From: Chelativorans sp. AA-79
Lineage (GTDB): Bacteria; Pseudomonadota; Alphaproteobacteria; Rhizobiales; Rhizobiaceae
Assembly (NCBI RefSeq): GCF_029457495.1
Contig: NZ_CP120361.1
Coordinates: 2,558,001 to 2,622,000, forward strand
Reading direction: 5' to 3'
Length of the DNA: 64,000 nt
This document shows positions 1-64,000 of this stretch, one piece after another. Position numbers and translations under genes: made by a program. A model generated the notes under the pieces. That model saw nothing but the letters and a program-made list of their open reading frames with translations, did no database searches and had not been told where the DNA came from. How positions within the stretch are numbered: position 1 is the first letter of the stretch; the number at the start of each line of letters is the position of its first letter.

Positions 1-430
1 ATTGCAGGGAGGCTTGCCGGCATGCCTCGTAGCCGAGTTCCCGGTACGGCGGGTAGCGGCCCCAGTCCTTGTCGCCGCCATTGGCGAGATCGAAGAGGAT
101 CGCGGCCGGCACGATGGGCACGCGGTGGCCGGCCGCCTCGAAGCCTTGCCCCGTCTCCCTGAGCGCCGCCTGCACGCCGGAGGCGGCATCGAGGCCGAAG
201 GCGGAGCCGCCGGACAGCACGATGGCGTTCACCCTTTCCACGAGCGCCTGTGGAGCGAGCAGGTCGGTCTCGCGCGTGCCGGGCGCGCCGCCCAGGACCT
301 GGACCCCCGCCACGGCAGGTTCATCGCAGAGCACGACCGTGACGCCGGACTTCAGCCGGCCATCATCGCTGTTGCCGACGGTCAGGCCGGCAACGTCGGT
401 GATGAGATTTCCGGGACCGGTCTGTATCAT
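1..430 (-). CDS. P1 family peptidase (DmpA/S58 type), 3' part missing
   Basis: The minus-strand frame starts at 430 and runs off the left edge, so about 143 N-terminal residues are visible. It reads MIQTGPGNLITDVAGLTVGN, then a segment with VVLCDEPAVAGVQVLGGAPG and VLSGGSAFGLDAASG. These are hallmarks of the DmpA/L-aminopeptidase-D-esterase family, autoprocessing Ntn-type hydrolases of about 330-380 residues. The nucleophile region lies outside the window. The ATG overlaps the stop of the upstream ABC binding-protein gene by one base (TGATG), so the two are probably co-transcribed. Substrate cannot be inferred; members cleave N-terminal D-amino acids, beta-peptides or amides. Confidence 0.85.
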   Translation of the reverse strand, partial: MIQTGPGNLITDVAGLTVGNSDDGRLKSGVTVVLCDEPAVAGVQVLGGAPGTRETDLLAPQALVERVNAIVLSGGSAFGLDAASGVQAALRETGQGFEAAGHRVPIVPAAILFDLANGGDKDWGRYPPYRELGYEACRQASLQ

Positions 431-1491
431 CAGTCCGCCTCGACGAATTGTTCGCCGTCATAGCGGAAGAGGCGGTAGAGATTGCCGGCAAGATCGCCCT
501 TTTCATCGAAGCGGATTTCGCCGATGCCGGTGCCGAAGGAAAGGCGCGAGAGCGCGTCCGCCACCGGCAGTCCGGCCTGCGCGGCTTCCTGGCTTGCCGT
601 TTCCGCGATCTGGAAGGCGGCGAAGCCCGGAAGCACATAGCCTTCCGGGAGAATGCCGGCCTCGTCCAGCACGGCATTCGCTTCGGGCGTCGCCAGATCC
701 TGCCATCGCGGGAGGCCGACCATCAGGACACCGGCGGGGAGGGGAACGGGGCCGTCTTCCGCCCTCAATGCCTCACCGCCGGCGAAGGTGACCTGGTAAC
801 CGAGCCCCTCGGCATCGCGCGCCATGATGGCGATGTCGCTCCTGTCGCCACCGACGAACACACGCGTCGCGCCCGCGCGCCGCAGCCGGCCCACCAGCCC
901 GATCTGGTTGTCGAGCTGGGGCCGGAACGTATCGACAAGAACGGGCTCCAGTTTGGCGAGCTCGGCCTCGGCGCGCAGCGTCTCCGCCAGCTCGCGGCCA
1001 TGGATCGTGCCGTCGTCGACGATGGCGAAGAACTCCCGGCGCCAGAGCGGCACGAGGATCGCGGCCACGGCCTCGCTTTCGTCGTCCGCACGCGGCCCCA
1101 GGCGGAAGACCGGCCACCCGGTGCGGTCCTTCTGGTCCGTCAGGCTGTTGGTCCTGACCGGCGTTATCACCGGAATGCCGGCTTCCTTCAGGATCGGCAT
1201 GGCGGCTTCGATCGCGGGCGTGCACAGGAAGCCGATGACAACGGAGGCGTTCGCCGCTGCAAGTTGTCGTGCCGCCGCCGCACCCCCTTCCTCCGTGCAG
1301 GCGCTGTCCGCCTCGGCGAGGCGCGCCGTACCGCCTTGCGCCGCCGCGCGCGCGCCGTTCGCCCATTGCTGTCCCAAAAGCCGGAAATCGCCGCTGAGCG
1401 GGGCGGCAAGCCCGATCGTAAGCTCCTGCGCACGGGCCGGGGGGCTCGCCATGAAGGTGAGGAACAGCAGGGGAATGGTGACAAAACGCAT
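430..1491 (-). CDS. ABC transporter substrate-binding protein, branched-chain amino acid type
   Basis: A 353-residue exported protein. The start MRFVTIPLLFLTFMASPPARA is a signal peptide ending in ARA, and the mature part begins QELTIGLAAPLSGDFRLLGQ, the usual opening of Peripla_BP_6/LivK-like binding proteins. Later blocks (VVIGFLCTPAIEAAMPILKE, VFRLGPRADDESEAVA) fit the same two-lobed fold. The ATG at 1491 is chosen because it directly precedes the signal peptide; the open frame upstream has no signal-like sequence. No permease or ATPase is adjacent, so it is either an orphan receptor or works with a distant transporter. It is coupled to the P1 peptidase downstream, which may indicate peptide or amide uptake (inference). 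Confidence 0.85.
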   Translation of the reverse strand: MRFVTIPLLFLTFMASPPARAQELTIGLAAPLSGDFRLLGQQWANGARAAAQGGTARLAEADSACTEEGGAAAARQLAAANASVVIGFLCTPAIEAAMPILKEAGIPVITPVRTNSLTDQKDRTGWPVFRLGPRADDESEAVAAILVPLWRREFFAIVDDGTIHGRELAETLRAEAELAKLEPVLVDTFRPQLDNQIGLVGRLRRAGATRVFVGGDRSDIAIMARDAEGLGYQVTFAGGEALRAEDGPVPLPAGVLMVGLPRWQDLATPEANAVLDEAGILPEGYVLPGFAAFQIAETASQEAAQAGLPVADALSRLSFGTGIGEIRFDEKGDLAGNLYRLFRYDGEQFVEAD

Positions 1492-1641
1492 CAATCGACG
1501 AACGCCGCGGCTCTTGTGCAGCAAACAGGTTACAGCACTGGTAAAGCTTGGCAGTGCCGGGTGCAACACGCTATCGAGCCCCAGGCGGTTGCTTGCAAGC
1601 GACGGGACCATACCTATATCGAGGCGGGCGAGGAATTTCTT

Positions 1642-2136
1642 GTGCTGAAGACGAACGACGTAGCTCCCCAGGATTACCGGAACGCGATGGCCCGCTTTGC
1701 GGGCGCCGTGCATGTGATCACGACCGACGGTGCCGCCGGCCGGCGTGGCGTGACGGTGATCGCCGCCTGTTCGGTCTCGGACAGTCCGCCCATCGTTCTC
1801 GCCTGCCTGAACCGGGATAACGTCAACAACGACCTCTTTCTTCAAAACGGCGTCTTCGCGCTGAACACGCTCGCGGCCGGGCATGAGAACCTGTCGAACG
1901 CCTTTTCCGGCCTGACCGGCCTTCCACAGGACGAGCGCTTCGCGCTGGGCGAGTGGGATACGCTTTCCTCGGGCGCGCCCACCCTGCTCGGCGCCATGGC
2001 CGTTTTCGACTGTCAGGTGATCGACACCAAGGAACTCGCCACCCATCGCGTGTATTTCGGCAAGGTGACAGGCCTGCGCATCGGCGCTAACCTCAAGCCG
2101 CTCCTCTACCACGACCGCAGCTACCGCGTTCTCTAA
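1642..2136 (+). CDS. Flavin reductase family protein (HpaC/RutF-like)
   Basis: A 164-residue protein of the flavin reductase FMN-binding split-barrel family. It contains NAMARFAGAVHVITTDG near the start, GVTVIAACSVSDSPPIVLAC in the centre, FALNTLAAGHENLSNAFSG, and HRVYFGKV plus LLYHDRSYRVL at the C-terminus, matching short-chain reductases that supply reduced flavin to two-component monooxygenases. The GTG at 1642 has AGGA eight bases upstream. An in-frame ATG at 1687 would remove the conserved start of the domain and is less likely. It ends 19 bp before the MoxR gene and may head that operon, although no partner monooxygenase is present. Confidence 0.85.
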   Translation: MLKTNDVAPQDYRNAMARFAGAVHVITTDGAAGRRGVTVIAACSVSDSPPIVLACLNRDNVNNDLFLQNGVFALNTLAAGHENLSNAFSGLTGLPQDERFALGEWDTLSSGAPTLLGAMAVFDCQVIDTKELATHRVYFGKVTGLRIGANLKPLLYHDRSYRVL

Positions 2137-2155
2137 GCCAGCTCCCGGGGTCACC

Positions 2156-3085
2156 ATGTCCGAACCCATGCCGCGCGCCTTTCCGCAATCGATCGACGAG
2201 ACGGTCGGGCTGCTGAACGCGGCCGACTATGTGGCCGATCGCGCGCTGGCGACCGTCGTCTTCCTGAGCCTCAAGATGCGCCGCCCTCTTTTTCTGGAAG
2301 GCGAGGCCGGCGTGGGCAAGACCGAGATCGCCAAGGTGTTGGCCCAATCGCTGGGCCGTCCCTTGATCCGCCTGCAGTGTTATGAGGGTCTGGACGTCTC
2401 CTCTGCGGTCTATGAGTGGAACTATGCCGCGCAGATGATCGAGATCCGCATGGAGGAAGCGGCTGGTGTGGCGGACCGCGACGTCATGGAGCACAATGTC
2501 TTCTCCGAGAAATACCTGATCCGCCGCCCGGTTCTGGAGGCGCTCAACGGCATGCCGGGCGCGGCGCCCGTCTTCCTCATCGACGAGCTCGACCGCACCG
2601 ACGAGGCGTTCGAGGCCTTCCTGCTCGAAATCCTCTCGGACTATCAGGTCACGGTGCCGGAACTCGGCACCATCCGGGCGGAGGAGCCGCCGGTCGTCGT
2701 CATCACCACCAACCGCACGCGCGAGATCCACGACGCCCTGAAGCGCCGCTGCCTCTACCACTGGGTCGACTATCCGGATGCGGAGCGGGAGCTCGAAATC
2801 GTTCGTCGCAGGGTGCCGCAGGCGAACAGCCGCCTGTCGCAGGAGGTCGTGCGCTTCGTCCAGAAGCTGCGAGACATGGACCTCTTCAAGGTGCCGGGCG
2901 TCGCCGAATCGATCGATTGGGCGACCGCCCTGACCGAGCTCGACAAGGTGGCGCTCGATCCCGAGACGGTTTCCGACACGCTGGGCGTGCTCCTGAAATA
3001 CCAGGACGATATCGCGCGGCTGCGGGAGGGCGAGAGCGCCCGTATCCTGGACGAGGTCAAGGCCGAGTTCCAGGCCGCCGGGTGA
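2156..3085 (+). CDS. MoxR-family AAA+ ATPase (CoxD-like)
   Basis: A 309-residue AAA+ ATPase. Walker A GEAGVGKT lies at about residues 49-56, Walker B VFLIDELDRTDEAFEAFLLE near 140, and a sensor block VVITTNRTREIHDALKRRC follows. MoxR ATPases act with VWA-domain partners to insert cofactors or remodel metalloenzymes. The next gene encodes such a partner 4 bp downstream, and XdhC and molybdopterin genes follow. This matches the CoxD-CoxE-CoxF logic of CO dehydrogenase and related molybdenum hydroxylases, where CoxD helps build the active site. The hydroxylase subunits themselves are not in the window. Confidence 0.9.
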   Translation: MSEPMPRAFPQSIDETVGLLNAADYVADRALATVVFLSLKMRRPLFLEGEAGVGKTEIAKVLAQSLGRPLIRLQCYEGLDVSSAVYEWNYAAQMIEIRMEEAAGVADRDVMEHNVFSEKYLIRRPVLEALNGMPGAAPVFLIDELDRTDEAFEAFLLEILSDYQVTVPELGTIRAEEPPVVVITTNRTREIHDALKRRCLYHWVDYPDAERELEIVRRRVPQANSRLSQEVVRFVQKLRDMDLFKVPGVAESIDWATALTELDKVALDPETVSDTLGVLLKYQDDIARLREGESARILDEVKAEFQAAG

Positions 3086-3089
3086 GACC

Positions 3090-4343
3090 ATGGCGCAGAG
3101 CGGCGACGCGCGCATCTTGACGGCCGATCCGGAAGGGCGGATCGCCGACAACATCGTCTATTTCGCCCGCGCGCTGCGCAAGGCCGGTCTGCGGGTGGGG
3201 CCTGCCGCCGTCACCGACGCGATCCAGGCCGTGCTCGCGGCCGGCATCGGCACGCGCGAGGATTTCTACTGGACGCTTCATGCCGTGCTCGTCACCCGGC
3301 GCGAGGACCACGCGGTCTTCGACGAGGCCTTCCGCCTGTTCTGGCGCTCGCGCGAGCTGATCGAGAAGATGCTCGCCATGCTCTCGCCCGTTGCGCCCGC
3401 CGTTCGCGAAAAGGAAAAGCCGAGGCCGGGCGAGAAACGTGCCGGAGAGTCCTTCTTGCGACCCGATTCCGACCTGGATCGGAAGGAACCGGCGCCGGAG
3501 ATCGAAATCGATGCCCGGCTTTCGTTTTCATCGCGCGAGGTGTTGGCGGCCAAGGATTTCGCGCAGATGTCGGCTGATGAGATCGCGGAGGCCAGGAAGG
3601 CCATCGGCAGGCTGGTCATGCCCCACGACCGCGTCGCGACACGGCGCTACCGCACCGATCCACGCGGTCGGCGCGTCGATCCGCGCGCGATGATGCGCCT
3701 GGGGCTGCGCACGGGCGGCGATCTGATCCTGCCGCGCTACAAGTCGCCCCGCCATGTGCACCCGCCTCTGGTGGTGCTGGCAGATATCTCCGGCTCCATG
3801 AGCCAGTACACGCGCATTTTCCTGCACTTCCTGCATGCCCTGACGGAAAGCCGGCGGCAGGTGGCGAGCTTCGTCTTCGGCACGCGGCTGACGAACCTCA
3901 CCCGCCAGCTGCGCCACCGCGACCCCGACGAGGCGCTTGCCGAATGCGCCGGCGCCGTCCAGGACTGGTCGGGCGGCACGCGCATCGGCGAGGCGATCGG
4001 CAGCTTCAACCGGCTCTGGTCGCGCCGGGTGCTGGGGCAAGGGGCGGTGGTGCTCCTCATCACCGACGGGCTCGAGCGAGAGGATGTCGAAACGCTGGCA
4101 CACGAGATGGAGCGCCTGCACAAGTCTTGCCGGCGGCTGGTCTGGCTCAACCCCCTTCTGCGCTTCGAGGGTTTCGAGCCGAAGGCGCGGGGCATGCGTG
4201 CCATGCTGCCCCATGTGGACGAATTGCGGCCGGTGCACACGCTGAACGCGCTGTCGGACCTGTGCGAGGCGCTGTCCACAATGCCCCGGGCGCGTGGAAG
4301 ACCGGTTTTGCGCGAGGGGCTTGGCAAGCGCCCGCGCGCGTGA
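3090..4343 (+). CDS. VWA domain-containing protein (CoxE-like)
   Basis: A 417-residue protein, soluble by inspection. The C-terminal half is a von Willebrand A domain with a MIDAS motif DISGSMS at about residues 231-237 (in VVLADISGSMSQYTRIF) and a second metal-binding segment VVLLITDGLERED. The N-terminal half resembles the CoxE helical region (NIVYFARALRKAGLRVGPAA). CoxE-type proteins pair with the MoxR ATPase encoded immediately upstream. The gene is the last before a 233-bp palindromic repeat that separates it from the XdhC genes, although all lie on the same strand. Confidence 0.88.
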   Translation: MAQSGDARILTADPEGRIADNIVYFARALRKAGLRVGPAAVTDAIQAVLAAGIGTREDFYWTLHAVLVTRREDHAVFDEAFRLFWRSRELIEKMLAMLSPVAPAVREKEKPRPGEKRAGESFLRPDSDLDRKEPAPEIEIDARLSFSSREVLAAKDFAQMSADEIAEARKAIGRLVMPHDRVATRRYRTDPRGRRVDPRAMMRLGLRTGGDLILPRYKSPRHVHPPLVVLADISGSMSQYTRIFLHFLHALTESRRQVASFVFGTRLTNLTRQLRHRDPDEALAECAGAVQDWSGGTRIGEAIGSFNRLWSRRVLGQGAVVLLITDGLEREDVETLAHEMERLHKSCRRLVWLNPLLRFEGFEPKARGMRAMLPHVDELRPVHTLNALSDLCEALSTMPRARGRPVLREGLGKRPRA

Positions 4344-4364
4344 CCATATTGGATGGTGCAAGGA

Positions 4365-4597
4365 ACCCCTCACTTGCGATTTCTAAGGGCTTGGCTTCGC
4401 TAAACCCAAGAAATCGCTTTCTCTCCCGCAAGGGGAGAGATAATGCCGGCGTCGGCCTTGCCGCCAATCGCCAATATCTGCGATTTGCGGGAGCGCAGGA
4501 GCAGGCACCTATCTCTTCCTTGCGGGAGGGAAAGCGATTTCAATGCCTTAGCTGGAGCGGCGCGCAAGCTCGGTGTTAGAAATCGCAAGTGAGGGGT
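4365..4597. repeat. Palindromic, MITE-like intergenic repeat
   Basis: A 233-bp element with perfect 22-bp terminal inverted repeats at 4365-4386 and 4576-4597 (reading ACCCCTCACTTGCGATTTCT inward). A second, imperfect inverted pair lies inside at about 4409-4441 and 4509-4540 (GAAATCGCTTTCTCTCCCGC against its complement). No convincing coding sequence lies inside. It sits between the VWA gene and the first XdhC gene and could fold into a long hairpin in the transcript. This organisation is typical of non-autonomous or REP-like repeats. No target duplication was recognised. Confidence 0.75.
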
Positions 4598-4626
4598 GAC
4601 CCGGCATTTGGCTAGGAGGCGAGGAC

Positions 4627-4965
4627 ATGTCCGAAGTCGCTCAAGTTCCTGAACCGCGCGATCCGCTGATGATCGCGGAGGAATGGATGAAGGACGGCAG
4701 GAACGTGGCGATCGCCACCGTGGTGGAGACCTGGGGCTCCGCGCCGCGGCCGGTCGGCAGCCACCTCGTCATCGATGCCGACGGCCTTTTCGAAGGCTCC
4801 GTCTCAGGCGGGTGCGTCGAAGGCGCCGTGGTGGCCGAGGCTTCGGAAGTGATCGCAGACGGCAATCCGCGCATGCTGGAATTCGGCGTGGCAGACGAGA
4901 CCGCCTGGCGGGTCGGCCTTTCCTGCGGCGGCCGCATCAAGGTCTATGTGGAACGGCTCGGCTGA
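4627..4965 (+). CDS. XdhC family protein, N-terminal-domain type
   Basis: A 112-residue protein equal to the XdhC/CoxI N-terminal domain: VAIATVVETWGSAPRPVGSH followed by EGSVSGGCVEGAVVAEA. The SGGCVE segment carries the conserved cysteine. XdhC proteins bind molybdenum cofactor, protect or sulfurate it and deliver it to xanthine dehydrogenase-like enzymes. The domain is usually fused to a Rossmann domain; here that part is the next gene, whose ATG overlaps this stop codon by one base. A GGAGGCGAGGAC ribosome-binding region precedes the ATG. Confidence 0.88.
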   Translation: MSEVAQVPEPRDPLMIAEEWMKDGRNVAIATVVETWGSAPRPVGSHLVIDADGLFEGSVSGGCVEGAVVAEASEVIADGNPRMLEFGVADETAWRVGLSCGGRIKVYVERLG

Positions 4966-5672
4966 TGGACCCCTATTCCCTCAAGAAGCTCAACCAGTGC
5001 CGCCGCGAACGCAGGGCGGCAATCCTGCTCACCGATCTGGGCGACGGCCGCGACCGTGTGGTGGTGGAGGGCGACCCGGTGGCGGGCCGCCTGGGCGAAG
5101 CCGTCGCGGAGGCGTTCCGCTCGGGCAAATCCGGCACGGTCGAGGCGGACGGCCGCAGCTTCTTCCTCAACGTGCATCTGCCGCCGCCCCGGTTGGTGAT
5201 GATCGGCGCGGTCCATATCAGCCAGGCACTGGCGCCGATGGCGCGGATCGCCGGATTCGACCTGCACATCATCGATCCGCGCACGGCCTTCGCCTCGCCC
5301 GAGCGGTTCCCCGACGTCAGGCTCGAAGCCGAATGGCCGGAAGACGTGCTCAAGAGGAGCCCCCTCGATGCCTATTGCGCGCTGGCCGCGCTCACTCACG
5401 ATCCAAAGATCGACGATCTTGCGCTGACGGCCGCGCTTGAGGCGGGCTGCTTCTATGTGGGCGCGCTCGGCAGCCGCAAGACCCACGCGAAGCGTGTCGA
5501 GCGGCTGGTGGCCGCCGGCCTGTCCATGGAGGCGATCGAGCGTATCCACGCGCCGATCGGCCTTGCGATCGGCGCGGCAAGCCCCGCCGAGATCGCGGTG
5601 GCCGTGCTCGCGCAGATCATCGAGGCGCTGCGCTCGCGCGGACTTACGGCCCGGAAGGGCGAAGCCGCGTGA
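4965..5672 (+). CDS. XdhC family protein, Rossmann-domain type
   Basis: A 235-residue protein beginning MDPYSLKKLNQCRRERRAAI and carrying the XdhC C-terminal Rossmann domain: VMIGAVHISQALAPMARIAG, DPRTAFASPERFPD and FYVGALGSRKTHAKRVERL, ending with IGAASPAEIAVAVLAQIIEA. Together with the preceding gene it makes a split XdhC pair, used in molybdenum hydroxylase maturation. The start is set by the one-base overlap with the upstream stop codon; the longer open frame upstream merely shadows the first XdhC gene. Its stop overlaps the next start by 4 bp, so translation is probably coupled. Confidence 0.88.
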   Translation: MDPYSLKKLNQCRRERRAAILLTDLGDGRDRVVVEGDPVAGRLGEAVAEAFRSGKSGTVEADGRSFFLNVHLPPPRLVMIGAVHISQALAPMARIAGFDLHIIDPRTAFASPERFPDVRLEAEWPEDVLKRSPLDAYCALAALTHDPKIDDLALTAALEAGCFYVGALGSRKTHAKRVERLVAAGLSMEAIERIHAPIGLAIGAASPAEIAVAVLAQIIEALRSRGLTARKGEAA

Positions 5673-7285
5673 GGTTCGGCGCGACAGAGGTGGAAAAGGC
5701 CGAGGGCGCGATCCTCGCCCATGCCACGATGGCCGGCGAGAAGCGCCTGCGCAAGGCGCACCGCCTGACCGCAGGGGATATCGAGGACCTGCGCCGCGCC
5801 GGCGTCCGCGAGGTGATCGCGGCGGTTCTGGAGCCGGGCGACCTCGACGAGGATGCCGCCGCCGCCCGCCTCGCCGCCTTGCTCGTCTGCGATCACGTCG
5901 AGGCCCGGCCGCCTTCGACGGGCCGTGTCAATCTCCATGCGCGGGAGGCCGGCATCTTCCTGGTGGAGCGCGGGATCGTCGATGCGATCAACCGCATCGA
6001 CCCGGCGGTCACCCTGGCGACGCTCGAGCCCTTCGCCGCCGTGGAGGCGGGGCAGATGGTGGCGACGGTCAAGATCATCCCCTTCGCCGTGCACGAAAGT
6101 CTGCTGGCGCGCGCGGAGGCGATCGCCGCCGAACGACAGGCTTTCTCCGTGCGCCCCTTCGTCCCGCGCAAGATCGGGCTCGTGCAGACGGTGCTGCCGG
6201 GCGTCAAGACCAGCGTGCTCGACAAGACCGCCCGCATCACCGAAGCGCGGCTCGCACGCTCCGTGAGCCGCATCACGCGGGAACTGCGCCCGCCGCACGA
6301 GGAAGAGGCGGTCGCGCAAGCGATCCGCGAACATGCGTCTTCGAGCGACATGGTGCTCATTTTCGGCGCGTCCGCCGTCTGCGACGAGGACGATGTCGTG
6401 CCGGCGGCGATCCGCCGCGCGGGCGGCGGCGTCTCGCGGGTCGGCATGCCCGTCGATCCCGGCAACCTCCTGGTGCTCGGATCGCTCGGCGGCAAGCCGG
6501 TGCTGGGCGTGCCCGGCTGTGCCCGCAGCCCCAAGCTCAACGGTTTCGATTGGGTCCTGGACCGCTTGATCGCCGGGATCGAGGTAACGCCGGAAGGCAT
6601 CGCCGGCATGGGCGTCGGCGGGCTTCTGATGGAGATTCCGACGCGGCCGCAGCCGCGCGAGGCTTCCGCCGCGCGTGCATCCGCAAAGGTCTGGGCCGTG
6701 CTCCTCGCGGCCGGCCAGTCGCGCCGGATGGGGCCGCAGAACAAGCTGCTCGCGACATTCGAGGGAAAGCCGCTGGTGCGCCGCACGGCCGAACAGCTTC
6801 TGGCAAGCCGGGCGACGGGCACGGTGGCCGTCCTCGGCCATGAGGCGGAAGCTGTGTCGGACGCGCTTGCCGGTCTCGACCTGAGGACCGTTTTCAACGC
6901 CGATTTCGCCACCGGACTCGCAAGCTCGCTCAAGGCCGGGATCCGTGCGCTGCCGCCCTCCGCCGACGCGGCACTGGTCGCGCTGGCGGACATGCCGGGG
7001 ATCGCGGCGACCGATCTCGACCGGCTCGTCGCGGCCTTCTTGGCCGCAGGCGGCCGCTCCATCGTGCGCGCCACCCATGGCGGCAAGCGCGGCAACCCCG
7101 TGATCCTGCCGCGAAGGCTTTTTTCCGAGGTGGAGAAGCTCGAGGGCGACACCGGCGCGCGCCAGCTCGTCGAAAGCGCCGTCGATATCGTGGATGTCGA
7201 ACTCGGCCCCGCTGCGAGCCTGGACGTGGATACGCCCGAAGCGCTGCAGGCGGCCGGCGGCGTGCTGGGCGCGCGCGAGCGGTAG
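5669..7285 (+). CDS. MoeA-like molybdopterin-binding / MobA-like nucleotidyltransferase fusion
   Basis: A 538-residue two-domain protein. Residues 1 to about 330 are MoeA/MogA-like, with FGATEVEKAEGAILAHA at the start and MVLIFGASAVCDEDDVVPAA and VPGCARSPKLNGFDWVLDRL in the molybdopterin-binding part. Residues from about 345 form an NTP_transf_3 domain with the nucleotide loop VWAVLLAAGQSRRMGPQNK and ALVALADMPGI, as in MobA/MocA. MocA-type enzymes attach CMP to molybdopterin to give the cytosine dinucleotide cofactor used by xanthine oxidase-family enzymes. That fits the neighbouring Cox/XdhC genes. Which nucleotide is used here is inferred, not visible. Confidence 0.85.
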   Translation: MRFGATEVEKAEGAILAHATMAGEKRLRKAHRLTAGDIEDLRRAGVREVIAAVLEPGDLDEDAAAARLAALLVCDHVEARPPSTGRVNLHAREAGIFLVERGIVDAINRIDPAVTLATLEPFAAVEAGQMVATVKIIPFAVHESLLARAEAIAAERQAFSVRPFVPRKIGLVQTVLPGVKTSVLDKTARITEARLARSVSRITRELRPPHEEEAVAQAIREHASSSDMVLIFGASAVCDEDDVVPAAIRRAGGGVSRVGMPVDPGNLLVLGSLGGKPVLGVPGCARSPKLNGFDWVLDRLIAGIEVTPEGIAGMGVGGLLMEIPTRPQPREASAARASAKVWAVLLAAGQSRRMGPQNKLLATFEGKPLVRRTAEQLLASRATGTVAVLGHEAEAVSDALAGLDLRTVFNADFATGLASSLKAGIRALPPSADAALVALADMPGIAATDLDRLVAAFLAAGGRSIVRATHGGKRGNPVILPRRLFSEVEKLEGDTGARQLVESAVDIVDVELGPAASLDVDTPEALQAAGGVLGARER

Positions 7286-7287
7286 CG

Positions 7288-8172
7288 ATGCCGTCACTGT
7301 TGCGCCAGCTCGTTTTGTCATCTGCCGTATCGATAGCGCTCCTCGCCACGCCAGCCCTCTCCCTCGAACTCGGCCCCTTCAAGGACCGGCTCTTCGCCTA
7401 TCCGCCCGTTCTGGAAAGCAGCGACGGCGGCGACTACCGCGTGATCAACTACCGCGAGATGCGCGACATCAACGGCCGCGATGCGGTGCCCGAGCGCCGC
7501 GTGCACGGGCGCTATGTCGCGACGGAAATCCGGCGCATGCAGCAGGACCTGGTGTTGAAGACCCACACCGGGCCGGTTCCGCATTTCGCGGTGGGCAGAA
7601 CCGAGAATGCGCGCGTGATCACGATCTATCTGCACGGGCAGGGCGGCAACCGGCATCAGGGCGTGAATGACTTCACCTTCGGCGGCAATTTCAACCGTAT
7701 CAAGAACCTGATGGGCCGCAATGGCGGCCTTTATCTTTCGCCGGATTTCACCGATTTCGAAGGGCAGGGGGCGACGGAAATCCTGGCGCTTCTGTCCTAC
7801 TATGCCGCCCGCTCGCCGCGGGCGCCGATCTTCGTGGCCTGCGGCTCCATGGGTGGGGCGCTCTGCTGGCGCATCGCGCGGTCGGAAGCCCTCGCCCCGA
7901 GGCTTGGCGGCCTCCTTCTCCTCGGCTCCTTCTGGGACGACGGATTCCTGGGCTCTTCCGCTTTTGCACGCCGTGTGCCGGTCTTCTTCGGCCATGGCAG
8001 CCGTGACACGGTCTTTCCCGTCGAGAACCAGGAAGCCTTCTACCGCCGCATAAGCAAGACGCCCGGCTATCCTGCCCGTTTCGTGCGTTTCGAAACCGGC
8101 AGCCACGGCACGCCCATCCGCATGACGGACTGGCGCGAGACGCTCAACTGGATGCTTTCGGTCGACCGTTGA
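7288..8172 (+). CDS. Exported alpha/beta hydrolase-like protein
   Basis: A 294-residue protein with a signal peptide (MPSLLRQLVLSSAVSIALLA, cleavage near TPALS). It has an alpha/beta hydrolase layout: oxyanion strand VITIYLHGQGGNRHQGV, a G-x-S-x-G nucleophile elbow in FVACGSMGGALCW, an acid in FFGHGSRDTVFPVENQ, and a late histidine in FETGSHGTPIRM. It starts 2 bp after the molybdopterin gene and so may be co-transcribed, although a role in cofactor biology is not evident. Substrate is unknown; an esterase or lipase-like activity in the periplasm is the simplest reading. Confidence 0.7.
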   Translation: MPSLLRQLVLSSAVSIALLATPALSLELGPFKDRLFAYPPVLESSDGGDYRVINYREMRDINGRDAVPERRVHGRYVATEIRRMQQDLVLKTHTGPVPHFAVGRTENARVITIYLHGQGGNRHQGVNDFTFGGNFNRIKNLMGRNGGLYLSPDFTDFEGQGATEILALLSYYAARSPRAPIFVACGSMGGALCWRIARSEALAPRLGGLLLLGSFWDDGFLGSSAFARRVPVFFGHGSRDTVFPVENQEAFYRRISKTPGYPARFVRFETGSHGTPIRMTDWRETLNWMLSVDR

Positions 8173-8173
8173 G

Positions 8174-9208
8174 TCACGGGCCGGTCGCGTAGTCCAGCAC
8201 GGTCTCGGGGTTGATCTCGCCGTCATAGGAGGCATCGACGTCGTAGCGGACGAGCGAGAAGGCGCCCAGGCGGAATATCCACTGGCCGCTGGAGGAGGCA
8301 TCTCCCACGCCCCGCCATTTTTCACGAGTGGTCAGGGTCAGCGTTTCCGGGTCGAAATCGGAGTTTACGAGCTGGTCCTCGGTCACGAAGCCGATGATGC
8401 GCATTTCCTCCACGCGCTTTTCCGAATCCCCGTCTTCATAACGGATATCGAGATCCGGCACCGCGAAACGGAGGGGCAGGATTTCGTCGTTTTCGCCGGC
8501 GAGCAGATACACATGCGTCTCGTTATACGCGGCACGATCGCACAGGAAGCGGAAGAGCCGCACCTCCCTCTGCGGGGCGTCGGGCGGATCATAGTCGTAG
8601 TTGAACCGGATCATATGGCTTTCCGGTTCTTCTTCGGTGCCGAGATCGCCGGCGCAGACGCCGTCATAAACGGTATCGAAGAGCCGCTGCGCGCGCTGGA
8701 GAAGCGCATCGCCCGGTACAGGTGCTCCCTCGCCACAGCTTTCGGGCAGCGCGTCGGCAAGTGGTGCATCGGCAGGCTGCAGCGTGCCGCTTTCGATCAT
8801 GAGCGGTGTGTAGGGAGTGGTCTGCACTCCGGGCTGCACGAACCTGAACGTGTAGCAGCCCGCGAAGACCCGCTCCTCACCGCCGGCCTCCTGCGCCTGG
8901 ATGGCCACGGGGAGCGAATAGAAGATGCTGCCGGCGGCCCCTTCCTCGCTGGCCGCGCCGGTAAGGACGTCCACGTTTTCCGTCGTCTCATAGCCCTTGG
9001 CGTAGGCATCAGGCGTTTCGGCGGGTGGTGTCGCGAAATAGGAATAGGCACGCGCATATTCCTTCCGGTTTACGGCGTTGTAGAGGGATCGGACGAGTGC
9101 CTCCGGGCTCGACCGGTCGTCGAGATAGGCCGGCTCGGCCGCAAAGGCATGCGTTCCGAGCAAAAGGAGGGAGCAGGCGGCGATCTGGGCGAGAGGACCT
9201 GGCTTCAT
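8174..9208 (-). CDS. Exported protein of unknown function
   Basis: A 344-residue protein with a clear signal peptide (IAACSLLLLGTHAFA, then AEPAYLDD). The mature part begins SSPEALVRSLYNAVNRKEYA, which resembles NTF2-like or yjbH-type exported proteins, but I cannot name the family. The sequence is acidic and has two well-separated cysteines (GCYTFRF and FLCDRAA) that might form a disulfide. A GGAG box eight bases upstream supports the ATG at 9208. It converges on the hydrolase gene with a one-base gap. It may act in the periplasm; no catalytic motif was recognised. Confidence 0.75.
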   Translation of the reverse strand: MKPGPLAQIAACSLLLLGTHAFAAEPAYLDDRSSPEALVRSLYNAVNRKEYARAYSYFATPPAETPDAYAKGYETTENVDVLTGAASEEGAAGSIFYSLPVAIQAQEAGGEERVFAGCYTFRFVQPGVQTTPYTPLMIESGTLQPADAPLADALPESCGEGAPVPGDALLQRAQRLFDTVYDGVCAGDLGTEEEPESHMIRFNYDYDPPDAPQREVRLFRFLCDRAAYNETHVYLLAGENDEILPLRFAVPDLDIRYEDGDSEKRVEEMRIIGFVTEDQLVNSDFDPETLTLTTREKWRGVGDASSSGQWIFRLGAFSLVRYDVDASYDGEINPETVLDYATGP

Positions 9209-9386
9209 GGAAAGGCTCCGCGGGTTCGCTGGGCAGATTCCTGTGATTAAATAAGTCCTTTTGGTGCATTGTGTGAAATCCGGCGGCCGCCCGTGCCCTT
9301 TCGGTTAAAATGTGTGGACGACGGCAGACATTTCTTAACGACGCCGCCCTAGTCTGGCGGGCAGCGACCTGTCGGACGGACTTTCC

Positions 9387-9809
9387 ATGGCACCACGCGC
9401 GCCGCGCGATTTTTCGAGCATGCTGGACGAGCTTCTGTCGGAACGCTCCGACGAGCCTGACCGGGCGCACCTCATCTCCATTGATTATCTCTCGGTGGTC
9501 GAGGAACTCCATTCGGGCCGGATTGCCTTCTCCGACGACGCCCTTGACGCTGCCTATGCTTCCATGGGCGAGCCGGAGCAGGCAAGGCCGGAGCCTTCGC
9601 TGGATCCCGAGGAAATCGCGCGTGAGCTCGGCCTCGCCGGCGGCGGGAAGCCGAAGGAGCTCGACCGGCTGCGGCGCGAATTCGCTCTGCGCAACCACCC
9701 CGACCGGGTGCCCGAACATCTGCGCGCCCGCGCCGTCGTCCGCATGCAGGTCGCCAACATGCTGATCGACGAGGCGAAGCGGCGGCGGGTCAGGCGTAGA
9801 AAAGCATGA
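9387..9809 (+). CDS. Small J-domain-like protein
   Basis: A 140-residue acidic protein. The C-terminal 40 residues read LDRLRREFALRNHPDRVPEH followed by ARAVVRMQVANMLIDEAKRR, a degenerate J-domain with the HPD tripeptide that stimulates DnaK-type chaperones. The N-terminal 90 residues are low-similarity and acidic (LDELLSERSDEPDRAHLISI). The last 20 bp overlap the convergent MATE gene. A co-chaperone role is inferred only from the HPD motif. Confidence 0.65.
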   Translation: MAPRAPRDFSSMLDELLSERSDEPDRAHLISIDYLSVVEELHSGRIAFSDDALDAAYASMGEPEQARPEPSLDPEEIARELGLAGGGKPKELDRLRREFALRNHPDRVPEHLRARAVVRMQVANMLIDEAKRRRVRRRKA

Positions 9810-11187
9810 GCTTCCCGCGCCTCAGCCAGCGCGACAGAAGCAGTACCGCCACCACCGTCAGACCGGCGCAGAGGCCGATCCAGATGCCCACGCCGCCATA
9901 GCCCAGCGGAAAGCCGAGCACGACGCTGAGCGGCAGGCCGATGCCCCAGTAGCCGAATGCCGCATAGATCATCGGCACCGTGGTGTCGTGCAGCCCGCGC
10001 AGCATGCCGCTCCCCACCGCCTGCGCGCCGTCAGCGATCTGGAAGAGCGCGGCATAGGCGAGGAAGGTGACCGCCATGGTGACGACCGGCTGGTTTTCCG
10101 GCGCGTCGAGATCGATGAAGCCGGCGATGAGAACGCGCGGCGCCAGGAACATGATGAGCGCCATCAGCCCCATGAAGCTCACGCCCATGGTGAAGGCCGT
10201 CCAGCCCGCGCGCGTGATCGCCTGCGCGTTCCTCGCGCCGAAGGCGCGGCCCACACGCACCGTGACCGCCTGGCCGAGCCCCATGGGCACCATGAAGCTG
10301 GCCGAGGCGATCTGGATGGCGATCGCGTGGGCGGCGAGCGAGACGGTATCGATCCGGCCCATGAGCAGGGCGGCGATGTTGAAGACCGACACTTCGAAGG
10401 TGAGAATGCCGGCGATCGGCAGGCCGAGCCGCAGCATCGCCCGGAAGCGCGGCCAGTCGGAGCGCCAGAACCGGCCGAACAGGCTGAAGCGGCGGAACTG
10501 GCGTTCGAGGCTGACGACCGCCACCAGGCCGAGGAACATGAACGTGCTGGACAAGGTCGTGGCGTAGCCCGCGCCCGTCAGCCCAAGTGCCGGAAGGCCG
10601 AGATTGCCGAAGATCAGGCACCAGTTGGCGAGCACGTTGAAGGCCACGCATATGAAGGCGACCACCAACGCCCATCCGGGCCGTTCCAGCGCGGAAATGA
10701 AGGAGCGCAGCACGATGTAGCCGAAAAAGGGCAGGGCGGCCCATTGCAGCGCACGCACATAGGACTGGGCTGCCTGGCTGAGCGCCGGATCCTGCCCCAT
10801 GGCGAGCAGGATGGCTTCGGTGTTCCAGAGAAGCAGCCAGAGCGGGACCGAGACGGCCACCGCCAGCCACAGGCCCTGCCGCGCGGAGCGCCGTACCTCG
10901 CGCATATAGCGCAGCCTGCCGCCGATGGCGCTCGCCATCATGGGGGAAGCCGCCGCCATGAGACCGAGACCGAAGATCACCGGCATGAAATAGAGGTTGT
11001 GGCCGAGCGTGCCTGCGGCGAGCGCCTCGGGCGAAAGCCGTCCCAGCATCATGACGTCGGTCACGGTCATCGCCGTCTGTGCGAGATTGGTCAGGATCAT
11101 CGGCCAGGCGAGCGACAGCGTTGCGCGCGCTTCGGAAAGCCAGAGATTGACCGGGGGCGCTCCCGCGCCCGTAGCCAGCGCTGTCAT
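9790..11187 (-). CDS. MATE family multidrug efflux transporter
   Basis: A 465-residue, strongly hydrophobic protein with about 12 membrane segments in two homologous halves. Diagnostic stretches are LSLAWPMILTNLAQTAMTVT, DVMMLGRLSPEALAAGTLGH in the first half and IAIQIASASFMVPMGLGQAV, TVRVGRAFGARNAQAITRAG in the second. MATE proteins expel cationic drugs or metabolites using a proton or sodium gradient. The length is normal for the NorM branch. The ATG at 11187 has a modest GGA box nine bases upstream. It is monocistronic by context, convergent with the J-domain-like gene. Confidence 0.92.
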   Translation of the reverse strand: MTALATGAGAPPVNLWLSEARATLSLAWPMILTNLAQTAMTVTDVMMLGRLSPEALAAGTLGHNLYFMPVIFGLGLMAAASPMMASAIGGRLRYMREVRRSARQGLWLAVAVSVPLWLLLWNTEAILLAMGQDPALSQAAQSYVRALQWAALPFFGYIVLRSFISALERPGWALVVAFICVAFNVLANWCLIFGNLGLPALGLTGAGYATTLSSTFMFLGLVAVVSLERQFRRFSLFGRFWRSDWPRFRAMLRLGLPIAGILTFEVSVFNIAALLMGRIDTVSLAAHAIAIQIASASFMVPMGLGQAVTVRVGRAFGARNAQAITRAGWTAFTMGVSFMGLMALIMFLAPRVLIAGFIDLDAPENQPVVTMAVTFLAYAALFQIADGAQAVGSGMLRGLHDTTVPMIYAAFGYWGIGLPLSVVLGFPLGYGGVGIWIGLCAGLTVVAVLLLSRWLRRGKLMLFYA

Positions 11188-11435
11188 GATGCTGCTTTCC
11201 TATGGACCCTGGCGGCTGCCGCTCGGCCGATGAATCACGCGGCAAATCCATCTCGGACCGCCCGCCGAATGCTTAATAGCGGGCGTCTGTGTCCAGACAA
11301 GTCAAATTCTCTTGCCGGAAGGAGCAATTCCCTTGATGTTTGCACCGCAATATTGCGTGGCGCGGTGCAGTGGCTATAGTCGCGCCTCCTCCACGGCGCT
11401 TTTCCGCGCCATCCCGTTAGACCGGAGAAAAATCC

Positions 11436-12485
11436 ATGGAAAAGCGCCGTCTCGGCCGCACCGATCTCTTCGTCTCCAAGATCTGCCTCGGCACCATGAC
11501 CTGGGGCGAGCAGAACAGCGAGACCGAGGGCCATGCCCAGATGGATTTCGCCTTCGAGCAGGGCGTCAATTTCCTCGATACGGCCGAGCTCTACCCGATC
11601 CCGCCCAAGCCGGAGACGCAGGGCCGCACGGAACGGATCATCGGCACCTGGATGAAGGAGCGCCGCAACCGGGACAGTGTCGTTGTCGCCTCCAAGGTGG
11701 TGGGCCGTACTGCGAACGCCTGGTTCCGCGGCGGCCGGCCCTCCAGGCTCGTCCGCGCCGATATCCTCGATGCGGTCGAAAAATCGCTGGCGCGCCTGCA
11801 GACCGACCATATCGACCTCTACCAGATACACTGGCCCGATCGCGCCATCCCCTGGGGATCCAATCCCGCACGCGTCACCGGCGAGTTGGAGCGCCACGAG
11901 GACGAGACACCCATCGCCGAGACCATCGCTGTCTTCGAGGAGTTGGTGAAAGACGGCAAAATCCGCCATTTCGGCCTGTCGAACGAGAGCTCATGGGGCG
12001 TGATGCGCTATGTCGGCGAGGCGGAGAAGGGGACCGGGCCCCGTCCCGTCTCGGTCCAGAACGCCTACAGTCTGGTCAACCGGACCTTCGAGGTGAACCT
12101 GGCCGAGGTGGCTTTTCGCGAAGGGGTGGGGCTGCTTGCCTATTCTCCGCTGGCGCAGGGCTATCTCAGCGGGAAGTACGACCATGGCGCCCTGCCGGAA
12201 GGCTCGCGCAAGAAGCTTTTCAACCGGCTGCAGCGCTACGAGGCGCCCGGCGCCGCGGAGGCCTTTCTGGCCTATAATGCGCTTGCGCGCTCCTTCGGGA
12301 TGAGCCCCGCCGTCTTCGCCAATGCGTTCGTCACCTCCCGGCCCTTCCTGACCGCAAACATCGTCGGCGCGACGACGATCGAGCAACTCGACGAGGCGAT
12401 CAGATCGGCCCATGTGGCCTGGACGGAGGAGATGCAGAAGGCAGTGGATGACCTGCATCGGAAGTTCGGCAATCCCTGTCCCTGA
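11436..12485 (+). CDS. Aldo/keto reductase (Tas-like)
   Basis: A 349-residue NADP-dependent oxidoreductase with a TIM-barrel layout. It starts MEKRRLGRTDLFVSKICLGT. The catalytic tetrad is visible: Asp and Tyr in NFLDTAELYPIPPKPE, Lys in VVVASKVVGR and His in DLYQIHWPDR. The cofactor end is FLTANIVGATTIEQLDEAI. The PIPPKPET segment after the active-site Tyr is typical of the Tas/YajO-type branch. A GGAG box precedes the ATG. Physiological substrate is unknown; it likely reduces aldehydes or ketones in the cytoplasm. Confidence 0.9.
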   Translation: MEKRRLGRTDLFVSKICLGTMTWGEQNSETEGHAQMDFAFEQGVNFLDTAELYPIPPKPETQGRTERIIGTWMKERRNRDSVVVASKVVGRTANAWFRGGRPSRLVRADILDAVEKSLARLQTDHIDLYQIHWPDRAIPWGSNPARVTGELERHEDETPIAETIAVFEELVKDGKIRHFGLSNESSWGVMRYVGEAEKGTGPRPVSVQNAYSLVNRTFEVNLAEVAFREGVGLLAYSPLAQGYLSGKYDHGALPEGSRKKLFNRLQRYEAPGAAEAFLAYNALARSFGMSPAVFANAFVTSRPFLTANIVGATTIEQLDEAIRSAHVAWTEEMQKAVDDLHRKFGNPCP

Positions 12486-12626
12486 GATCGCGGGCGGAAG
12501 CGGTATGGCTGCCCCTTCGTCCCCGCGATGCGTTTTGCCTGGACAGCGCGCCCGCACGGATTCCTGTCGACACGTAAGTTTAACCATTGGGGAAGCATTT
12601 TGCTCTCCATGGTGGGGAGAGACAAA

Positions 12627-14846
12627 ATGCGTTTCGCGCGGGGCTGGTTGCTTCATTCCTTCGCATTGAAAATAGTCACGCCGGTGCTGGGCGGCGCCGT
12701 CGCGATCAGTGTTGCCGTCGCCGGGCTTCTTCTCTGGTCGAGCTGGGAAGCCGACTCGGTTGCACGGGAGCGCCAGAAGCGGCTCGCCATGGTCGTGATT
12801 TCGGACCTGAAGACCTCGATCGCCTATGATCAGGAAAGCGTCACCGTCTGGGACGATTCCGTGCGGGCGGTGAGGCAGGGAGACAGCGCCGCGGACTGGC
12901 TCGACCACAATCTCGGCAGCTGGATGAGCACCTATTTCGGGCACGACGCGGCCTATGTGGTCGACCCGGAAAACGAGCCGATATACGCCTTCTCCGGCGG
13001 CAAGGCGGGAGCCGATGAGGATTTCAGGCGGCTTGAGTCGACCATCGTGCCGCTCATCGCCTTCCTTCGCGAGGAGATGCGGACGGGCCGCAACCAGGAG
13101 CCGGCAGGGCGGATGCTCACGCCGGGGGCGGCCGACCTGATGGTGGTGTCCGGCCATCCGGCCGTCGTCAGCGTCAAACCCATCGTCTCCGACACCGGCG
13201 AAATCGTGCAGACACCGGGCGAGGAATACCTGCACATCGCCGTGCGATATCTTGACGATAGCCTCCTGGAAGGCCTGCGGCACGACTACCTCTTCGACGG
13301 CATCCGCTTCGCCTGGCAGGACGATTCCGGAAAGGGCGAGACGGGCCTGCCCCTTCTGTCCGATTCAGGCGCTGTGATCGGCTATTTCATATGGCAGCCC
13401 CACAGGCCCGGCACGACGGTGCTGGCGAACCTTGCGCCGGTGCTCCTGGGTGTCATGCTGCTCGCTCTCCTGACGATCAGCGGTCTTCTGTTCCTGGTCA
13501 ACCAGCGCTCGAAGAGGCTCGCCGCCAGCGAGGCCCGGATGCAGTATCTGGCGCTGCACGACCCTCTGACGGCTCTTCCCAACCGTTCGCTGCTGGAGGA
13601 GCGGCTGGAAGAAGCGCTGGATGCGCTCGAAAACACGCGGGACATGCTGGCGGTCCTTTATCTCGACCTGGACCGTTTCAAGCAGGTGAACGATTCGCTT
13701 GGCCATCCGGCGGGGGATCACCTCATCAAGGAGGTTGCCAGGCGTCTGGGCAAGCTCACGCGCCATGGCGATACGGTGGCGCGGATCGGTGGCGACGAGT
13801 TCGTGGTGCTCATGCCCCATCGCCGCGAAGCCGGGGAGGTGGACGCCTTCTGCGAGCGCGTGATCGAGGCGATGCGCCAGCCCTACCATATCGACGGCAA
13901 CCAGGTTTTCGCCAGCATCTCGCTTGGGGTCGCCGTGGCGCCGGTCGACGGCATCGACCGGGCGGAGCTCACGCGCAAGGCCGACATTGCACTTTACCAC
14001 GCCAAGAGTTCCGGCCGCAGCCGCTACGCGCGGTTCGGCAGCGAGATGGATTCCATGCTGAAGGAGCGCAGGGAGATCGAACGCGACCTGCGCGTGGCGC
14101 TTGCCCGCAGGAACGAGCTGGCGGTGCACTATCAGCCGCTCTACACCGCACGCGACATGCAGATCACCGGGGTGGAGGCGCTCCTGCGATGGAGACACCC
14201 GCAGAAGGGGTGGGTCTCGCCGGCGCTCTTCGTGCCCATCGCGGAGGAGACGGGCCTGATCGAGGCGCTTGGGGACTTCGTCCTTCGCGAGGCGTGCCTG
14301 GCCGCCCTTGCATGGCCCGACCTGACCATCGCCGTGAACGTGTCGGCGATCGAACTGCGCAACCCGGCCTTCGCCGGAAAGGTTGCGGATGCGCTGGCCG
14401 AGCACGGCCTGGAACCGGGACGGCTGGAACTGGAGGTGACCGAGACGGCGCTCACCGATCATATCGGCGAATGCGAAGGGAATGTGCGCGCGCTCAGGGA
14501 GATGGGCGTGCGGATCGCGCTCGACGATTTCGGCACCGGCTTCTCATCGCTCGGCCGGCTGCATCAGCTCAAGGTGGACCGCATCAAGATCGACCGCAGC
14601 TTCGTCAGCGGGTTCGGGAAATCGAGCGGGGACGAGGCGATCATACAGGCGATCGTGGATCTGGCGCACGCCAACGGCCTCAGGACGACGGCGGAGGGCG
14701 TGGAGACCTCGGAGCAGGGCGACTACCTGAAAACGATCGGCTGCGACGAGTTGCAGGGCTTCCTGCTGTCGCGCGCCGTGCCTCCCGAGGAGATCGACGG
14801 CCTCCTGGGTGCGAAGCGCCGGCGCAGCGTGGCAAGCGCAGCTTAG
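12627..14846 (+). CDS. CHASE4-GGDEF-EAL cyclic-di-GMP protein
   Basis: A 739-residue membrane signalling protein. The first membrane segment (VTPVLGGAVAISVAVAGLLL) is followed by a periplasmic CHASE4-like sensor (YDQESVTVWDDSVRAVRQGD ... AAYVVDPENEPIYAFSGG), then a second segment (LAPVLLGVMLLALLTISGLL). The cytoplasmic part carries a GGDEF domain with the canonical RIGGDEFVVLMP and an EAL domain with VEALLRWRHP and IALDDFGTGFSSLGRL, so both synthesis and hydrolysis of c-di-GMP appear possible. The ATG at 12627 has GGGGAGAGACAAA upstream; an in-frame ATG at 12609 is a weaker option. It ends overlapping the convergent kinase gene by 4 bp. Confidence 0.9.
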   Translation: MRFARGWLLHSFALKIVTPVLGGAVAISVAVAGLLLWSSWEADSVARERQKRLAMVVISDLKTSIAYDQESVTVWDDSVRAVRQGDSAADWLDHNLGSWMSTYFGHDAAYVVDPENEPIYAFSGGKAGADEDFRRLESTIVPLIAFLREEMRTGRNQEPAGRMLTPGAADLMVVSGHPAVVSVKPIVSDTGEIVQTPGEEYLHIAVRYLDDSLLEGLRHDYLFDGIRFAWQDDSGKGETGLPLLSDSGAVIGYFIWQPHRPGTTVLANLAPVLLGVMLLALLTISGLLFLVNQRSKRLAASEARMQYLALHDPLTALPNRSLLEERLEEALDALENTRDMLAVLYLDLDRFKQVNDSLGHPAGDHLIKEVARRLGKLTRHGDTVARIGGDEFVVLMPHRREAGEVDAFCERVIEAMRQPYHIDGNQVFASISLGVAVAPVDGIDRAELTRKADIALYHAKSSGRSRYARFGSEMDSMLKERREIERDLRVALARRNELAVHYQPLYTARDMQITGVEALLRWRHPQKGWVSPALFVPIAEETGLIEALGDFVLREACLAALAWPDLTIAVNVSAIELRNPAFAGKVADALAEHGLEPGRLELEVTETALTDHIGECEGNVRALREMGVRIALDDFGTGFSSLGRLHQLKVDRIKIDRSFVSGFGKSSGDEAIIQAIVDLAHANGLRTTAEGVETSEQGDYLKTIGCDELQGFLLSRAVPPEEIDGLLGAKRRRSVASAA

Positions 14847-16036
14847 ACGAGCAGGCTGCCCGACGGCAGCGTCATCGTGACGGAGAGCCCCTCGCGGCGC
14901 CAATCATATTTCAGCGTGCCGCCGAACTGGCGCGTAACCGTGGCATGCACGAGGCGGCTGCCATAGCCGTTCATGCGCGGCGGCTGCTCGACGGGCGGGC
15001 CGCCGCGTTCCACCCAGGTGAGATGGAGACGCTCCTCCCCGGTCGGCCGCCAGCAGATATCGACGCAGCCTTCGTCCACGGACAGGGCACCGTATTTGGA
15101 AGCGTTGGTGGCGAGCTCATGGATGACGAGAGCGATCCCGTCCACCGCCTTGTCGCTGCAGGGCACGCGCGGCCCCTCGATCGTAAAGCGCGCACAGGGA
15201 TCGGGATCATGCGGCCGGGTGATCGCCTCGACCACTTCGCCGAGATCGGTTGTGCGCAGCCCGTCCCCGCTGCTGTGCACCTTGCGGCGCACGAGGGAGT
15301 GCGCGTTGGCGAGTGCATGCAGGCGGCCGGAAAGCGCCGTCACCATCTGCTCCTTGGTGGAGGTGGTGCGCGCGGTTGAGCGGATCATGCTCTCGGCGAT
15401 GGAGAAGAGGTTCTTGATCCGGTGATCCATTTCGGCGGACAGCCGCTCCTGCTCCTCGAGCGCACGGGTGAGCCGCGTCTGATTTTCGCGCAGCTTGAGC
15501 GCAATCCCGACAAGGGTGGCGAGCTCGGTCATGGCGCGGGCATGCCCGGCGTCGAAATGGCCTTCCTGCCCCGCGACGATCCACAAAGTGCCGAGCGGCT
15601 TCTCGCTGCCGACATAAAGAGGGACGAGCAGCACCTCCGGCACGACGATGCCTGCGTCGGCGATCCAGTCGTAGGCGCGTTCGGGATGGCGGGCGAGCAC
15701 CGGTCGGTTTTCGTCCAGCGTGACGCCGCAGGGGCTGAAATTGCGTGGCGTCGGAGCTCCCTCGAAAGTGGAGAGAACGCCGCGCAGATAGCGCCAGCGA
15801 AAGAGACGCGTATCGTCTCCCTCATAGAGGCTGAGGCCCGCCGAGATGCCGCCGGTCATCTGCATGGCGAGATCGACGAAACGGGGCAGCACCTCCTCCG
15901 GCGCGTCCGCCATGCGCATGGCGAGGTCCTGCAGCGCACGCTTCTCCTGCAGATGATCGGTCTGCTTCGGCGCACGGCGGGCAAGCTCGGCAGTGATGAA
16001 CACATCCGCGACGGATGGCGTCGGTGATTTCAGCAA
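14843..16036 (-). CDS. GAF-domain HWE/HisKA_2 sensor histidine kinase
   Basis: A protein of about 397 residues, apparently cytoplasmic. A GAF-like domain spans roughly residues 50-190 (LRGVLSTFEGAPTPRNFSPC, LLVPLYVGSEKPLGTLWIVA). The phosphoacceptor block is SAEMDHRIKNLFSIAESMI (H-R-x-K-N). The ATPase part has an N-box VIHELATNASKYGALSVDE and ends GYGSRLVHATVTRQFGGTL. This is the HWE/HisKA_2 architecture common in Rhizobiales stress, light and general-stress signalling. The start is uncertain: 16036 is a TTG with a weak ribosome-binding site. No cognate response regulator is adjacent. Confidence 0.85.
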   Translation of the reverse strand: MLKSPTPSVADVFITAELARRAPKQTDHLQEKRALQDLAMRMADAPEEVLPRFVDLAMQMTGGISAGLSLYEGDDTRLFRWRYLRGVLSTFEGAPTPRNFSPCGVTLDENRPVLARHPERAYDWIADAGIVVPEVLLVPLYVGSEKPLGTLWIVAGQEGHFDAGHARAMTELATLVGIALKLRENQTRLTRALEEQERLSAEMDHRIKNLFSIAESMIRSTARTTSTKEQMVTALSGRLHALANAHSLVRRKVHSSGDGLRTTDLGEVVEAITRPHDPDPCARFTIEGPRVPCSDKAVDGIALVIHELATNASKYGALSVDEGCVDICWRPTGEERLHLTWVERGGPPVEQPPRMNGYGSRLVHATVTRQFGGTLKYDWRREGLSVTMTLPSGSLLV

Positions 16037-16129
16037 GATCTTCAGCGACCCCTAAAAATCCACCTTACGTCAAATTTTCCGGGCGGGCGAGTCAAGGGGA
16101 GAGATTCTTTTCCTATGGCCTGCCTGCTC

Positions 16130-16164
16130 CGAAGAAAAGACGCCCGGCCGCCGGGTCGGGCGTC
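16130..16164 (-). terminator. Rho-independent terminator after the PfpI-like gene
   Basis: An 8-bp perfect inverted repeat GACGCCCG / CGGGCGTC (16139-16146 and 16157-16164). On the minus strand it is followed by TTTTCTTC. It lies 41 bp past the stop of the PfpI-like gene. Confidence 0.7.
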
Positions 16165-16204
16165 GTGTCGGCGCAGACCATCTGCGGGGATCGGCGGGCG
16201 GGCC

Positions 16205-16765
16205 TCAGGCGGCGCGGCGTTCGTGCCGGCCTTCGCGGATCTCCTCGGAAAGCTTGTCGCAGAAGGCGTCGAGGTCGCCGGGATTGCGGCTGGTGACCAG
16301 CCCCTGGTCGGTGACGACCTCGCTGTTCTCCCACCGGCCGCCGGCATTCATCACGTCGGTCTTTATCGAGTGATAGGAGGTGACCCGCCGGTCCTTGAGG
16401 ACGCCGAGCTCGACCAGCAGCCAGGGGGCGTGGCAGATCGCGCCGATGACCTTGCGCTCATCCCAGAAGCTCCTGATGAAGGAGAGCGCCTTCTGCTCGA
16501 CGCGCAGGAGATCGGGATTGATCTGGCCGCCCGGCAGCACCAGGGCGTCGTAATCCTCCGGCCGCGCCTCATCGAGCGTCTTGTCGACCGGGACGGGCCG
16601 GCCCCAATCCTTCTTGTCCCAGCCCTTGATCTGTCCCGGGTCGAGCGAGACCACATGGACCTCCGCGCCCGCCTCGCGCAGCTTGTTGAGCGGGACTTCC
16701 AACTCCGACTGCTCGAACCCGTGGGTGGCGAGAATGGCCACGCGTTTTCCGGAAATGTCCTGCAT
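16205..16765 (-). CDS. PfpI/DJ-1 family type 1 glutamine amidotransferase-like protein
   Basis: A 186-residue protein of the DJ-1/PfpI superfamily (YhbO-like). It starts MQDISGKRVAILATHGFEQS. The nucleophile elbow is VIGAICHAPWLLVEL with cysteine followed by histidine, and the conserved glutamate lies in HGFEQSELEVPL. Family members are deglycases, chaperones or proteases of the stress response. The ATG at 16765 has GGAGAGAAAG upstream; the longer open frame has no support. In the pre-insertion chromosome this gene would be the first gene downstream of nrdJ, now separated from it by the 21-kb transposon. Confidence 0.88.
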   Translation of the reverse strand: MQDISGKRVAILATHGFEQSELEVPLNKLREAGAEVHVVSLDPGQIKGWDKKDWGRPVPVDKTLDEARPEDYDALVLPGGQINPDLLRVEQKALSFIRSFWDERKVIGAICHAPWLLVELGVLKDRRVTSYHSIKTDVMNAGGRWENSEVVTDQGLVTSRNPGDLDAFCDKLSEEIREGRHERRAA

Positions 16766-17034
16766 CTTTCTCTCCATTGTTGGGGATGCCCGGGAAACCG
16801 ACGGGAAGGCGTGTCTGTTCCATGGCAATTCCGCAAGGACCGGTGAGGATAGGTGTGGCGTTTCCTGCAAGGGTGCCCGGTGCCGGAAGCGTCGGACGTG
16901 TGCAGAGAGGGAACGGCAAGGATCCTAGGGTCTGCGCCTCATGACGACGGTGGAGAGGCGTTGTGATCTCAAACAGCTGTGCGCCAGGGGCGGGCCTCGA
17001 CCTGACTAAAGGCTACGGCCCCTCCTGCTTCGTC

Positions 17035-17057
17035 GTCCTCCGGCTTGATTCGAGGAC
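17035..17057. repeat. Small interspersed palindrome
   Basis: GTCCTCCGGCTTGATTCGAG followed by GAC: arms GTCCTC and GAGGAC around a GGCTTGA core. It resembles the short palindromic repeats with a CGGGCTTGACCCG core that are scattered through rhizobial intergenic regions, here slightly degenerate. Confidence 0.35.
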
Positions 17058-17241
17058 TCATGCCCTGACGGTGGCGGCGACTGGTTGCGATGCGCTCTCG
17101 CAAGACACTAAGCGCCACGCGATAGGCCATTATCGCGGCGTTGTCGAAGGAGATTTCCCAACACGGTCAAGGTGGGGAGAGCCATTCAGTAGGCTTCCCC
17201 TGCCTTCGACTGGTGTCAGTCGCGACCGCACACCCATTGCA

Positions 17242-17247
17242 GCAGCA
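17242..17247. repeat. Candidate target-site duplication, left copy (GCAGCA)
   Basis: GCAGCA directly precedes the left TGTGA end and matches GCAGCA at 38200-38205 directly after the right end. Tn7/Tn5053-type elements normally duplicate 5 bp. The local GCA repetition makes the exact length (5 or 6) ambiguous. Confidence 0.6.
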
Positions 17248-17365
17248 TGTGAAGGCGAACATAGTTTGTCCCAGAGTGCCGGATAAGTCATTGTAATCAT
17301 TGTGCATCGGTTGGAGAGCGGCAATGATGTTTGTCCGCAATGGCAACTTGGCGATGTCCCAAAGC
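17248..17365 (+). repeat. Left transposon end with transposase-binding repeats
   Basis: It begins TGTGAAGGCG. Three TGTCC-containing sites follow: one in AACATAGTTTGTCC (17258-17271) and two inside the 34-bp block 17332-17365 (TGTCCGCAATGGCAACTTG and CGATGTCCCAAAGC). The 34-bp block begins 84 bp from the tip. This matches the arrangement of repeated TnsB/TniA-binding sites at Tn7-like ends. Confidence 0.85.
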
Positions 17366-17465
17366 CAGCCAAGAGACTGCGGATTAAATGAGATTGATAG
17401 TCCGGGTTGAAACTTGCGGTCGACGACCTCACCATCAAATGAAGTGAGTTATCGGAGACGGCAGG

Positions 17466-17756
17466 ATGTGTCTGGATGAGTGCAAAAACATTGAAAATAC
17501 AATCGTTCCCGCTCTCAGGATTTATATGGAAATCGGTTGGCCGAACGCCGTAGACAGACTTATACAAACCTACATGCTGCGAGTTTTGCAGTTCGGAACG
17601 CAGGAATTGGATTTAAGATTTAAGGACGCTGAAGCTTGGCTGAAACACGCCAAGGAATATGAGCGAATTCATGGCAGAGGCAGTTTGATGAACCGAGATC
17701 ACCCCGCCTATCGAAGGTACAGGGTTCAGAAAGAACGCCTTGCCTCTACGGTTTAA
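17466..17756 (+). CDS. Small hypothetical protein at the left transposon end
   Basis: A 96-residue protein starting MCLDECKNIENTIVPALRIY. The ATG has CGGAGACGGCAGG upstream, a good ribosome-binding site. Composition is AT-rich compared with the surrounding chromosome. It is helical and basic toward the end (YRRYRVQKERLAST); no domain was recognised. It converges on the 17746-18162 gene, overlapping by 11 bp, and lies about 100 bp inside the left end, the usual position of transposon cargo. It might be an orphan antitoxin or regulator, but nothing shows this. Confidence 0.5.
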   Translation: MCLDECKNIENTIVPALRIYMEIGWPNAVDRLIQTYMLRVLQFGTQELDLRFKDAEAWLKHAKEYERIHGRGSLMNRDHPAYRRYRVQKERLASTV

Positions 17757-18162
17757 AACGTGGGCTAGTCACATGATTGTCGTCATCAATTTCTAACGAT
17801 TCACCGAGTGCCACGATTACATCATCTTTATTCTTTAGAAAGAGCGAAAGCATATATCCATCTTTCCAGCGGATTGCAGCATATTTTATAATTGTAGTTG
17901 TTCGATTATCTAAATATGCTATGGTATAAGTGGCCTTTATAATATGCGCATCGTCGATTTCACCATCCCTTTCTATTGTTAAATGTGCGTTAGCGAACTC
18001 CGCAGCGGCTAATGCCTGATTTTCCGTAAAGAAATGGCCGATAAATGCGCCAACGGCATTCATTGCAGCCCACATTGTCACGCCTGACACCGAAACGGTA
18101 AACGCCGCGGGACCGCCACGACCCAGCACTTGATCGGAGTTCATTGCCCCTACACTTTTCAT
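17746..18162 (-). CDS. Hypothetical protein translationally coupled to tniQ
   Basis: A 138-residue protein whose ATG overlaps the tniQ stop in an ATGA junction, making it the last gene of the transposition operon. An N-terminal Gly/Ala-rich hydrophobic stretch (SVSGVTMWAAMNAVGAFIGH) could be one membrane helix. The rest is a small domain with beta character (HLTIERDGEIDDAHIIKATY, TTTIIKYAAIRWKDGYMLS). It is AT-rich, unlike tniQ. I do not recognise the family. Its position suggests either a transposition accessory protein or the first cargo gene. Confidence 0.65.
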   Translation of the reverse strand: MKSVGAMNSDQVLGRGGPAAFTVSVSGVTMWAAMNAVGAFIGHFFTENQALAAAEFANAHLTIERDGEIDDAHIIKATYTIAYLDNRTTTIIKYAAIRWKDGYMLSLFLKNKDDVIVALGESLEIDDDNHVTSPRFKP

Positions 18163-20018
18163 GACGTCGATTCCAACCCAAGTTTAATTGAATACTCGAG
18201 CGGATATCTCAAGTAGAATGTGGCACCAACCACCGTTGGGTCGAAAGCCGGAGCAATTCCACAGGATTTCAGCTGTGACTTGACTTGGCTGAAATGCTCC
18301 CCGCGCTCTTTGGCGAGATTCATGAGGGAGACATAGGATCGTTGGAACCGAGCCAAGTCCTCTGGCATGACGATCGTTTGCGGGCACCGATTGATCGGGT
18401 TCACCGCAGTGCGTGCGGGGAGATACCCGTGTTCGATTAAAGCTTTCACGACCTGCGTCTTCGTCCCCAATTTGTGCTCAACTTCTCGCAGCGACAATCC
18501 GTCGTGGTCCTCGAGCATCGTTTTTTCGCGAAGCTCATCGGGGTCGACAAGCACCGCCATGTAGCCATGCTCGTTGGGATCGCGGAAAGCACGCTCCAGC
18601 TTGCCAGACAGTAATAAATCCAGGATCTCGACCGCCTTACAGTTCGCCTTCCGAACGGCATGAGGGATGCTGCACAACCCGGGTTCCTGGCCCGTCAACA
18701 GCTTCGTGTTTGCCAGCAATCGGTCGAGAAACACGCTGATATCTTCGCGACGAAACCGGAATTGGAGGCCATGTTTGGCTCCCGCCTTGACGTGGGGTGC
18801 AAGGTAACCCCGGTCGACCAGGATGCCCCAGTGAACCCGTGGTGCGTTGACGAGTTTCTGCGCCTCTTTCGCGGATACGGTGTCCTTGATCTCCGTAACA
18901 AATTCCGTGATCTCCTCAGCATCGAGCATGATGCGCGCATCGGTCAGCGCCGCGTTTTCCTTGGCCAGGACGCCCGTTTCGATAAGAAGTTTCCGTAGGC
19001 GCTTGGGATGCACGCCGAACTCCTTGGACGCAGATTGTACAGAGTGCCAGCGTCGATCAGTGATCGGACCGAAGAGCTCGTCACCCGGACCAAGGGGAAG
19101 GGTGTCAATGGCGTGCGCCCGGATCAGCTTTCGAACCGGATCGTAGGCGCTGTCGTCGGAATCATGTGCGAGCGCCTCATACAGCCGACCATAGAGTGCC
19201 CGTCCACCAGCATCTCCGGTCTTGCCCTTGAATGCGGCCTGCATCTCCGACAGCCAGCTGCAAATTCCTTCTTCTCCACTGGAGGTGACGGCAAAGCCAG
19301 CGGCCCCCGCATGCCACCAGTCGTCCCCGCCGAAGGTACGGATCGGAGCCTTGAGACCGCGCGTCACCACGGCACCCAACAGCTCGGTGAACCTTGCGGC
19401 GGCATAGAAGGGCAGGGCGTCGAGGAAGGGGAATGCACCGACGCGTCCGGTCATCCGGTCGTGGAGATAGCGTTCGAAGGCCGATGGCTCGCGCGCAACC
19501 GAACGCTTGGCCACTTCCGGAATCTCCTGGCGGTCCGCCTGCACCATGGCGGCGAAATCGTGGATCATCGATGGCTCCTGTTGGACGGAGCACTCCACAA
19601 GCGACACGTCATGAACGTCACATGTCCGGATGAACGAGATGAGCCATTTCCTGCGGCCCCATGCCCGTGCCAGGGGGTGCTCATCCTGGCGGCGCATGTC
19701 TTCAGCCAGGCATTCCGGACAGAAACGCAGGCGGTTGCGGATCATCAGGTTCCGTGTCACCCGCTGACCGTCGACTTCGTATCCGTCCGCCGTTTTCCGG
19801 ATCGCGCTTTCCCGGAGAGAGTTCACGTCGACGTCCGCAAGATATGCGAGCCTCAAAAGGGCAGCGTCACTGCCATCGACGACGTCCTGAAATCTGAAGC
19901 CCATATCGGCGCAGAAGTGGCGTGCTTTCAGACGGCCGTTCACAGCCGCCAATCTGGAGCAGAAGCTTGCCGGGGTTTCGCCGGAATGAAGACGGGTTCT
20001 GATAGTTAATTGGGTCAT
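18159..20018 (-). CDS. tniQ: TniQ/TnsD-like target-site selection protein
   Basis: A 619-residue TniQ-family protein. The N-terminal TniQ domain starts LTIRTRLHSGETPASFCSRL and carries a zinc-binding set: C100 and C103 in RFCPECLAEDMRR, C133 and H136 in RTCDVHDVSLVEC. The long C-terminal part, with repeated helix-turn-helix-like segments (LSLREVEHKLGTKTQVVKAL, SVQSASKEFGVHPKRLRKLL), is much larger than in 300-400-residue TniQ proteins and resembles TnsD, which binds a specific chromosomal site. The ATG at 20018 has GAGGAGACGGAC upstream. The likely target is the 3' end of nrdJ (inference from the insertion site). Confidence 0.9.
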   Translation of the reverse strand: MTQLTIRTRLHSGETPASFCSRLAAVNGRLKARHFCADMGFRFQDVVDGSDAALLRLAYLADVDVNSLRESAIRKTADGYEVDGQRVTRNLMIRNRLRFCPECLAEDMRRQDEHPLARAWGRRKWLISFIRTCDVHDVSLVECSVQQEPSMIHDFAAMVQADRQEIPEVAKRSVAREPSAFERYLHDRMTGRVGAFPFLDALPFYAAARFTELLGAVVTRGLKAPIRTFGGDDWWHAGAAGFAVTSSGEEGICSWLSEMQAAFKGKTGDAGGRALYGRLYEALAHDSDDSAYDPVRKLIRAHAIDTLPLGPGDELFGPITDRRWHSVQSASKEFGVHPKRLRKLLIETGVLAKENAALTDARIMLDAEEITEFVTEIKDTVSAKEAQKLVNAPRVHWGILVDRGYLAPHVKAGAKHGLQFRFRREDISVFLDRLLANTKLLTGQEPGLCSIPHAVRKANCKAVEILDLLLSGKLERAFRDPNEHGYMAVLVDPDELREKTMLEDHDGLSLREVEHKLGTKTQVVKALIEHGYLPARTAVNPINRCPQTIVMPEDLARFQRSYVSLMNLAKERGEHFSQVKSQLKSCGIAPAFDPTVVGATFYLRYPLEYSIKLGLESTS

Positions 20019-20028
20019 GTCCGTCTCC

Positions 20029-21099
20029 TCAAGCCTTTCGGCGGCGTTTCGGGGCAGGGGAGACCTCTTCGGCTGGACGATCTCGGACAAGAGCAGCCGA
20101 AGGCTGAAGCGTATGCCAGTCAGCGCGAAGAAATACGTTCTCGTCCTCAGTACAGCCGGAGAAGCGGCTGTAAGCCGCCGCGAAATGTCTCGCCTTCACC
20201 CGTCCGCCTGCAGCTTCATCGAACATCGCTTGCTCGATCGCGCCGCGGACGAGTTGAATTACAACGCCGAAGCGGCCGTAGGCGGCGTGGAGCAGGCGGT
20301 GGATGAACTCGTCTGGCAGGGCCGAGGCGAGCTGCATTTCGGCGTGCTTTGTCACCATGTGTTCGATCATCTTTCGTACGGAGACGGCGTCTTTCGCAAA
20401 TTCCAGGTTGCTGAACTCGAAGATGCGGGATCTGCGCATCAGCTGCACATCGGATGAGACCAGGCGCGCGAGTGTCGGAATACCAGACAGGATGAAACAC
20501 ACAGGCCAGTCCGGCTGTTGCATGACGTTCTTGATTGTATCCGACAGCTTTTGCCGTTCGGTGTCGTTCAGCGTGTTCACGGCATGCTGCATCTCATCGA
20601 TGTGAATGAACATCACCTTGCGAATCCGGATCTGCTGACGGACGAGCTCCCACACCATGTGTTCTTTGATTTCTCGGGAGAGGGGATATCCCAACGCCCT
20701 AAGTACTTCCCGCCCCAATTGCTTCAGCGTGCAAGGGGAGGGGGCCACGACGCTGATCAGGGGAGATGTCGAGATGCCATAGCGGTCCTGGTAGGGCTGA
20801 AATTCGGCTCTGTTCGCGATGATACGTTTGAGGAGTGTCGTCTTACCCGCTCCGGAATCTCCGATGACCACCAGAGCCGACCCATCGCGCCGTACGCTCC
20901 CGTGCGCGCTGGCGGCATTCTGGATGAGCATCTCGATCTCAGTTTCAAGAGCCGCATCCCTCGGGGTGGTAACGTGTTTCGAATGCAGTCTTGCAAGGCG
21001 TTCCGCTCGCTCCCGTGACTTGTCGGGCATTGCCGATCTCAGACGGGCGAGCGCCTCTGCGGCATCTTCTTCAAGGTGGGTTTGTTCCAAAGTCTCCAT
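20029..21099 (-). CDS. tniB: TniB/TnsC-like AAA+ transposition regulator
   Basis: A 356-residue AAA+ ATPase. Walker A GDSGAGKT is at residues 80-87, Walker B MFIHIDE at 163-169, and a sensor segment reads VCFILSGIPTLARLVSSD. The overall pattern (FEFSNLEFAKDAVSVRKMIE, AYGRFGVVIQLVRGAIEQAM) is typical of TniB/TnsC regulators, which polymerise on DNA, receive the target signal from TniQ/TnsD and activate the transposase. It is the third gene of the operon, 20 bp after tniA and 10 bp before tniQ. The basic C-terminus (APKRRRKA) could contact DNA or partner proteins. Confidence 0.92.
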   Translation of the reverse strand: METLEQTHLEEDAAEALARLRSAMPDKSRERAERLARLHSKHVTTPRDAALETEIEMLIQNAASAHGSVRRDGSALVVIGDSGAGKTTLLKRIIANRAEFQPYQDRYGISTSPLISVVAPSPCTLKQLGREVLRALGYPLSREIKEHMVWELVRQQIRIRKVMFIHIDEMQHAVNTLNDTERQKLSDTIKNVMQQPDWPVCFILSGIPTLARLVSSDVQLMRRSRIFEFSNLEFAKDAVSVRKMIEHMVTKHAEMQLASALPDEFIHRLLHAAYGRFGVVIQLVRGAIEQAMFDEAAGGRVKARHFAAAYSRFSGCTEDENVFLRADWHTLQPSAALVRDRPAEEVSPAPKRRRKA

Positions 21100-21119
21100 A
21101 ATTGAGTTCCTTTCTCTTC

Positions 21120-23375
21120 TCAGTGGTCGAACGACCAGTCGTCAGTGCGACCGGCTTCATCGGATCCGTCGTCATCATCGGCGTAGGGTTCGACGTCCAT
21201 CGCGTAAGGGGACGGTTGCGGTTCCAGCATTGCAGGGGTGGCGCGAACGTGATCATTGTCGGGATTGAGGTCATCGGCTGGCCGGTCCTCTCGCCTACCT
21301 TCCGGAAGGGTGATGATTTCGCCACCCGCAGGCGCATGGACCTCGCCGTCTTCCATGATCTCGAATGTACGGAAGACGGTCCGGTCGACCTCACGGAGGT
21401 ACTCCCTGTTCATCACTGGTGAGCCAAGCTCGGCGCGTTGGGCAGCCATTTCGCCGTAGGCCCGGCATTCGGAAATTGCCTCGGCGACTACTGCTTGGGA
21501 AACACGGGCATTGTCGGCGTGGATACGGGAGAGATGTTGGACGGCGGCAATCCATTCCCACACGCTGACGCCCTGAAAGCCCTCGAGACGTGGCAGGGCC
21601 ACCGCCCATCCGCCGAGTTCCTCATGCCAGAACGAGATTTCGCCGAGATCGAAGCGGTTCACGCGGATGTGGATGGAGGGGTTTGCCTTCGAGGCCCGGA
21701 TCTTTTGGAGCAACGGCGACTGGTAATGAATCCCCAGGAAGCGGACGCCTTTGCTGCCAATCCTGCACTCGCAGTGGACCCCGAAGATGCTCCGACGCTG
21801 AAACGGAGCTGGCGGTGGAGTGACCGGATTCCGCTTTGTCATGCGGAGCCACGCATTGCGGGGCGTTTCGCCGGCAAGGCCCGTATGCGGCGTATTGTGA
21901 TAGGCATCCACAATGGCGCGGACGAGAAGGCGGTTCAGTTCCTCCACGGAGATGGACGCGTTGCCTTCCGAGTCATAGTCACCCCGGACCACGACGTTCG
22001 CAAATGTCTGTCCAGTGTACCAAGCGAGGAACCGCTGTCGAATGGTCAGGAACATCCGCTCCACAGTTCCCCGCAGGTGTGGCTTCCCTGAAGGCGGGAT
22101 AACAGCGTTGCCAGTCAGCGCCAGAACCGTCGCCTTGAAAGAGTTGGCCACATAGGCAGCGCCGGCGTCCGTATAGACGCTTTCCGGCGTGCCATGCATT
22201 TCCCAAGGCGTTTGGGCTCCCACCGCGTCTGCGATGTACTGCTTGTCATGCACCGCCATCTCCAATGTAGCGATGGACGACTCGGCCGACGGCGGCTTGT
22301 CGATGAACCGCATTGCCAGAATGCATCGCGTGGCAACGTCAATTGTGAGCGACAGCCAGACTCGCGCTGGTTTGACCGCTTCTTTTTCTTTTTCGGAAAG
22401 AGTGTTCCAGATGCCGATGTCCATAAGGATCGTCATCAACTCCACTTCGTACTCATCCATCTCCACGCGCTGCAGGGGACGATCGACGTCGACGCCTGAC
22501 TGGGTGATCTGGAGCTTCCTTGTCGCGTAGTCCGTGCCCTTTCTTCCGGCCAGCACGAAAAAGTGGTCGAGTTTGTCGATCATGGTTTCGAAGGTGCGGC
22601 GGCTCGGCGAACGGAGAGGTTTCAGGCCTTTCAACGCCCGTTCCTTGTTCAGCAGAACGAGTTCCGCGTTCATGTCGCTGAATAGGGTGGCCTTCGACGG
22701 CTGGTTCGAACTGGCATAGCCCGCCGCCCACTTGCGGTGGATTTCAGTTTCCTCGGCCGTGAAGCGCGACGGGCGCGTACCGGGATACCGGTATCCGTCT
22801 CGGAGAGAACGGGCGTCAAACCCGGCTTGCTCGTATCTTTTCAACCAGCGACGGAATGTGCGCGGCGATACGGCAGTGCGCCGTACTTCTTTGGTTCCTC
22901 CGCGAGGTTTCCTGCCCTTTGCGCACGCCTCGGCGTCATCGAGTTCCGTTTGCCGTGCACGCATGTATTCGGCGAGGCTTTCATCTGAGCGGGAGTAACG
23001 GCCTTTGGCTTCGAGGTGGAAGAAGTCATGGATCAGAGAATGTCGCCAGAGGATAGTGTCTTGGGCCTTCTCGCTCAGATCAGTAACCGGAAGTGCTCTG
23101 TGTTCGGCGCGAACATGTGCGTCTGACCCGCGAAACCAGTTCCTGTCGACGGCGAGTTCTCCATCGGCGATCTTGCGGTAGACGAGTTCATGCGAGAAGT
23201 GCTCGACCAGTTCCGGGTTGTCATGTCGGCGGAAGACATGCCCGCTGGAACTGTCTCGATCATACATGTACGCCGTGTTTCCGATCCTGATACGATCGTG
23301 CCGCCCGAAATGGTAAAAGGGAACAACCGGAGCGTTCGATCCGATGGATGCAATGGTGTTTTCAGCGATGCTCAT
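21120..23375 (-). CDS. tniA: TniA/TnsB-like DDE transposase (Mu C-terminal type)
   Basis: A 751-residue transposase. After N-terminal helix-turn-helix DNA-binding domains (VSPRTFRRWLKRYEQAG) comes an rve catalytic core with D307 (VEMDEYEV), D403 (VYTDAGAAY) and E439 (GTVERMFLTIRQ). D403 and E439 are 35 residues apart, the classic DD35E spacing. A Mu-type beta-barrel follows (IHYQSPLLQKIRASKANPSI). It catalyses 3'-end cleavage and strand transfer, and binds the repeated sites at the element ends. The ATG overlaps the tnsA stop (ATGA) and has AAGGAGACTTCAA upstream. All catalytic residues are present. Confidence 0.93.
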   Translation of the reverse strand: MSIAENTIASIGSNAPVVPFYHFGRHDRIRIGNTAYMYDRDSSSGHVFRRHDNPELVEHFSHELVYRKIADGELAVDRNWFRGSDAHVRAEHRALPVTDLSEKAQDTILWRHSLIHDFFHLEAKGRYSRSDESLAEYMRARQTELDDAEACAKGRKPRGGTKEVRRTAVSPRTFRRWLKRYEQAGFDARSLRDGYRYPGTRPSRFTAEETEIHRKWAAGYASSNQPSKATLFSDMNAELVLLNKERALKGLKPLRSPSRRTFETMIDKLDHFFVLAGRKGTDYATRKLQITQSGVDVDRPLQRVEMDEYEVELMTILMDIGIWNTLSEKEKEAVKPARVWLSLTIDVATRCILAMRFIDKPPSAESSIATLEMAVHDKQYIADAVGAQTPWEMHGTPESVYTDAGAAYVANSFKATVLALTGNAVIPPSGKPHLRGTVERMFLTIRQRFLAWYTGQTFANVVVRGDYDSEGNASISVEELNRLLVRAIVDAYHNTPHTGLAGETPRNAWLRMTKRNPVTPPPAPFQRRSIFGVHCECRIGSKGVRFLGIHYQSPLLQKIRASKANPSIHIRVNRFDLGEISFWHEELGGWAVALPRLEGFQGVSVWEWIAAVQHLSRIHADNARVSQAVVAEAISECRAYGEMAAQRAELGSPVMNREYLREVDRTVFRTFEIMEDGEVHAPAGGEIITLPEGRREDRPADDLNPDNDHVRATPAMLEPQPSPYAMDVEPYADDDDGSDEAGRTDDWSFDH

Positions 23376-24076
23376 TTGAAGTCTCCTTTTCCTGCGGCGA
23401 GCACGTCGTGGTTCACGCGCACGAACGTGTGGTCACCGATGCGTGTGTGCAGAGGATCGCGGGTGACGGGTTCGAGGACGCCGTCATCGATCAGGCACCA
23501 AAAGGCAGTCCTGGCGAGACCGGGGTCCGACGTTGCTTTCAGCAGGCCGTGGACACGAACTGAGCCTTTGATCTCGGAGGCGATGCGGCGAAGCTCTGCG
23601 CAATTCTGGTCGTTGCGCATTCGCCGTGCCCTGAGCACTTGTTCGGCATTGTACACACGTGCACGGGAGATCTGCCGTTCGGTGAGGATGACCGCTTTAT
23701 CCGCAATTCGGGCCAGACTTTGCTGCCGGATCAACTCAATCTCGACGTCGAGGCGGGTTTGTCTGACGCGGCTGAAAGGCTTTACCGCATAAGCTACCCG
23801 GCAGCCGTCGTCGAACACCGCGAGCAGGTCAAACGTGTGTTTGCGTTTCACACCGTCGTGGTCGACGTACCAGACCGCTTTCGGCTGCTCCCAAACTTCC
23901 CGGACATTGCGTCTGGCCAACAAGACCGTCATCGCTTTGGCCTCAAGCAGGCTTTCTGCGATCATGCTGCGGTTCGACGCGGCGTTTGCGACGCTCGCGC
24001 GCGCAGACGCTTTGGTTTTCCAATCGAAACGTCGGGAAGCTTTAGATTCTCCGGGCGGCACCCAAACTTGAGTCAT
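23372..24076 (-). CDS. tnsA: TnsA-like transposase endonuclease subunit
   Basis: A 234-residue protein with TnsA organisation: a PD-(D/E)XK-type nuclease domain followed by a C-terminal winged helix. Likely catalytic residues are E41 or E45 in ESLLEAKAM, D83 in HTFDLLAVFDDG and K99 in RVAYAVKP; the usual Gln two residues before the Lys is Ala here. TnsA cuts the 5' ends so that the element moves by cut-and-paste rather than cointegrate formation. The ATG at 24076 has GAGG upstream; an in-frame TTG six bases earlier is the alternative. It is the first of four overlapping or closely spaced transposition genes. Confidence 0.85.
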   Translation of the reverse strand: MTQVWVPPGESKASRRFDWKTKASARASVANAASNRSMIAESLLEAKAMTVLLARRNVREVWEQPKAVWYVDHDGVKRKHTFDLLAVFDDGCRVAYAVKPFSRVRQTRLDVEIELIRQQSLARIADKAVILTERQISRARVYNAEQVLRARRMRNDQNCAELRRIASEIKGSVRVHGLLKATSDPGLARTAFWCLIDDGVLEPVTRDPLHTRIGDHTFVRVNHDVLAAGKGDFK

Positions 24077-24260
24077 GCTCAAGACCTCGTTCGTGCGGAA
24101 GGCGCGGTATTTCGCACCCTCCTCCCGAGGTCTCGATCACGCGGCCCGTGAACAGATGGTCAGGGCGTAGGAAGCTCGTTGCCGCGGGAATGTCTCCCGA
24201 CGCCAGGGCAATGCCCGCACGACGATCATGGAGATGATTCAGAAAAAGCCGTTCGCTCAT
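24042..24260 (-). CDS. Small hypothetical protein leading the tns operon
   Basis: A 72-residue open frame, MSERLFLNHLHDRRAGIALA onward, with AAAGGACAGCTTC before the ATG and an out-of-frame 35-bp overlap with the tnsA start. The ribosome-binding site and overlap suggest a real leader gene whose translation could be coupled to tnsA. No domain was recognised. Alternatively the frame is chance and tnsA is translated independently. Confidence 0.4.
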   Translation of the reverse strand: MSERLFLNHLHDRRAGIALASGDIPAATSFLRPDHLFTGRVIETSGGGCEIPRLPHERGLEHDSSLGAARRI

Positions 24261-24776
24261 GAAGCTGTCCTTTCAATTCAATGCCGATGATGCTTGATGA
24301 AAGGACGATCCGGACGCCGATGCTGGACATCGGCATGAACACATAACGATGTTTAGGCTGTCGCCGTGCGGTCGTCCCGCTTAACTATCGATATGAGTTT
24401 CATCATGTATTCCGGTCCTGTGTTGCCGACGGCACGCGTCGGGAGGCGGCTTATGTCAGCAGCAGAGAGGAAGATCAAGATCCCGAAACCATCGTCATGT
24501 TCTCGGCTCATCTATGTGTCAATTCAGCAACAGTGGGTATTCAGGTTTCAGTTCTCTATTTGCGCGAATTGAAGGCACGGCGATGCGTCCTTGAAGGGGC
24601 CATCCTTGCTCACGGTGGATTGCCAATCACCTGAGGTTCGGAAAGCTGAACAACCGCGCTCTTGCAAAGGTAAAGGAAGACAAGCGAAGAGGCTTCTAGA
24701 TGCCCCTCGTGCGTTTCAGTCGCGTTCCACTCGGAATCTCCTGCAACAATTGATATGCTAACCCCCAGGGGGTTGC
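24261..24776. other. Divergent regulatory region between the tns operon and the cargo
   Basis: About 516 bp without a credible gene. It must hold the promoter of the minus-strand tns operon and that of the plus-strand DUF3800 operon. A 7-bp inverted repeat at 24316-24334 lies 56 bp upstream of the leader ORF start. No element-end repeat was found here, so the tns operon is not at the tip of the transposon. Confidence 0.55.
24316..24334. promoter_or_regulatory. Operator-like inverted repeat upstream of the tns operon
   Basis: GCCGATG-CTGGA-CATCGGC, a perfect 7-bp dyad with a 5-bp spacer. Its position fits repressor binding at the tns promoter; a CCGATGATGC sequence close by is a possible half-site. 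No regulator gene was identified for it. Confidence 0.35.
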
Positions 24777-25475
24777 ATGGCGGTCATCTGCTTCGACGAG
24801 TGCAAGGACGACGCGGCTCAAGGGCGGCCGTGGTATATTGTTGGCGGCATTCTGATTGACATGCAGAACGTCATGGCGGTCGAGAACCTCGTGTCGGACG
24901 TCGCTACCGACATTTTCGGTTCACGCGAGCTTGTGCGTGATACCGAATTTCATGGCAAGGAAATCTATAACGCGAAGGCAGCGTTCAAGGGTATGCCCAT
25001 CGCTGATCGCATCGCAATCTTCGACCGCCTTCTGGAAATCATCGCGAACGATGATCTAGTGCGTCGCGTATATGCGGCCGTGAAGACGGACAAATTGAAG
25101 CTGTATGATCGCGCTCCGAGATACGCATTCGCTCATTTTGTCGAGAGGGCACAGATGGCCCTACGAGTTGCCGAAATGGGATTGCTGATCGGTGATCTTG
25201 ATGACCAGCAGTCAAGGCAGATGGTGGCCGACTTCGCTCAGTTTCGCGCAACTGGAACGCCGTGGGACTACGGGCGACCTGTGACACAGATTGCAGGGTC
25301 TGTGAACTTTGTGCGGTCTCACCATAGCCGCCTTATGCAGCTTGCCGATGTCTATGTTTTCACGGTTGCAAACCAGTATGCTCCGCGCACTGGATACGCT
25401 GGTGATGAGCTTAAGAAGGTGATCCAAACGCGAAACCCGTATGCCCATCGCTACAAGCGTTGGGAACCGGACTGA
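24777..25475 (+). CDS. DUF3800 domain protein
   Basis: A 232-residue protein with the DUF3800 pattern: ICFDECKDD at the start (the family's DES-like acidic strand), LIDMQNVMAVENLVSD, acidic GDLDDQQSRQMV in the middle and LMQLADVYVFTVANQYAP near the end, the Q-x-A-D motif. DUF3800 proteins are predicted RNase H-like nucleases that often occur in defence islands. AGGGGG six bases before the ATG is the probable ribosome-binding site. It is the first gene of a three-gene plus-strand operon with the DUF4238 and DUF4145 genes. Confidence 0.85.
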   Translation: MAVICFDECKDDAAQGRPWYIVGGILIDMQNVMAVENLVSDVATDIFGSRELVRDTEFHGKEIYNAKAAFKGMPIADRIAIFDRLLEIIANDDLVRRVYAAVKTDKLKLYDRAPRYAFAHFVERAQMALRVAEMGLLIGDLDDQQSRQMVADFAQFRATGTPWDYGRPVTQIAGSVNFVRSHHSRLMQLADVYVFTVANQYAPRTGYAGDELKKVIQTRNPYAHRYKRWEPD

Positions 25476-25494
25476 TGGTGGGACGCCATGTCAA

Positions 25495-26448
25495 ATGCCG
25501 AACCAACCCTTCAAGCATCACTTTCTGCCGGTCTTTTACCTGAAGCAGTGGGCGGGTGCCGATGGTTGCCTGGTCCAGTTCAGCAAGCCACATGGCAACA
25601 AGGTTGTGCCGAATAGAAAGCACCCGGATGGTACCGGCTACATCAACCGGCTCTACGCTATCTCCGGCGTTCCGGACGATGAAGCTGTGCGCTTTGAGCG
25701 CGCCTTTCTTTCGCCCGTCGACAGCAAGGCCGCGGAAGCTCTCGTCATCATGCGGGACGAGCATGCCGTCGGGAATTTTACAGCCAAGCAAAGGTGGGCG
25801 TGGGTCCAATTCCTGACCAGCCTCATGACGCGGATGCCGGCGGATATCGCCATGATCAAGGAAAACGTGAAAGGCGACTGGCTAGCCGGCACACCCGATC
25901 TCCAGAAAAAGTATTCTGAGTTGAAAGCCGAAGGCGACCCCGAGCAGGTGTTAGATTTCATCAAAGCATCTGACGACGCGTTTTTCGAACGCGGGGCTAT
26001 GGCGATACTTGAGCGGATCATACGGCAGGAGACCGTCGCCCGGGCCATCTGCAGCATGCACTGGTCCGTGCTCACCGTGGAACGGTCCGACTTCAAGCTC
26101 CTGACCTCCGACCGTCCAATTCTCTACACGCCCCACATGATGGGGAAAGACTCCCACCTCGTTGTGCCGATAAGTTCGACCGAGATTTTCCTTGCGGCGC
26201 GCGAGCGGAGTTTTTCCCGTCGCATTCGGGCACGAAGCCAGAGCCATCTTGCACGCATTCTGAACGGAGCCGTGATCGGCAATGCCACGAGGTATGTGTT
26301 TGGAAGCGATGATCGCCAGTTACCATTCGTTCAACGTCACATGGGAACAAAGCCTGTTCCCTCGCTTATCGAAAGGCTACACCGGCTGCGCTTGAAGCGG
26401 ATGCAGGGTATAAGAATGCGACAGCTTCGCGGGGGAGGGGATGGATAA
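25495..26448 (+). CDS. DUF4238 domain protein
   Basis: A 317-residue protein opening MPNQPFKHHFLPVFYLKQWA and then GCLVQFSKPHG, the signature of DUF4238 (HHF-P-x-Y-L-x-x-F/W). The second half (HWSVLTVERSDFKLLTSDRP, LVVPISSTEIFLAARE) also fits. The molecular role of DUF4238 is not established; members are frequent in accessory islands. The ATG at 25495 is chosen because the conserved motif starts there; the frame extends upstream into the DUF3800 gene without support. It lies 19 bp after the DUF3800 stop and overlaps the next start by 8 bp. Confidence 0.85.
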   Translation: MPNQPFKHHFLPVFYLKQWAGADGCLVQFSKPHGNKVVPNRKHPDGTGYINRLYAISGVPDDEAVRFERAFLSPVDSKAAEALVIMRDEHAVGNFTAKQRWAWVQFLTSLMTRMPADIAMIKENVKGDWLAGTPDLQKKYSELKAEGDPEQVLDFIKASDDAFFERGAMAILERIIRQETVARAICSMHWSVLTVERSDFKLLTSDRPILYTPHMMGKDSHLVVPISSTEIFLAARERSFSRRIRARSQSHLARILNGAVIGNATRYVFGSDDRQLPFVQRHMGTKPVPSLIERLHRLRLKRMQGIRMRQLRGGGDG

Positions 26449-27205
26449 GAATTTCTGGCGAGAGAGATACCACAAAGACAGCTATCCAGCATTTCCGTGT
26501 CCAAAGTGCAGGAATGGCGTCCTAAAACGCGTCAAGGAGCGGTCGATTGAACATTGGGAGGGTAAGCCCGACGCCAACGGGATGTATACCGAAGGGAAGT
26601 TCAGCTGCTTCTTCGAATGCAGCTACGGTTTCTGTGGCACCGTGGCCGTGATGTCGGGCATAGCCATGTCGGTCTACGAACAATACGTGGACCCGGAGGG
26701 CGATGAGCAATGGCAGGAGGAAATCTACGTTCACCCGAAGGCCATGACGCCGGGGCCACGGATCATACGTGTGCCAACGAAAACGCCCAGGCCGGTGAAA
26801 GACGAGATCTCGAAGTCATTCGGCCTCTTGTGGACTGATCGGAACTCTGCGGCTAACAAGCTTCGCAATGCGGTGGAAGAGATTCTGGTCGGCTACGGGA
26901 TTTCGAAGGTCAACGCTAAGGGAGCGTTCATCCCATTGGCCAAGCGCCTGGAAGACGCCGAGCAACAGCGGATGTTGCACCACGATACGCTGGTAGCGTT
27001 AAAGGATGTCGGCAACACGGGAAGTCACGAAGCAGAACTCCCGTTCAAAGACCTTATCGATGCCTTCGACATTTTGGAGGACGCGCTAGAAGATATTTAC
27101 GGCGGGCGGAAAGCACGGCTAGATGGAATCAAGGCGCGTCTTACGAAAGCCAGACGCCCGTCGCCTAGAAGTGTCGCACCGAAGGCAGCCAAGCCGAAGC
27201 GCTAA
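26441..27205 (+). CDS. Zinc-ribbon and DUF4145 domain protein
   Basis: A 254-residue protein. The N-terminus has a split zinc ribbon: CPKC in AFPCPKCRNGVLKRVKE, paired with CFFECSYGFCGTVAVM. The C-terminal half matches DUF4145: NSAANKLRNAVEEILVGYGI, FIPLAKRLEDAEQ, ALKDVGNTGSHEAELPFKDL and FDILEDALEDIYGG. DUF4145 domains occur with restriction enzymes and other anti-phage proteins and may bind nucleic acid or nucleotides. The tail is basic (KARRPSPRSVAPKAAKPKR). It overlaps the DUF4238 stop by 8 bp, so translation is probably coupled. It may be the recognition part of a three-protein system (inference). Confidence 0.82.
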   Translation: MDKNFWRERYHKDSYPAFPCPKCRNGVLKRVKERSIEHWEGKPDANGMYTEGKFSCFFECSYGFCGTVAVMSGIAMSVYEQYVDPEGDEQWQEEIYVHPKAMTPGPRIIRVPTKTPRPVKDEISKSFGLLWTDRNSAANKLRNAVEEILVGYGISKVNAKGAFIPLAKRLEDAEQQRMLHHDTLVALKDVGNTGSHEAELPFKDLIDAFDILEDALEDIYGGRKARLDGIKARLTKARRPSPRSVAPKAAKPKR

Positions 27206-27397
27206 TTCGTCCGCCGGATCTGGACCCTTATTCGCCCGTCCTGCTCGACGATGCGGGTCATAAAGACCCGTGCAGCCTGCAGGCGATGTAGTTCGCCGCG
27301 CTGCCTTTGACTCTCAGTTCGAGGGTTCGCTCGCGGATACTCTTTGGGGAGGGGGTGTTCATTCACCTCTCTGGAGTTTCTGGCTCCAGTTGCGGCC

Positions 27398-29329
27398 CTA
27401 AGCAATTTTCTTTTCGATGCCGGTCACTCGTCTCGGGGGTGGCTGTCGCGCGAAAATCTCTTCGACTTCTTCTCTGGACAGCTTTTGCTTTCGCAAGAGT
27501 TCTTCTGCGATCTTTTCCAGTTCGGGCCGGTGATCGGCAACGATACCCTTGGCCCTCTCGAATTCACGGGACAGCAATTTGTCTACTCGTTGCCGAAAAT
27601 CAGTGTCCTTTCGGAGCAGGGACAGCATATCGCCTTCGGTCATCCCCACGAGATAGGTGAGATGCTCCCCCAAGCCGAAGGAAGCTTCCATCAGCAACGC
27701 GTCGACTGTGGCCAGATGGAGGTCAGCGCCCTCTCGCCCGCCTCCACCTGCAGAGCGGGATTCTAGAATAACTTCCTCCGCAGCGAGTCCCCCGAGCTGC
27801 ATGGCGATTCTGTTCAAGAGATTGGATTTTGTCATTTCCGGAAACGCACTTTCGCTGAAGCACATTCCGCCCCCGAACTGCAGCGCGTCTCCCCCGAGTT
27901 CGAGCGATTTGGCAATGGAGACATGTTCAAGCTGGCCGATCTCCAGGACATGCCTGACGACTGCGTGTCCGGATTCGTGCACCGCGTATCTCCAGAGCAG
28001 TTTTTCAGGAAGAGCAATCCGCTTCGGCAGGCCTGCCACCAAGTCGGCGACCGTCATCGGGCGACGAGCACGGCGCGCGCAACGGCGTGCATCACGTGAG
28101 AGCTGTTCCAGTCGGGCTCCCGTCCAGCCTTCGGTTCGATCAACGACTTCGGACAGGTCGGCACCGACAAGATTGTCTCTCAAGTGCCACCTCAGGATTC
28201 CGTCGCGGGCTTCCCGATCGGGGAGGGGAATGCGGATATGCCGATCAAGCCTCCCCGGCCGGACCAAAGCCGCGTCCAGCTTCTCCGGATAGTTCGTGGC
28301 TGCGATCACGACCACGCCTTCACGCCCACCCACGCCATCGAGGCACTCCAGAAGGCCATTCACGACTTCCGTATAGTACTGGGCGCTGTCGCCCGAAAAA
28401 CGGAGCCTGTCGCCCACGCTGTCGATCTCGTCGATAAAAAGGACTGAAGGTGCATTTTCCGCCGCTTCCGCAAAGGCACTGCGCATGGCCTTCAGCAAAT
28501 CTCCCAAATGACCGCGGGCTTGCCACTGGGCAAGCGAACCTGCCACAAGATGGACATTGCAGGTGCGTGCCACAGCTTGAGCATATGTGGTTTTGCCACA
28601 CCCCGGAGGACCGCTTACCAGAGCTCCACGATCTACGTCGCCCCAAGGAATAGTGCCTGCTCGCCAATCGTCGAGGTCCCTGGCAAGCTCCTTCCCCCAA
28701 TCGCTGGCTTCGCCCATGCCGCATAGATCGTCCAACGTCGGCCCTGATGCCGGGCTTCGCTTGGGACTGGCGATCCGCGTCATGGCCTCAATGGTTTTGG
28801 TGATGTTCCTTCCTTTCCGCCACGCAGCGGCGGCGATCCGGAGAGGGGACCCCGCGATCCGGACAGCCTGTTCGTCTGTAAGTGTCTGGCCGAAGAAAAG
28901 CTTTGCCGCCGCTCGGACATGCCGCGTGTCCGGTTTCTGAATTTGGACGACGGCATCGGCAATGCCATCCACGCCGTCGGGGAGGGACTCGCGGGAGTCC
29001 GCCAACAGGATGAGCTTCTCATGCCCGGCCGCCGCCTCCAACAGATTGTAGCTTCGGTTGAATTTTCGTCGGGTGGCTTGAAACACTTCGATCCAGGCAT
29101 CGTCGGTCTTCGTTCGGCGGTTCGGTTGCCAGCCATGAAATGCGCGCTGGATAACCTCGTGGTAGAGATCGAAATCCTGCGGACTGGGGACAAGCAGCGC
29201 CAGGACCAGCGGCTCGCCTTTACGAAAGACCTGCTCCTGCCTGACCGAACGGACAATCGAGCAGAAGGCCAGGAACTCGGCTGGTTTGCGCAGCTGTTTC
29301 GGTGCTTTGGGTTTTCGCTTGCGGCTCAT
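27398..29329 (-). CDS. Soluble FtsH-like AAA+ zinc metalloprotease
   Basis: A 643-residue protein. Walker A GPPGCGKT is at 240-247, Walker B VLFIDEID at 296-303, the second region of homology ATNYPEKLDAALVRPGRLDR at about 344-363, and an M41-type zinc site HESGH at 451-455 with a likely third ligand D536 (REGADLHLAT). FtsH is normally membrane-anchored, but this protein has no membrane helix. Its first 190 residues are a distinct domain (LALLVPSPQDFDLYHEVIQR, GHEKLILLADSRESLPDGVD). The GGAG box eight bases upstream supports the start. It lies 64 bp downstream of the TnsA-fold gene on the same strand. A role as ATP-driven protease in a defence or control system is plausible but unproven. Confidence 0.88.
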   Translation of the reverse strand: MSRKRKPKAPKQLRKPAEFLAFCSIVRSVRQEQVFRKGEPLVLALLVPSPQDFDLYHEVIQRAFHGWQPNRRTKTDDAWIEVFQATRRKFNRSYNLLEAAAGHEKLILLADSRESLPDGVDGIADAVVQIQKPDTRHVRAAAKLFFGQTLTDEQAVRIAGSPLRIAAAAWRKGRNITKTIEAMTRIASPKRSPASGPTLDDLCGMGEASDWGKELARDLDDWRAGTIPWGDVDRGALVSGPPGCGKTTYAQAVARTCNVHLVAGSLAQWQARGHLGDLLKAMRSAFAEAAENAPSVLFIDEIDSVGDRLRFSGDSAQYYTEVVNGLLECLDGVGGREGVVVIAATNYPEKLDAALVRPGRLDRHIRIPLPDREARDGILRWHLRDNLVGADLSEVVDRTEGWTGARLEQLSRDARRCARRARRPMTVADLVAGLPKRIALPEKLLWRYAVHESGHAVVRHVLEIGQLEHVSIAKSLELGGDALQFGGGMCFSESAFPEMTKSNLLNRIAMQLGGLAAEEVILESRSAGGGGREGADLHLATVDALLMEASFGLGEHLTYLVGMTEGDMLSLLRKDTDFRQRVDKLLSREFERAKGIVADHRPELEKIAEELLRKQKLSREEVEEIFARQPPPRRVTGIEKKIA

Positions 29330-29393
29330 TGGAGTGACTCCGGATACGCCCGGGACAAGGTCCGGTTCATCAAGTTTCGGGGAAAGGCCGTTG

Positions 29394-30014
29394 TCAGTCG
29401 CGCCAGCGCCTGACGGAGGTTTCAGGGCCGATCAACGCTTCATCGAGATCGACTTCGACAAAGCGGTTCAGGATCAGGGAGGAGAGACCTGCTATCGGCC
29501 GCGTCTCCTGGAAGGCCGGGAAGCAATCAGCGACCGACAGCGTTCCGTGTTCGTCCAACGCCGCTAGCAGACGAATGCGATCTCCAAGAGGGCATTGCCA
29601 TCGGGAATATCTGAGCAGGTCCACGGCGTTCCAGAGCCGGAATCCGCTGCCGATCTCGTCGACGGGCACGGCAACATATTCATAGCCGTGGGCTGCGGCT
29701 TCACTGGCAATCCATAGGGCAGGGGATTTCTCCCTGCCCTCCACTGCATCCATGACAATTGACCCGCTGCCCTTTTCGACCAGGAAGTCAGGGATGTGGA
29801 CGCCGGAGTCTCGTTCTAGCATCAGAGGCAGACAGGTCCATGAAATCACATCCTGGTCAACATCCAACAGGCAGCCGAGATGTCGGGCAGCCTGATTGCG
29901 GAACAAAGGTGCTCCGGCACACCGGACCGTGCCGCGAGGATGAAAAGAATGACGAGCTGCTTCAACTCGTACGGAGGCGAGAAAGCTCTGATCTACGGTG
30001 GGGTGGGCGGTCAC
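29394..30014 (-). CDS. TnsA-fold protein, probably catalytically altered
   Basis: A 206-residue protein. Its layout parallels the element's own TnsA: WTCLPLMLERDSGVHIPDFL then SIVMDAVEG align with the TnsA strand set around D83 and K99, YEYVAVPVDEI and RLWNAVDLLRYSR align with the following region, and a C-terminal winged helix reads LDEHGTLSVADCFPAFQ. The aspartate (PDFL) is kept but the lysine expected after SIVMDAV is missing, so it may bind DNA or partners without cutting. The start is GTG at 30014 with GGAG six bases upstream. It is followed by the FtsH-like protease gene, making a two-gene unit. Assignment rests on pattern comparison only. Confidence 0.6.
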   Translation of the reverse strand: MTAHPTVDQSFLASVRVEAARHSFHPRGTVRCAGAPLFRNQAARHLGCLLDVDQDVISWTCLPLMLERDSGVHIPDFLVEKGSGSIVMDAVEGREKSPALWIASEAAAHGYEYVAVPVDEIGSGFRLWNAVDLLRYSRWQCPLGDRIRLLAALDEHGTLSVADCFPAFQETRPIAGLSSLILNRFVEVDLDEALIGPETSVRRWRD

Positions 30015-30419
30015 AGGTCACTCCATACGCATACGAACGGGCATGTGACGCCGCCAATCGGCGGGTCGGCACATGGTCAACGTATGAGGCGTATGGTCGT
30101 ACTGTTCATAATGCCGGAACGAATAGGGAACAAACCGCAGCCTGTCAACTATGATTGTTGTATGCCTAGAAAGCTGCGGGGATAATGCTCAATGAGGACA
30201 GGATACTGCTTCCTCAGCAGGTCCCGCATCCGGGGAGGGGTCAACCACCGTTATCACGCCCTGGGGCACGATCTCTGAGGGTTCGGCGCGCCCCCCTGTA
30301 TGGGGGCCTATTCGGACTGACGCATTGCTCTGCTCAAGAGCGAAATCCTCTTGAGTTTTATATCGAAGTAGATGACGCTACCGCCGTACTAGCGGCCGAT
30401 TAGCTCCGAGGATTTGAAC
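30015..30419. other. Divergent intergenic region
   Basis: 405 bp between the start of the TnsA-fold gene (minus) and the MbcA/ParS-like gene (plus). It must hold both promoters. A 72-codon plus-strand frame (30185-30403) is open but proline/arginine-rich and not convincing. No repeat or RNA gene was recognised. Confidence 0.45.
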
Positions 30420-30845
30420 ATGGGCATCACCTCGCCGCACAGTGCGGACGCAGCCCAGCATCTGTTGGATAGCAACGCCAAGGTCAGGGCTCGCTTCCTG
30501 GCGGATTGGCCATGCCTGACAATCAAGCGGGTGCCCAATAGTGTGGCAGATCGCTCGACGGACCGAAGCACGACATCACGCTGGAAGGACAACGGGAAAA
30601 TTTTCTCCGTCAGATACAACGACACGGAGTATTTCCCTGCATTCCAGTTTCATGACGGGCAGCCGCATGGGACAGTCGCACGGGTGCTCAAAATTCTGAG
30701 CAAACGGAAATCAGAATGGCAGATAGCGTTTTGGTTCACGTCACCAAATGGTTGGCTGGACGGGAAGAAACCTGCGGAATGCCTGAATGAGATTGAAACA
30801 GTCGCCAGTGCGGCCGCCGAAGAAGCGGAACCCATCGTGGGATGA
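30420..30845 (+). CDS. MbcA/ParS/Xre-type antitoxin-like protein (DUF2384-like C-terminus)
   Basis: A 141-residue protein. The C-terminal half (YFPAFQFHDGQPHGTVARVL then SEWQIAFWFTSPNGWLDGKK) resembles the toxin-binding domain of MbcA/ParS/Xre antitoxins, where a W-x-x-x-x-F/W-L-x-x-P-N-x-x-L pattern recurs. The N-terminal half (LLDSNAKVRARFLADWPCLT) could be a degenerate DNA-binding region. The ATG at 30420 has GAGG eight bases upstream. No RES- or Fic-type toxin gene is adjacent, so it is an orphan antitoxin homologue or acts on a distant partner. Confidence 0.55.
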   Translation: MGITSPHSADAAQHLLDSNAKVRARFLADWPCLTIKRVPNSVADRSTDRSTTSRWKDNGKIFSVRYNDTEYFPAFQFHDGQPHGTVARVLKILSKRKSEWQIAFWFTSPNGWLDGKKPAECLNEIETVASAAAEEAEPIVG

Positions 30846-30916
30846 TTGCCCCGTCACCGTATGCCGCTCTGAGTTCGACCATACCCAGAGGCCAGGTTCG
30901 TTGAAGAACGGGGACG

Positions 30917-31447
30917 CTAGACTGATTGTGGAGTGCTCGTTGGCGAAATCCCGCAGGTAGATGCCCCGTTCACTGGTGGAATCAACCATCTTTCTTGCTG
31001 CGGATTGAACAGCCCCGGCAATCTGAAAAAGCGGTGGATGTACAAGAAGTCCTTTGCATTTAGCGATGCAATAGGGGCAGCGTGGACAATGGCTGTCGCA
31101 GCGATTGAGAGATCCTGCCCCAGTTTCGGCTTCTTGATGTTGCTCGCCGGGACCCAGAACCTCTTCAGCGGCGGGACAGACGTCATGCGTCCGTAAAGAC
31201 ACGCAATGGCTGCGTCCATCCCAAGAAATGGTATGTCGGATTCCAACAACGACTGTAACCAACTACGGAGCGCCTCGGACCGGGCTCGGTCGCGAACCGC
31301 TATGTTCGAAATGCCCCTTTCGATCTCGATAACCGCGCCGAACGGAATTGCGACACCGGCAGTTGTATTCTGAAGCCAATTGATGATCTGGCGATTGGGG
31401 CGTTTCAGCGCAAACTGGCTCAATACATCGGTATCGAGCACGTACAT
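30917..31447 (-). CDS. PIN-domain toxin (VapC-like)
   Basis: A 176-residue PIN ribonuclease. The acidic site is visible: D5 in MYVLDTDVLSQF, E41 in VIEIERG, D112 in LGQDLSIAATAI, and N130/D133 in SLNAKDF. VapC toxins cleave tRNA or rRNA and are neutralised by a cognate antitoxin. The ATG at 31447 sits right at the PIN fold and is preferred, although its ribosome-binding site is weak; the open frame continues upstream to 31498. The tail after the PIN fold (about 30 residues) is unusual. The candidate antitoxin lies 126 bp away on the opposite strand. Confidence 0.75.
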   Translation of the reverse strand: MYVLDTDVLSQFALKRPNRQIINWLQNTTAGVAIPFGAVIEIERGISNIAVRDRARSEALRSWLQSLLESDIPFLGMDAAIACLYGRMTSVPPLKRFWVPASNIKKPKLGQDLSIAATAIVHAAPIASLNAKDFLYIHRFFRLPGLFNPQQERWLIPPVNGASTCGISPTSTPQSV

Positions 31448-31573
31448 GTCGGGCTCTGGGCTCACAGCGGCGACCTGTTGTGTTACGGATTGGCCCACCT
31501 AAGAAGAAAGTCACCGGCAATTCGTTAATGGTCCCGGGTTTAGCTTGATGCAGGGTAGGTGCCGGAACACAAA

Positions 31574-31813
31574 ATGACAAAGAATCGAGAAAATCATGCA
31601 AATCCGCGCCGGGAATCCAACATATGGACCCTGGAAGAGGCGCGAAGCCAATTCGATGAACTCATTGCGGCGGCCGCGCAACGTGGATCCCAGAGAATTC
31701 AGGATTCTGGTCGGGAATTCAGCCTGACACTCGTACGTGCGAAATCTTCGCCGCAAGGGAAGGAAATCCTTGGAAGGGGAGGGCCGCTTGATCAAACCGA
31801 CGAATTGGATTGA
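31574..31813 (+). CDS. Phd/YefM-like antitoxin homologue
   Basis: A protein of about 79 residues. NIWTLEEARSQFDELIAAA followed by SQRIQDSGREFSLTLVRAK matches the N-terminal DNA-binding fold of Phd/YefM antitoxins (W-x-x-x-E-A-x-x-x-F-x-E-L-L ... G-x-x-x-x-x-R). The C-terminal toxin-neutralising tail is GRGGPLDQTDELD. The ATG at 31574 lacks a clear ribosome-binding site; an in-frame GTG at 31559 with AGGG upstream is an alternative. It is divergent from the PIN gene, whereas most vapBC/phd-doc pairs are co-linear, so either the pair has been rearranged or the shared promoter region is controlled from the centre. Confidence 0.6.
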   Translation: MTKNRENHANPRRESNIWTLEEARSQFDELIAAAAQRGSQRIQDSGREFSLTLVRAKSSPQGKEILGRGGPLDQTDELD

Positions 31814-31942
31814 TCAGGGCAGCCCCACAGCGGCGAGAACGGAATGGGCGGTTTGTCATCGGATCATGAAGATGACTGAACGGGTTCATTCGCCCGCCCA
31901 TCTCGACATACAGCTTGAGCAACGGTTATCACCGCCAGATCT

Positions 31943-32923
31943 CTATGCCTTCACGCGGTACCTGCTTGGCGGTAGGCCAAAGTGCTGCCTGAACTCGCGG
32001 GAAAAATGTGCGGCATCCGAGAAACCGCAGTCCAGCGCGATTTGGGTAAGGCTGTCCAGCTTGTTGTCAATCATCCACCGACCGTAATTGAGCCTCATGA
32101 CGCGGTGATACCTCATCGGCGTCATACCGAGCTCTCCCCTGAAAGCGCGTTCAAGCTGGCGTGCGCTGACGCCGACGTACCGGGCGACAGCTGGTATTGG
32201 AGGCAGGTGATCGAGCTGTTGCTCCATGAAATGGATCGCTTTGCGGACCCTTGGATCTTTTACCCCCTCGAGTTCCTGACAGAAATACGCCTGCGGGAGA
32301 CTCGGCTCGCGAATTCCCGTCAGCATCATGTGGCGCACTGCCTGTTGGGCCCTGTCCCTGCCGCAGTGACGGGAGACAAGATAAAGACCAAGGTCGATCG
32401 CGGCGGTAGAGCCTGCGCAAGTAATGAGGTCACCTTCGTCGACAAAAAGACGGTCGACCGACGTATGCACGTGCGGGAATTGCCGTTCAAAAGCATCCTT
32501 GACGTTCCAATGAACACAGACGGTTCTTTTGTCTGCAAGACCGGCCCGTGCTATCGCGAAGCTGCCGGTACATATGCCGAGTAGCCGGACGCCTTTGTCG
32601 ATCGCGTTCTCCAGATAACGTGAGAGAAGCGGGGTGGGGCGGTCGTCCAAATAATTGTTGCCTCCGCAAACAGCGATGTAATCGAATTCTTCCGGATCGA
32701 TAAAATCGCTGCTTCCGGTCACCTGTAGTCCGCAGCTGGCCGTTTGGTTTCCCGCTTCCGGCGTCATGATTTTCCACGAAGCATGTATTTGACGGCTTTC
32801 CCCTCCGTCGTCCGCTGCCAGACGCAGCGCATCAATCAAACCGCCGAACGCAGCCAAGGTGAATTTCTCGAGAAGGACGAAACCGACACGGAGCGGTGCC
32901 TTTCGAGTGTCTGCGGCGACCAT
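31943..32923 (-). CDS. GlxA family transcriptional regulator (DJ-1/PfpI plus AraC domains)
   Basis: A 326-residue regulator. Residues 1 to about 190 are a DJ-1/PfpI-like domain (LRVGFVLLEKFTLAAFGGLI, FDYIAVCGGNNYLDD, LLGICTGSFAIARAGL). The rest is an AraC-type DNA-binding domain with two helix-turn-helix motifs (IPAVARYVGVSARQLERAFR and TQIALDCGFSDAAHFSREFR). GlxA/GbdR-type members regulate catabolism or uptake of quaternary amines, arginine and related compounds. It is divergent from the polyamine-type ABC operon across 119 bp and is its likely regulator. GGGAGAACGGTC precedes the ATG. Confidence 0.9.
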   Translation of the reverse strand: MVAADTRKAPLRVGFVLLEKFTLAAFGGLIDALRLAADDGGESRQIHASWKIMTPEAGNQTASCGLQVTGSSDFIDPEEFDYIAVCGGNNYLDDRPTPLLSRYLENAIDKGVRLLGICTGSFAIARAGLADKRTVCVHWNVKDAFERQFPHVHTSVDRLFVDEGDLITCAGSTAAIDLGLYLVSRHCGRDRAQQAVRHMMLTGIREPSLPQAYFCQELEGVKDPRVRKAIHFMEQQLDHLPPIPAVARYVGVSARQLERAFRGELGMTPMRYHRVMRLNYGRWMIDNKLDSLTQIALDCGFSDAAHFSREFRQHFGLPPSRYRVKA

Positions 32924-33042
32924 GACCGTTCTCCCAACCTCATTTTGTCGTTTTTATTCAAGTTTCCGGCTATAGGTTTCAAGCTAATTTTCGCGCGGAT
33001 TGCAAGGTTTGCTCCGGGGAACGTACATAAGGGAGAAGCACA

Positions 33043-34083
33043 ATGAGAAATTCGACTTTCCTGTTTTCCGCTCTCGTTGCCGGCATGGCGGCGACGATTC
33101 CTTACGCCAGAGCCCAGGGCGAGACGCTTACAGTAGCTTGGTACGGAGGGAATTGGGGCGACGCATTTCAGGAGTGCGTTGCGGACCCCTTCACCGAGGC
33201 GACCGGAATACAGGTTGTACCAGACATTGGAACTTCCACGACAACATTGGCCAAGCTGCAACAGCAGGCCGCCAATCCGACCATCGACGTCGTCTACATG
33301 GACGGCGGGATCAGTGAATTGGCTGAAGAAGCTGGTGTGTTGGGGGCCATCGATCTGGAAGCCATGCCAAACTCCGAAAAACTTGCGAAGTCTGCCATCT
33401 ACCGGAATGGCGAAAAGGTCTATGCGGTGGGCGGCGGATATTATTCCCTCGGGCTGACATACCGGACCGACGAAATCGAAACGGCACCAATGTCGTGGGA
33501 AGCGCTGTGGGATGAGGATTATGCGGGAGCCGTCACAATTCCTTCCCCCAGCAATTCGGCCGGGATTCCCTTCATCTTTTTCCTGAACCGGATTGGCGGT
33601 GGCTCACCTGACGACATGAGCGAAACCTTCGAGAAATTGAAGAGCCTTGACGCCGGGCTGTTTTTTGACTCCTCGGGCGCTGCCAGCAACGCTTTTCAGA
33701 GCGGCGAAGTAATTATTGGCGCTCACTTCAGCGTCGGCGCATGGGACTTGATCGACAGCGGCCTGCCCGTCGGATTCGTCGTGCCGAAGGAAGGCGTTTG
33801 GGCAACTGACGCACGCCTGCATGTCGTCGAAGGTGCCCCGAACCCGGAAGGTGCCTTGAAATTCATTGACATGGCTCTCAGCGCCGAGGCAGCCTCCTGC
33901 TTGGCGGAAACGCTCTATCTTGGTCCCGCCGTGACCGAAGTCGAGCTGTCACCGGAAGTCGGCCGCAAGCTCCCTTGGGGAGAAAACGGCTCGGTTGATG
34001 ATCTGCTTCTATTCGATTGGAACGAGATCAATGCCCGTCGGGCCGAGCTGACCGATACCTGGAACCGCGAAGTAGCGCGCTGA
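33043..34083 (+). CDS. ABC transporter substrate-binding protein, spermidine/putrescine type
   Basis: A 346-residue periplasmic protein with signal peptide (LFSALVAGMAATIPYARA). The mature start ETLTVAWYGGNWGDAFQE and later IDVVYMDGGISELAEEAG, YYSLGLTYRTDEI and EGALKFIDMALS place it in the PotD/SBP_bac_6 extracellular solute-binding group. AGGGAGAAGCAC precedes the ATG. It heads an operon with ATPase and permease genes, divergent from a GlxA-type regulator. The ligand is probably a polyamine or similar cation; residues alone do not settle it. Confidence 0.88.
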   Translation: MRNSTFLFSALVAGMAATIPYARAQGETLTVAWYGGNWGDAFQECVADPFTEATGIQVVPDIGTSTTTLAKLQQQAANPTIDVVYMDGGISELAEEAGVLGAIDLEAMPNSEKLAKSAIYRNGEKVYAVGGGYYSLGLTYRTDEIETAPMSWEALWDEDYAGAVTIPSPSNSAGIPFIFFLNRIGGGSPDDMSETFEKLKSLDAGLFFDSSGAASNAFQSGEVIIGAHFSVGAWDLIDSGLPVGFVVPKEGVWATDARLHVVEGAPNPEGALKFIDMALSAEAASCLAETLYLGPAVTEVELSPEVGRKLPWGENGSVDDLLLFDWNEINARRAELTDTWNREVAR

Positions 34084-34089
34084 AGCGAC

Positions 34090-35130
34090 ATGCCTCTCCT
34101 CTCCATCGAGAACGTCTCCAAGAAGTTCGGAAAGCATCAGGCGCTTAGCGAAATTTCGCTAAAGGTCGAACCCGGAGAGTTCGTCTCTCTTCTTGGTCCC
34201 AGCGGGTGCGGCAAGACTACCCTCCTGCGATTGATTGCCGGGTTTCTGACATGCGATGCCGGGACAATCCGTATCGATGGAGAGGACATCACAGGTCTGC
34301 CGCCTCATAGGAGACCGCTCAACACGGTTTTCCAGAACTATGCTCTGTTTCCGCATTTGAATGTCCTGGATAATGTTGCCTATGGGCCGCGCCGCACCGG
34401 CGCAAGCCGGAACGAATCCCGGAATCGGGCCCACGAGGCTCTGGGCCTGGTTGGATTGTCGGAGTTCAGCGGGCGCTATCCGCGGCAGATGTCCGGAGGA
34501 CAGCAGCAACGTGTCGCGCTGGCGCGTGCCATCGTAAACAGGCCGAAGTTGTTGCTTCTCGACGAGCCGTTGAGCGCCTTGGATCTCCAGCTTCGCAAGC
34601 GCATGCAAATCGAACTGAAACAAATTCAGGAAAAGATCGGTGTCGCCTTCGTCTTCGTCACTCATGACCAGGAAGAGGCTATGGCGATGTCGGATCGCAT
34701 TGCGGTGATGAGGCAGGGACGGATCGAGCAGCTCGGTGATGGAGACGAGATATACCGCCACCCTTCAACGCGCTTCGTAGCGGAATTCATCGGCGAGGCA
34801 AATCTGCTACCGATTATCAAGGATGGCGGAGATGTTCGGATAAGCGAAGCCGATAACCAGGGCAGATCTTGCATCGCGGTCGTGCGACCCGAACATGTTC
34901 ATCTTTCCGTAGACGCGGGGGGACGCCAAGATGGACACCTCCAGCTTCCCGGGCAGATTGAGACGATCAACAGCATCGGCGGAGCCACCAACATCTACGT
35001 GAAGGCGCTGGGACATTCGATCATGGCTCGTCGGCTGGGACTCGCCCGTGAAGGCCTGTCAGAGGGCCAGCCCGTCCAGGTCAACATCCGGCAGGTCGAC
35101 ATTCACTTCATCAGGGACAAACGGCTATGA
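34090..35130 (+). CDS. ABC transporter ATP-binding protein, PotA-like
   Basis: A 346-residue ATPase. Walker A GPSGCGKT, Q-loop in NTVFQNYALFPHL, signature MSGGQQQRVALARAI and Walker B LLLLDEPLSALD are all intact, with the switch histidine in VFVTHDQEEAMAM. A C-terminal TOBE-like regulatory domain (CIAVVRPEHVHLSVDAGG) is present. It would drive polyamine or related uptake together with the following permeases. The next gene overlaps its stop by 4 bp. Confidence 0.92.
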   Translation: MPLLSIENVSKKFGKHQALSEISLKVEPGEFVSLLGPSGCGKTTLLRLIAGFLTCDAGTIRIDGEDITGLPPHRRPLNTVFQNYALFPHLNVLDNVAYGPRRTGASRNESRNRAHEALGLVGLSEFSGRYPRQMSGGQQQRVALARAIVNRPKLLLLDEPLSALDLQLRKRMQIELKQIQEKIGVAFVFVTHDQEEAMAMSDRIAVMRQGRIEQLGDGDEIYRHPSTRFVAEFIGEANLLPIIKDGGDVRISEADNQGRSCIAVVRPEHVHLSVDAGGRQDGHLQLPGQIETINSIGGATNIYVKALGHSIMARRLGLAREGLSEGQPVQVNIRQVDIHFIRDKRL

Positions 35131-35960
35131 ACGGCACACGTGCCACCATCGTGGCACTGGTCGCGCTCCCCTTGGCTTTCTTCGTCGCCTTTTTCCTGGT
35201 GCCGCTCACGGTCGTTTTGCTGGCAAGTTTTACGAGCGGGGAAGGGGGGGCGACGCTCTCCAACTACGCACGGATTCTTCTGGATCAATACCATTGGTCG
35301 GTGATTGCCGTGACTTTCCGTCTGGGCGTCCTGACCACTTTGATATGCCTTGTGATCGGCTACCCGCTCGCCTGGTATCTGGTCCGGATCGTGCAGTGGA
35401 AGGCATGGCGGCGTCTTTGCGTCATACTCCTGGTCCTTCCGCTCTTCACCAGCAACATCGTACGTTCCTTCGGCTGGATGGTGCTTCTCGGCCGGAACGG
35501 TATCGTGAACGAGTCGATGGAACTCTCGGGGTTGATTGAACGCCCGATCCGCTTCCTGGGCACGGAAATTGGGATACTGATTGGATTGGTCTACATCCTC
35601 CTGCCTTTCGTCGTCCTGACTGTCGGAAACGCACTGGCCAGAATTGACACCTCACTCGAGCATGCATCGGCCGATCTTGGCGGCAGTCCGGCGTCTACTT
35701 TCTGGAACGTCACTTTCCGCCTGAGCATCCCGGGAGTCGTATCGGGCGCGATCATCGTGTTTGCCCTTGCCGTGAGCGCCTACGTGACTCCGGCACTCCT
35801 GTCAGGCGGACGCGTCACTGTGCTCGCCATGCTTGTGTTCCAACAATATGCGAGCGTTTTCGATTTCCACTACGGCGGGGCGCTCGCGATCACCCTGCTC
35901 GTCTTTACCCTGGCGATGATTTCTGTTTCTTCGCTCGTCTCGCGGCTGGGAGTTCGCTGA
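35127..35960 (+). CDS. ABC transporter permease, PotB-like
   Basis: A 277-residue inner-membrane permease with six predicted helices (VALVALPLAFFVAFFLVPLT at the N-terminus). The cytoplasmic EAA-type loop is visible around LEHASADLGGSPASTFWNVT. It overlaps the ATPase stop by 4 bp and is followed 2 bp later by the truncated second permease. Because the partner permease is lost, the transporter is probably inactive unless this subunit works as a homodimer or with another protein. Confidence 0.9.
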   Translation: MNGTRATIVALVALPLAFFVAFFLVPLTVVLLASFTSGEGGATLSNYARILLDQYHWSVIAVTFRLGVLTTLICLVIGYPLAWYLVRIVQWKAWRRLCVILLVLPLFTSNIVRSFGWMVLLGRNGIVNESMELSGLIERPIRFLGTEIGILIGLVYILLPFVVLTVGNALARIDTSLEHASADLGGSPASTFWNVTFRLSIPGVVSGAIIVFALAVSAYVTPALLSGGRVTVLAMLVFQQYASVFDFHYGGALAITLLVFTLAMISVSSLVSRLGVR

Positions 35961-35962
35961 CA

Positions 35963-36097
35963 ATGATCGTGCGCAGCCTTATCCGCGTCATTTCCCTATT
36001 GGCTCTCGCGTTCCTGCTGCTGCCCTTGGCCGTTATCATCGGAGCGTCCCTGACGACGAGCGAATTCTTGTCGTTCCCGCCGATGTTGTCAGGATGA
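35963..36097 (+). pseudogene. Truncated second permease (PotC-like)
   Basis: An ATG two bases after the PotB stop opens a frame of 44 residues: MIVRSLIRVISLLALAFLLL, then PLAVIIGASLTTSEFLSFPP, followed by MLSG and a stop. The first 40 residues match the N-terminal helix and the LxFPP motif of PotC-like permeases (about 260-270 residues). After FPP (about 36082) the sequence switches to the reverse complement of the neighbouring ATPase gene. About 220 residues and the EAA loop are missing. Confidence 0.85.
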
Positions 36098-37916
36098 ATT
36101 GCGTATCGGGAAATTTCGTCTTGAGCAGGCGGCATACTTCGCGCCGGTGGCTGGTATCAACGGACATAAGGACGTCATCGAGCACGGCAAAGGTGAACTT
36201 GTCGCCGAGCGTGTGCTTCATCAGCGCCAGATAAAGGCACAGCCCCATACCGTCTTGATGCCCTTCGCTATGATAAGCGCCGGGCGGGAACGTTCCCCTG
36301 CCATAGAAATCGACATTGAAACTGAGTTTCGCCGGCTCGGCCTTCAACTCACCGACAAATCTGCCTTCATCGTCATTGATGGCCTTGTAGAAGTCGGTGA
36401 ATTCCTTGGCGACGGCATCGTAGATGTCTTCGAGGACCTTGTTGGAAACGGCGTTGTAGTGGTCATGCACCTTCTGCGCCGTGGCATTTCGCATGCCCAT
36501 TGCCTTGGCGGCTCTGGTCGTAGAGAGCAGTCTTTCATAGCGATCCTGGAGGACGGCGAGGAACGCAATCGCATTGTCCTTGGCCGAGCTGTCGGGCAAA
36601 GCCGTGAAGCCTTTTTGCGTCTCGTCTAGTCGTGCCTGCGCTTCTGCCGCAACTTCCCACCACTTCTTCTCCAGCGCGGAAATTGCACCTTCAATCTTGG
36701 AATGATCCTCCTGAAATGCCTTGAGCGCCGCCTTCACGTCACCAAGGGCCTCGGCGTAACTATCGAGCTCGGCGCGAAGGACGGAGGGACTAAGTGCCCC
36801 CGCGTAGTCAGCCGCCTTGCGGATCGCTGTTGCCCGTTCGTCAATCCCGCCCACAACTGCGCCGATCGCCTTGCCAAGACTTTCGAGCAGCGTGCCCATC
36901 TCTTCGGCACTCAAGAGCTTCGTCTTGAGGTGTTCGCGCAACTCATCGGCGTTCCAAGGCGTGTCGCAAAGAGGGCAGGCATCCTCCGTAACCAGTTGCA
37001 GGCCAGTGGTAATGAAGCCATGCGCCCGGGCAAGTGACAGAGCCTTTTCGTCCTCCTTTAGCTTTCGCAAAGCTGACAGGGCGCTTTCCCGATGCGCTTT
37101 CAACGTGGCGGGTTCAGCTGCCTTAATGGCGGCGGACAACGCAGCAAGGTCTGCAAGGGCGACATCTTTTGCTATGCCGGGTTTCTCGGAATCTTTCCCA
37201 TCCTTCGGCGCACCTTCCTTGAAAGACGTTTGCGGGGTGAGCTCGGCCAAAGTCGGCAAACCAAGAATGCCGCGCTGCGCATTGGCTCTTTCCAGCACTT
37301 TTTCCCGGTCAAGCGCGGGAAGCCCGAGCGCCGTCTTGAGGTCGTCTTCGGCACGCTTCCGCGCGCGCTCCGCTTCCTCGTCCTCCCGTTTGCATTTGTT
37401 TGCGTAGCTGACGAACGCTCTGCGCAAGCCTCCAATATGCTCAAGGCGCAGCAGATTCTGCACGTCAGTGGAACGCTTCGCGGGTGGCGTGACAATGTAT
37501 TTGGCGATCTCACGACGGGAGAGGGCAAACTCGGGGTGCGATTGCAGTTCGTCAAAGACTGCCTCCGCTGCCGGATCAGCGGGCGTAAGGATCATGATAC
37601 GCGGATTCTTGACGGTGCGCGTTATCGTGACGTCCTTACCGAGGGAAGGGATAGTCGCAGTAATCGCAACCTTGGCTTTGTCGGGGTTTTTGCGATGATC
37701 GACGTGAGGCGCATGCCCTTTAACGCTTAGTTCGCCCTGGCCTTGTCCGGAAAGTCTCGTGACATTGCCGGTGAGACAAAACTCGATGGCATCGACCACG
37801 CCGCTCTTGCCGGTGCCATTCGGTCCGCAAATCCCGAAATTTGCACAGCCCAAATCAAGATCAAGTTCCCGGATGCCGCGAAACTCCTCGATATGGATGG
37901 TCTTTATGCGGATCAC
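36036..37916 (-). pseudogene. SMC/Rad50-like AAA ATPase, 3' end lost
   Basis: The open frame has 626 codons. Walker A GPNGTGKS is at 31-38, coiled-coil segments follow, a CPLC motif at 314-317 (EDACPLCDTPW) resembles a zinc hook, and Walker B reads FAVLDDVLMSVD at 576-587. The frame runs through QFILTT at 606-611, where relatives continue with H and a C-terminal extension. Here it changes to unrelated residues (SAGTTRIRSSSGTLR) encoded by antisense sequence of the truncated permease. The core is therefore nearly complete, but the end and any downstream partner genes are gone. Similar ATPases occur in defence systems and DNA repair. The start overlaps the upstream small gene by 4 bp. Confidence 0.82.
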
Positions 37917-38113
37917 CCATTGCCCCCCTTGGGTAGGGGGGAAAGTGCCGTATCAATATCCTCGATTTTCGGAACCTTGCCCGTTCGCAAGAGTGCGTCG
38001 AGCTGCTTTGCAAGTGCGTCTCCCAGCGCTTCATCAGCAAGCAACGTATCAAGATACTCGTCAAGAACCTTCGTGACGGTCGGTGAAAGCGGGTTGTTGT
38101 GTTGCTCGTTCAC
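37913..38113 (-). CDS. Small partner gene of the SMC-like ATPase
   Basis: A protein of about 66 residues starting at a GTG (VNEQHNNPLSPTVTKVLDEY), with a helical, leucine-rich centre (LADEALGDALAKQLDALLRT). Its stop overlaps the ATPase start in an ATGA junction, so the two are translationally coupled. The open frame extends upstream to 38179, but that part is the transposon's right-end repeat, so the downstream GTG is preferred even though its ribosome-binding site is weak. No named family was recognised. Confidence 0.6.
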   Translation of the reverse strand: MNEQHNNPLSPTVTKVLDEYLDTLLADEALGDALAKQLDALLRTGKVPKIEDIDTALSPLPKGGNG

Positions 38114-38124
38114 GCTGTTTCGTA

Positions 38125-38199
38125 GCTTTGGGACATCGTCAAGTTGCCATTGCGGACATTTTAGGCTGCAGGAGGACAAACTATGTTGCCCTCCTCACA
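38125..38199 (-). repeat. Right transposon end with transposase-binding repeats
   Basis: Read on the minus strand it begins TGTGAGGAGG, then AACATAGTTTGTCC (38187-38174), then the 34-bp block (38158-38125) with TGTCCGCAATGGCAACTTG and CGATGTCCCAAAGC. The 34-bp block starts 41 bp from the tip, against 84 bp at the left end. Confidence 0.87.
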
Positions 38200-38205
38200 G
38201 CAGCA
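38200..38205. repeat. Candidate target-site duplication, right copy (GCAGCA)
   Basis: GCAGCA immediately after the TCACA right tip, matching 17242-17247. It begins 19 bp and ends 14 bp from the last base of the nrdJ stop codon. Confidence 0.6.
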
Positions 38206-38218
38206 ACTGCATCCTATC

Positions 38219-41200
38219 TCACGAACACCCGCTCGTCGCGCCACACGTATCGCATTTCTCACACGTCCCGTTCCGCACCATCGTGAAGTTCTGGCACTCG
38301 GAGCACATGTTGCCCGTGTAGCCCTGGGCGATGGCCTGCTGGCGGCGGTGGGTCTCCACCTTCTTGGCTTCCGCCGCCTCGTCGGCGGCACTTTCGGTGA
38401 AGAGGGCGTCCAGGCCTTCTTCCGCGACCGCTTCCTCGGCCAGTTCCTTGGCGCGCTCCTCATAGTCGCGGCGGAAGGCGGTGGCTTCTTCCTGCAGGCC
38501 GGCATAGGCGGGCTTCAAGGCTGTCACCGTCGCGCCGGATGAGATGGCGCGGACGTTGGAGCCGCCGGCCGCCGTGGGCTGCGCGGCGCGGGCAGGGGCC
38601 GGGGAGGAAAGTTCGCCCTTCGGCTCGGTCTTGCCCGCCACCACCTTGAAGGGGGAGGCGCCGCGCGTCAGCCCCTTGGAAAAGGGAAGCGCCTTGCCCT
38701 CGTTGATGCCGCGGCCGAGCGCGGTGTTGGTGAAATCCGACGTGTCGACATGGGCGAGGTCGTTGCGGCCGAGATAGGAGACGGCAAGCTCGCGGAAGAC
38801 ATAGTCGAGGATGGAGGTGGCGTTCTTGATGGCGTCGTTGCCCTGCACCATGCCGGCCGGCTCGAACTTGGTGAAGGTGAAGGCCTCCACATATTCCTCC
38901 AGCGGCACGCCGTATTGCAGGCCGAGCGAGATGGCGATGGCGAAATTGTTCATCATCGCCCGGAAGGCAGCGCCTTCCTTGTGCATGTCGATGAAGATCT
39001 CGCCGAGGCGCCCGTCATCGAACTCGCCGGTGCGCAGGTAGACCTTGTGGCCGCCGACCACGGCTTTCTGGGTGTAGCCCTTGCGGCGGTTGGGCAGCTT
39101 CTCGCGGTCGCGGTAGAGGCGCTCGACCACACGCTCGACGATCTTTTCCGTGACCTGCGTGGCGCGCGCGGCCAGAGGCTGGGCGGCCAGCACCTCCACG
39201 GCATCCTCCTCGTCCTCCTCGTCATCGGCGATCAAGGAGGAATTGAGCGGCTGGGAGAGCTTCGAGCCGTCGCGATAGAGCGCGTTCGCCTTCAGCGCCA
39301 GCTTCCAGGAGAGCATGTAGGCGTTCTTGCAATCCTCGACCGTCGCGTCGTTCGGCATGTTGATGGTCTTGGAAATGGCGCCGGAAATGAAGGGCTGCGC
39401 CGCGGCCATCATGCGGATGTGGGATTCGACCGAGAGATAGCGCTTGCCGATCTTGCCGCAGGGATTGGCGCAGTCGAAGACGGGCAGGTGCTCGTCCTTC
39501 AGATGCGGCGCGCCCTCGAGTGTCATGGCACCGCAGACATGGATGTTGGCAGCCTCGACGTCCTTCTTGGCGAAACCCAGTGCCGGCAGCAGCTCGAAGG
39601 AGAAATCGTCGAGCTGCTCCTGGGTGAAGCCGAAGGTCTCCTTCAGCCAGTCCGCACCCAGCGTCCACTGGTTGAAGGCGAACTTGATGTCGAAGGCGGA
39701 CTTCAGCGCCTCGTTCAAGGCGGAGATCTTCTCGTCCGTGAAGCCCTTGGCCTTGAGCGTGGACGGGTTGACGGCCGGCGCCTGGTTGAGGTTCCCGTGG
39801 CCGACGGCATAGGCCTCGATCTCGGCTATCTGGCTTTCGGAGTACCCGAGGGTACGCAGCGCCTCGGGCACGGCGCGGTTGATGATCTTGAAATAGCCGC
39901 CGCCGGCGAGCTTCTTGAACTTCACCAGCGCGAAGTCCGGCTCGATGCCGGTGGTGTCGCAATCCATGACGAGGCCGATCGTGCCGGTGGGGGCGATCAC
40001 GGTGGCCTGCGCGTTGCGGTAGCCGTGTTTTTCACCGAGTTCGAGGGCGCGGTCCCAGGCGGCGCGGGCGTGCGCGGTGAGCTCGGGATCCGGGCAGTGC
40101 TCGGGTTTCAGCGGCACGGGGTTGACGGCGAGCTTCTCATAGCCCTCCGACAGGCCGTGGGCGGCGCGGCGATGGTTGCGCATGACGCGCAGCATATGCT
40201 CCGCGTTGCGCTCATAGTCGGGGAAGGCGCCGAGCTCTGCGGCCATCTCGGCCGAGGTCGCGTAGGCGACGCCCGTCATGATCGCCGTGAGCGCGCCGCA
40301 GATGGCGCGTCCCTCGTCGGAATCATAGGGGATGCCGGAGGTCATCAACAGGCCGCCGATATTGGCGTAGCCCAGGCCCAGCGTGCGGTACTCGTAGGAG
40401 AGCTTGGCGATCTCCTTGGAGGGGAACTGGGCCATCATGACGGAGATTTCTAGCACCATGGTCCAGAGCCGCACGGAGTGCTCATACGATCCGATGTCGA
40501 ACGTGCCGTCCTTGCCGCGATACTGCAGCAGGTTGACGGAGGCGAGATTGCAGGCCGTGTCGTCCAGGAACATGTATTCCGAGCACGGGTTCGACGCGCG
40601 GATGGGGCCGGCGGCCGGTGCGGTGTGCCAGTCGTTCATGGTGGTGTTGAAGTGCAGGCCCGGATCGGCCGAGGCCCAGGCGGCGTAGCCGATCTTCTCC
40701 CACAGGTCGCGGGCCTTCAGCACCTTCGCCGGCTTTCCGTCGATACGGCGGATCAAGGTCCAGTCGCCGTCATCCTCGACCGCGCGCAGGAAGTCGTCTT
40801 TCAGGGAGACGGAGTTGTTGGAGTTCTGGCCGGAGACGGTGAGATAGGCCTCCGAATCCCAATCCGTATCGTAGGTCTTGAAGTCGATCGCGGTGTAGCC
40901 CTGCTTGGCGAACTGGATGACGCGCTTGACGTAGTTCTCGGGAACAGCGTTCTTCTTCGCGGCCTTGATCTCGCGCTTCAGCGCCGGGTTCTTCTGCGGC
41001 TCGTAGCAATCGTCGTTGGCGCCCTCGCAGTTCACGCAAGCCTTCATGATCGCGTCGAGATGCTTGCGCACGATCTTCGAGCCGGTGACGAGGGAGGCGA
41101 CCTTCTGCTCCTCGTTCACCTTCCAGTCGATGAAGGCCTCGATATCGGGATGGTCGGCATCGACGATCACCATTTTCGCGGCGCGGCGTGTGGTGCCGCC

Positions 41201-42010
41201 GGACTTGATGGCGCCGGCCGCGCGGTCGCCGATCTTGAGGAAACTCATGAGGCCGGAGGACTTGCCGCCGCCGGAAAGCTTCTCGCCCTCGCCGCGCAGA
41301 TGGCTGAAATTGGAGCCCGTGCCCGAGCCGTATTTGAACAGCCGCGCCTCGCGCACCCACAGGTCCATGATGCCGCCCTCGTTGACGAGATCGTCGCCGA
41401 CGGACTGGATGAAGCAGGCATGCGGCTGCGGGTGCTCGTAGGCCGACCTGGATTTCGTCAGCTTGCCGGTGAAGGGATCGACGTAATAGTGGCCCTGGCC
41501 GGGGCCGTCGATGCCATAGGCCCAGTGCAGGCCGGTGTTGAACCATTGCGGGGAATTGGGCGCGACGCGCTGGGTGGCGAGCATATAGGCGAGCTCGTCC
41601 ATGAAGGCCCGGGCGTCATCCTCCGAAGCGAAGTAGCCGCCCTTCCAGCCCCAATAGGTCCAGGTGCCGGCGAGCCGGTCGAAGACCTGGCGGGCATCCG
41701 TCTCGGAGCCGTAACGCTCTTCCGCAGGCAGAGTGGCCAATGCCTCCTCATCCGCCACGGAACGCCACAGAAAGGAGGGGACTGAATTCTCCTCCACCTT
41801 TTTCAGGCGCGCGGGCACGCCGGCCTTGCGGAAGTATTTTTGCGCCAGGATATCGGCGGCGACCTGGCTGAACTGCGCGGGCACGTCGATGTCTTCCAGC
41901 CGGAAGACAATGGAGCCGTCCGGGTTCCTGATCTCGCTCAAGGCCTTGCGGAAGGGGATCTCCGCATAGGGAGACTGGCCTTCCTTGGTGAACCGACGTT
42001 CAATCCGCAT
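38219..42010 (-). CDS. nrdJ: Vitamin B12-dependent class II ribonucleotide reductase
   Basis: A 1263-residue adenosylcobalamin-dependent ribonucleoside-diphosphate reductase of the large NrdJ type (usually about 1200-1270 residues). It shows [37 protein letters not shown], the N-x-C-x-E radical-site segment [35 protein letters not shown], and a C-terminal cysteine-rich tail with MCSECQNF and [13 protein letters not shown] used for re-reduction or zinc binding. It makes deoxyribonucleotides without oxygen. GAGGGACCAAG precedes the ATG at 42010. The transposon right end lies 19 bp past the stop, so the conserved 3' coding end is the likely recognition sequence for the element's TniQ. Confidence 0.95.
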
Positions 42011-42614
42011 CTTGGTCCCTCTTGGTCTCAACATATAGCGTCCCGCGCGTGGCAATGCTCGTCACATCCGCCACGCGACAGTCCAATCCCGCCTTCTGCT
42101 GCCAAGTGCTGACACATGACAGCCCCCCGCGATCATCGTTCCACACGACCAGCCGGCACGGCCCGAAGGGCCGCGCAAAAGCCGCCGGGCAAGGTGCGGC
42201 TGGTCCGATGACGCTCCCGTGATTGTTTCTCCAGAATGGAGAACTTCACATTATCTGGTGTCGATCGTGCCTGCAAACGCTAAATATAGCATTAACAGCT
42301 ACCGATTTCCACTCCGACACCCGCGCCCCCGCCGCCTTTCGTCCGGACAGTAAAACATCCTCTCCGCCCGCGGCGACAACGGGCGAAGCGCAACGCGCAA
42401 CGACTGAAAAATTAAAACAACCGACTTCCCGTCCGAATTCTGAAACGCCCTCGACGGACGCCTCCCTTTTATAAAAAGCGACTCGGGTACGCCCGTCAAG
42501 CAGTCGTTTTGTGTAGGCATTATGACCGCTATATGTTGTGTGTGATGGGTGTGGATATCGGGGAGAAGACACCGGCGGCTGGCGCGGCTGAAGCCGGCCC
42601 GTGCCCGGCGCTGC
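42011..42614. other. nrdJ upstream region with NrdR-box-like motifs
   Basis: About 600 bp without a credible gene, AT-richer than its surroundings at 42240-42540. It must contain the nrdJ promoter. Three related motifs occur: CGCTAAATATAGC at 42278-42290 (near-palindromic), CGCTATATGTTG at 42527-42538, and the same 12-mer on the opposite strand at 42029-42040. They resemble NrdR boxes but are not spaced as the usual tandem pair. A hairpin lies at 42046-42077. No cobalamin riboswitch was recognised. Confidence 0.4.
42046..42077 (-). promoter_or_regulatory. Leader hairpin in front of nrdJ
   Basis: A perfect 8-bp inverted repeat CGCGTGGC / GCCACGCG with a 16-nt spacer, 36-67 bp upstream of the nrdJ start. 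It could form a stable hairpin in the leader; no regulatory role is shown. Confidence 0.35.
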
Positions 42615-42956
42615 CTACTGCCCGGCAGCCCCCGCCACATATTCGGCCAGCGCGTCGATCTGATCCTGGCTCAGCCTGTCCGCATAGGAGGGCATGGTGC
42701 CCGGCCCTTCCCGTACGGCGCTGCGGACCTGTTCGGCGCTGGGTTGGAGCGAGTCCAGGCTGGGGCCGACCCGGCCTTTCGCCCCGGCATCCTCCAGGAT
42801 GTGACAGATCGCGCAGGCAGGCTCTGCGGACTGGAAGACCTGCCGGCCGGGCGGCGCGGAAGCATCGTCCTGGGCGGCTGCACCTGCTGCCCAGATAAGC
42901 GCGACTGCCGCCAGCGGCATACAGCGTGCTGCGCGGGGATAAGGTCCGCACCGCAT
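42615..42956 (-). CDS. c-type cytochrome, probable SorB-like electron acceptor
   Basis: A 113-residue exported monoheme cytochrome c. The signal region is ARCMPLAAVALIWAAGAAAQ. The heme site is CAICH in AEPACAICHILEDAGAKG, with a distal methionine in GPGTMPSYADRLS and the C-terminal helix DQIDALAEYVAGAAGQ. The ATG at 42956 follows the sulfite dehydrogenase stop by 7 bp. SorA-type enzymes pass electrons from sulfite to a small cytochrome of this size, so the pair is probably a SorAB-like complex in the periplasm. Confidence 0.82.
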   Translation of the reverse strand: MRCGPYPRAARCMPLAAVALIWAAGAAAQDDASAPPGRQVFQSAEPACAICHILEDAGAKGRVGPSLDSLQPSAEQVRSAVREGPGTMPSYADRLSQDQIDALAEYVAGAAGQ

Positions 42957-42963
42957 CTGCGGA

Positions 42964-44151
42964 TCAGACGACGGTGACGTCGACCGCGAGCACGCGCCAG
43001 CCGCTGTAGTCATAGCCGCGGTGATTGGGCTCCGTCACTTCCTCCTGCACTCTGCCCTCCGTGTCCGTGGCCCGGCTGGTGACGGTGTAGGTCCCTGGCT
43101 CCAGATCGGCGGCCAGCACGAAGGGCCGCCAGGCGAAGCGGCCGAGATCCGGGCCGAGCGGGCGCGCCTCCTGCCAGTTCTCGCCGCCGTCGGTCGAGAC
43201 TTCCACTCGGTCGAGCGCATTGATGCCGCCGAAGGCGACGCCGTAGATCAGCACGCGGCCGCTTTGCACATCCGCCAGGGGGCGGGTGATCCAGGACTTC
43301 ACCTTCATCTCCCACATGGACGGCTGGTCCGGCGCGCCGCTCACGCTCACGGGGCGGACGCGGTAGCTCGTGCGCATGATGGAGGCGTCGCTCTCCTCCT
43401 CGGTGAAGGCCACCCGCTTCGTATATTTCACGTTGTTGATGCCGTAATAGCCGGGGATAACGGTGCGCAGCGGGCCGCCATGGGCGAGCGGTACCGGTTC
43501 GCCGTTCATCTCCCAGGCGAGGATCGCGTGTTCCATGGCATGGCCGATCGGCACCGAACGTTCGATCACGACCTCCTTCGGGTCGACGCCCTCCGGCAGG
43601 TCCTCGCCGCCCGTGCTGGTCATGAAGTTGCGGCCCTCGGCGACACCGCCCAGCGCCTCCGCCACGGCGCGAACGGGGACGCCGCTCCAGAGGAGATTGC
43701 CGGCCGCGCCCGTGCGCCACTGGCTCCCGCTGGCATCATGCTCGAAGAAGCCGCGGCCGTTGCCGGAGCACTGCAGCACGCTGGAGACCGTCTCCACGCC
43801 CATCTGCTTGAGCTCGCCGACGGTGAGCGAGCGCGGCTCGTTGACGCCTTCGATGGAAACCTCCCAGGCGTCGGGCGCGGCCACGATGTCCTCGCCGGGT
43901 TTGGGCAGGTTGTTGCGGATATAGAGCACGTCCTTGGAGGTGACGCCGCTGGTGCCGATCGCATCGCGCTCCGTCTCGAGCGTCAATTCGGTGTGCACGA
44001 TCATCGAATCGGCGTCTTTCCAGGCGAAGTCCTCGGGCAGCGCCTGGTCCTCCTGCGCCCTTGCCGGGGCGGGCGCGAAGGGGCGCAGAGAAGCGGCGGC
44101 CCCTGCGCCTCCCATGGCGACGAGAAAATGACGGCGTTGAATTGAAAGCAT
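42964..44151 (-). CDS. Sulfite dehydrogenase/oxidase molybdoprotein (SorA-like)
   Basis: A 395-residue molybdopterin enzyme with a Tat-type signal (RRHFLVAMGGAGAAASLRPF). The molybdenum-binding cysteine lies in SVLQCSGNGRGFFEH. Further sulfite oxidase blocks are LAHGGPLRTVIPGYYGINNV and KYTKRVAF, then a Mo-co dimerisation domain (VRPVSVSGAPDQPSMWEMKV, VEVSTDGGENWQEARPLG). AGGAGGATGTC precedes the ATG. It would oxidise sulfite to sulfate in the periplasm and pass electrons to the cytochrome encoded next. SoxC is an alternative, but no other sox genes are present and the partner cytochrome is too small for SoxD. Confidence 0.87.
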   Translation of the reverse strand: MLSIQRRHFLVAMGGAGAAASLRPFAPAPARAQEDQALPEDFAWKDADSMIVHTELTLETERDAIGTSGVTSKDVLYIRNNLPKPGEDIVAAPDAWEVSIEGVNEPRSLTVGELKQMGVETVSSVLQCSGNGRGFFEHDASGSQWRTGAAGNLLWSGVPVRAVAEALGGVAEGRNFMTSTGGEDLPEGVDPKEVVIERSVPIGHAMEHAILAWEMNGEPVPLAHGGPLRTVIPGYYGINNVKYTKRVAFTEEESDASIMRTSYRVRPVSVSGAPDQPSMWEMKVKSWITRPLADVQSGRVLIYGVAFGGINALDRVEVSTDGGENWQEARPLGPDLGRFAWRPFVLAADLEPGTYTVTSRATDTEGRVQEEVTEPNHRGYDYSGWRVLAVDVTVV

Positions 44152-44283
44152 GACATCCTCCTCCTGCTGCAGGCAGCCGGCGCGACGGGGAACCGCACCG
44201 CCTGTCCACCACTGGCCCAACCGAATGGAAATGGGAATGTTCCGGTTTCGACCCGCATCCGGGCCGTCCGGCAGGTGCCGCTC

Positions 44284-45843
44284 TCAGGCGAGCAGATGAA
44301 GCGCGAAGAAGATCCCCGCGGCGAGCACGGCCGATGCCGGCACGGTCAGCACCCAGGCGGCAACGATGGTGCGCACATGGGCGCGCCGGACGAGCTTGCG
44401 CCTGGTGACCTCCTCCCGCGAAAGGCCGGCGGCGAGTTCCTCGTCCTCCTCGCCACCAGACGGCTGCGCCCGTTTCGCGGTTTTGCCGGCACCGCCGTTT
44501 TTCGAGCGTGCATATTTCCGTTCGATATAGGCGCGACGGCGCTTCGAGCGGGCGGTGTACCACTCGCGGAAGAAGCCGACGCCGAAGACCGCACCGACCG
44601 CCGTATGCGTCGAACTGATCGGCAGGCCGAGCCCGGAGGCGATGATGACGGTGAGCGCGGCCGACAGCGCCACGCAGAAGGCGCGCATCGGGTTGAGCTT
44701 CGTGATCTGCTCGCCAACCATGCGGATGAGCTTCGGGCCGAAGAGGAGGAGGCCGAGCGAGATGCCGAGCGCGCCGATGATCATCACCCAGTGCGGGATG
44801 AAGACCGCGGTGGACACGGTCTCGGCCTGCGCGGTGAAGACGATGGCGGCCAGCGGGCCGACCGCGTTCGCCACATCGTTGGCGCCATGTGCAAAGGACA
44901 GGAGTGCTGCCGAGATGACGAGAGGTATGTTGAACAGGCGGCGCAGCGACTGATTCCGGTTCTCCATGCCCTGCGACTGATGGTGCACGTGGACATGCGA
45001 CACCGCCCAGGCGACGGCAAATGCGGTGAGCCCCAGAAGCGCGGCCGTAAAGCCGGAGACGGGAAGCACCTGCCGCAGCCCCTTCGTCACCAGATAGGCG
45101 GTGAAAGAGCCGGCCATGACGGCGATGAGGAGCGGAACCCAGCGCCGTGCGGCGCTGATCTTGTCATCCTGGTAGATGATCATTGTCTTGACGAAGGCCA
45201 GGAAGGCTGCCGCCACCACGCCGCCGACCACGGGGGAGACAACCCAGCTCACGGCGATCTGCGCCATCATCGTCCAGTCGACGGAGGAGAAGCCGGCCGC
45301 CGCGATGCCCGCGCCGGTGACGCCGCCGACGACCGCATGGGTGGTCGATACCGGCGCGCCGATCCAGGTGGCGAGGTTCACCCAAAGGGCGGAGGAGATA
45401 AGCGCCGCGAACATGGCCCGCACGAATATGCTGGGATCGCCCACGGCTTCCGGCGCGATGATGCCCTTGGAGATGGTGTCGACAACGTCCCCGCCGGCAA
45501 TCAACGCACCCGCGCTCTCGAAGACAGCGGCGATGAGGAGGGCGAGGCCCAGGGTCATGGCGCGGGCGCCGACCGCGGGGCCCACATTGTTGGCGACGTC
45601 GTTGGCGCCGATATTGAGCGCCATGTAGGCACCCACCGCCGCCGCCGCGACGATCACCACCGCGCCGGGCTCGCCGAAGACGTAGAAGGAAGCGAAGATG
45701 GAAGCCAGCGCCAGGAAGAGAAGCGCCAGGCCGGGGCCGACGAGCCGGCGCGCAACGAGGCTCGTCGCCTCCTCCACATGGACGAGCTTGTCCAGGTCCT
45801 TGTCGAGCGTCTGCTTTTTTGTTCGGACTGAACTATCTGTCAT
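44284..45843 (-). CDS. Low-affinity inorganic phosphate transporter (Pit family)
   Basis: A 519-residue membrane protein with the duplicated PiT signature: NIGANDVANNVGPAVGARAM in the first half and HGANDVANAVGPLAAIVFTA in the second, plus GAPVSTTHAVVGGVTGAGIA and LPISSTHTAVGAVFGVGF. A long cytoplasmic loop is charged (SKRRRAYIERKYARSKNGGA). Pit proteins import phosphate as a metal-phosphate complex driven by the proton gradient. It is monocistronic by context. Confidence 0.92.
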   Translation of the reverse strand: MTDSSVRTKKQTLDKDLDKLVHVEEATSLVARRLVGPGLALLFLALASIFASFYVFGEPGAVVIVAAAAVGAYMALNIGANDVANNVGPAVGARAMTLGLALLIAAVFESAGALIAGGDVVDTISKGIIAPEAVGDPSIFVRAMFAALISSALWVNLATWIGAPVSTTHAVVGGVTGAGIAAAGFSSVDWTMMAQIAVSWVVSPVVGGVVAAAFLAFVKTMIIYQDDKISAARRWVPLLIAVMAGSFTAYLVTKGLRQVLPVSGFTAALLGLTAFAVAWAVSHVHVHHQSQGMENRNQSLRRLFNIPLVISAALLSFAHGANDVANAVGPLAAIVFTAQAETVSTAVFIPHWVMIIGALGISLGLLLFGPKLIRMVGEQITKLNPMRAFCVALSAALTVIIASGLGLPISSTHTAVGAVFGVGFFREWYTARSKRRRAYIERKYARSKNGGAGKTAKRAQPSGGEEDEELAAGLSREEVTRRKLVRRAHVRTIVAAWVLTVPASAVLAAGIFFALHLLA

Positions 45844-45958
45844 CGGCTGCTATCGGTCACGGGTATCGCAGCTGTAACCGCGTCACCACCGTTTTGGGTC
45901 CCGATAGGGAATAGAGCCGCAAGACACAAGCGCAACCGGTAAAACCGCCCGCCGCCTC

Positions 45959-46447
45959 TCAGGCGGCGATTTCCCGTGGATTACCCTCGAACGCGTCGAG
46001 CAGGCGGGAAAGATCGGGCTCGGCGACCAGTTGCGCCGCCTCCCGGGGAGGGAACCAGCGGCGTGTCCGCTGCTTCTTCTCTGGCCAGCGCTTCGCCTCG
46101 CGCGTCACCGCCAGCGGAATGACCGCGACCTCGCAGCGCCAGCGCAAGCCGGAGGGCATCTGCTTGCCGTAGAAATAGCGGCCGATCTCGTCGTCGGCCG
46201 CGGTGCCTTCCACGCCCGCTTCCTCCAGCGCCTCGCGGCTGGCGGTCTCGGCGAGCGTTTCCCACCCCTCCGGCCAGCCCTTCGGCAGGACCCACCGTCC
46301 CGTGTCGCGGCTCGTGATCAGCAGCACCTCGACATCGGCACCTTTTTTCCGCCAGGGCAGGGCGGCGGCCTGCACGCGGGGAGGATTGCCCCCGAAGAGC
46401 TGCCGAAGCCGCTCCAAGATGTTCAATCGCTCGATCCCGCTGATCAT
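45959..46447 (-). CDS. NUDIX hydrolase
   Basis: A 162-residue protein with a full Nudix box: GWPEGWETLAETASREALEE followed by AGVEG (G-x5-E-x7-R-E-A-x-E-E-x-G). WVLPKGWPEGWE and WFPPREAAQLVAEPDLSRLL frame it. This arrangement occurs in DIPP-like (diphosphoinositol/diadenosine polyphosphate) hydrolases of alphaproteobacteria. Substrate is not defined by the sequence. Confidence 0.88.
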   Translation of the reverse strand: MISGIERLNILERLRQLFGGNPPRVQAAALPWRKKGADVEVLLITSRDTGRWVLPKGWPEGWETLAETASREALEEAGVEGTAADDEIGRYFYGKQMPSGLRWRCEVAVIPLAVTREAKRWPEKKQRTRRWFPPREAAQLVAEPDLSRLLDAFEGNPREIAA

Positions 46448-46569
46448 CTTCCGCTGTCACCTCGCCGTTGCGATGAGTCTCTGGGAAGGAAAGATAAGCG
46501 TCCCGGCGCAATAGGCAAATAAACGCGAGTAGACTTTTCGTGTAGACGTCCGGGCAGGTGAGAGGATGC

Positions 46570-47067
46570 TCAGCCCGCCTCGCCCTCGGCGATCGGCTTC
46601 TGATAGGAGAATCCGAGGTCCCAAGGGAAATAGATCCAGGTATCCTGCGAGACCTCCGTGATGAAGGTATCGACCAGCGGCCGGCCCTTGGGCTTGGCAT
46701 AGACGGTGGCGAAATGGGCCTTGGGCATCATGGCGCGCACGATGCCGGCGGTCTTGCCCGTGTCGGTGAGGTCGTCGACGATCAGGATGTCCTTGCCGTC
46801 GTCTTCGAGGAGGGCGGGGGAGATCTCCTTCAGGACCTTCAGTTCGCCCTGTTCACTGTAGTCGTGATAGGAGGCGATGCAGACGGTCTCGATCAGGCGG
46901 ATGCCGAGCTCGCGCGCGATGACGGCCGCGGGCACCAGCCCGCCGCGGGTGATGCACACGATCGCCTTCCAGCGCCCGTTGGTGCCGGCCAGCCGCCAGG
47001 CGAGCGCGCGCGCGTCGCGATGGAATTGATCCCACGAGACGGGAAATGCTTTTTCAGGAAGGGACAT
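46570..47067 (-). CDS. gpt: Xanthine(-guanine) phosphoribosyltransferase
   Basis: A 165-residue purine salvage enzyme. The PRPP-binding motif is [17 protein letters not shown]; other Gpt blocks are [20 protein letters not shown] and [13 protein letters not shown] at the C-terminus. It converts xanthine, guanine or hypoxanthine plus PRPP to the nucleotide. The ATG at 47067 has AGGAG nine bases upstream; a GTG six bases earlier is too close to it. Confidence 0.92.
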
Positions 47068-47212
47068 ACGCACGCACTCCTCAGCCAGCCGGGCCGTGCC
47101 GGAATGCCGGGGGAATTAGCCGGAAAAGGAGGGAAAGCGCAAGAGCGGCCCGCTTCATGGGAACCGAGGTCCTGCGGATGCGTAGAAGGCTGAAGAATGC
47201 GGAGATCCTGCC

Positions 47213-47713
47213 ATGCTCCCAGCCCTTCAAGTGCTCGCCATCATCTTTGCAGCCGCCGCAATGGCTCTTTCGCTCGCCCATGCACTGGAATTGCCGGGAA
47301 AGATGCGGCTTTCGAAGGAGGAATATCTTGCTGTCCAGCCGATCTATTATCCGGGCTTCACGATCGGCGGCCTGGCCGAACCCATCGGCATCTTGCTGAC
47401 CGGAATGCTGCTGTTTTTCCTGCCCGCGGGTAGCGTGGTCTTCTGGCTCACCGCAGCGGCATTGCTGGCCTTGGCCGCCATGCACGCGGCCTACTGGCTG
47501 CTGACGCATCCGGTGAACAATTTCTGGCTCAAGGATTTCGAGCTAGACGGGTCCGCAGCGCGCTTCTTCGCTGTGGGTGCGGGGGGCGGAAAAGGAAGCG
47601 GGAACGCGGCCCGATGGACGGACCTGCGCGACCGCTGGGAGTTCTCCCATGTGGTGCGGGCAGCCCTGGGATTGGCGGGCCTCGCCCTCCTTGCGACCTC
47701 CGCCGCCCTTTGA
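47213..47713 (+). CDS. Membrane protein, DUF1772-like
   Basis: A 166-residue protein with about four hydrophobic segments (LQVLAIIFAAAAMALSLAHA, IGILLTGMLLFFLPAG, WLTAAALLALAAMHAAYWLL, AALGLAGLALLATSAAL). YWLLTHPVNNFWLKD between helices resembles the HPVN motif of DUF1772/anthrone-oxygenase-like proteins. Function is unknown. It ends 11 bp from the convergent UspA gene. Confidence 0.65.
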   Translation: MLPALQVLAIIFAAAAMALSLAHALELPGKMRLSKEEYLAVQPIYYPGFTIGGLAEPIGILLTGMLLFFLPAGSVVFWLTAAALLALAAMHAAYWLLTHPVNNFWLKDFELDGSAARFFAVGAGGGKGSGNAARWTDLRDRWEFSHVVRAALGLAGLALLATSAAL

Positions 47714-47724
47714 CGCCTCGACGC

Positions 47725-48567
47725 TCAATGCGACATGAAGGTGGGCACCGTCATCGACTGGAGCGCGCTGCGCGTGACGCCGCCGAAGACGAACTCGGAA
47801 ACCCGCGAGCGGCCGAACGCGCCCATGACGAGGAGGTCGGCGCCCGAATCGGCCAGACGGTTGGCGATCACGTCCGCATGGGAAAGGCCGGTCGACTGTT
47901 CGCCCCGCATGGTCACGTCGATGCCGTGACGGGCGAGCGCGGCCGAGATCGCTGCGCCGGCGACCTCGGCGTCCTGCTCCAGCGTGTCGCGGGGGTCGAC
48001 CGTCAGGACCTCGATTTTCCCCGCCTGCTTCATGAGCGGCAAGGCGTCGAAGGCCGCCCGTGCGGCCTGTTTGCTGCCGTTCCAGGCCAGAAGCACTTTC
48101 TTGAACGGCTCCGACCGGCCCGAAAAGGTGTAAGGCACGAGGAGCAGCGGACGGCCCGTGTTGAAGAGGAGCGCCTCCACATCCGCCACGCGCTGAGAAT
48201 CGGCATCCGGATCGTTCTGCTGCGCGATCACCAGATCGGCAGAGCGCGCGCTTTCGATGCCCGAGATGGCCGCGTCCCCCGAAGCGCTGTCGAAGCCGCG
48301 CCACTCGTGCATCACGCCCTCGGCCCCGGCGCGCTCGTCGAAGAATGCCCGCAGTTCCTCGTGGCGGCGGCGTGATTCATCCTGCATGAGGATGGTGAAG
48401 TCGGCCGATGGCCCGCCCATGGGCGAGGCGAGCGCGATGGGGAGCGCTTCGGCATGGAGGCCGATCACGCGGCTTCCTTCGCGCCCGGCGAAGGGCAGGG
48501 CGAAGTCCAGCACCCGTCGGGCGTCCGCGTGGCTCTGCAGGATCACAAGCACTGTCTTGTAGGTCAT
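47725..48567 (-). CDS. Universal stress protein, tandem UspA type
   Basis: A 280-residue protein with two Usp-like halves. The N-terminal half is degenerate (TVLVILQSHADARRVLDFAL). The C-terminal half has VLLAWNGSKQAARAAFDALP and the ATP-binding motif GAFGRSRVSEFVFGGVTRS, in the G-2x-G-9x-G-(S/T) style. Tandem USPs are induced under stress and may bind ATP. It is a single gene by context. Confidence 0.87.
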   Translation of the reverse strand: MTYKTVLVILQSHADARRVLDFALPFAGREGSRVIGLHAEALPIALASPMGGPSADFTILMQDESRRRHEELRAFFDERAGAEGVMHEWRGFDSASGDAAISGIESARSADLVIAQQNDPDADSQRVADVEALLFNTGRPLLLVPYTFSGRSEPFKKVLLAWNGSKQAARAAFDALPLMKQAGKIEVLTVDPRDTLEQDAEVAGAAISAALARHGIDVTMRGEQSTGLSHADVIANRLADSGADLLVMGAFGRSRVSEFVFGGVTRSALQSMTVPTFMSH

Positions 48568-48617
48568 GGGAAACCTCCTTCGCTTTCTTGAGGGCGCAGG
48601 GAATCAATGATCGAGGG

Positions 48618-49358
48618 TCAACTCCGTTGCAAGAGACGATCGAGCATCTCCTCGATCGCGGTCTTGGCCGCCTGCAGCGCGGCCTCGGAGCGCGAGCGCA
48701 CGACGAGCTCGGTCCAGAACTTCCCGTCCATATATTTGGGGTAGGAGCCGATGACCGTATCGGGGTGTGCCTCCTGGATCTCGCCGAGCGGGCCGCCGAT
48801 CGTGCCTTCGGGAAGCGGCGAGGGAATGGAGACGGACAGGAGCTTCACGCCGGTCTTCAGCGTCGGCACCACATTGTCGAGCATGGCCTGGAAGATGGAG
48901 GGCACGCCCGCCATCACGAAAACGTTACCGATTGAGAAGCCCGGAGCGACGGAGATGGGGTTGCCGATATGCGCGGCGCCCCGCGGCATGCGCGCCATGC
49001 GCTTGCGCGCCTCGTTGAACGCGATGCCGCGCGCGGCATAATGGTCCTCCAGCAGCTTATAGGCGGCCGCATCGTACTCGCAGGGCACGCCGAAGGCGGC
49101 TGCGACCGCGTCCGCGGTGATGTCGTCATGGGTGGGACCGATGCCGCCGGTGGTGAAGACATAGGTGACGCGCGCGCGCAGCGCGTTCACGGCCTCCACG
49201 ATCGCCGGCTGATCGTCCGGCACGATGCGCACTTCCTTGAGGTCTATGCCTGCGGCGGACATCATGTCCGCGAGGTGGCCGATATTCCTGTCCTTGGTGC
49301 GCCCCGAGAGGATCTCGTCGCCGATCACCACCATCGCGGCCGTTACAATTTCGCTCAT
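48618..49358 (-). CDS. CinA N-terminal/MoaB-Mog-like molybdopterin-binding domain protein
   Basis: A 246-residue protein with VIGDEILSGRTKDRNIGHLA, FTTGGIGPTHDDITADAVAA and the late GVPSIFQAMLDNVVPTL, the MoCF/CinA-N pattern. It lacks the C-terminal deamidase domain of full CinA (about 410 residues). Members hydrolyse ADP-ribose or bind molybdopterin; the role here is open. The ATG at 49358 is preferred over an upstream start because the domain begins there. Confidence 0.82.
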   Translation of the reverse strand: MSEIVTAAMVVIGDEILSGRTKDRNIGHLADMMSAAGIDLKEVRIVPDDQPAIVEAVNALRARVTYVFTTGGIGPTHDDITADAVAAAFGVPCEYDAAAYKLLEDHYAARGIAFNEARKRMARMPRGAAHIGNPISVAPGFSIGNVFVMAGVPSIFQAMLDNVVPTLKTGVKLLSVSIPSPLPEGTIGGPLGEIQEAHPDTVIGSYPKYMDGKFWTELVVRSRSEAALQAAKTAIEEMLDRLLQRS

Positions 49359-49534
49359 AGCGCGTTCTTCCCGTTGATGATCGTCAGATACCCTCATTGC
49401 CGGAGCGCGGCAATGGAGGGCCAACGGTGAACAGTGTGTCCGGCAAAGCGGATGGTTTATTTGATCGGTACATCGCCTAGATCAGGGGCGGGCGGTGCGG
49501 CTATGCCGTCCTCTTCTGCAAGGAGCATGACCAA

Positions 49535-50134
49535 ATGGCAAAGATACTCGTTCTCTACTATTCGAGTTGGGGGCATATGGAAGCGATGGCGAAGGCGGCG
49601 GCCGAAGGCGCGCGCGAAGCCGGCGCCGACGTGACCGTCAAACGCGTGCCGGAGTTGGTGCCGGAAGAGGTGGCCAGGCAGGCGCACTACAAGCTCGACC
49701 AGGAAGCGCCGATCGCCACGCCGCTGGAACTTGCCGACTATGACGGCTTCATCTTCGGCATCTCCACGCGATACGGAATGATGGCCGCGCAGCTCAAGAA
49801 TTTCCTCGACCAGACCGGACCGCTCTGGGCCGAGGGCAAGCTCATCGACAAGCCGGCGACGGTGATGTCCTCCACGGCGACCCAGCATGGCGGCGCGGAG
49901 CTGGCGCTGGCCTCCACCCAGCTTGCCCTGCAGCATCATGGCATGATCATCGTGCCGCTCTCCTATGCCTATCAGGATCAGATGGGTAACGACACCGTGC
50001 GTGGCGGCGCGCCCTACGGCATGACGACCACCACCAACAGCGACGGCTCGCGCATGCCCTCCGCGCAGGAACTCGAAGGCGCGAAGTTCCAGGGCAAGCG
50101 GCTGGCCGAGATCACGGCCAAGCTCGTCGGCTAG
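49535..50134 (+). CDS. wrbA: NAD(P)H:quinone oxidoreductase, WrbA family
   Basis: A 199-residue flavodoxin-fold enzyme. FMN-binding blocks are [60 protein letters not shown] and [18 protein letters not shown], as in WrbA. It catalyses two-electron reduction of quinones, limiting oxidative stress. AAGGAGCATGACCAA upstream supports the ATG. Confidence 0.93.
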
Positions 50135-50207
50135 TCGGCGCGACCCTCCGCCGCCCGCTTCCCACTTCACGAACCAGGGCAGCCGTGCCTCGAGATCCGG
50201 GGTACGG

Positions 50208-50239
50208 ACGCAAAACGGCCCGCGCGGGCGCGGGCCGTT
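50208..50239 (-). terminator. Terminator hairpin between wrbA and the glycine-rich gene
   Basis: A perfect 10-bp stem AACGGCCCGC / GCGGGCCGTT (50214-50223 and 50230-50239) with a 6-nt loop. On the minus strand it is followed by a short T-run (GTTTTGCG). It lies between convergent genes and may act in both directions. Confidence 0.7.
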
Positions 50240-50256
50240 CCTGAAGGATAGAGCTT

Positions 50257-51123
50257 TTAGCGGCTTGCCATCTGCAGCAGACGGCAGAGCTCCACGAGGT
50301 TGCGCTCGTAGCTTGCCGGGCTGGACAGGATGCCGCGGCAAAGCTTCTTGTTGCGCCGGAGTTCCTCGTCGGACATGCCAGCCACGAGGCTGCGGATGGC
50401 GCCGTTGCCGCCGACCCCGCCGCCGTTGCCGGCACTCGGCCCGCCGGGGCCACCCGGACCGCTCGGACCGCCGGGACCACCCGGACCGCCGGGACCGCTC
50501 GGACCACCCGGTCCACAGGGGCCGCTGGCGCAACTCGCCGGAGGATTGGTGCCGCCGCCGAGGCTGATGTCGATATCGGCGTCGATCAGGCTGGAGCCAC
50601 CGACATTGGCGCCGACGCTGGCATTGAGGCCGTTGCTGCCGCCGATGCCCACATTGGCATCGGCATCGACGAGGCCGGTGGAGCCGCCGACCTTGGCGTC
50701 GACACCCGCATTGACGCCGTCGGTCCCGCCGATCGAGAGAGCGGTGTTGGAATCCAGCAAGGAGCCTCCGCCGCCAAGTACGCCGCCGCCTCCGCCGAGC
50801 ACCCCGCCAAGTACGCCGCCTCCGCCGCCGTTCAGCACGCCGCCGTCGCCGAACAGCGATCCGCCGCCGATCGTGTTGTTGCTGCTGGCCTGAATGCCGC
50901 CGAGATCGACGCCGACGTCGGCGTCGAGGCCGCCGTTGTCGTTGCCGCCGAGGCTGACGCTGGCGATACCGAGATCGATACCGAACCCGCCGTCGCTGCC
51001 GCCAAGGCTCCCGCCACCGAGTCCCCCGCCGCCGAGATCAAGGGCGGACGCAGACGTTGCGAGGCCGAGCGCCAGCGCGCCGCCTGCGATCGTCGTGAGT
51101 ATTGCAGTTGTTGACCTGAGCAT
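50257..51123 (-). CDS. Secreted glycine-rich, collagen-like protein
   Basis: A 288-residue protein with signal peptide (ILTTIAGGALALGLATSASA). The mature region is dominated by Gly/Asp/Asn-rich imperfect repeats of about 14-18 residues (GVDAKVGGSTGLVDADANVG style). Then comes a Pro-Gly collagen-like tract (units GPGGPS/GPGGPGG) and a C-terminal globular tail with two cysteines (DEELRRNKKLCRGIL, LVELCRLLQMAS). AGAGGAGGCGACC precedes the ATG. The repeats suggest a surface or matrix protein. Directly upstream is a GTTAAC-N4-GTTAAC motif (51138-51153) in the leader or promoter. Confidence 0.75.
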   Translation of the reverse strand: MLRSTTAILTTIAGGALALGLATSASALDLGGGGLGGGSLGGSDGGFGIDLGIASVSLGGNDNGGLDADVGVDLGGIQASSNNTIGGGSLFGDGGVLNGGGGGVLGGVLGGGGGVLGGGGSLLDSNTALSIGGTDGVNAGVDAKVGGSTGLVDADANVGIGGSNGLNASVGANVGGSSLIDADIDISLGGGTNPPASCASGPCGPGGPSGPGGPGGPGGPSGPGGPGGPSAGNGGGVGGNGAIRSLVAGMSDEELRRNKKLCRGILSSPASYERNLVELCRLLQMASR

Positions 51124-51585
51124 GGTCGCCTCCTCTTGTTAACACCTGTTAACGTAACGTGAGGTTGCAAAGATCGCCACGCACGGTTGGTTGAATCTAG
51201 TACTTTTGAGGTAGCACGAGCTACTCCTTTTGGATTAGTCACCGCGACTGCCTATCTACATTTTTCATAAACGAGGGTTACTTACTAAAATTCCAAGATT
51301 TTTCTGAGAAGAGAGATGAGCGTGATATGAGGGGCGGAGATTTCCGCGACTAGCGCGCAGAAGTTGAGAATAGGAGAATAGTGATCGCATCTTTTTCACT
51401 GCATTCCAGAATAAATAAGAAAGAACGCACGCGTGTGGACTTGCAATCGCCTGTATGAAGGCGGGTGGGCACGGGCCGAAATGGCGGGTTTCGCCGTCTC
51501 CGCAACGTCGCCGCCTGCCCTGGGCTGTGGGGCGGTGCAGAACGTTCTTGACGCAGGTTTCGCAAACCCGCAGAAGGCGAGGGGC
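51124..51585. other. Intergenic region between glycine-rich gene and tRNA-Leu
   Basis: About 460 bp with no convincing gene. It contains the promoter of the minus-strand glycine-rich gene, a GTTAAC-N4-GTTAAC motif at 51138-51153, an AT-rich stretch (51250-51430), and the tRNA promoter on the plus strand. Confidence 0.5.
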
Positions 51586-51671
51586 GCGGACGTGGCGGAA
51601 CTGGTAGACGCAAGGGACTTAAAATCCCTCGGGCTTCGCCCGTGCGGGTTCGATCCCCGCCGTCCGCACCA
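51586..51671 (+). tRNA. tRNA-Leu (UAA anticodon)
   Basis: An 86-nt class II tRNA. The acceptor stem GCGGACG (51586-51592) pairs with CGTCCGC (51661-51667), followed by A and an encoded CCA. The anticodon arm is GGGACTTAAAATCCC with anticodon TAA. A long variable arm (TCGGGCTTCGCCCGT) and the T-loop GGTTCGATCC are present. Confidence 0.95.
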
Positions 51672-52047
51672 TTTTGCCAGAGCTTTTCGACGCGGCATAT
51701 GCCGATGCCGGATAACGCAACTATGAGATGAATCCTCTGGAGAAGTTCAATTCCGGAGAGAGAGATTCTCGGGAAGTAGCCATCGGGGTGGAAGACGCCC
51801 GGCAGCTTTCTTCAGGGATGTTTAAAATTACTTCTGAAGATTAAGAATTCAGTTTCTTTGTAGTGGTAGGCCTCCGACCGAGGCGGACCATTTCCGCCGG
51901 CCAATGGGTGCGGGGCCAGATATGCGGAGCAACAACGGCGGCAAGGAACGAGCCGGCCGACGGCAGTGGTGCGGGGCGGATTGCGGACATCGGCGGATTT
52001 CATCGGGGAATGGCCGGCACATCCGGCATGCGCGGTGGTGCCAGGCG
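51672..52047. other. Intergenic region between tRNA-Leu and the TadE-like gene
   Basis: About 375 bp with no convincing gene, an AT-rich stretch near 51815-51865 likely to hold the tad promoter, and no clear repeat or terminator. Confidence 0.45.
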
Positions 52048-52458
52048 ATGCGGTTCGCCGAAAGCCGCTCGGGCGTCGCTGCGGTCGAATTCGCCATCAT
52101 AGCGCCGGTTTTCGTGCTTCTTTTCATGGGGATGGTGGCCTACGCCATCTATTTCGGCGCGATGCATTCCTTGCAGCAACTCGCGGCCGACGCGGCGCGG
52201 GCTTCGATCGCCGGCCTCGATGAGACCGAGCGCGAAAGCATCGTGACGAGCTTCCTCGACGAGAATGCCGACGGCTATGTCTTCATCAACCGCCGCAAGC
52301 TGCAGGTGGAGATCGGGGACACCGATGCCGGCACCCAGTTCGTCGTACAGCTCCGCTACAATGCGGAAGACCTGCCGATCTGGACCCTGCTCGAAGGACT
52401 GCCGCTCCCCGGCAAGACGATGTCGCGGCGTTCGACCATACGCGTGGGGGGCATCTGA
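52048..52458 (+). CDS. TadE-like pilus-assembly protein
   Basis: A 136-residue protein with the TadE opening: MRFAESRSGVAAVEFAIIAP followed by VFVLLFMGMVAYAIYFG, i.e. a prepilin-like G-V-A-A-V-E-F segment and one membrane helix. The remainder is a periplasmic domain. TadE/F are minor pseudopilins of Flp/tight-adherence pili. The ATG at 52048 is chosen because it directly precedes the helix. Its stop overlaps the next start (TGATG). Confidence 0.82.
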   Translation: MRFAESRSGVAAVEFAIIAPVFVLLFMGMVAYAIYFGAMHSLQQLAADAARASIAGLDETERESIVTSFLDENADGYVFINRRKLQVEIGDTDAGTQFVVQLRYNAEDLPIWTLLEGLPLPGKTMSRRSTIRVGGI

Positions 52459-54188
52459 TGGCCCGTTCCGGATGGGCCGGGAGAGCAGCACGGGCGTTCA
52501 GCGACCGCTCCGGCAATGTCGCGGTGATGTCGGGCATCCTCCTGCCGGTGGTTCTGCTAGCCGCCATCCTGGGCGTCGACCAGGGCTCGCTCTATTTCGA
52601 GCGCCGGGAGGCGCAGGCGGTGACGGATCTCGCCGCAATCACCGCCGCCGCCAACATCGCCCGCGCCGGCACCGCTGCCGCGTTGACCATGAGCGACAAC
52701 CGTCAGGAGAAGGTGGAGCAGGTCGACCGTGCCGCCATGGCATCCCCCATGGCCGCGGGCGCCGACCCCCAGCTTCTCGTGGAGACAGGGCGGTACACCG
52801 CGGATCCTTCCCTTGCCGCGGGCCAGCGCTTCGTCGTCGGGGCGACGCCGCCGAATGCCGCGCTGGTGACCTATCGCAAGAGGGGAACACTCCGTCTCGG
52901 GGCCGGCGTTTTCGATCCGCCGGTGATGATGACGTCGGCGATCGCGACCGCGCGGGCGGAGGGGGCCTTCTCGGTCGGCTCGCGGCTCGTGAGCGCCGAT
53001 ACCAGACCCTCGATCCTGAACCCGCTTCTGGGGAAGCTGCTCGGTACCAATCTCAGCCTGAAGCTGATGGACTACGATGCGCTGGCCAACACGGATATCG
53101 AGGCGCTGGCTTTCATCAACGCGCTCGCCACGGAACTCGATCTAACCGCTGGAACCTATGACAGCGTGCTCGCGGCAGAGGCCACGCTCGGCCAGGTGCT
53201 GCGCGCCGTCTCCGCCACCACCACGGACGGCACGGTGCGCCAGCTCGTCCTGCAGCTCGCAGGCGGCACCAGGGCCGGGAGCCTGAAGATCCCACTCTCG
53301 CATCTGGTCGATCTCGGCTCGCTGGGGAACCTGTCGATCGGAGAGCAGGCGCCGGGATTGCAGGCGGTGGTGGGCGTGCTGGATCTGGCGAGCGCGGCGA
53401 TCGGGATCGCCAACCAGGGTGAGCAGGTGGAGGTGGAGCTTCCTTTGGAGTTGCCGAATGTTCTCTCCACCAAATTGCACCTGGCCATCGGCGAGCCGCC
53501 GCAGAACACCCCGTGGTTTGCGATCGGGGAAACGGGAACGATCGTCCGCACCGCACAGACACGGCTGTACCTTGAGCTCACCGTTACGCTGCTGGGGATT
53601 GCGGGTGTCAAGTTGCCGCTTTACCTGGAGCTCGCTTTTGCCGAAGCTGAGCTGCGCGATGTGGTCTGTTCGTCCACCGGCGTCTCGCAGGTTGCGATCG
53701 ATGCGCGGCCCGGTGTTCTCGAGGCCTGGATCGGCCAGATCGATCCCTCGCTGCTCAAGAGGTTCGACCGCAGGCCGGCGGTGCAGCAGGTGAAATTGGT
53801 CACGGTCGATCTGCCTTTTCTCCCGAATGTCGCAATCAAGGCATCGGCACATTTGCAGATGGCCGAGGAGACTGCTCGAAGCCTCTCGTTCAACAGGCAT
53901 GAGATCGAACAGCGCGTCATCAAAACCGTTCATTCAGGGAATTACACGGGCTCGCTGTTCCAGTCGCTAGTTGGAGAGCTTCGTTTCGACACCGAGCCCA
54001 GGATCCCGGATCTGCTGAAGGTGGCGCTTGATCAGATATTGGTCGGCCTGTCGAAGAGCCTGTCTGCCTTAGGCAGTGCCATCGACCCCATCCTTTACAA
54101 TGTGCTTGCCGCCCTTGGCGTGCATGTCGGCGAGGCGGATATCCGCGTCACCGGTGCCTCCTGCAGCCGCTCGGTGCTCGTCAACTGA
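52458..54188 (+). CDS. TadG-like protein with N-terminal Flp-pilus domain
   Basis: A 576-residue protein. The start (RAFSDRSGNVAVMSGILLPV then VLLAAILGVDQGSLYFERRE) is the TadG/DUF2134-like membrane anchor, with FERREAQAVTDLAAITAAAN as in pilus-assembly TadG N-termini. The long extracytoplasmic part is leucine-rich and hydrophobic without a VWA domain, so it is not a canonical TadG. It is coupled to the TadE-like gene. No tadABC or flp genes are near, so the pair may serve pili encoded elsewhere. Confidence 0.75.
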   Translation: MARSGWAGRAARAFSDRSGNVAVMSGILLPVVLLAAILGVDQGSLYFERREAQAVTDLAAITAAANIARAGTAAALTMSDNRQEKVEQVDRAAMASPMAAGADPQLLVETGRYTADPSLAAGQRFVVGATPPNAALVTYRKRGTLRLGAGVFDPPVMMTSAIATARAEGAFSVGSRLVSADTRPSILNPLLGKLLGTNLSLKLMDYDALANTDIEALAFINALATELDLTAGTYDSVLAAEATLGQVLRAVSATTTDGTVRQLVLQLAGGTRAGSLKIPLSHLVDLGSLGNLSIGEQAPGLQAVVGVLDLASAAIGIANQGEQVEVELPLELPNVLSTKLHLAIGEPPQNTPWFAIGETGTIVRTAQTRLYLELTVTLLGIAGVKLPLYLELAFAEAELRDVVCSSTGVSQVAIDARPGVLEAWIGQIDPSLLKRFDRRPAVQQVKLVTVDLPFLPNVAIKASAHLQMAEETARSLSFNRHEIEQRVIKTVHSGNYTGSLFQSLVGELRFDTEPRIPDLLKVALDQILVGLSKSLSALGSAIDPILYNVLAALGVHVGEADIRVTGASCSRSVLVN

Positions 54189-54222
54189 AACCCATTCCCT
54201 GCCGTTTGGGACGAGGCGCCGG

Positions 54223-55536
54223 TCAATCCTCGATTTCCGGCTCCGGGCGTGATTTCCGCACGCGGCCGAAAGTGTAGCCCGTCTCCACCGCCTGCCGCCC
54301 GAATTTCTCGCGCAGTGCGTCCATGGCGCCCTCGGCCAGCGCACGCTTGTGGGAGAGGCTGTCGACCAGATCGGGCGGATCGGCCTTGGCGGCATCCGTC
54401 AGGTCGCTGACGCCGATGCCGATCAGGCGGAAAAAGGTGCCGTCGGCCTCCCGTTTCAGCATGTCGAGCCCGGTGGAGAAGACCCGGTCGGCAAGGCGAG
54501 TGGGATCGCCGAGCTGGCGGTTGCGCGTGCGGATGCGGAAATCGGCGGTTTTGAGCTTGAGCACCACGGTGCGGCCGGCGATGTCCGCCTTCTTGAGCCG
54601 CGCGGAGACGCGCTCGCTGAGCGCGCGCAGAACCGGCACGAGTTCTTCCAGCGTGGCGATATCCTTGTCGAAGGTGGTCTCGGAAGACACGCTCTTCGCC
54701 TCGCCGCGCGGCTGGACGGTTCTTTCATCCTCACCCCTCGACAGCCGGTAGAGCCGGTCGCCCATGGTGCCGTAGCGGCGCATGAGATCCGATCGCTCCA
54801 TCCGCTGCAACTGTGCGATGGTGCGGATGCCGTCCGCCGCGAGCGTGGCGGCGAAGGCCTTGCCCACACCCCAAATGATGGTCACCGGCTGCTCGGCCAG
54901 GAAGGAGAGCGCCTCGGTCCGGCCGATGACGGAAAAGCCGCGCGGCTTGTTCATGTCCGACGCCACCTTGGCCAGGAACTTGCAGTAGGACAGGCCGACC
55001 GAGACCGTGATGCCGATCTCCTCTTCCACCGCGCGGGCGAAGCGCGCCAGCACGTGGGCCGGCGGCGCGCCGTGCAGCCGCTCGGTGCCGGCGAGATCAA
55101 GGAAGGCCTCATCGATCGACAGCGGCTCCACCATCGGGGTCAGCGCCTGCATCATCTCGCGCACCTGGCGTCCGACACGGACATACTTCTCCATGTCCGG
55201 CTTGACGACGACCGCATGCGGGCAGGCCTCCAGCGCCTTGAACATCGGCATGGCCGAGCGCACCCCGTGAATGCGGGCGATATAACAGGCGGTGGAGACG
55301 ACGCCGCGCTTGGCCCCGCCCACGATCACCGGCCTGTCGCGCAACTCCGGATTGTCGCGCTTCTCCACGGCCGCGTAGAAGGCGTCGCAATCGATATGGG
55401 CGATGGCGAGGCTGCCGAGCTCGTCGTGGCGCACCACGCGCGGGCTGCCGCAGGCTTCGCAGCGCCGCCCGGCCGGCCCGGCGCGGGAAAGGCAGTCGCG
55501 GCACAGGCCATTGAGGGGAGCGTTGACAATCATCAT
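54223..55536 (-). CDS. dinB: DNA polymerase IV (Y family)
   Basis: A 437-residue translesion polymerase. Catalytic acidic residues lie in [18 protein letters not shown] and [36 protein letters not shown] and [20 protein letters not shown] are typical Y-family blocks. An N-terminal zinc finger ([20 protein letters not shown]) occurs in many alphaproteobacterial DinB proteins. The promoter carries an SOS box at 55546-55560, 10 bp upstream, indicating LexA control and damage induction. Confidence 0.93.
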
Positions 55537-55545
55537 TGCTTATGA

Positions 55546-55560
55546 GAACATAAGAAGAAC
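55546..55560. promoter_or_regulatory. LexA (SOS) box of dinB
   Basis: GAACATAAGAAGAAC, an exact GAAC-N7-GAAC (GTTC-N7-GTTC on the dinB strand), the alphaproteobacterial LexA-binding consensus. It lies 10 bp upstream of the dinB start and also close to the divergent acetyltransferase gene. Confidence 0.85.
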
Positions 55561-55607
55561 AAAATCATAGAGCAACACGCATTGCTGTACAAGCGGTGGA
55601 GAGAAGC

Positions 55608-56183
55608 GTGGCGCCCGTCATCGTCCCGTTGAGGCCGGACCTGTGGCCGGCCTTCGAAGATCTGTTCGGAAAGCAGGGTGCCTGCTACGGCTGCTGGTGC
55701 ACCCATTTCCGCCTGCCGCCGGCGGTGCGGCGCGAAAACAGCGGCGAGCGGAAGAAGGACCACATGCGCGCGCGGGTGGAAGCCGGACCACCGCCGGGGC
55801 TCCTCCTGTTCGACGGGGAGCGGGCGGACGGCTGGATGCAGATCGGCCCGCGGCTGGACGTGCCCGAATGGAACAATCGGGGTCGGGCCTCGGCCCCGCT
55901 CGAGGACGGCCCGGCGGACGATCCGGCAGTATGGGCGATCTCCTGTTTCTTCATCCGGACGAGCGCGCGCGGGCGCGGCAACACCCATGCGCTGGTGAGG
56001 GCGGGCATCGATTACGCTCGCGAGAGGGGAGCGCGCGTCCTGGAGGCCTGCCCCATGTTGCATTCGAAGGACTCACGCTCCATCGGACTTTTCGTGGGGT
56101 CGCAGCGCGTGTTCGAGAAGGCCGGCTTCTCGATCGTGGCGGAGCGGAAGGCGGGGCGGCCGCTGATGCGGCTTGCGCTTTGA
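55608..56183 (+). CDS. GNAT family N-acetyltransferase
   Basis: A protein of about 191 residues. The acetyl-CoA loop is SCFFIRTSARGRGNTHALVR (R-x-x-G-x-G/N style) with GIDYARERGARVLEACPML and a late FEKAGFSIVAERKAGRPLM. The GTG at 55608 has GGAGAG five bases before it, so it is preferred over the GTG at 55596. Acceptor substrate is unknown. It is divergent from dinB across a 71-bp region that contains the LexA box. Confidence 0.8.
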   Translation: MAPVIVPLRPDLWPAFEDLFGKQGACYGCWCTHFRLPPAVRRENSGERKKDHMRARVEAGPPPGLLLFDGERADGWMQIGPRLDVPEWNNRGRASAPLEDGPADDPAVWAISCFFIRTSARGRGNTHALVRAGIDYARERGARVLEACPMLHSKDSRSIGLFVGSQRVFEKAGFSIVAERKAGRPLMRLAL

Positions 56184-56230
56184 AAGGGAGAGCGGAGCCG
56201 GGAGAGCCGGTGCGCCGGTGCTGCTCAGGC

Positions 56231-56509
56231 CTAGGTGTCCCAGCGCTCCTCGCCGAAGGGCAGCGCCTTGTGGGCGGCGTCCACATCCTGCGGGGCGACG
56301 CCGTTCGCTTCGCTGAACGCCATGAGCGTGGGCTCGTGGGCGAGCACGAACTGGAGCACGCCGGCGAGGAAGCCGGGCTCCCGCGCGGCCTGCCGGATCT
56401 GGTCCGCCTCGATGCCGGTGAGCGAGAGGAAGCGCGGCAGGAGCTGCGGGTCGGAGGCGATGAAGGCGAGGGCGCTTATGGCGATGGCTTCCGCTTGATC
56501 GGGGCGCAT
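56231..56509 (-). CDS. DUF3572 protein
   Basis: A 92-residue protein: [20 protein letters not shown], then [19 protein letters not shown] and [20 protein letters not shown], as in DUF3572, a small protein conserved in Rhizobiales next to divK. GGAAGAG precedes the ATG at 56509. Function is unknown; conserved adjacency hints at cell-cycle or replication linkage. Confidence 0.82.
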
Positions 56510-56765
56510 GAAGTTTCTCTTCCGTCCTTGCAATGCCGTCGGTGACGCGAGCCTGCGCTACCGTCGTGTTAGAGCATTTCACGGCCGGAATCATCCGGTC
56601 GCGCAGAGCTGCCGCGGGCCTGCATCCTCAACACTGCTTGAAACAGCCGCCTCGTGTCCCATAATTTTTTCATTCGTAAAGCAAATTGTGCCAGAAGGCC
56701 CTATAAGGGGCGAAGTGGGAAGCCGCGTTCCGTATCGGGAGGCGGTGGGTCTTTGCGGGGAGCCG

Positions 56766-57137
56766 ATGCCGAAAAAGGTCATGATCGTCGAGGACAACGA
56801 GCTCAACATGAAGCTCTTCCGCGACCTCATAGAGGCGAGTGGTTACGAGACGGTGCGCACGCGCGACGGTCTGCAGGCGATGGAACTGGCACGGCGGCAC
56901 CGACCCGATCTGATCCTGATGGACATTCAGCTTCCCGAGGTCTCCGGCCTCGAGGTCACGAAATGGCTGAAGGAGGATGACGAGCTGCGCGACATTCCGG
57001 TGATCGCCGTCACCGCCTTCGCTATGAAGGGCGACGAGGAGCGGATACGCCAGGGCGGCTGCGAGGCCTATATCTCCAAGCCGATCTCGGTGCAGAGCTT
57101 CATCGAGACCATCAAATCCTATCTTGGTGACGCGTGA
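56766..57137 (+). CDS. divK: Single-domain response regulator DivK
   Basis: A 123-residue receiver domain. The acidic pocket is in [20 protein letters not shown], the phospho-acceptor Asp in [20 protein letters not shown], and the conserved Lys in [12 protein letters not shown]. It is DivK by its length (no output domain), its sequence and the pleD gene 40 bp downstream. In alphaproteobacteria DivK controls asymmetric division through PleC/DivJ and CtrA. The ATG at 56766 starts at the domain; upstream in-frame codons are not supported. Confidence 0.93.
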
Positions 57138-57177
57138 TGCGCGCGCGGATCTTGTCCAGCGGGAGTGACCGAGCGCT

Positions 57178-58551
57178 ATGACTGCCCGTATTCTTGTCGT
57201 CGACGACGTTCCCGCCAATCTGCGCCTACTGGAGGCGCGGCTCCTTGCCGAATATTACGACGTGGTGACCGCCCGGTCGGGTCCCGACGCGATCGAGATC
57301 TGCGAGGCGAGCAAGATCGATGTCGTCCTGCTCGACGTGATGATGCCCGGCATGGACGGTTTCGAGGTGTGCCGGCGGCTGAAGGCCGATCCGGCCACCA
57401 CCCACGTGCCAGTCATCATGATCACCGCGCTCGACCAGCCCGCCGACCGTGTGCGCGGGCTCGAGGCGGGTGCCGACGATTTCCTGACCAAGCCGGTCAA
57501 CGACCTGCAGCTTCTCACGCGTGTGAAGAGCCTGACCCGGCTGAAGGCGCTGACGGACGAGCTGAGACTGCGCGCGGCGACGACGCGCAATATCGGCATC
57601 GAACAGCTTCTGCAGAAGAAGAGCGGCGACAGCGAGGAGACGCCGGCCGTCCTGCTCATCGACGAAGACGAGGCCTCGGGCCGGCAGCTGCAGCGGATGC
57701 TGCACGACCATTTCCGGCTCGACATGGCCGAGGACCCGCAACAGGGGCTGATCCGGGCCGCCGAGAAGCCCTATGAGTGCATCATCGTGTCCAGCACCTT
57801 CGCGCACTATGATCCGCTGCGGCTTTGCTCGCAGCTGCGCGCCATGGACCGCACGCGCCTCGTGCCCATCGTCCTACTCGCGGGCGAGGGGGACGAGGCC
57901 ACCGTTATCCGCGGACTGGAGCTTGCGGTGAACGATTACGTGCTGCGCCCCGTGGAGCGGCAGGAACTGATCGCCCGCCTGCGCACGCAGATCCGCCGCA
58001 AGCGCTACAATGACAGCCTGCGCTCCAGCGTCGCCCAGACGGTGGAGATGGCCGTCACCGATCCCCTGACCGGGCTGCACAACCGGCGCTACCTCGACAG
58101 CCATCTCCAGAGCCTGTTCGACCGGGCCGTCGCGCGCCGCCGTCCGCTCTCCGTGATGATCATCGATCTCGACCGCTTCAAGTCCATCAATGACACCTAC
58201 GGGCATGACGGCGGGGACGTCGTGCTGCGCGAGGCCGCCGCCCGCCTGCGCCGGAACCTGCGCGGGATCGACCTCGTCTGCCGCTTCGGCGGGGAGGAGT
58301 TCGTGGTCGTCATGCCCGAGACGGAGCTTGAGGTCGCCGAGCGCGTCGGCGAGCGCATCAGGCTGCAGATCGCAGGCGATTCGTTCGCGGTGGGAAAGGC
58401 GGACGAGACGGTGACGGTGACGGTCAGCATCGGCATTGCGGCACTTCACCAGCCGCAGGACACGATCGAGGCATTGATGAAGCGGGCCGACATGGCGCTT
58501 TACGAGGCCAAGACCGCCGGCCGCAACCGCGTCGTGGCTCCCGCCGCCTGA
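57178..58551 (+). CDS. pleD: PleD-type response regulator diguanylate cyclase
   Basis: A 457-residue protein with two receiver domains (ILVVDDVPANLRLLEARLLA with VVLLDVMMPGMDGFEVCRRL; a second, degenerate domain with VLLIDEDEASGRQLQRMLHD) and a C-terminal GGDEF domain whose active site is FGGEEFVVVMPET, preceded by VTDPLTGLHNRRYLDSHLQS. The R-x-x-D inhibition site is not obvious. PleD makes c-di-GMP during polar development. It lies directly downstream of divK on the same strand, probably an operon. Confidence 0.93.
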   Translation: MTARILVVDDVPANLRLLEARLLAEYYDVVTARSGPDAIEICEASKIDVVLLDVMMPGMDGFEVCRRLKADPATTHVPVIMITALDQPADRVRGLEAGADDFLTKPVNDLQLLTRVKSLTRLKALTDELRLRAATTRNIGIEQLLQKKSGDSEETPAVLLIDEDEASGRQLQRMLHDHFRLDMAEDPQQGLIRAAEKPYECIIVSSTFAHYDPLRLCSQLRAMDRTRLVPIVLLAGEGDEATVIRGLELAVNDYVLRPVERQELIARLRTQIRRKRYNDSLRSSVAQTVEMAVTDPLTGLHNRRYLDSHLQSLFDRAVARRRPLSVMIIDLDRFKSINDTYGHDGGDVVLREAAARLRRNLRGIDLVCRFGGEEFVVVMPETELEVAERVGERIRLQIAGDSFAVGKADETVTVTVSIGIAALHQPQDTIEALMKRADMALYEAKTAGRNRVVAPAA

Positions 58552-59046
58552 GCTTTCCGCCCTCCCGGCAGATCGGGTGCGGGGGCAGGCGGGGCAGTCC
58601 AAGCTTTCTTTCGGGAGCAAGATCTGCCGATCCGAGCCTGCGCCTGGCGCGTTTACCTTAATTTTAATCGAATGCCGTCGGAGATTAGGTTGCGGTTGAT
58701 TTTCCTTAAAAGTTGAGCAAATCTCTCAACCACTGGTGGGCGGGGTCGCAGGGGAACGCGCGGCCGTCCGCCCGCAGCTACCCCATGATGCTCAGGTCCG
58801 CCGCATCTCCTGGGTCCGTGGGGTCGGCCGGTCGACACTGGTGTTAGTGGCCTCCTCGTACCGCGGCCAGATGCCGACCGGCCCCCAATATCCCTGCCTC
58901 TCCTTGTCGCAGAGCCTGAAACGGACCGGCAGCCCGCCAACGCGGCCGCGCAGCGGAATGCGCGAACGAGAGGGCGGCCTTTTCGACCGACGAACAAAAA
59001 CGGCGCCCGAGGGGCGCCGCCTGCATGTGCGCGGAAGCTGCGAAGC
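58552..59046. other. Intergenic region between pleD and rpmG
   Basis: About 495 bp between convergent genes. An AT-rich stretch at 58650-58730 and a terminator at 58994-59019 are visible. No credible coding sequence or RNA was recognised. Confidence 0.5.
58994..59019 (-). terminator. Rho-independent terminator of rpmG
   Basis: A perfect stem CGGCGCCC / GGGCGCCG (59001-59008 and 59012-59019) followed on the minus strand by GTTTTTG, 28 bp past the rpmG stop. Confidence 0.8.
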
Positions 59047-59214
59047 TTACTTGATCTTCGCTTCCCTGAACTCGACGTGCTTGCGCGCAACCGGGTCATA
59101 TTTGCGCTTGGTCATCTTCTCCGTCATCGTGCGGCTGTTCTTCTTCGTCACGTAGAAGAAGCCGGTGTCGGCCGTCGACTGGAGCTTGATCTTGATGGTC
59201 GTGGCCTTGGCCAT
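59047..59214 (-). CDS. rpmG: 50S ribosomal protein L33
   Basis: A 55-residue L33 protein starting [20 protein letters not shown], ending [14 protein letters not shown], with the [19 protein letters not shown] core. It is the cysteine-free type, so not the zinc-binding form. The ATG at 59214 is the L33 start; the longer open frame upstream is not coding. It has its own terminator. Confidence 0.95.
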
Positions 59215-59332
59215 GTCGCTTATCCGTTTCTGCTGGTGAACTGGCGGTCCTGCGGCGCTTGCGGCAGCGCACGCTTGGAAACTCGCGGCACACATAAAGG
59301 GAACGCCTGGAAAGTCAAGTCCGCGCACCCCT

Positions 59333-60091
59333 CTAGAGAATCTCCCGCTCCATGCGCGTGCCGCGCATGAAGTAGAAGGGCACGGGTCCGCCGGGCGAAA
59401 GGCCGGGGTCCGTCTCCAGCCGCCGCTGCAGATCCCCGAGCACCGTGCGGGTAACGGCCGGGATATCAAGCTGCACCGCCTCCGCGATCGGCAGCCAGCC
59501 GATCTCCTCCAACTCGTCGGTGGGGGGTTCGGCAAGTTCGACGGCGACGTCGTCGCGCCAGGCGGCGAGGAAGCGCGTGTCGAAGCGGCGCACGCGTCCG
59601 GGCGGCGTGACCGCACGGGCGATATAGCGCAGGCGGTCGAGCGCGGGCTGGACGCCCGCTGCGACGAAACCCTGCCAATGCGGGCTCCTGGTGGAGAAGG
59701 AGCCCGTGCGGCCGATCAGGAGGCCTGCTTCCTCATAAGTCTCGCGGAGGGCGGAAAGCGCGATGGCCCGCGCTCGCGCCGCCGTCCCGCGGCCCGCCCG
59801 GGCGATGAGCTTGGCCTCTTCGGCAGGATGGAGACCGCTTGCCACGGCGATGCGGCTGTCGGCCGGATCCGTGCGGCCGCCGGGAAAGACGAACCGGCCG
59901 GGCATGAAGACATGACGCCGGTGCCGGCGACCCATCAGGACGAAATACCTGCCCTCGCGCCGGTCGATCAGGATGAGCGTTGCCGCATCGCGCGGGCGCA
60001 TCGGTTTCCCGCCGAGGCAGAAGCCCTTCGCTTCGGCCGCGTCGAGCTCGGCCCGCGTCAGGTTGTCGATGCGCGGGCGCGGGGCGTCCAT
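59333..60091 (-). CDS. NUDIX hydrolase family protein
   Basis: A 252-residue protein. The Nudix-type block is [20 protein letters not shown] with [17 protein letters not shown] before it, so the box is of the longer NUDIX type with an insertion. The conserved Rhizobiales order DUF983-NUDIX-rpmG supports a housekeeping role. Substrate is unknown. Confidence 0.85.
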
Positions 60092-60102
60092 CTCAACGGC
60101 CG

Positions 60103-60540
60103 CTAGAGTTCGGGATGCGTTTCGAGCGCGTCCTTCTCGCCGCCGAAACCGTGCATCCTGAGCGCCCACTGCAGGCCGACCACGGCGCCCTTGATGGGAC
60201 CGATGAGCGCCAGCGACATGAGGATCGTGATCGGGACCCAGATGGCGAGGTGCACCCAGCTCGACCATGCGGTCGCCGCCTCGACGCCCATAAAGGCTCC
60301 CACGACGATGTGACCGACGACGACGATCACCAGATAGGCGGGCAGGTCGTCGGCGCGGTGGTGGCTCATCTCCTCGCCGCATTCGGCACAATGGTCGACC
60401 GTCTTGAGGAAGGATCGGAAGAGCCGGCCCTTGCCGCAGTGGGGGCACTTGCCGAAAAAACCCCGGCGCATGGATTCGAACACCGACCGCCGGGCCTCGC
60501 CCACATGATCCGCACCGCCGAAAATCCGTTCTTCCATCAT
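60103..60540 (-). CDS. DUF983 membrane protein
   Basis: A 145-residue protein with a zinc-ribbon-like pair of CxxC motifs (CPHCGKGRLFR and CAECGEEMSH) and two membrane helices (YLVIVVVGHIVVGAFMGVEA and IWVPITILMSLALIGPIKGA), as in DUF983. Function is unknown. The start overlaps the rnr stop by 4 bp, so it is co-translated with rnr. Confidence 0.88.
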   Translation of the reverse strand: MMEERIFGGADHVGEARRSVFESMRRGFFGKCPHCGKGRLFRSFLKTVDHCAECGEEMSHHRADDLPAYLVIVVVGHIVVGAFMGVEAATAWSSWVHLAIWVPITILMSLALIGPIKGAVVGLQWALRMHGFGGEKDALETHPEL

Positions 60541-62843
60541 CGTCTCCTGCCCCGTCCCGCGGGGCGATTCGTGCGCTTCTGCTTCCGGGCCAATCCGCGC
60601 TTCGTCTTGTGGAACGATCTGGACGAACCGGGCAGGCGGACGGGTTCACTCACCATTTCGAAGCGCATGGTCCCCGCAAGCGGCGCTACTTCCACCAGGC
60701 GCACATCCACGCTGTCGCCGAGCTGATAGCCGCTGCCGCTGCGCTGGCCGACAAGTGCGTGCCGCGCCTCATCGAAGATATAGTAATCGTCCCCCAACGA
60801 GGAAATGGGGATAAAGCCATCTGCGCCATATTGAGGCAGGAGCACGAAGAGGCCGGCCTTGGTGACACCGGAGATGCGGGCGGAGAATTCCTCGTTGACG
60901 CGGCCTGCAAGATGCTCGGCGATCAGGCGGTCCACCGTCTCCCGTTCGGCGGCCATGGCGCGGCGTTCGGTTGCGGAGATAAGAGCCGAGATTTCCTCCA
61001 GCCGCTCCTCGTCCTGCTCGCGCAGGCCGTCCGGCCCGAGCTTCCTGGCCGTGATAAGGGCGCGGTGGACGATCAGGTCCGCATAGCGTCGGATCGGCGA
61101 GGTGAAATGCGCATAGCGGCGCAGATTGAGGCCGAAATGGCCGATATTCTCCCGCGCATAGATGGCTTGGCTCTGCGAGCGCAGGACCACCTCGTTGACG
61201 AGTTGCTCCTGCTCGGTGCCTTCCACGCGGGAAAGGATCTGGTTGAACTGCGAGGGCCGGAGCGCCGCTCCATGGGCGAGCGAGATCTCCAGCGATGCCA
61301 GGAACTCGCGCAGCGATTCCTGCTTGGCGAGCGAGGGGGCGTCGTGCACGCGGTAGACCAGAGGCTGGCGGGCGGCCTCGAGTGTCTCGGCGGCGGCCAC
61401 ATTCGCCTGGATCATGAACTCCTCGATGAGCTTGTGTGCGTCGAGCCGCGGCGGCACGACCACGCGGTCCACCGTGCCGTCGGACTTGAGCACGATCTTC
61501 CGTTCGGGCAGGTCGAGCTCCAGCGGCTCGCGCGCTTCGCGCCCGCGCTTCAGTACCGAATAGGCGTTCCAGAGCGGGCGGAGCACGGTTTCGAGCAGTG
61601 GCCCGGTCTTGTCGTCCGGCCGGCCGTCGACCGCCGCCTGCGCCTGCTCGTAGGAAAGCCTCGCCGCGGAGCGCATCATCACACGATGGAAGCTGTGGCC
61701 GATCTTGCGGCCATCGGATGAGAAGCGCATGCGCACGGCGAGCGCCGGGCGCGCCTCGCCTTCGCGCAGCGAACAGAGATCGTTGGAGATGCGCTCTGGC
61801 AGCATCGGCACGACGCGGTCGGGAAAATAGACGGAATTGCCCCTGTTGAGAGCTTCCCGGTCGAGCGCCGTGTCGGGCCGCACGTAGCAGGCGACGTCGG
61901 CGATGGCGACGGTGACCACCACGCCGCCCGGGTTCTTCTCGTCCTGATCGGGCTCGGCATGAACCGCGTCGTCGTGGTCCTTGGCGTCGGGCGGATCGAT
62001 GGTGACGAGCGGCAGCTTGCGCCAGTCCTCGCGTCCCTCGAGCGTGGCGGGCTTTGCCGCCTCGGCTTCCTTCAGCACGCTCTCGGGAAAGACATGCGGA
62101 ATCTCGTGCGCGTGGATGGCGATCATGGAAACCGCCTTCTCGCTTGTGAGCGAGCCCACCACCTCGAGGACCTTGGCGCGGGGCAGGCCATAGCGTCCCT
62201 GGGACAGAGGCTCCACCTCCACCAGATCGCCGTTCTTCGCGTCTTTGCGGAATTCCTGATCGACGGTGAGCTCCGGCTGGCGCCGCTCGACCGGCTCGAT
62301 GCGGAACGTGCCGTCGCGCATCTCGCGGAAAACGCCGAGGACCACGCGCCGGCGCTTCTCGAAGACCTTCATCACGCGGCCGGTATAGGCAGGGCCGGCC
62401 TCTTCCTCGCTGGGGAAGACACGGGCCAGCACCCGGTCGCCGACGCCTGCCGGCGGTGTCCGTCCGCCGCTCTTCTGTGCGCGGATGGAGACGATCGGAA
62501 CGGGGCCGTCCTCATCTTCCGCTTCTGCAGGACGGGCGAGCAGGCCGCCCTCGGCATCGCGCGAGAAGATGTCGAGCACCACCATGCGGGGCAGGGTGCC
62601 CGGGCGCGAGAGGCGGCGGCGCTTCTGCTTGAGAAGCCCTTCGTCCTGCATCTCGCGCAGCAGGTCCTTGAGCCAGATCCGGTCGCCGCCCTTCAGCCCA
62701 AATGCCTTGGAGATCTCGCGTTTTCCCGCGCGGTCCGGGTTTTCAGTGATGAAGGCGAGAAGCTCTTCGCGCGAGGGCAGGTGGCGGCCGGCGGATGCCC
62801 CGTCTCCTCCCGATGCCTTGCGTTCCGAGCTCCTGCGGGCCAA
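60537..62843 (-). CDS. rnr: Ribonuclease R
   Basis: A 768-residue 3'-5' exoribonuclease. Order of domains: N-terminal helix-turn-helix (LPSREELLAFITENPDRAGK), cold-shock domains, RNB catalytic domain with LVTIDPPDAKDHDDAVHAEP (the acidic cluster), SNDLCSLREGEARPALAVRM and HFGLNLRRYAHFTSPIRRYA, then a C-terminal S1 domain and a basic tail. It degrades structured RNA and aids tmRNA-related quality control. It begins 3 bp after the topA stop. Confidence 0.94.
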   Translation of the reverse strand: MARRSSERKASGGDGASAGRHLPSREELLAFITENPDRAGKREISKAFGLKGGDRIWLKDLLREMQDEGLLKQKRRRLSRPGTLPRMVVLDIFSRDAEGGLLARPAEAEDEDGPVPIVSIRAQKSGGRTPPAGVGDRVLARVFPSEEEAGPAYTGRVMKVFEKRRRVVLGVFREMRDGTFRIEPVERRQPELTVDQEFRKDAKNGDLVEVEPLSQGRYGLPRAKVLEVVGSLTSEKAVSMIAIHAHEIPHVFPESVLKEAEAAKPATLEGREDWRKLPLVTIDPPDAKDHDDAVHAEPDQDEKNPGGVVVTVAIADVACYVRPDTALDREALNRGNSVYFPDRVVPMLPERISNDLCSLREGEARPALAVRMRFSSDGRKIGHSFHRVMMRSAARLSYEQAQAAVDGRPDDKTGPLLETVLRPLWNAYSVLKRGREAREPLELDLPERKIVLKSDGTVDRVVVPPRLDAHKLIEEFMIQANVAAAETLEAARQPLVYRVHDAPSLAKQESLREFLASLEISLAHGAALRPSQFNQILSRVEGTEQEQLVNEVVLRSQSQAIYARENIGHFGLNLRRYAHFTSPIRRYADLIVHRALITARKLGPDGLREQDEERLEEISALISATERRAMAAERETVDRLIAEHLAGRVNEEFSARISGVTKAGLFVLLPQYGADGFIPISSLGDDYYIFDEARHALVGQRSGSGYQLGDSVDVRLVEVAPLAGTMRFEMVSEPVRLPGSSRSFHKTKRGLARKQKRTNRPAGRGRRR

Positions 62844-62846
62844 TCG

Positions 62847-64000
62847 TCAACTCCTCGCCTTGCCACGCGCCGGCTTCTTCCCGGATTTGCCGGATTTGGC
62901 GGCGATCATTTCCAGCGCCTCCTCGCGGGACACGGACATGGGATCCTTGCCCTTGGGAAGCGTGGCGTTCACCTTGCCGACATTGACATAGGGCCCGAAC
63001 CGTCCGTCGCGCACGGTGATGACGCCGCCGTCGGGATGTTCTCCGAGTTCCTTCAGCGCCGCCGGCTTGGCGCGGGCGCCGTTGGATTTCGACTTCTTCT
63101 CCGCGATGAGCGCGACCGCGCGGTTGAGGCCGACGGAGAAGACATCCTCGACGGATTCCAGATTGGCATAGCTCCCGTCATGCAGGAGGAAAGGGCCGTA
63201 GCGGCCGATGCCGGCCGAGATCATCTTGCCCGTCTCCGGGTGCTTTCCGACGTCACGCGGTAGGGAGAGAAGGGCGAGCGCCTTCTCGTGGTCGATGCTT
63301 TCGGGCGTCCAGCCCTTGGGCAGGCTGGCGCGCTTGGCCTCCTTGCCTTCGCCGCGCTGCACATAGGGTCCGAAGCGGCCGGAGCGCAGCGTGATCTCCT
63401 CGCCGGTGAACGGATCGGTGCCCAGCACCTTGTTGCCGTCGAGACCGGCTTCCGCCTCGCCTGGCTCGCCGTTCTCGCCGAGCTGGCGCGTGTAGCCGCA
63501 TTCGGGATAGTTGGAGCAGCCCACGAAGGCGCCGTAGCGCCCGAGCTTCAGCGAGAGCTTGCCAGTGCCGCATTTGGGACAGATGCGCGGATCGCCCCCG
63601 TCCTCGCGCGGCGGGAAGACGAGCGGCGCCAGTTCCTCGTTGAGCGCGTCCAGCACGTCGGTGACGCGCAGCTCCTTGATATCGGCGACCGCGCCCGAAA
63701 AATCCTTCCAGAAGTCACGCAGCACCTGTTTCCAGGAGAGCTTGCCGTCGGAGATCTCGTCGAGCTTTTCTTCCAGATCCGCGGTGAAGTCGTATTCCAC
63801 GTAGCGATGGAAGAAATTCTCCAGGAAGGCGGTGACGATGCGCCCCTTGGCCTGCGGCACGAGCTTGCGTTTCTCGTTGGTGATGTAATCGCGGTCCTCC
63901 AGAGTCTTCAGGATCGCGGCGTAGGTGGAGGGGCGGCCGATTCCTAACTCCTCGAGCTTCTTGATGAGCGAGGCTTCCGAATAGCGTGGCGGCGGTTCGG
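62847..64000 (-). CDS. topA: DNA topoisomerase I, C-terminal part
   Basis: The frame is open to the right edge, so the gene is partial; the visible part is the C-terminal 383 residues. RYSEASLIKKLEELGIGRPS at the right edge is the TopA core, then a four-cysteine zinc finger (CPKCGTGKLSLKLGRYGAF and CSNYPEC) and several repeats of the R-x-G-x-x-G-P-Y-V type (RSGRFGPYVQRGEGKEAKRA, VRDGRFGPYVNVGKVNATLP). The Lys-rich tail is GKSGKKPARGKARS. It relaxes negative supercoils. Likely co-transcribed with rnr. Confidence 0.93.
   Translation of the reverse strand, partial: EPPPRYSEASLIKKLEELGIGRPSTYAAILKTLEDRDYITNEKRKLVPQAKGRIVTAFLENFFHRYVEYDFTADLEEKLDEISDGKLSWKQVLRDFWKDFSGAVADIKELRVTDVLDALNEELAPLVFPPREDGGDPRICPKCGTGKLSLKLGRYGAFVGCSNYPECGYTRQLGENGEPGEAEAGLDGNKVLGTDPFTGEEITLRSGRFGPYVQRGEGKEAKRASLPKGWTPESIDHEKALALLSLPRDVGKHPETGKMISAGIGRYGPFLLHDGSYANLESVEDVFSVGLNRAVALIAEKKSKSNGARAKPAALKELGEHPDGGVITVRDGRFGPYVNVGKVNATLPKGKDPMSVSREEALEMIAAKSGKSGKKPARGKARS

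Follow-up and report, generated by a model that had tools for sequence, protein, structure and literature searches.

Tn7 inserts beside a conserved gene, and its targeting signal is the 3' coding end of glmS (PMC11406308). Other Tn7-like elements fall into attachment-site classes represented by yhiN, comM, parE and tRNA genes in the sections of PMC11406308 and PMC10293859 that deal with them; few natural sites of this kind are known, a handful being named in Table 1 of PMC11406308. The strategy of settling at a fixed chromosomal site is common to an element hosted by a 64,000-nucleotide stretch of the Chelativorans sp. AA-79 genome (hereafter the window). Several of the features by which Tn7-like transposons are recognized are found together in it: the core operon tnsA-tnsB-tnsC-tniQ, inverted-repeat transposase sites in both ends, putatively bound by TniA, site- and orientation-specific insertion beside a conserved gene, and a 5-bp target-site duplication. 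The account of Tn7 in PMC11406308 gives the same picture, with TnsA, TnsB, TnsC and TniQ/TnsD genes, transposase sites in both ends, a 5-bp duplication and a controlled orientation. The element differs from Tn7 because the target is nrdJ, not glmS, and because a single TniQ is present, neither TnsE nor a guide-RNA plasmid pathway having been found among the cargo proteins scanned with Pfam. In its parts, it is a transposon of an ordinary kind.

The complete transposon spans positions 17248-38197, and its inverted, multi-site ends enclose tnsA, tniA, tniB, tniQ and a cargo region, as a sequence-only reading of the window had supposed in describing a single mobile unit with both ends. The left end (17248-17365, plus strand) begins with the tip TGTGAAGGCG, and carries an outer repeat at 17258-17271 and an inner 34-bp repeat at 17332-17365. 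The right end (38125-38197, minus strand) has the tip TGAGGAGGGC on the minus strand, an outer repeat at 38174-38187 and the inner 34-bp repeat at 38125-38158. The ends pair in inverted orientation over a 24-bp outer (83%) and a 34-bp inner (97%) block. The 14-mer AACATAGTTTGTCC of the outer repeat is exact at both ends, and is found nowhere else with up to 3 mismatches; since chance would yield about 1.2 matches at this tolerance, the 14-mer alone is weak evidence. A 19-bp core of the 34-bp block is present at both ends only, against 0.01 occurrences expected by chance. The repeated sites are plausibly TniA binding sites. The shared end blocks of the earlier reading, the exact 14-mer and the 34-bp block, 97% complementary, have been recovered; TGTGA as the right tip has not.

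Borders were placed by setting the two ends against each other with the same spacing to the outer repeat. This sets the right border at 38197, 2 bp short of where it had been read, and assigns the CA at 38198-38199 to a 5-bp CAGCA duplication, in place of the GCAGCA initially proposed. The copies of CAGCA lie at 17243-17247 and 38198-38202, with no strand assigned to either. Shifting the frame 3 bp outward gives another 5-bp match in the window; this match and the 6-bp GCAGCA match are both a consequence of a GCA repeat. The frame is fixed by two relatives with the same ends, G409 and G406, whose duplications (ACGTG in G409 and, in the nrdJ sense, GGGTT in G406) match in the equal-spacing frame only. 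A right tip at 38199, with a duplication of either 6 bp (GCAGCA) or 3 bp, was dropped after the equal-spacing alignment. An odd 3-bp stagger, suggested by 3-bp matches in three Chelativorans copies, was discarded as well, exact 5-bp duplications resulting in all three at equal spacing.

The transposition operon lies on the minus strand, in the order tnsA-like, tniA, tniB, tniQ and a 138-aa ORF (17746-18162) devoid of Pfam matches. All four named genes are open, in line with the operon initially described; the weak point is the 236-aa TnsA-like endonuclease (23372-24082), whose match to Pfam TnsA_N (2.9e-4, 21.8 bits) falls below the curated cut-off of 26.5 bits. By tblastn, this protein adjoins tniA in 7 of 11 related regions. 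The 751-aa TniA/TnsB DDE transposase (21120-23375) matches solved TnsB structures at 1e-21, and the DD35E residues noticed at the outset are D307, D403 and E439, with 35 residues between the second D and E. The 356-aa TniB/TnsC AAA+ ATPase (20029-21099; Pfam TniB, 6.6e-16) has its best match among solved structures in Tn6677 TnsC (1.4e-5), and the P-loop expected from the Walker motifs already reported is present. The 643-aa TniQ/TnsD-like target selector (18159-20090; Pfam TniQ, 2.8e-20) starts in its database form (P0001) at an internal ATG, and is there 619 aa long. The Pfam matches of TniB and TniQ are above cut-off; sequence searches of TnsA and TniQ against solved structures matched nothing. 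TniQ is predicted to be TnsD-like, a TniQ core being followed by putative helix-turn-helix (HTH) units, and the predicted fold (pLDDT 92.5) and its structure matches agree with a TniQ core plus tandem HTH units. Related TniQ proteins occur on 50 plasmid records; no match was found in phage records.

The tniB part at 20333-20899 is 99.6% identical over 567 bp to locus L095 of G409, whereas the adjacent tniA region is 86% identical, and the operon therefore looks like a mosaic of two sources, as judged from the DNA comparison. The two other contigs of the genome (G000:C2 and G000:C3) contain nine distant TniA-like matches of 26-28% identity, several of which have identical scores.

The cargo sits between tnsA and the target-side end; in Tn7, it is tnsA that adjoins that end. 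It includes DUF3800, DUF4238 and DUF4145 genes (24777-27205, plus strand, Pfam), followed on the minus strand by a protease combining AAA and M41 (FtsH-like) domains (27398-29329), conserved at the DNA level in G409 (90%) and G406 (87%), and by an adjoining gene for a 206-aa protein (29394-30014). The interval 31943-35960 includes an AraC-type regulator on the minus strand and ABC transporter genes on the plus strand, encoding a binding protein, an ATPase and one permease; a second permease seems missing from the transporter segment (33043-35960). By the right end (36036-38179, minus strand) reside a gene for an SMC-like ATPase and an 88-aa ORF overlapping the end itself, and this DNA is 97% identical in G409. 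The ATPase is LmuB-like in PADLOC (4.8e-26), a score for this one gene rather than for a full Lamassu set.

The sequence-only reading had missed the target gene. The right border is separated by 21 bp from the stop codon of nrdJ, which encodes a class II ribonucleotide reductase of 1278 aa (38219-42055, minus strand, Pfam), and whose 3' end is the putative attachment sequence. Since the right end directly adjoins the 3' end of nrdJ, in the window and in relatives alike, the target appears to be chosen. Of 81 host-family genomes sampled, 78 gave a full-strength nrdJ match and three gave weak matches only. The last 63 bases of the gene are strongly conserved in 38 genomes, and the bases past the stop codon are mutually unlike, as judged by eye in 18 genomes; the targeting signal would therefore most simply be the coding end of nrdJ, by analogy with glmS in Tn7.

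Additional sequences have been noticed behind nrdJ. DNA resembling the nrdJ 3' end lies in the same orientation about 80-150 bp past the stop codon at L175 (G385), L165 (G105), L164 (G622) and, in a weaker form, L181 (G617). None of 114 shuffled controls reaches the scores of the repeats in G385 and G105, and the best control lies just above that of G622. Such repeats may be decoys, or second landing sites for tandem insertion. At L174, L172, L178, L196, L159 and L162, 20-180 bp past the nrdJ stop and ahead of the first genes of the islands, a GC-rich hairpin stands before a box resembling AAGGAACAAAACAGGAA; together they are possibly a shared leader or terminator-promoter. At gathering scores Rfam matched nothing in the window between 16500 and 39000, nor in seven loci scanned, where hairpin and box were likewise without a match.

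Within the genus Chelativorans, the nrdJ 3' region has been matched in 16 of 16 genomes. G402 has an empty site, in which the alignment runs unbroken from the left flank of the window into nrdJ (983 bp at 84%), with 303 of 386 positions matching at the site and a single CAGCA copy. The flanks are thus joined in a genome of the same genus, as predicted for an insertion. The search for further copies with the same ends was equally rewarding, and led to the same locus. The relative in G409 is 41.4 kb long, has the same ends and is flanked by syntenic DNA. In G406 the left end and flank of a relative are on one contig, the right end is beside nrdJ near the start of another, and tniQ is spread over two reading frames. 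Behind nrdJ in G403 lies a Tn7-like element whose ends are of a different type, on two contigs joined by an exact duplication. In all, 4 of the 16 genomes, including that of the window, have a Tn7-like element at nrdJ, the remaining sites having been partly examined. Carriers of TniA among named genomes are Chelativorans sp. YIM 93263 (94%) and Chelativorans sp. Marseille-P2723 (85%).

The survey was extended to the host family, order and class. Matches to tniQ were obtained in 44 of 394 genomes of the family at 1e-40 and in 24 of 397 genomes of the order at 1e-10; the class-wide survey at 1e-30 gave 2 of 385 genomes, that of the window and G1115, which has tniQ and nrdJ on different contigs. 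The nrdJ search covered 53 tniQ-bearing and related genomes, 51 of which gave a match, and left out twelve weaker order-level genomes (G101, G132, G202, G210, G279, G291, G294, G315, G319, G361, G375, G389). Both genes are on one contig in 22 genomes, the window's included. In 17 of these (G000, G409, G759, G505, G677, G576, G446, G768, G680, G428, G704, G385, G451, G527, G414, G760, G111) tniQ is linked to nrdJ, lying 18-115 kb downstream on the same strand; in five (G681, G510, G432, G748, G349) it is not. In 32 of the 53 genomes, the two genes are on different contigs, or nrdJ is unmatched (G618, G703); three of the different-contig genomes (G403, G406, G501) were resolved by end matching. 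On contigs longer than 1 Mb, nine genomes are linked (G000, G409, G446, G759, G451, G677, G704, G414, G760) and two unlinked (G432, G748). A binomial estimate of linkage, based on contigs of 5 Mb, was set aside, several contigs being short. Further tniQ copies are present on other contigs in G505, G451 and G680. G111, which belongs to another family of the order, has a linked tniQ, with ends not matched. Identity to the TniQ protein of the window drops to about 27-30% among linked genomes, and 13 linked tips are spread over several branches of the TniQ tree, on which the clustering of labels is uninformative, few tips being labelled and shuffled labels performing equally. Linked cases include islands of 50-115 kb behind nrdJ. 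These may be nested or tandem elements, in which tniQ need not belong to the nrdJ-side end.

In 30 genomes the DNA behind nrdJ was compared with the DNA behind tniQ of the same genome. Inverted-repeat pairing with a score of at least 16 was obtained in 13; this score is reached by at most 2.4% of 870 cross-genome pairs, the best of which mostly involve related elements. Clear end pairing was not found in the other 17. The 13 paired genomes and G406 make up a set of 14 bounded elements, which, having been chosen by end pairing, is a non-random sample. Exact 5-bp duplications flank 13 of the 14, with 13 offsets tried, where 0.044 per genome would be expected from the cross-genome rate. The exception is G576, in which the same test gave no duplication with 4 or 5 matching bases. 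The distance from the nrdJ stop to the insertion point ranges from 12 to 49 bp, and is at most 25 bp in 11 of 14 elements. Tips vary by group (TGT, TCT, TAA, CCT and others), implying that several end types use one target.

Defence-like cargo genes are shared with the defence-carrying Tn7-like transposons presented in PMC8649781. By comparison with these, it is here the tested gene on the nrdJ side, being the first or the longest ORF, that is defence-like (PADLOC model, 1e-10 or better) in 11 of the 14 bounded elements. Seven of the 11 are CBASS or Pycsar parts, namely CBASS cyclases in G576, G403 and G501, SAVED effectors in G704, G414 and G505, and PycC in G428. SMC-like genes, which are a weaker sign of defence than the other matches, are found in G000, G451, G759 and G409, the last counted through its 97% DNA identity to the window. 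The tested gene is not defence-like in G768 (aldo/keto reductase), G677 (no match) and G406 (IS4/5 transposase); the gene scanned in G768 is not the nearest, a 131-aa ORF being closer to nrdJ.

These data are best accommodated by a cut-and-paste Tn7-like transposon, whose TnsD-type TniQ recognizes the nrdJ 3' end and brings the element to a position immediately downstream, a reading to which we assign a probability of about 0.88. The ends, the 5-bp duplications, the empty site, the gene content and the repeated insertion of diverged relatives behind nrdJ are directly seen in the genomes; TniQ is plausibly the reader of nrdJ, and the roles of the individual proteins are those suggested by analogy with the Tn7 family. 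According to this scheme, TniA (TnsB) would bind the repeated sites of both ends and, together with TnsA, cut the element out. TniB (TnsC) would bridge the transposase complex and the target selector, a role that may be played by the single large TniQ as a TnsD-type protein, with its C-terminal HTH units contacting the conserved coding sequence at the nrdJ 3' end. Insertion would occur in one orientation, at a distance from the stop codon of mostly 12-25 bp and up to 49 bp; nrdJ would remain intact, and the 5-bp duplication would result. The copy of the window is plausibly still active.

Different scenarios have been considered. The element had been named after both Tn7 and Tn5053, and the presence of TniA, TniB and TniQ, the Pfam matches of the latter two and the gene order tniA-tniB-tniQ are what one expects of a replicative TniABQR element of the Tn5053/Tn402 type hunting resolvase sites. 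However, members of that family lack tnsA, carry a resolvase and a res site, and insert near res sites. Here a TnsA-like gene precedes tniA, no resolvase has been found among the cargo proteins scanned with Pfam, and the window's and related elements are inserted behind the chromosomal nrdJ gene; the Tn5053 half of the name is to be abandoned, and the corresponding mechanism is hardly credible. The position behind nrdJ could also reflect one old insertion, subsequently inherited, in which case its repetition would be no sign of targeting. The copies of the window, G409 and G406 have ends, some cargo and flanking synteny in common, as shared ancestry would have it. Yet insertion points vary between 12 and 49 bp, duplications differ in sequence, end sequences form several unlike sets, the site is empty in G402 within the same genus, and a linked tniQ is found in another family (G111, its ends not matched), all of which make descent from a single event very improbable.

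In G446 (L187, L188) a 107-kb island behind nrdJ carries at its distal end a copy of the nrdJ 3' end, 239 bp long and 99% identical, and looks as if another kind of integration also used the nrdJ site. This copy, and the size of some islands, up to 115 kb, would fit the view that mixed mobile elements generally use the nrdJ 3' end as a hotspot, for example by means of tyrosine recombinases, and that Tn7-like elements are passengers of such islands. In 14 genomes, though, it is the Tn7-type ends themselves that lie just behind nrdJ, in 13 of them with exact 5-bp duplications and a matching end beside tniQ, and a passenger role is accordingly improbable. Targeted insertion by a Tn7-like transposon is the reading retained.

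Reports tying nrdJ to a Tn7-like or TniQ element have not been found by title or abstract, supplements and subscription papers being outside the search. A term look-up in the main texts of PMC10293859, PMC8649781 and PMC11406308 found no mention of nrdJ or ribonucleotide reductase. In the portions consulted, PMC2864759 deals with nrdJ in metabolism only, without Tn7, and the mentions of TniQ and of a class III reductase in PMC9120033 are unconnected. As far as found, the nrdJ attachment site is new for the Tn7-like family, and prior notice is possible.

With moderate confidence, the nrdJ 3' end may be regarded as an old attachment site common to a whole, diverse Tn7-like lineage in the order of the host, read by the tandem HTH units of TniQ, and the lineage as a vehicle delivering anti-phage, often cyclic-nucleotide, systems to one chromosomal place. 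With each attachment site comes a means of recognizing a particular sequence of the chromosome. A TnsD reading nrdJ, if confirmed, would provide one more landing site, of use where a stable single-copy insertion is wanted in rhizobial and related bacteria. Unexplained islands behind nrdJ would turn into defined transposons, and the region behind the gene would be a simple place to seek new anti-phage genes.
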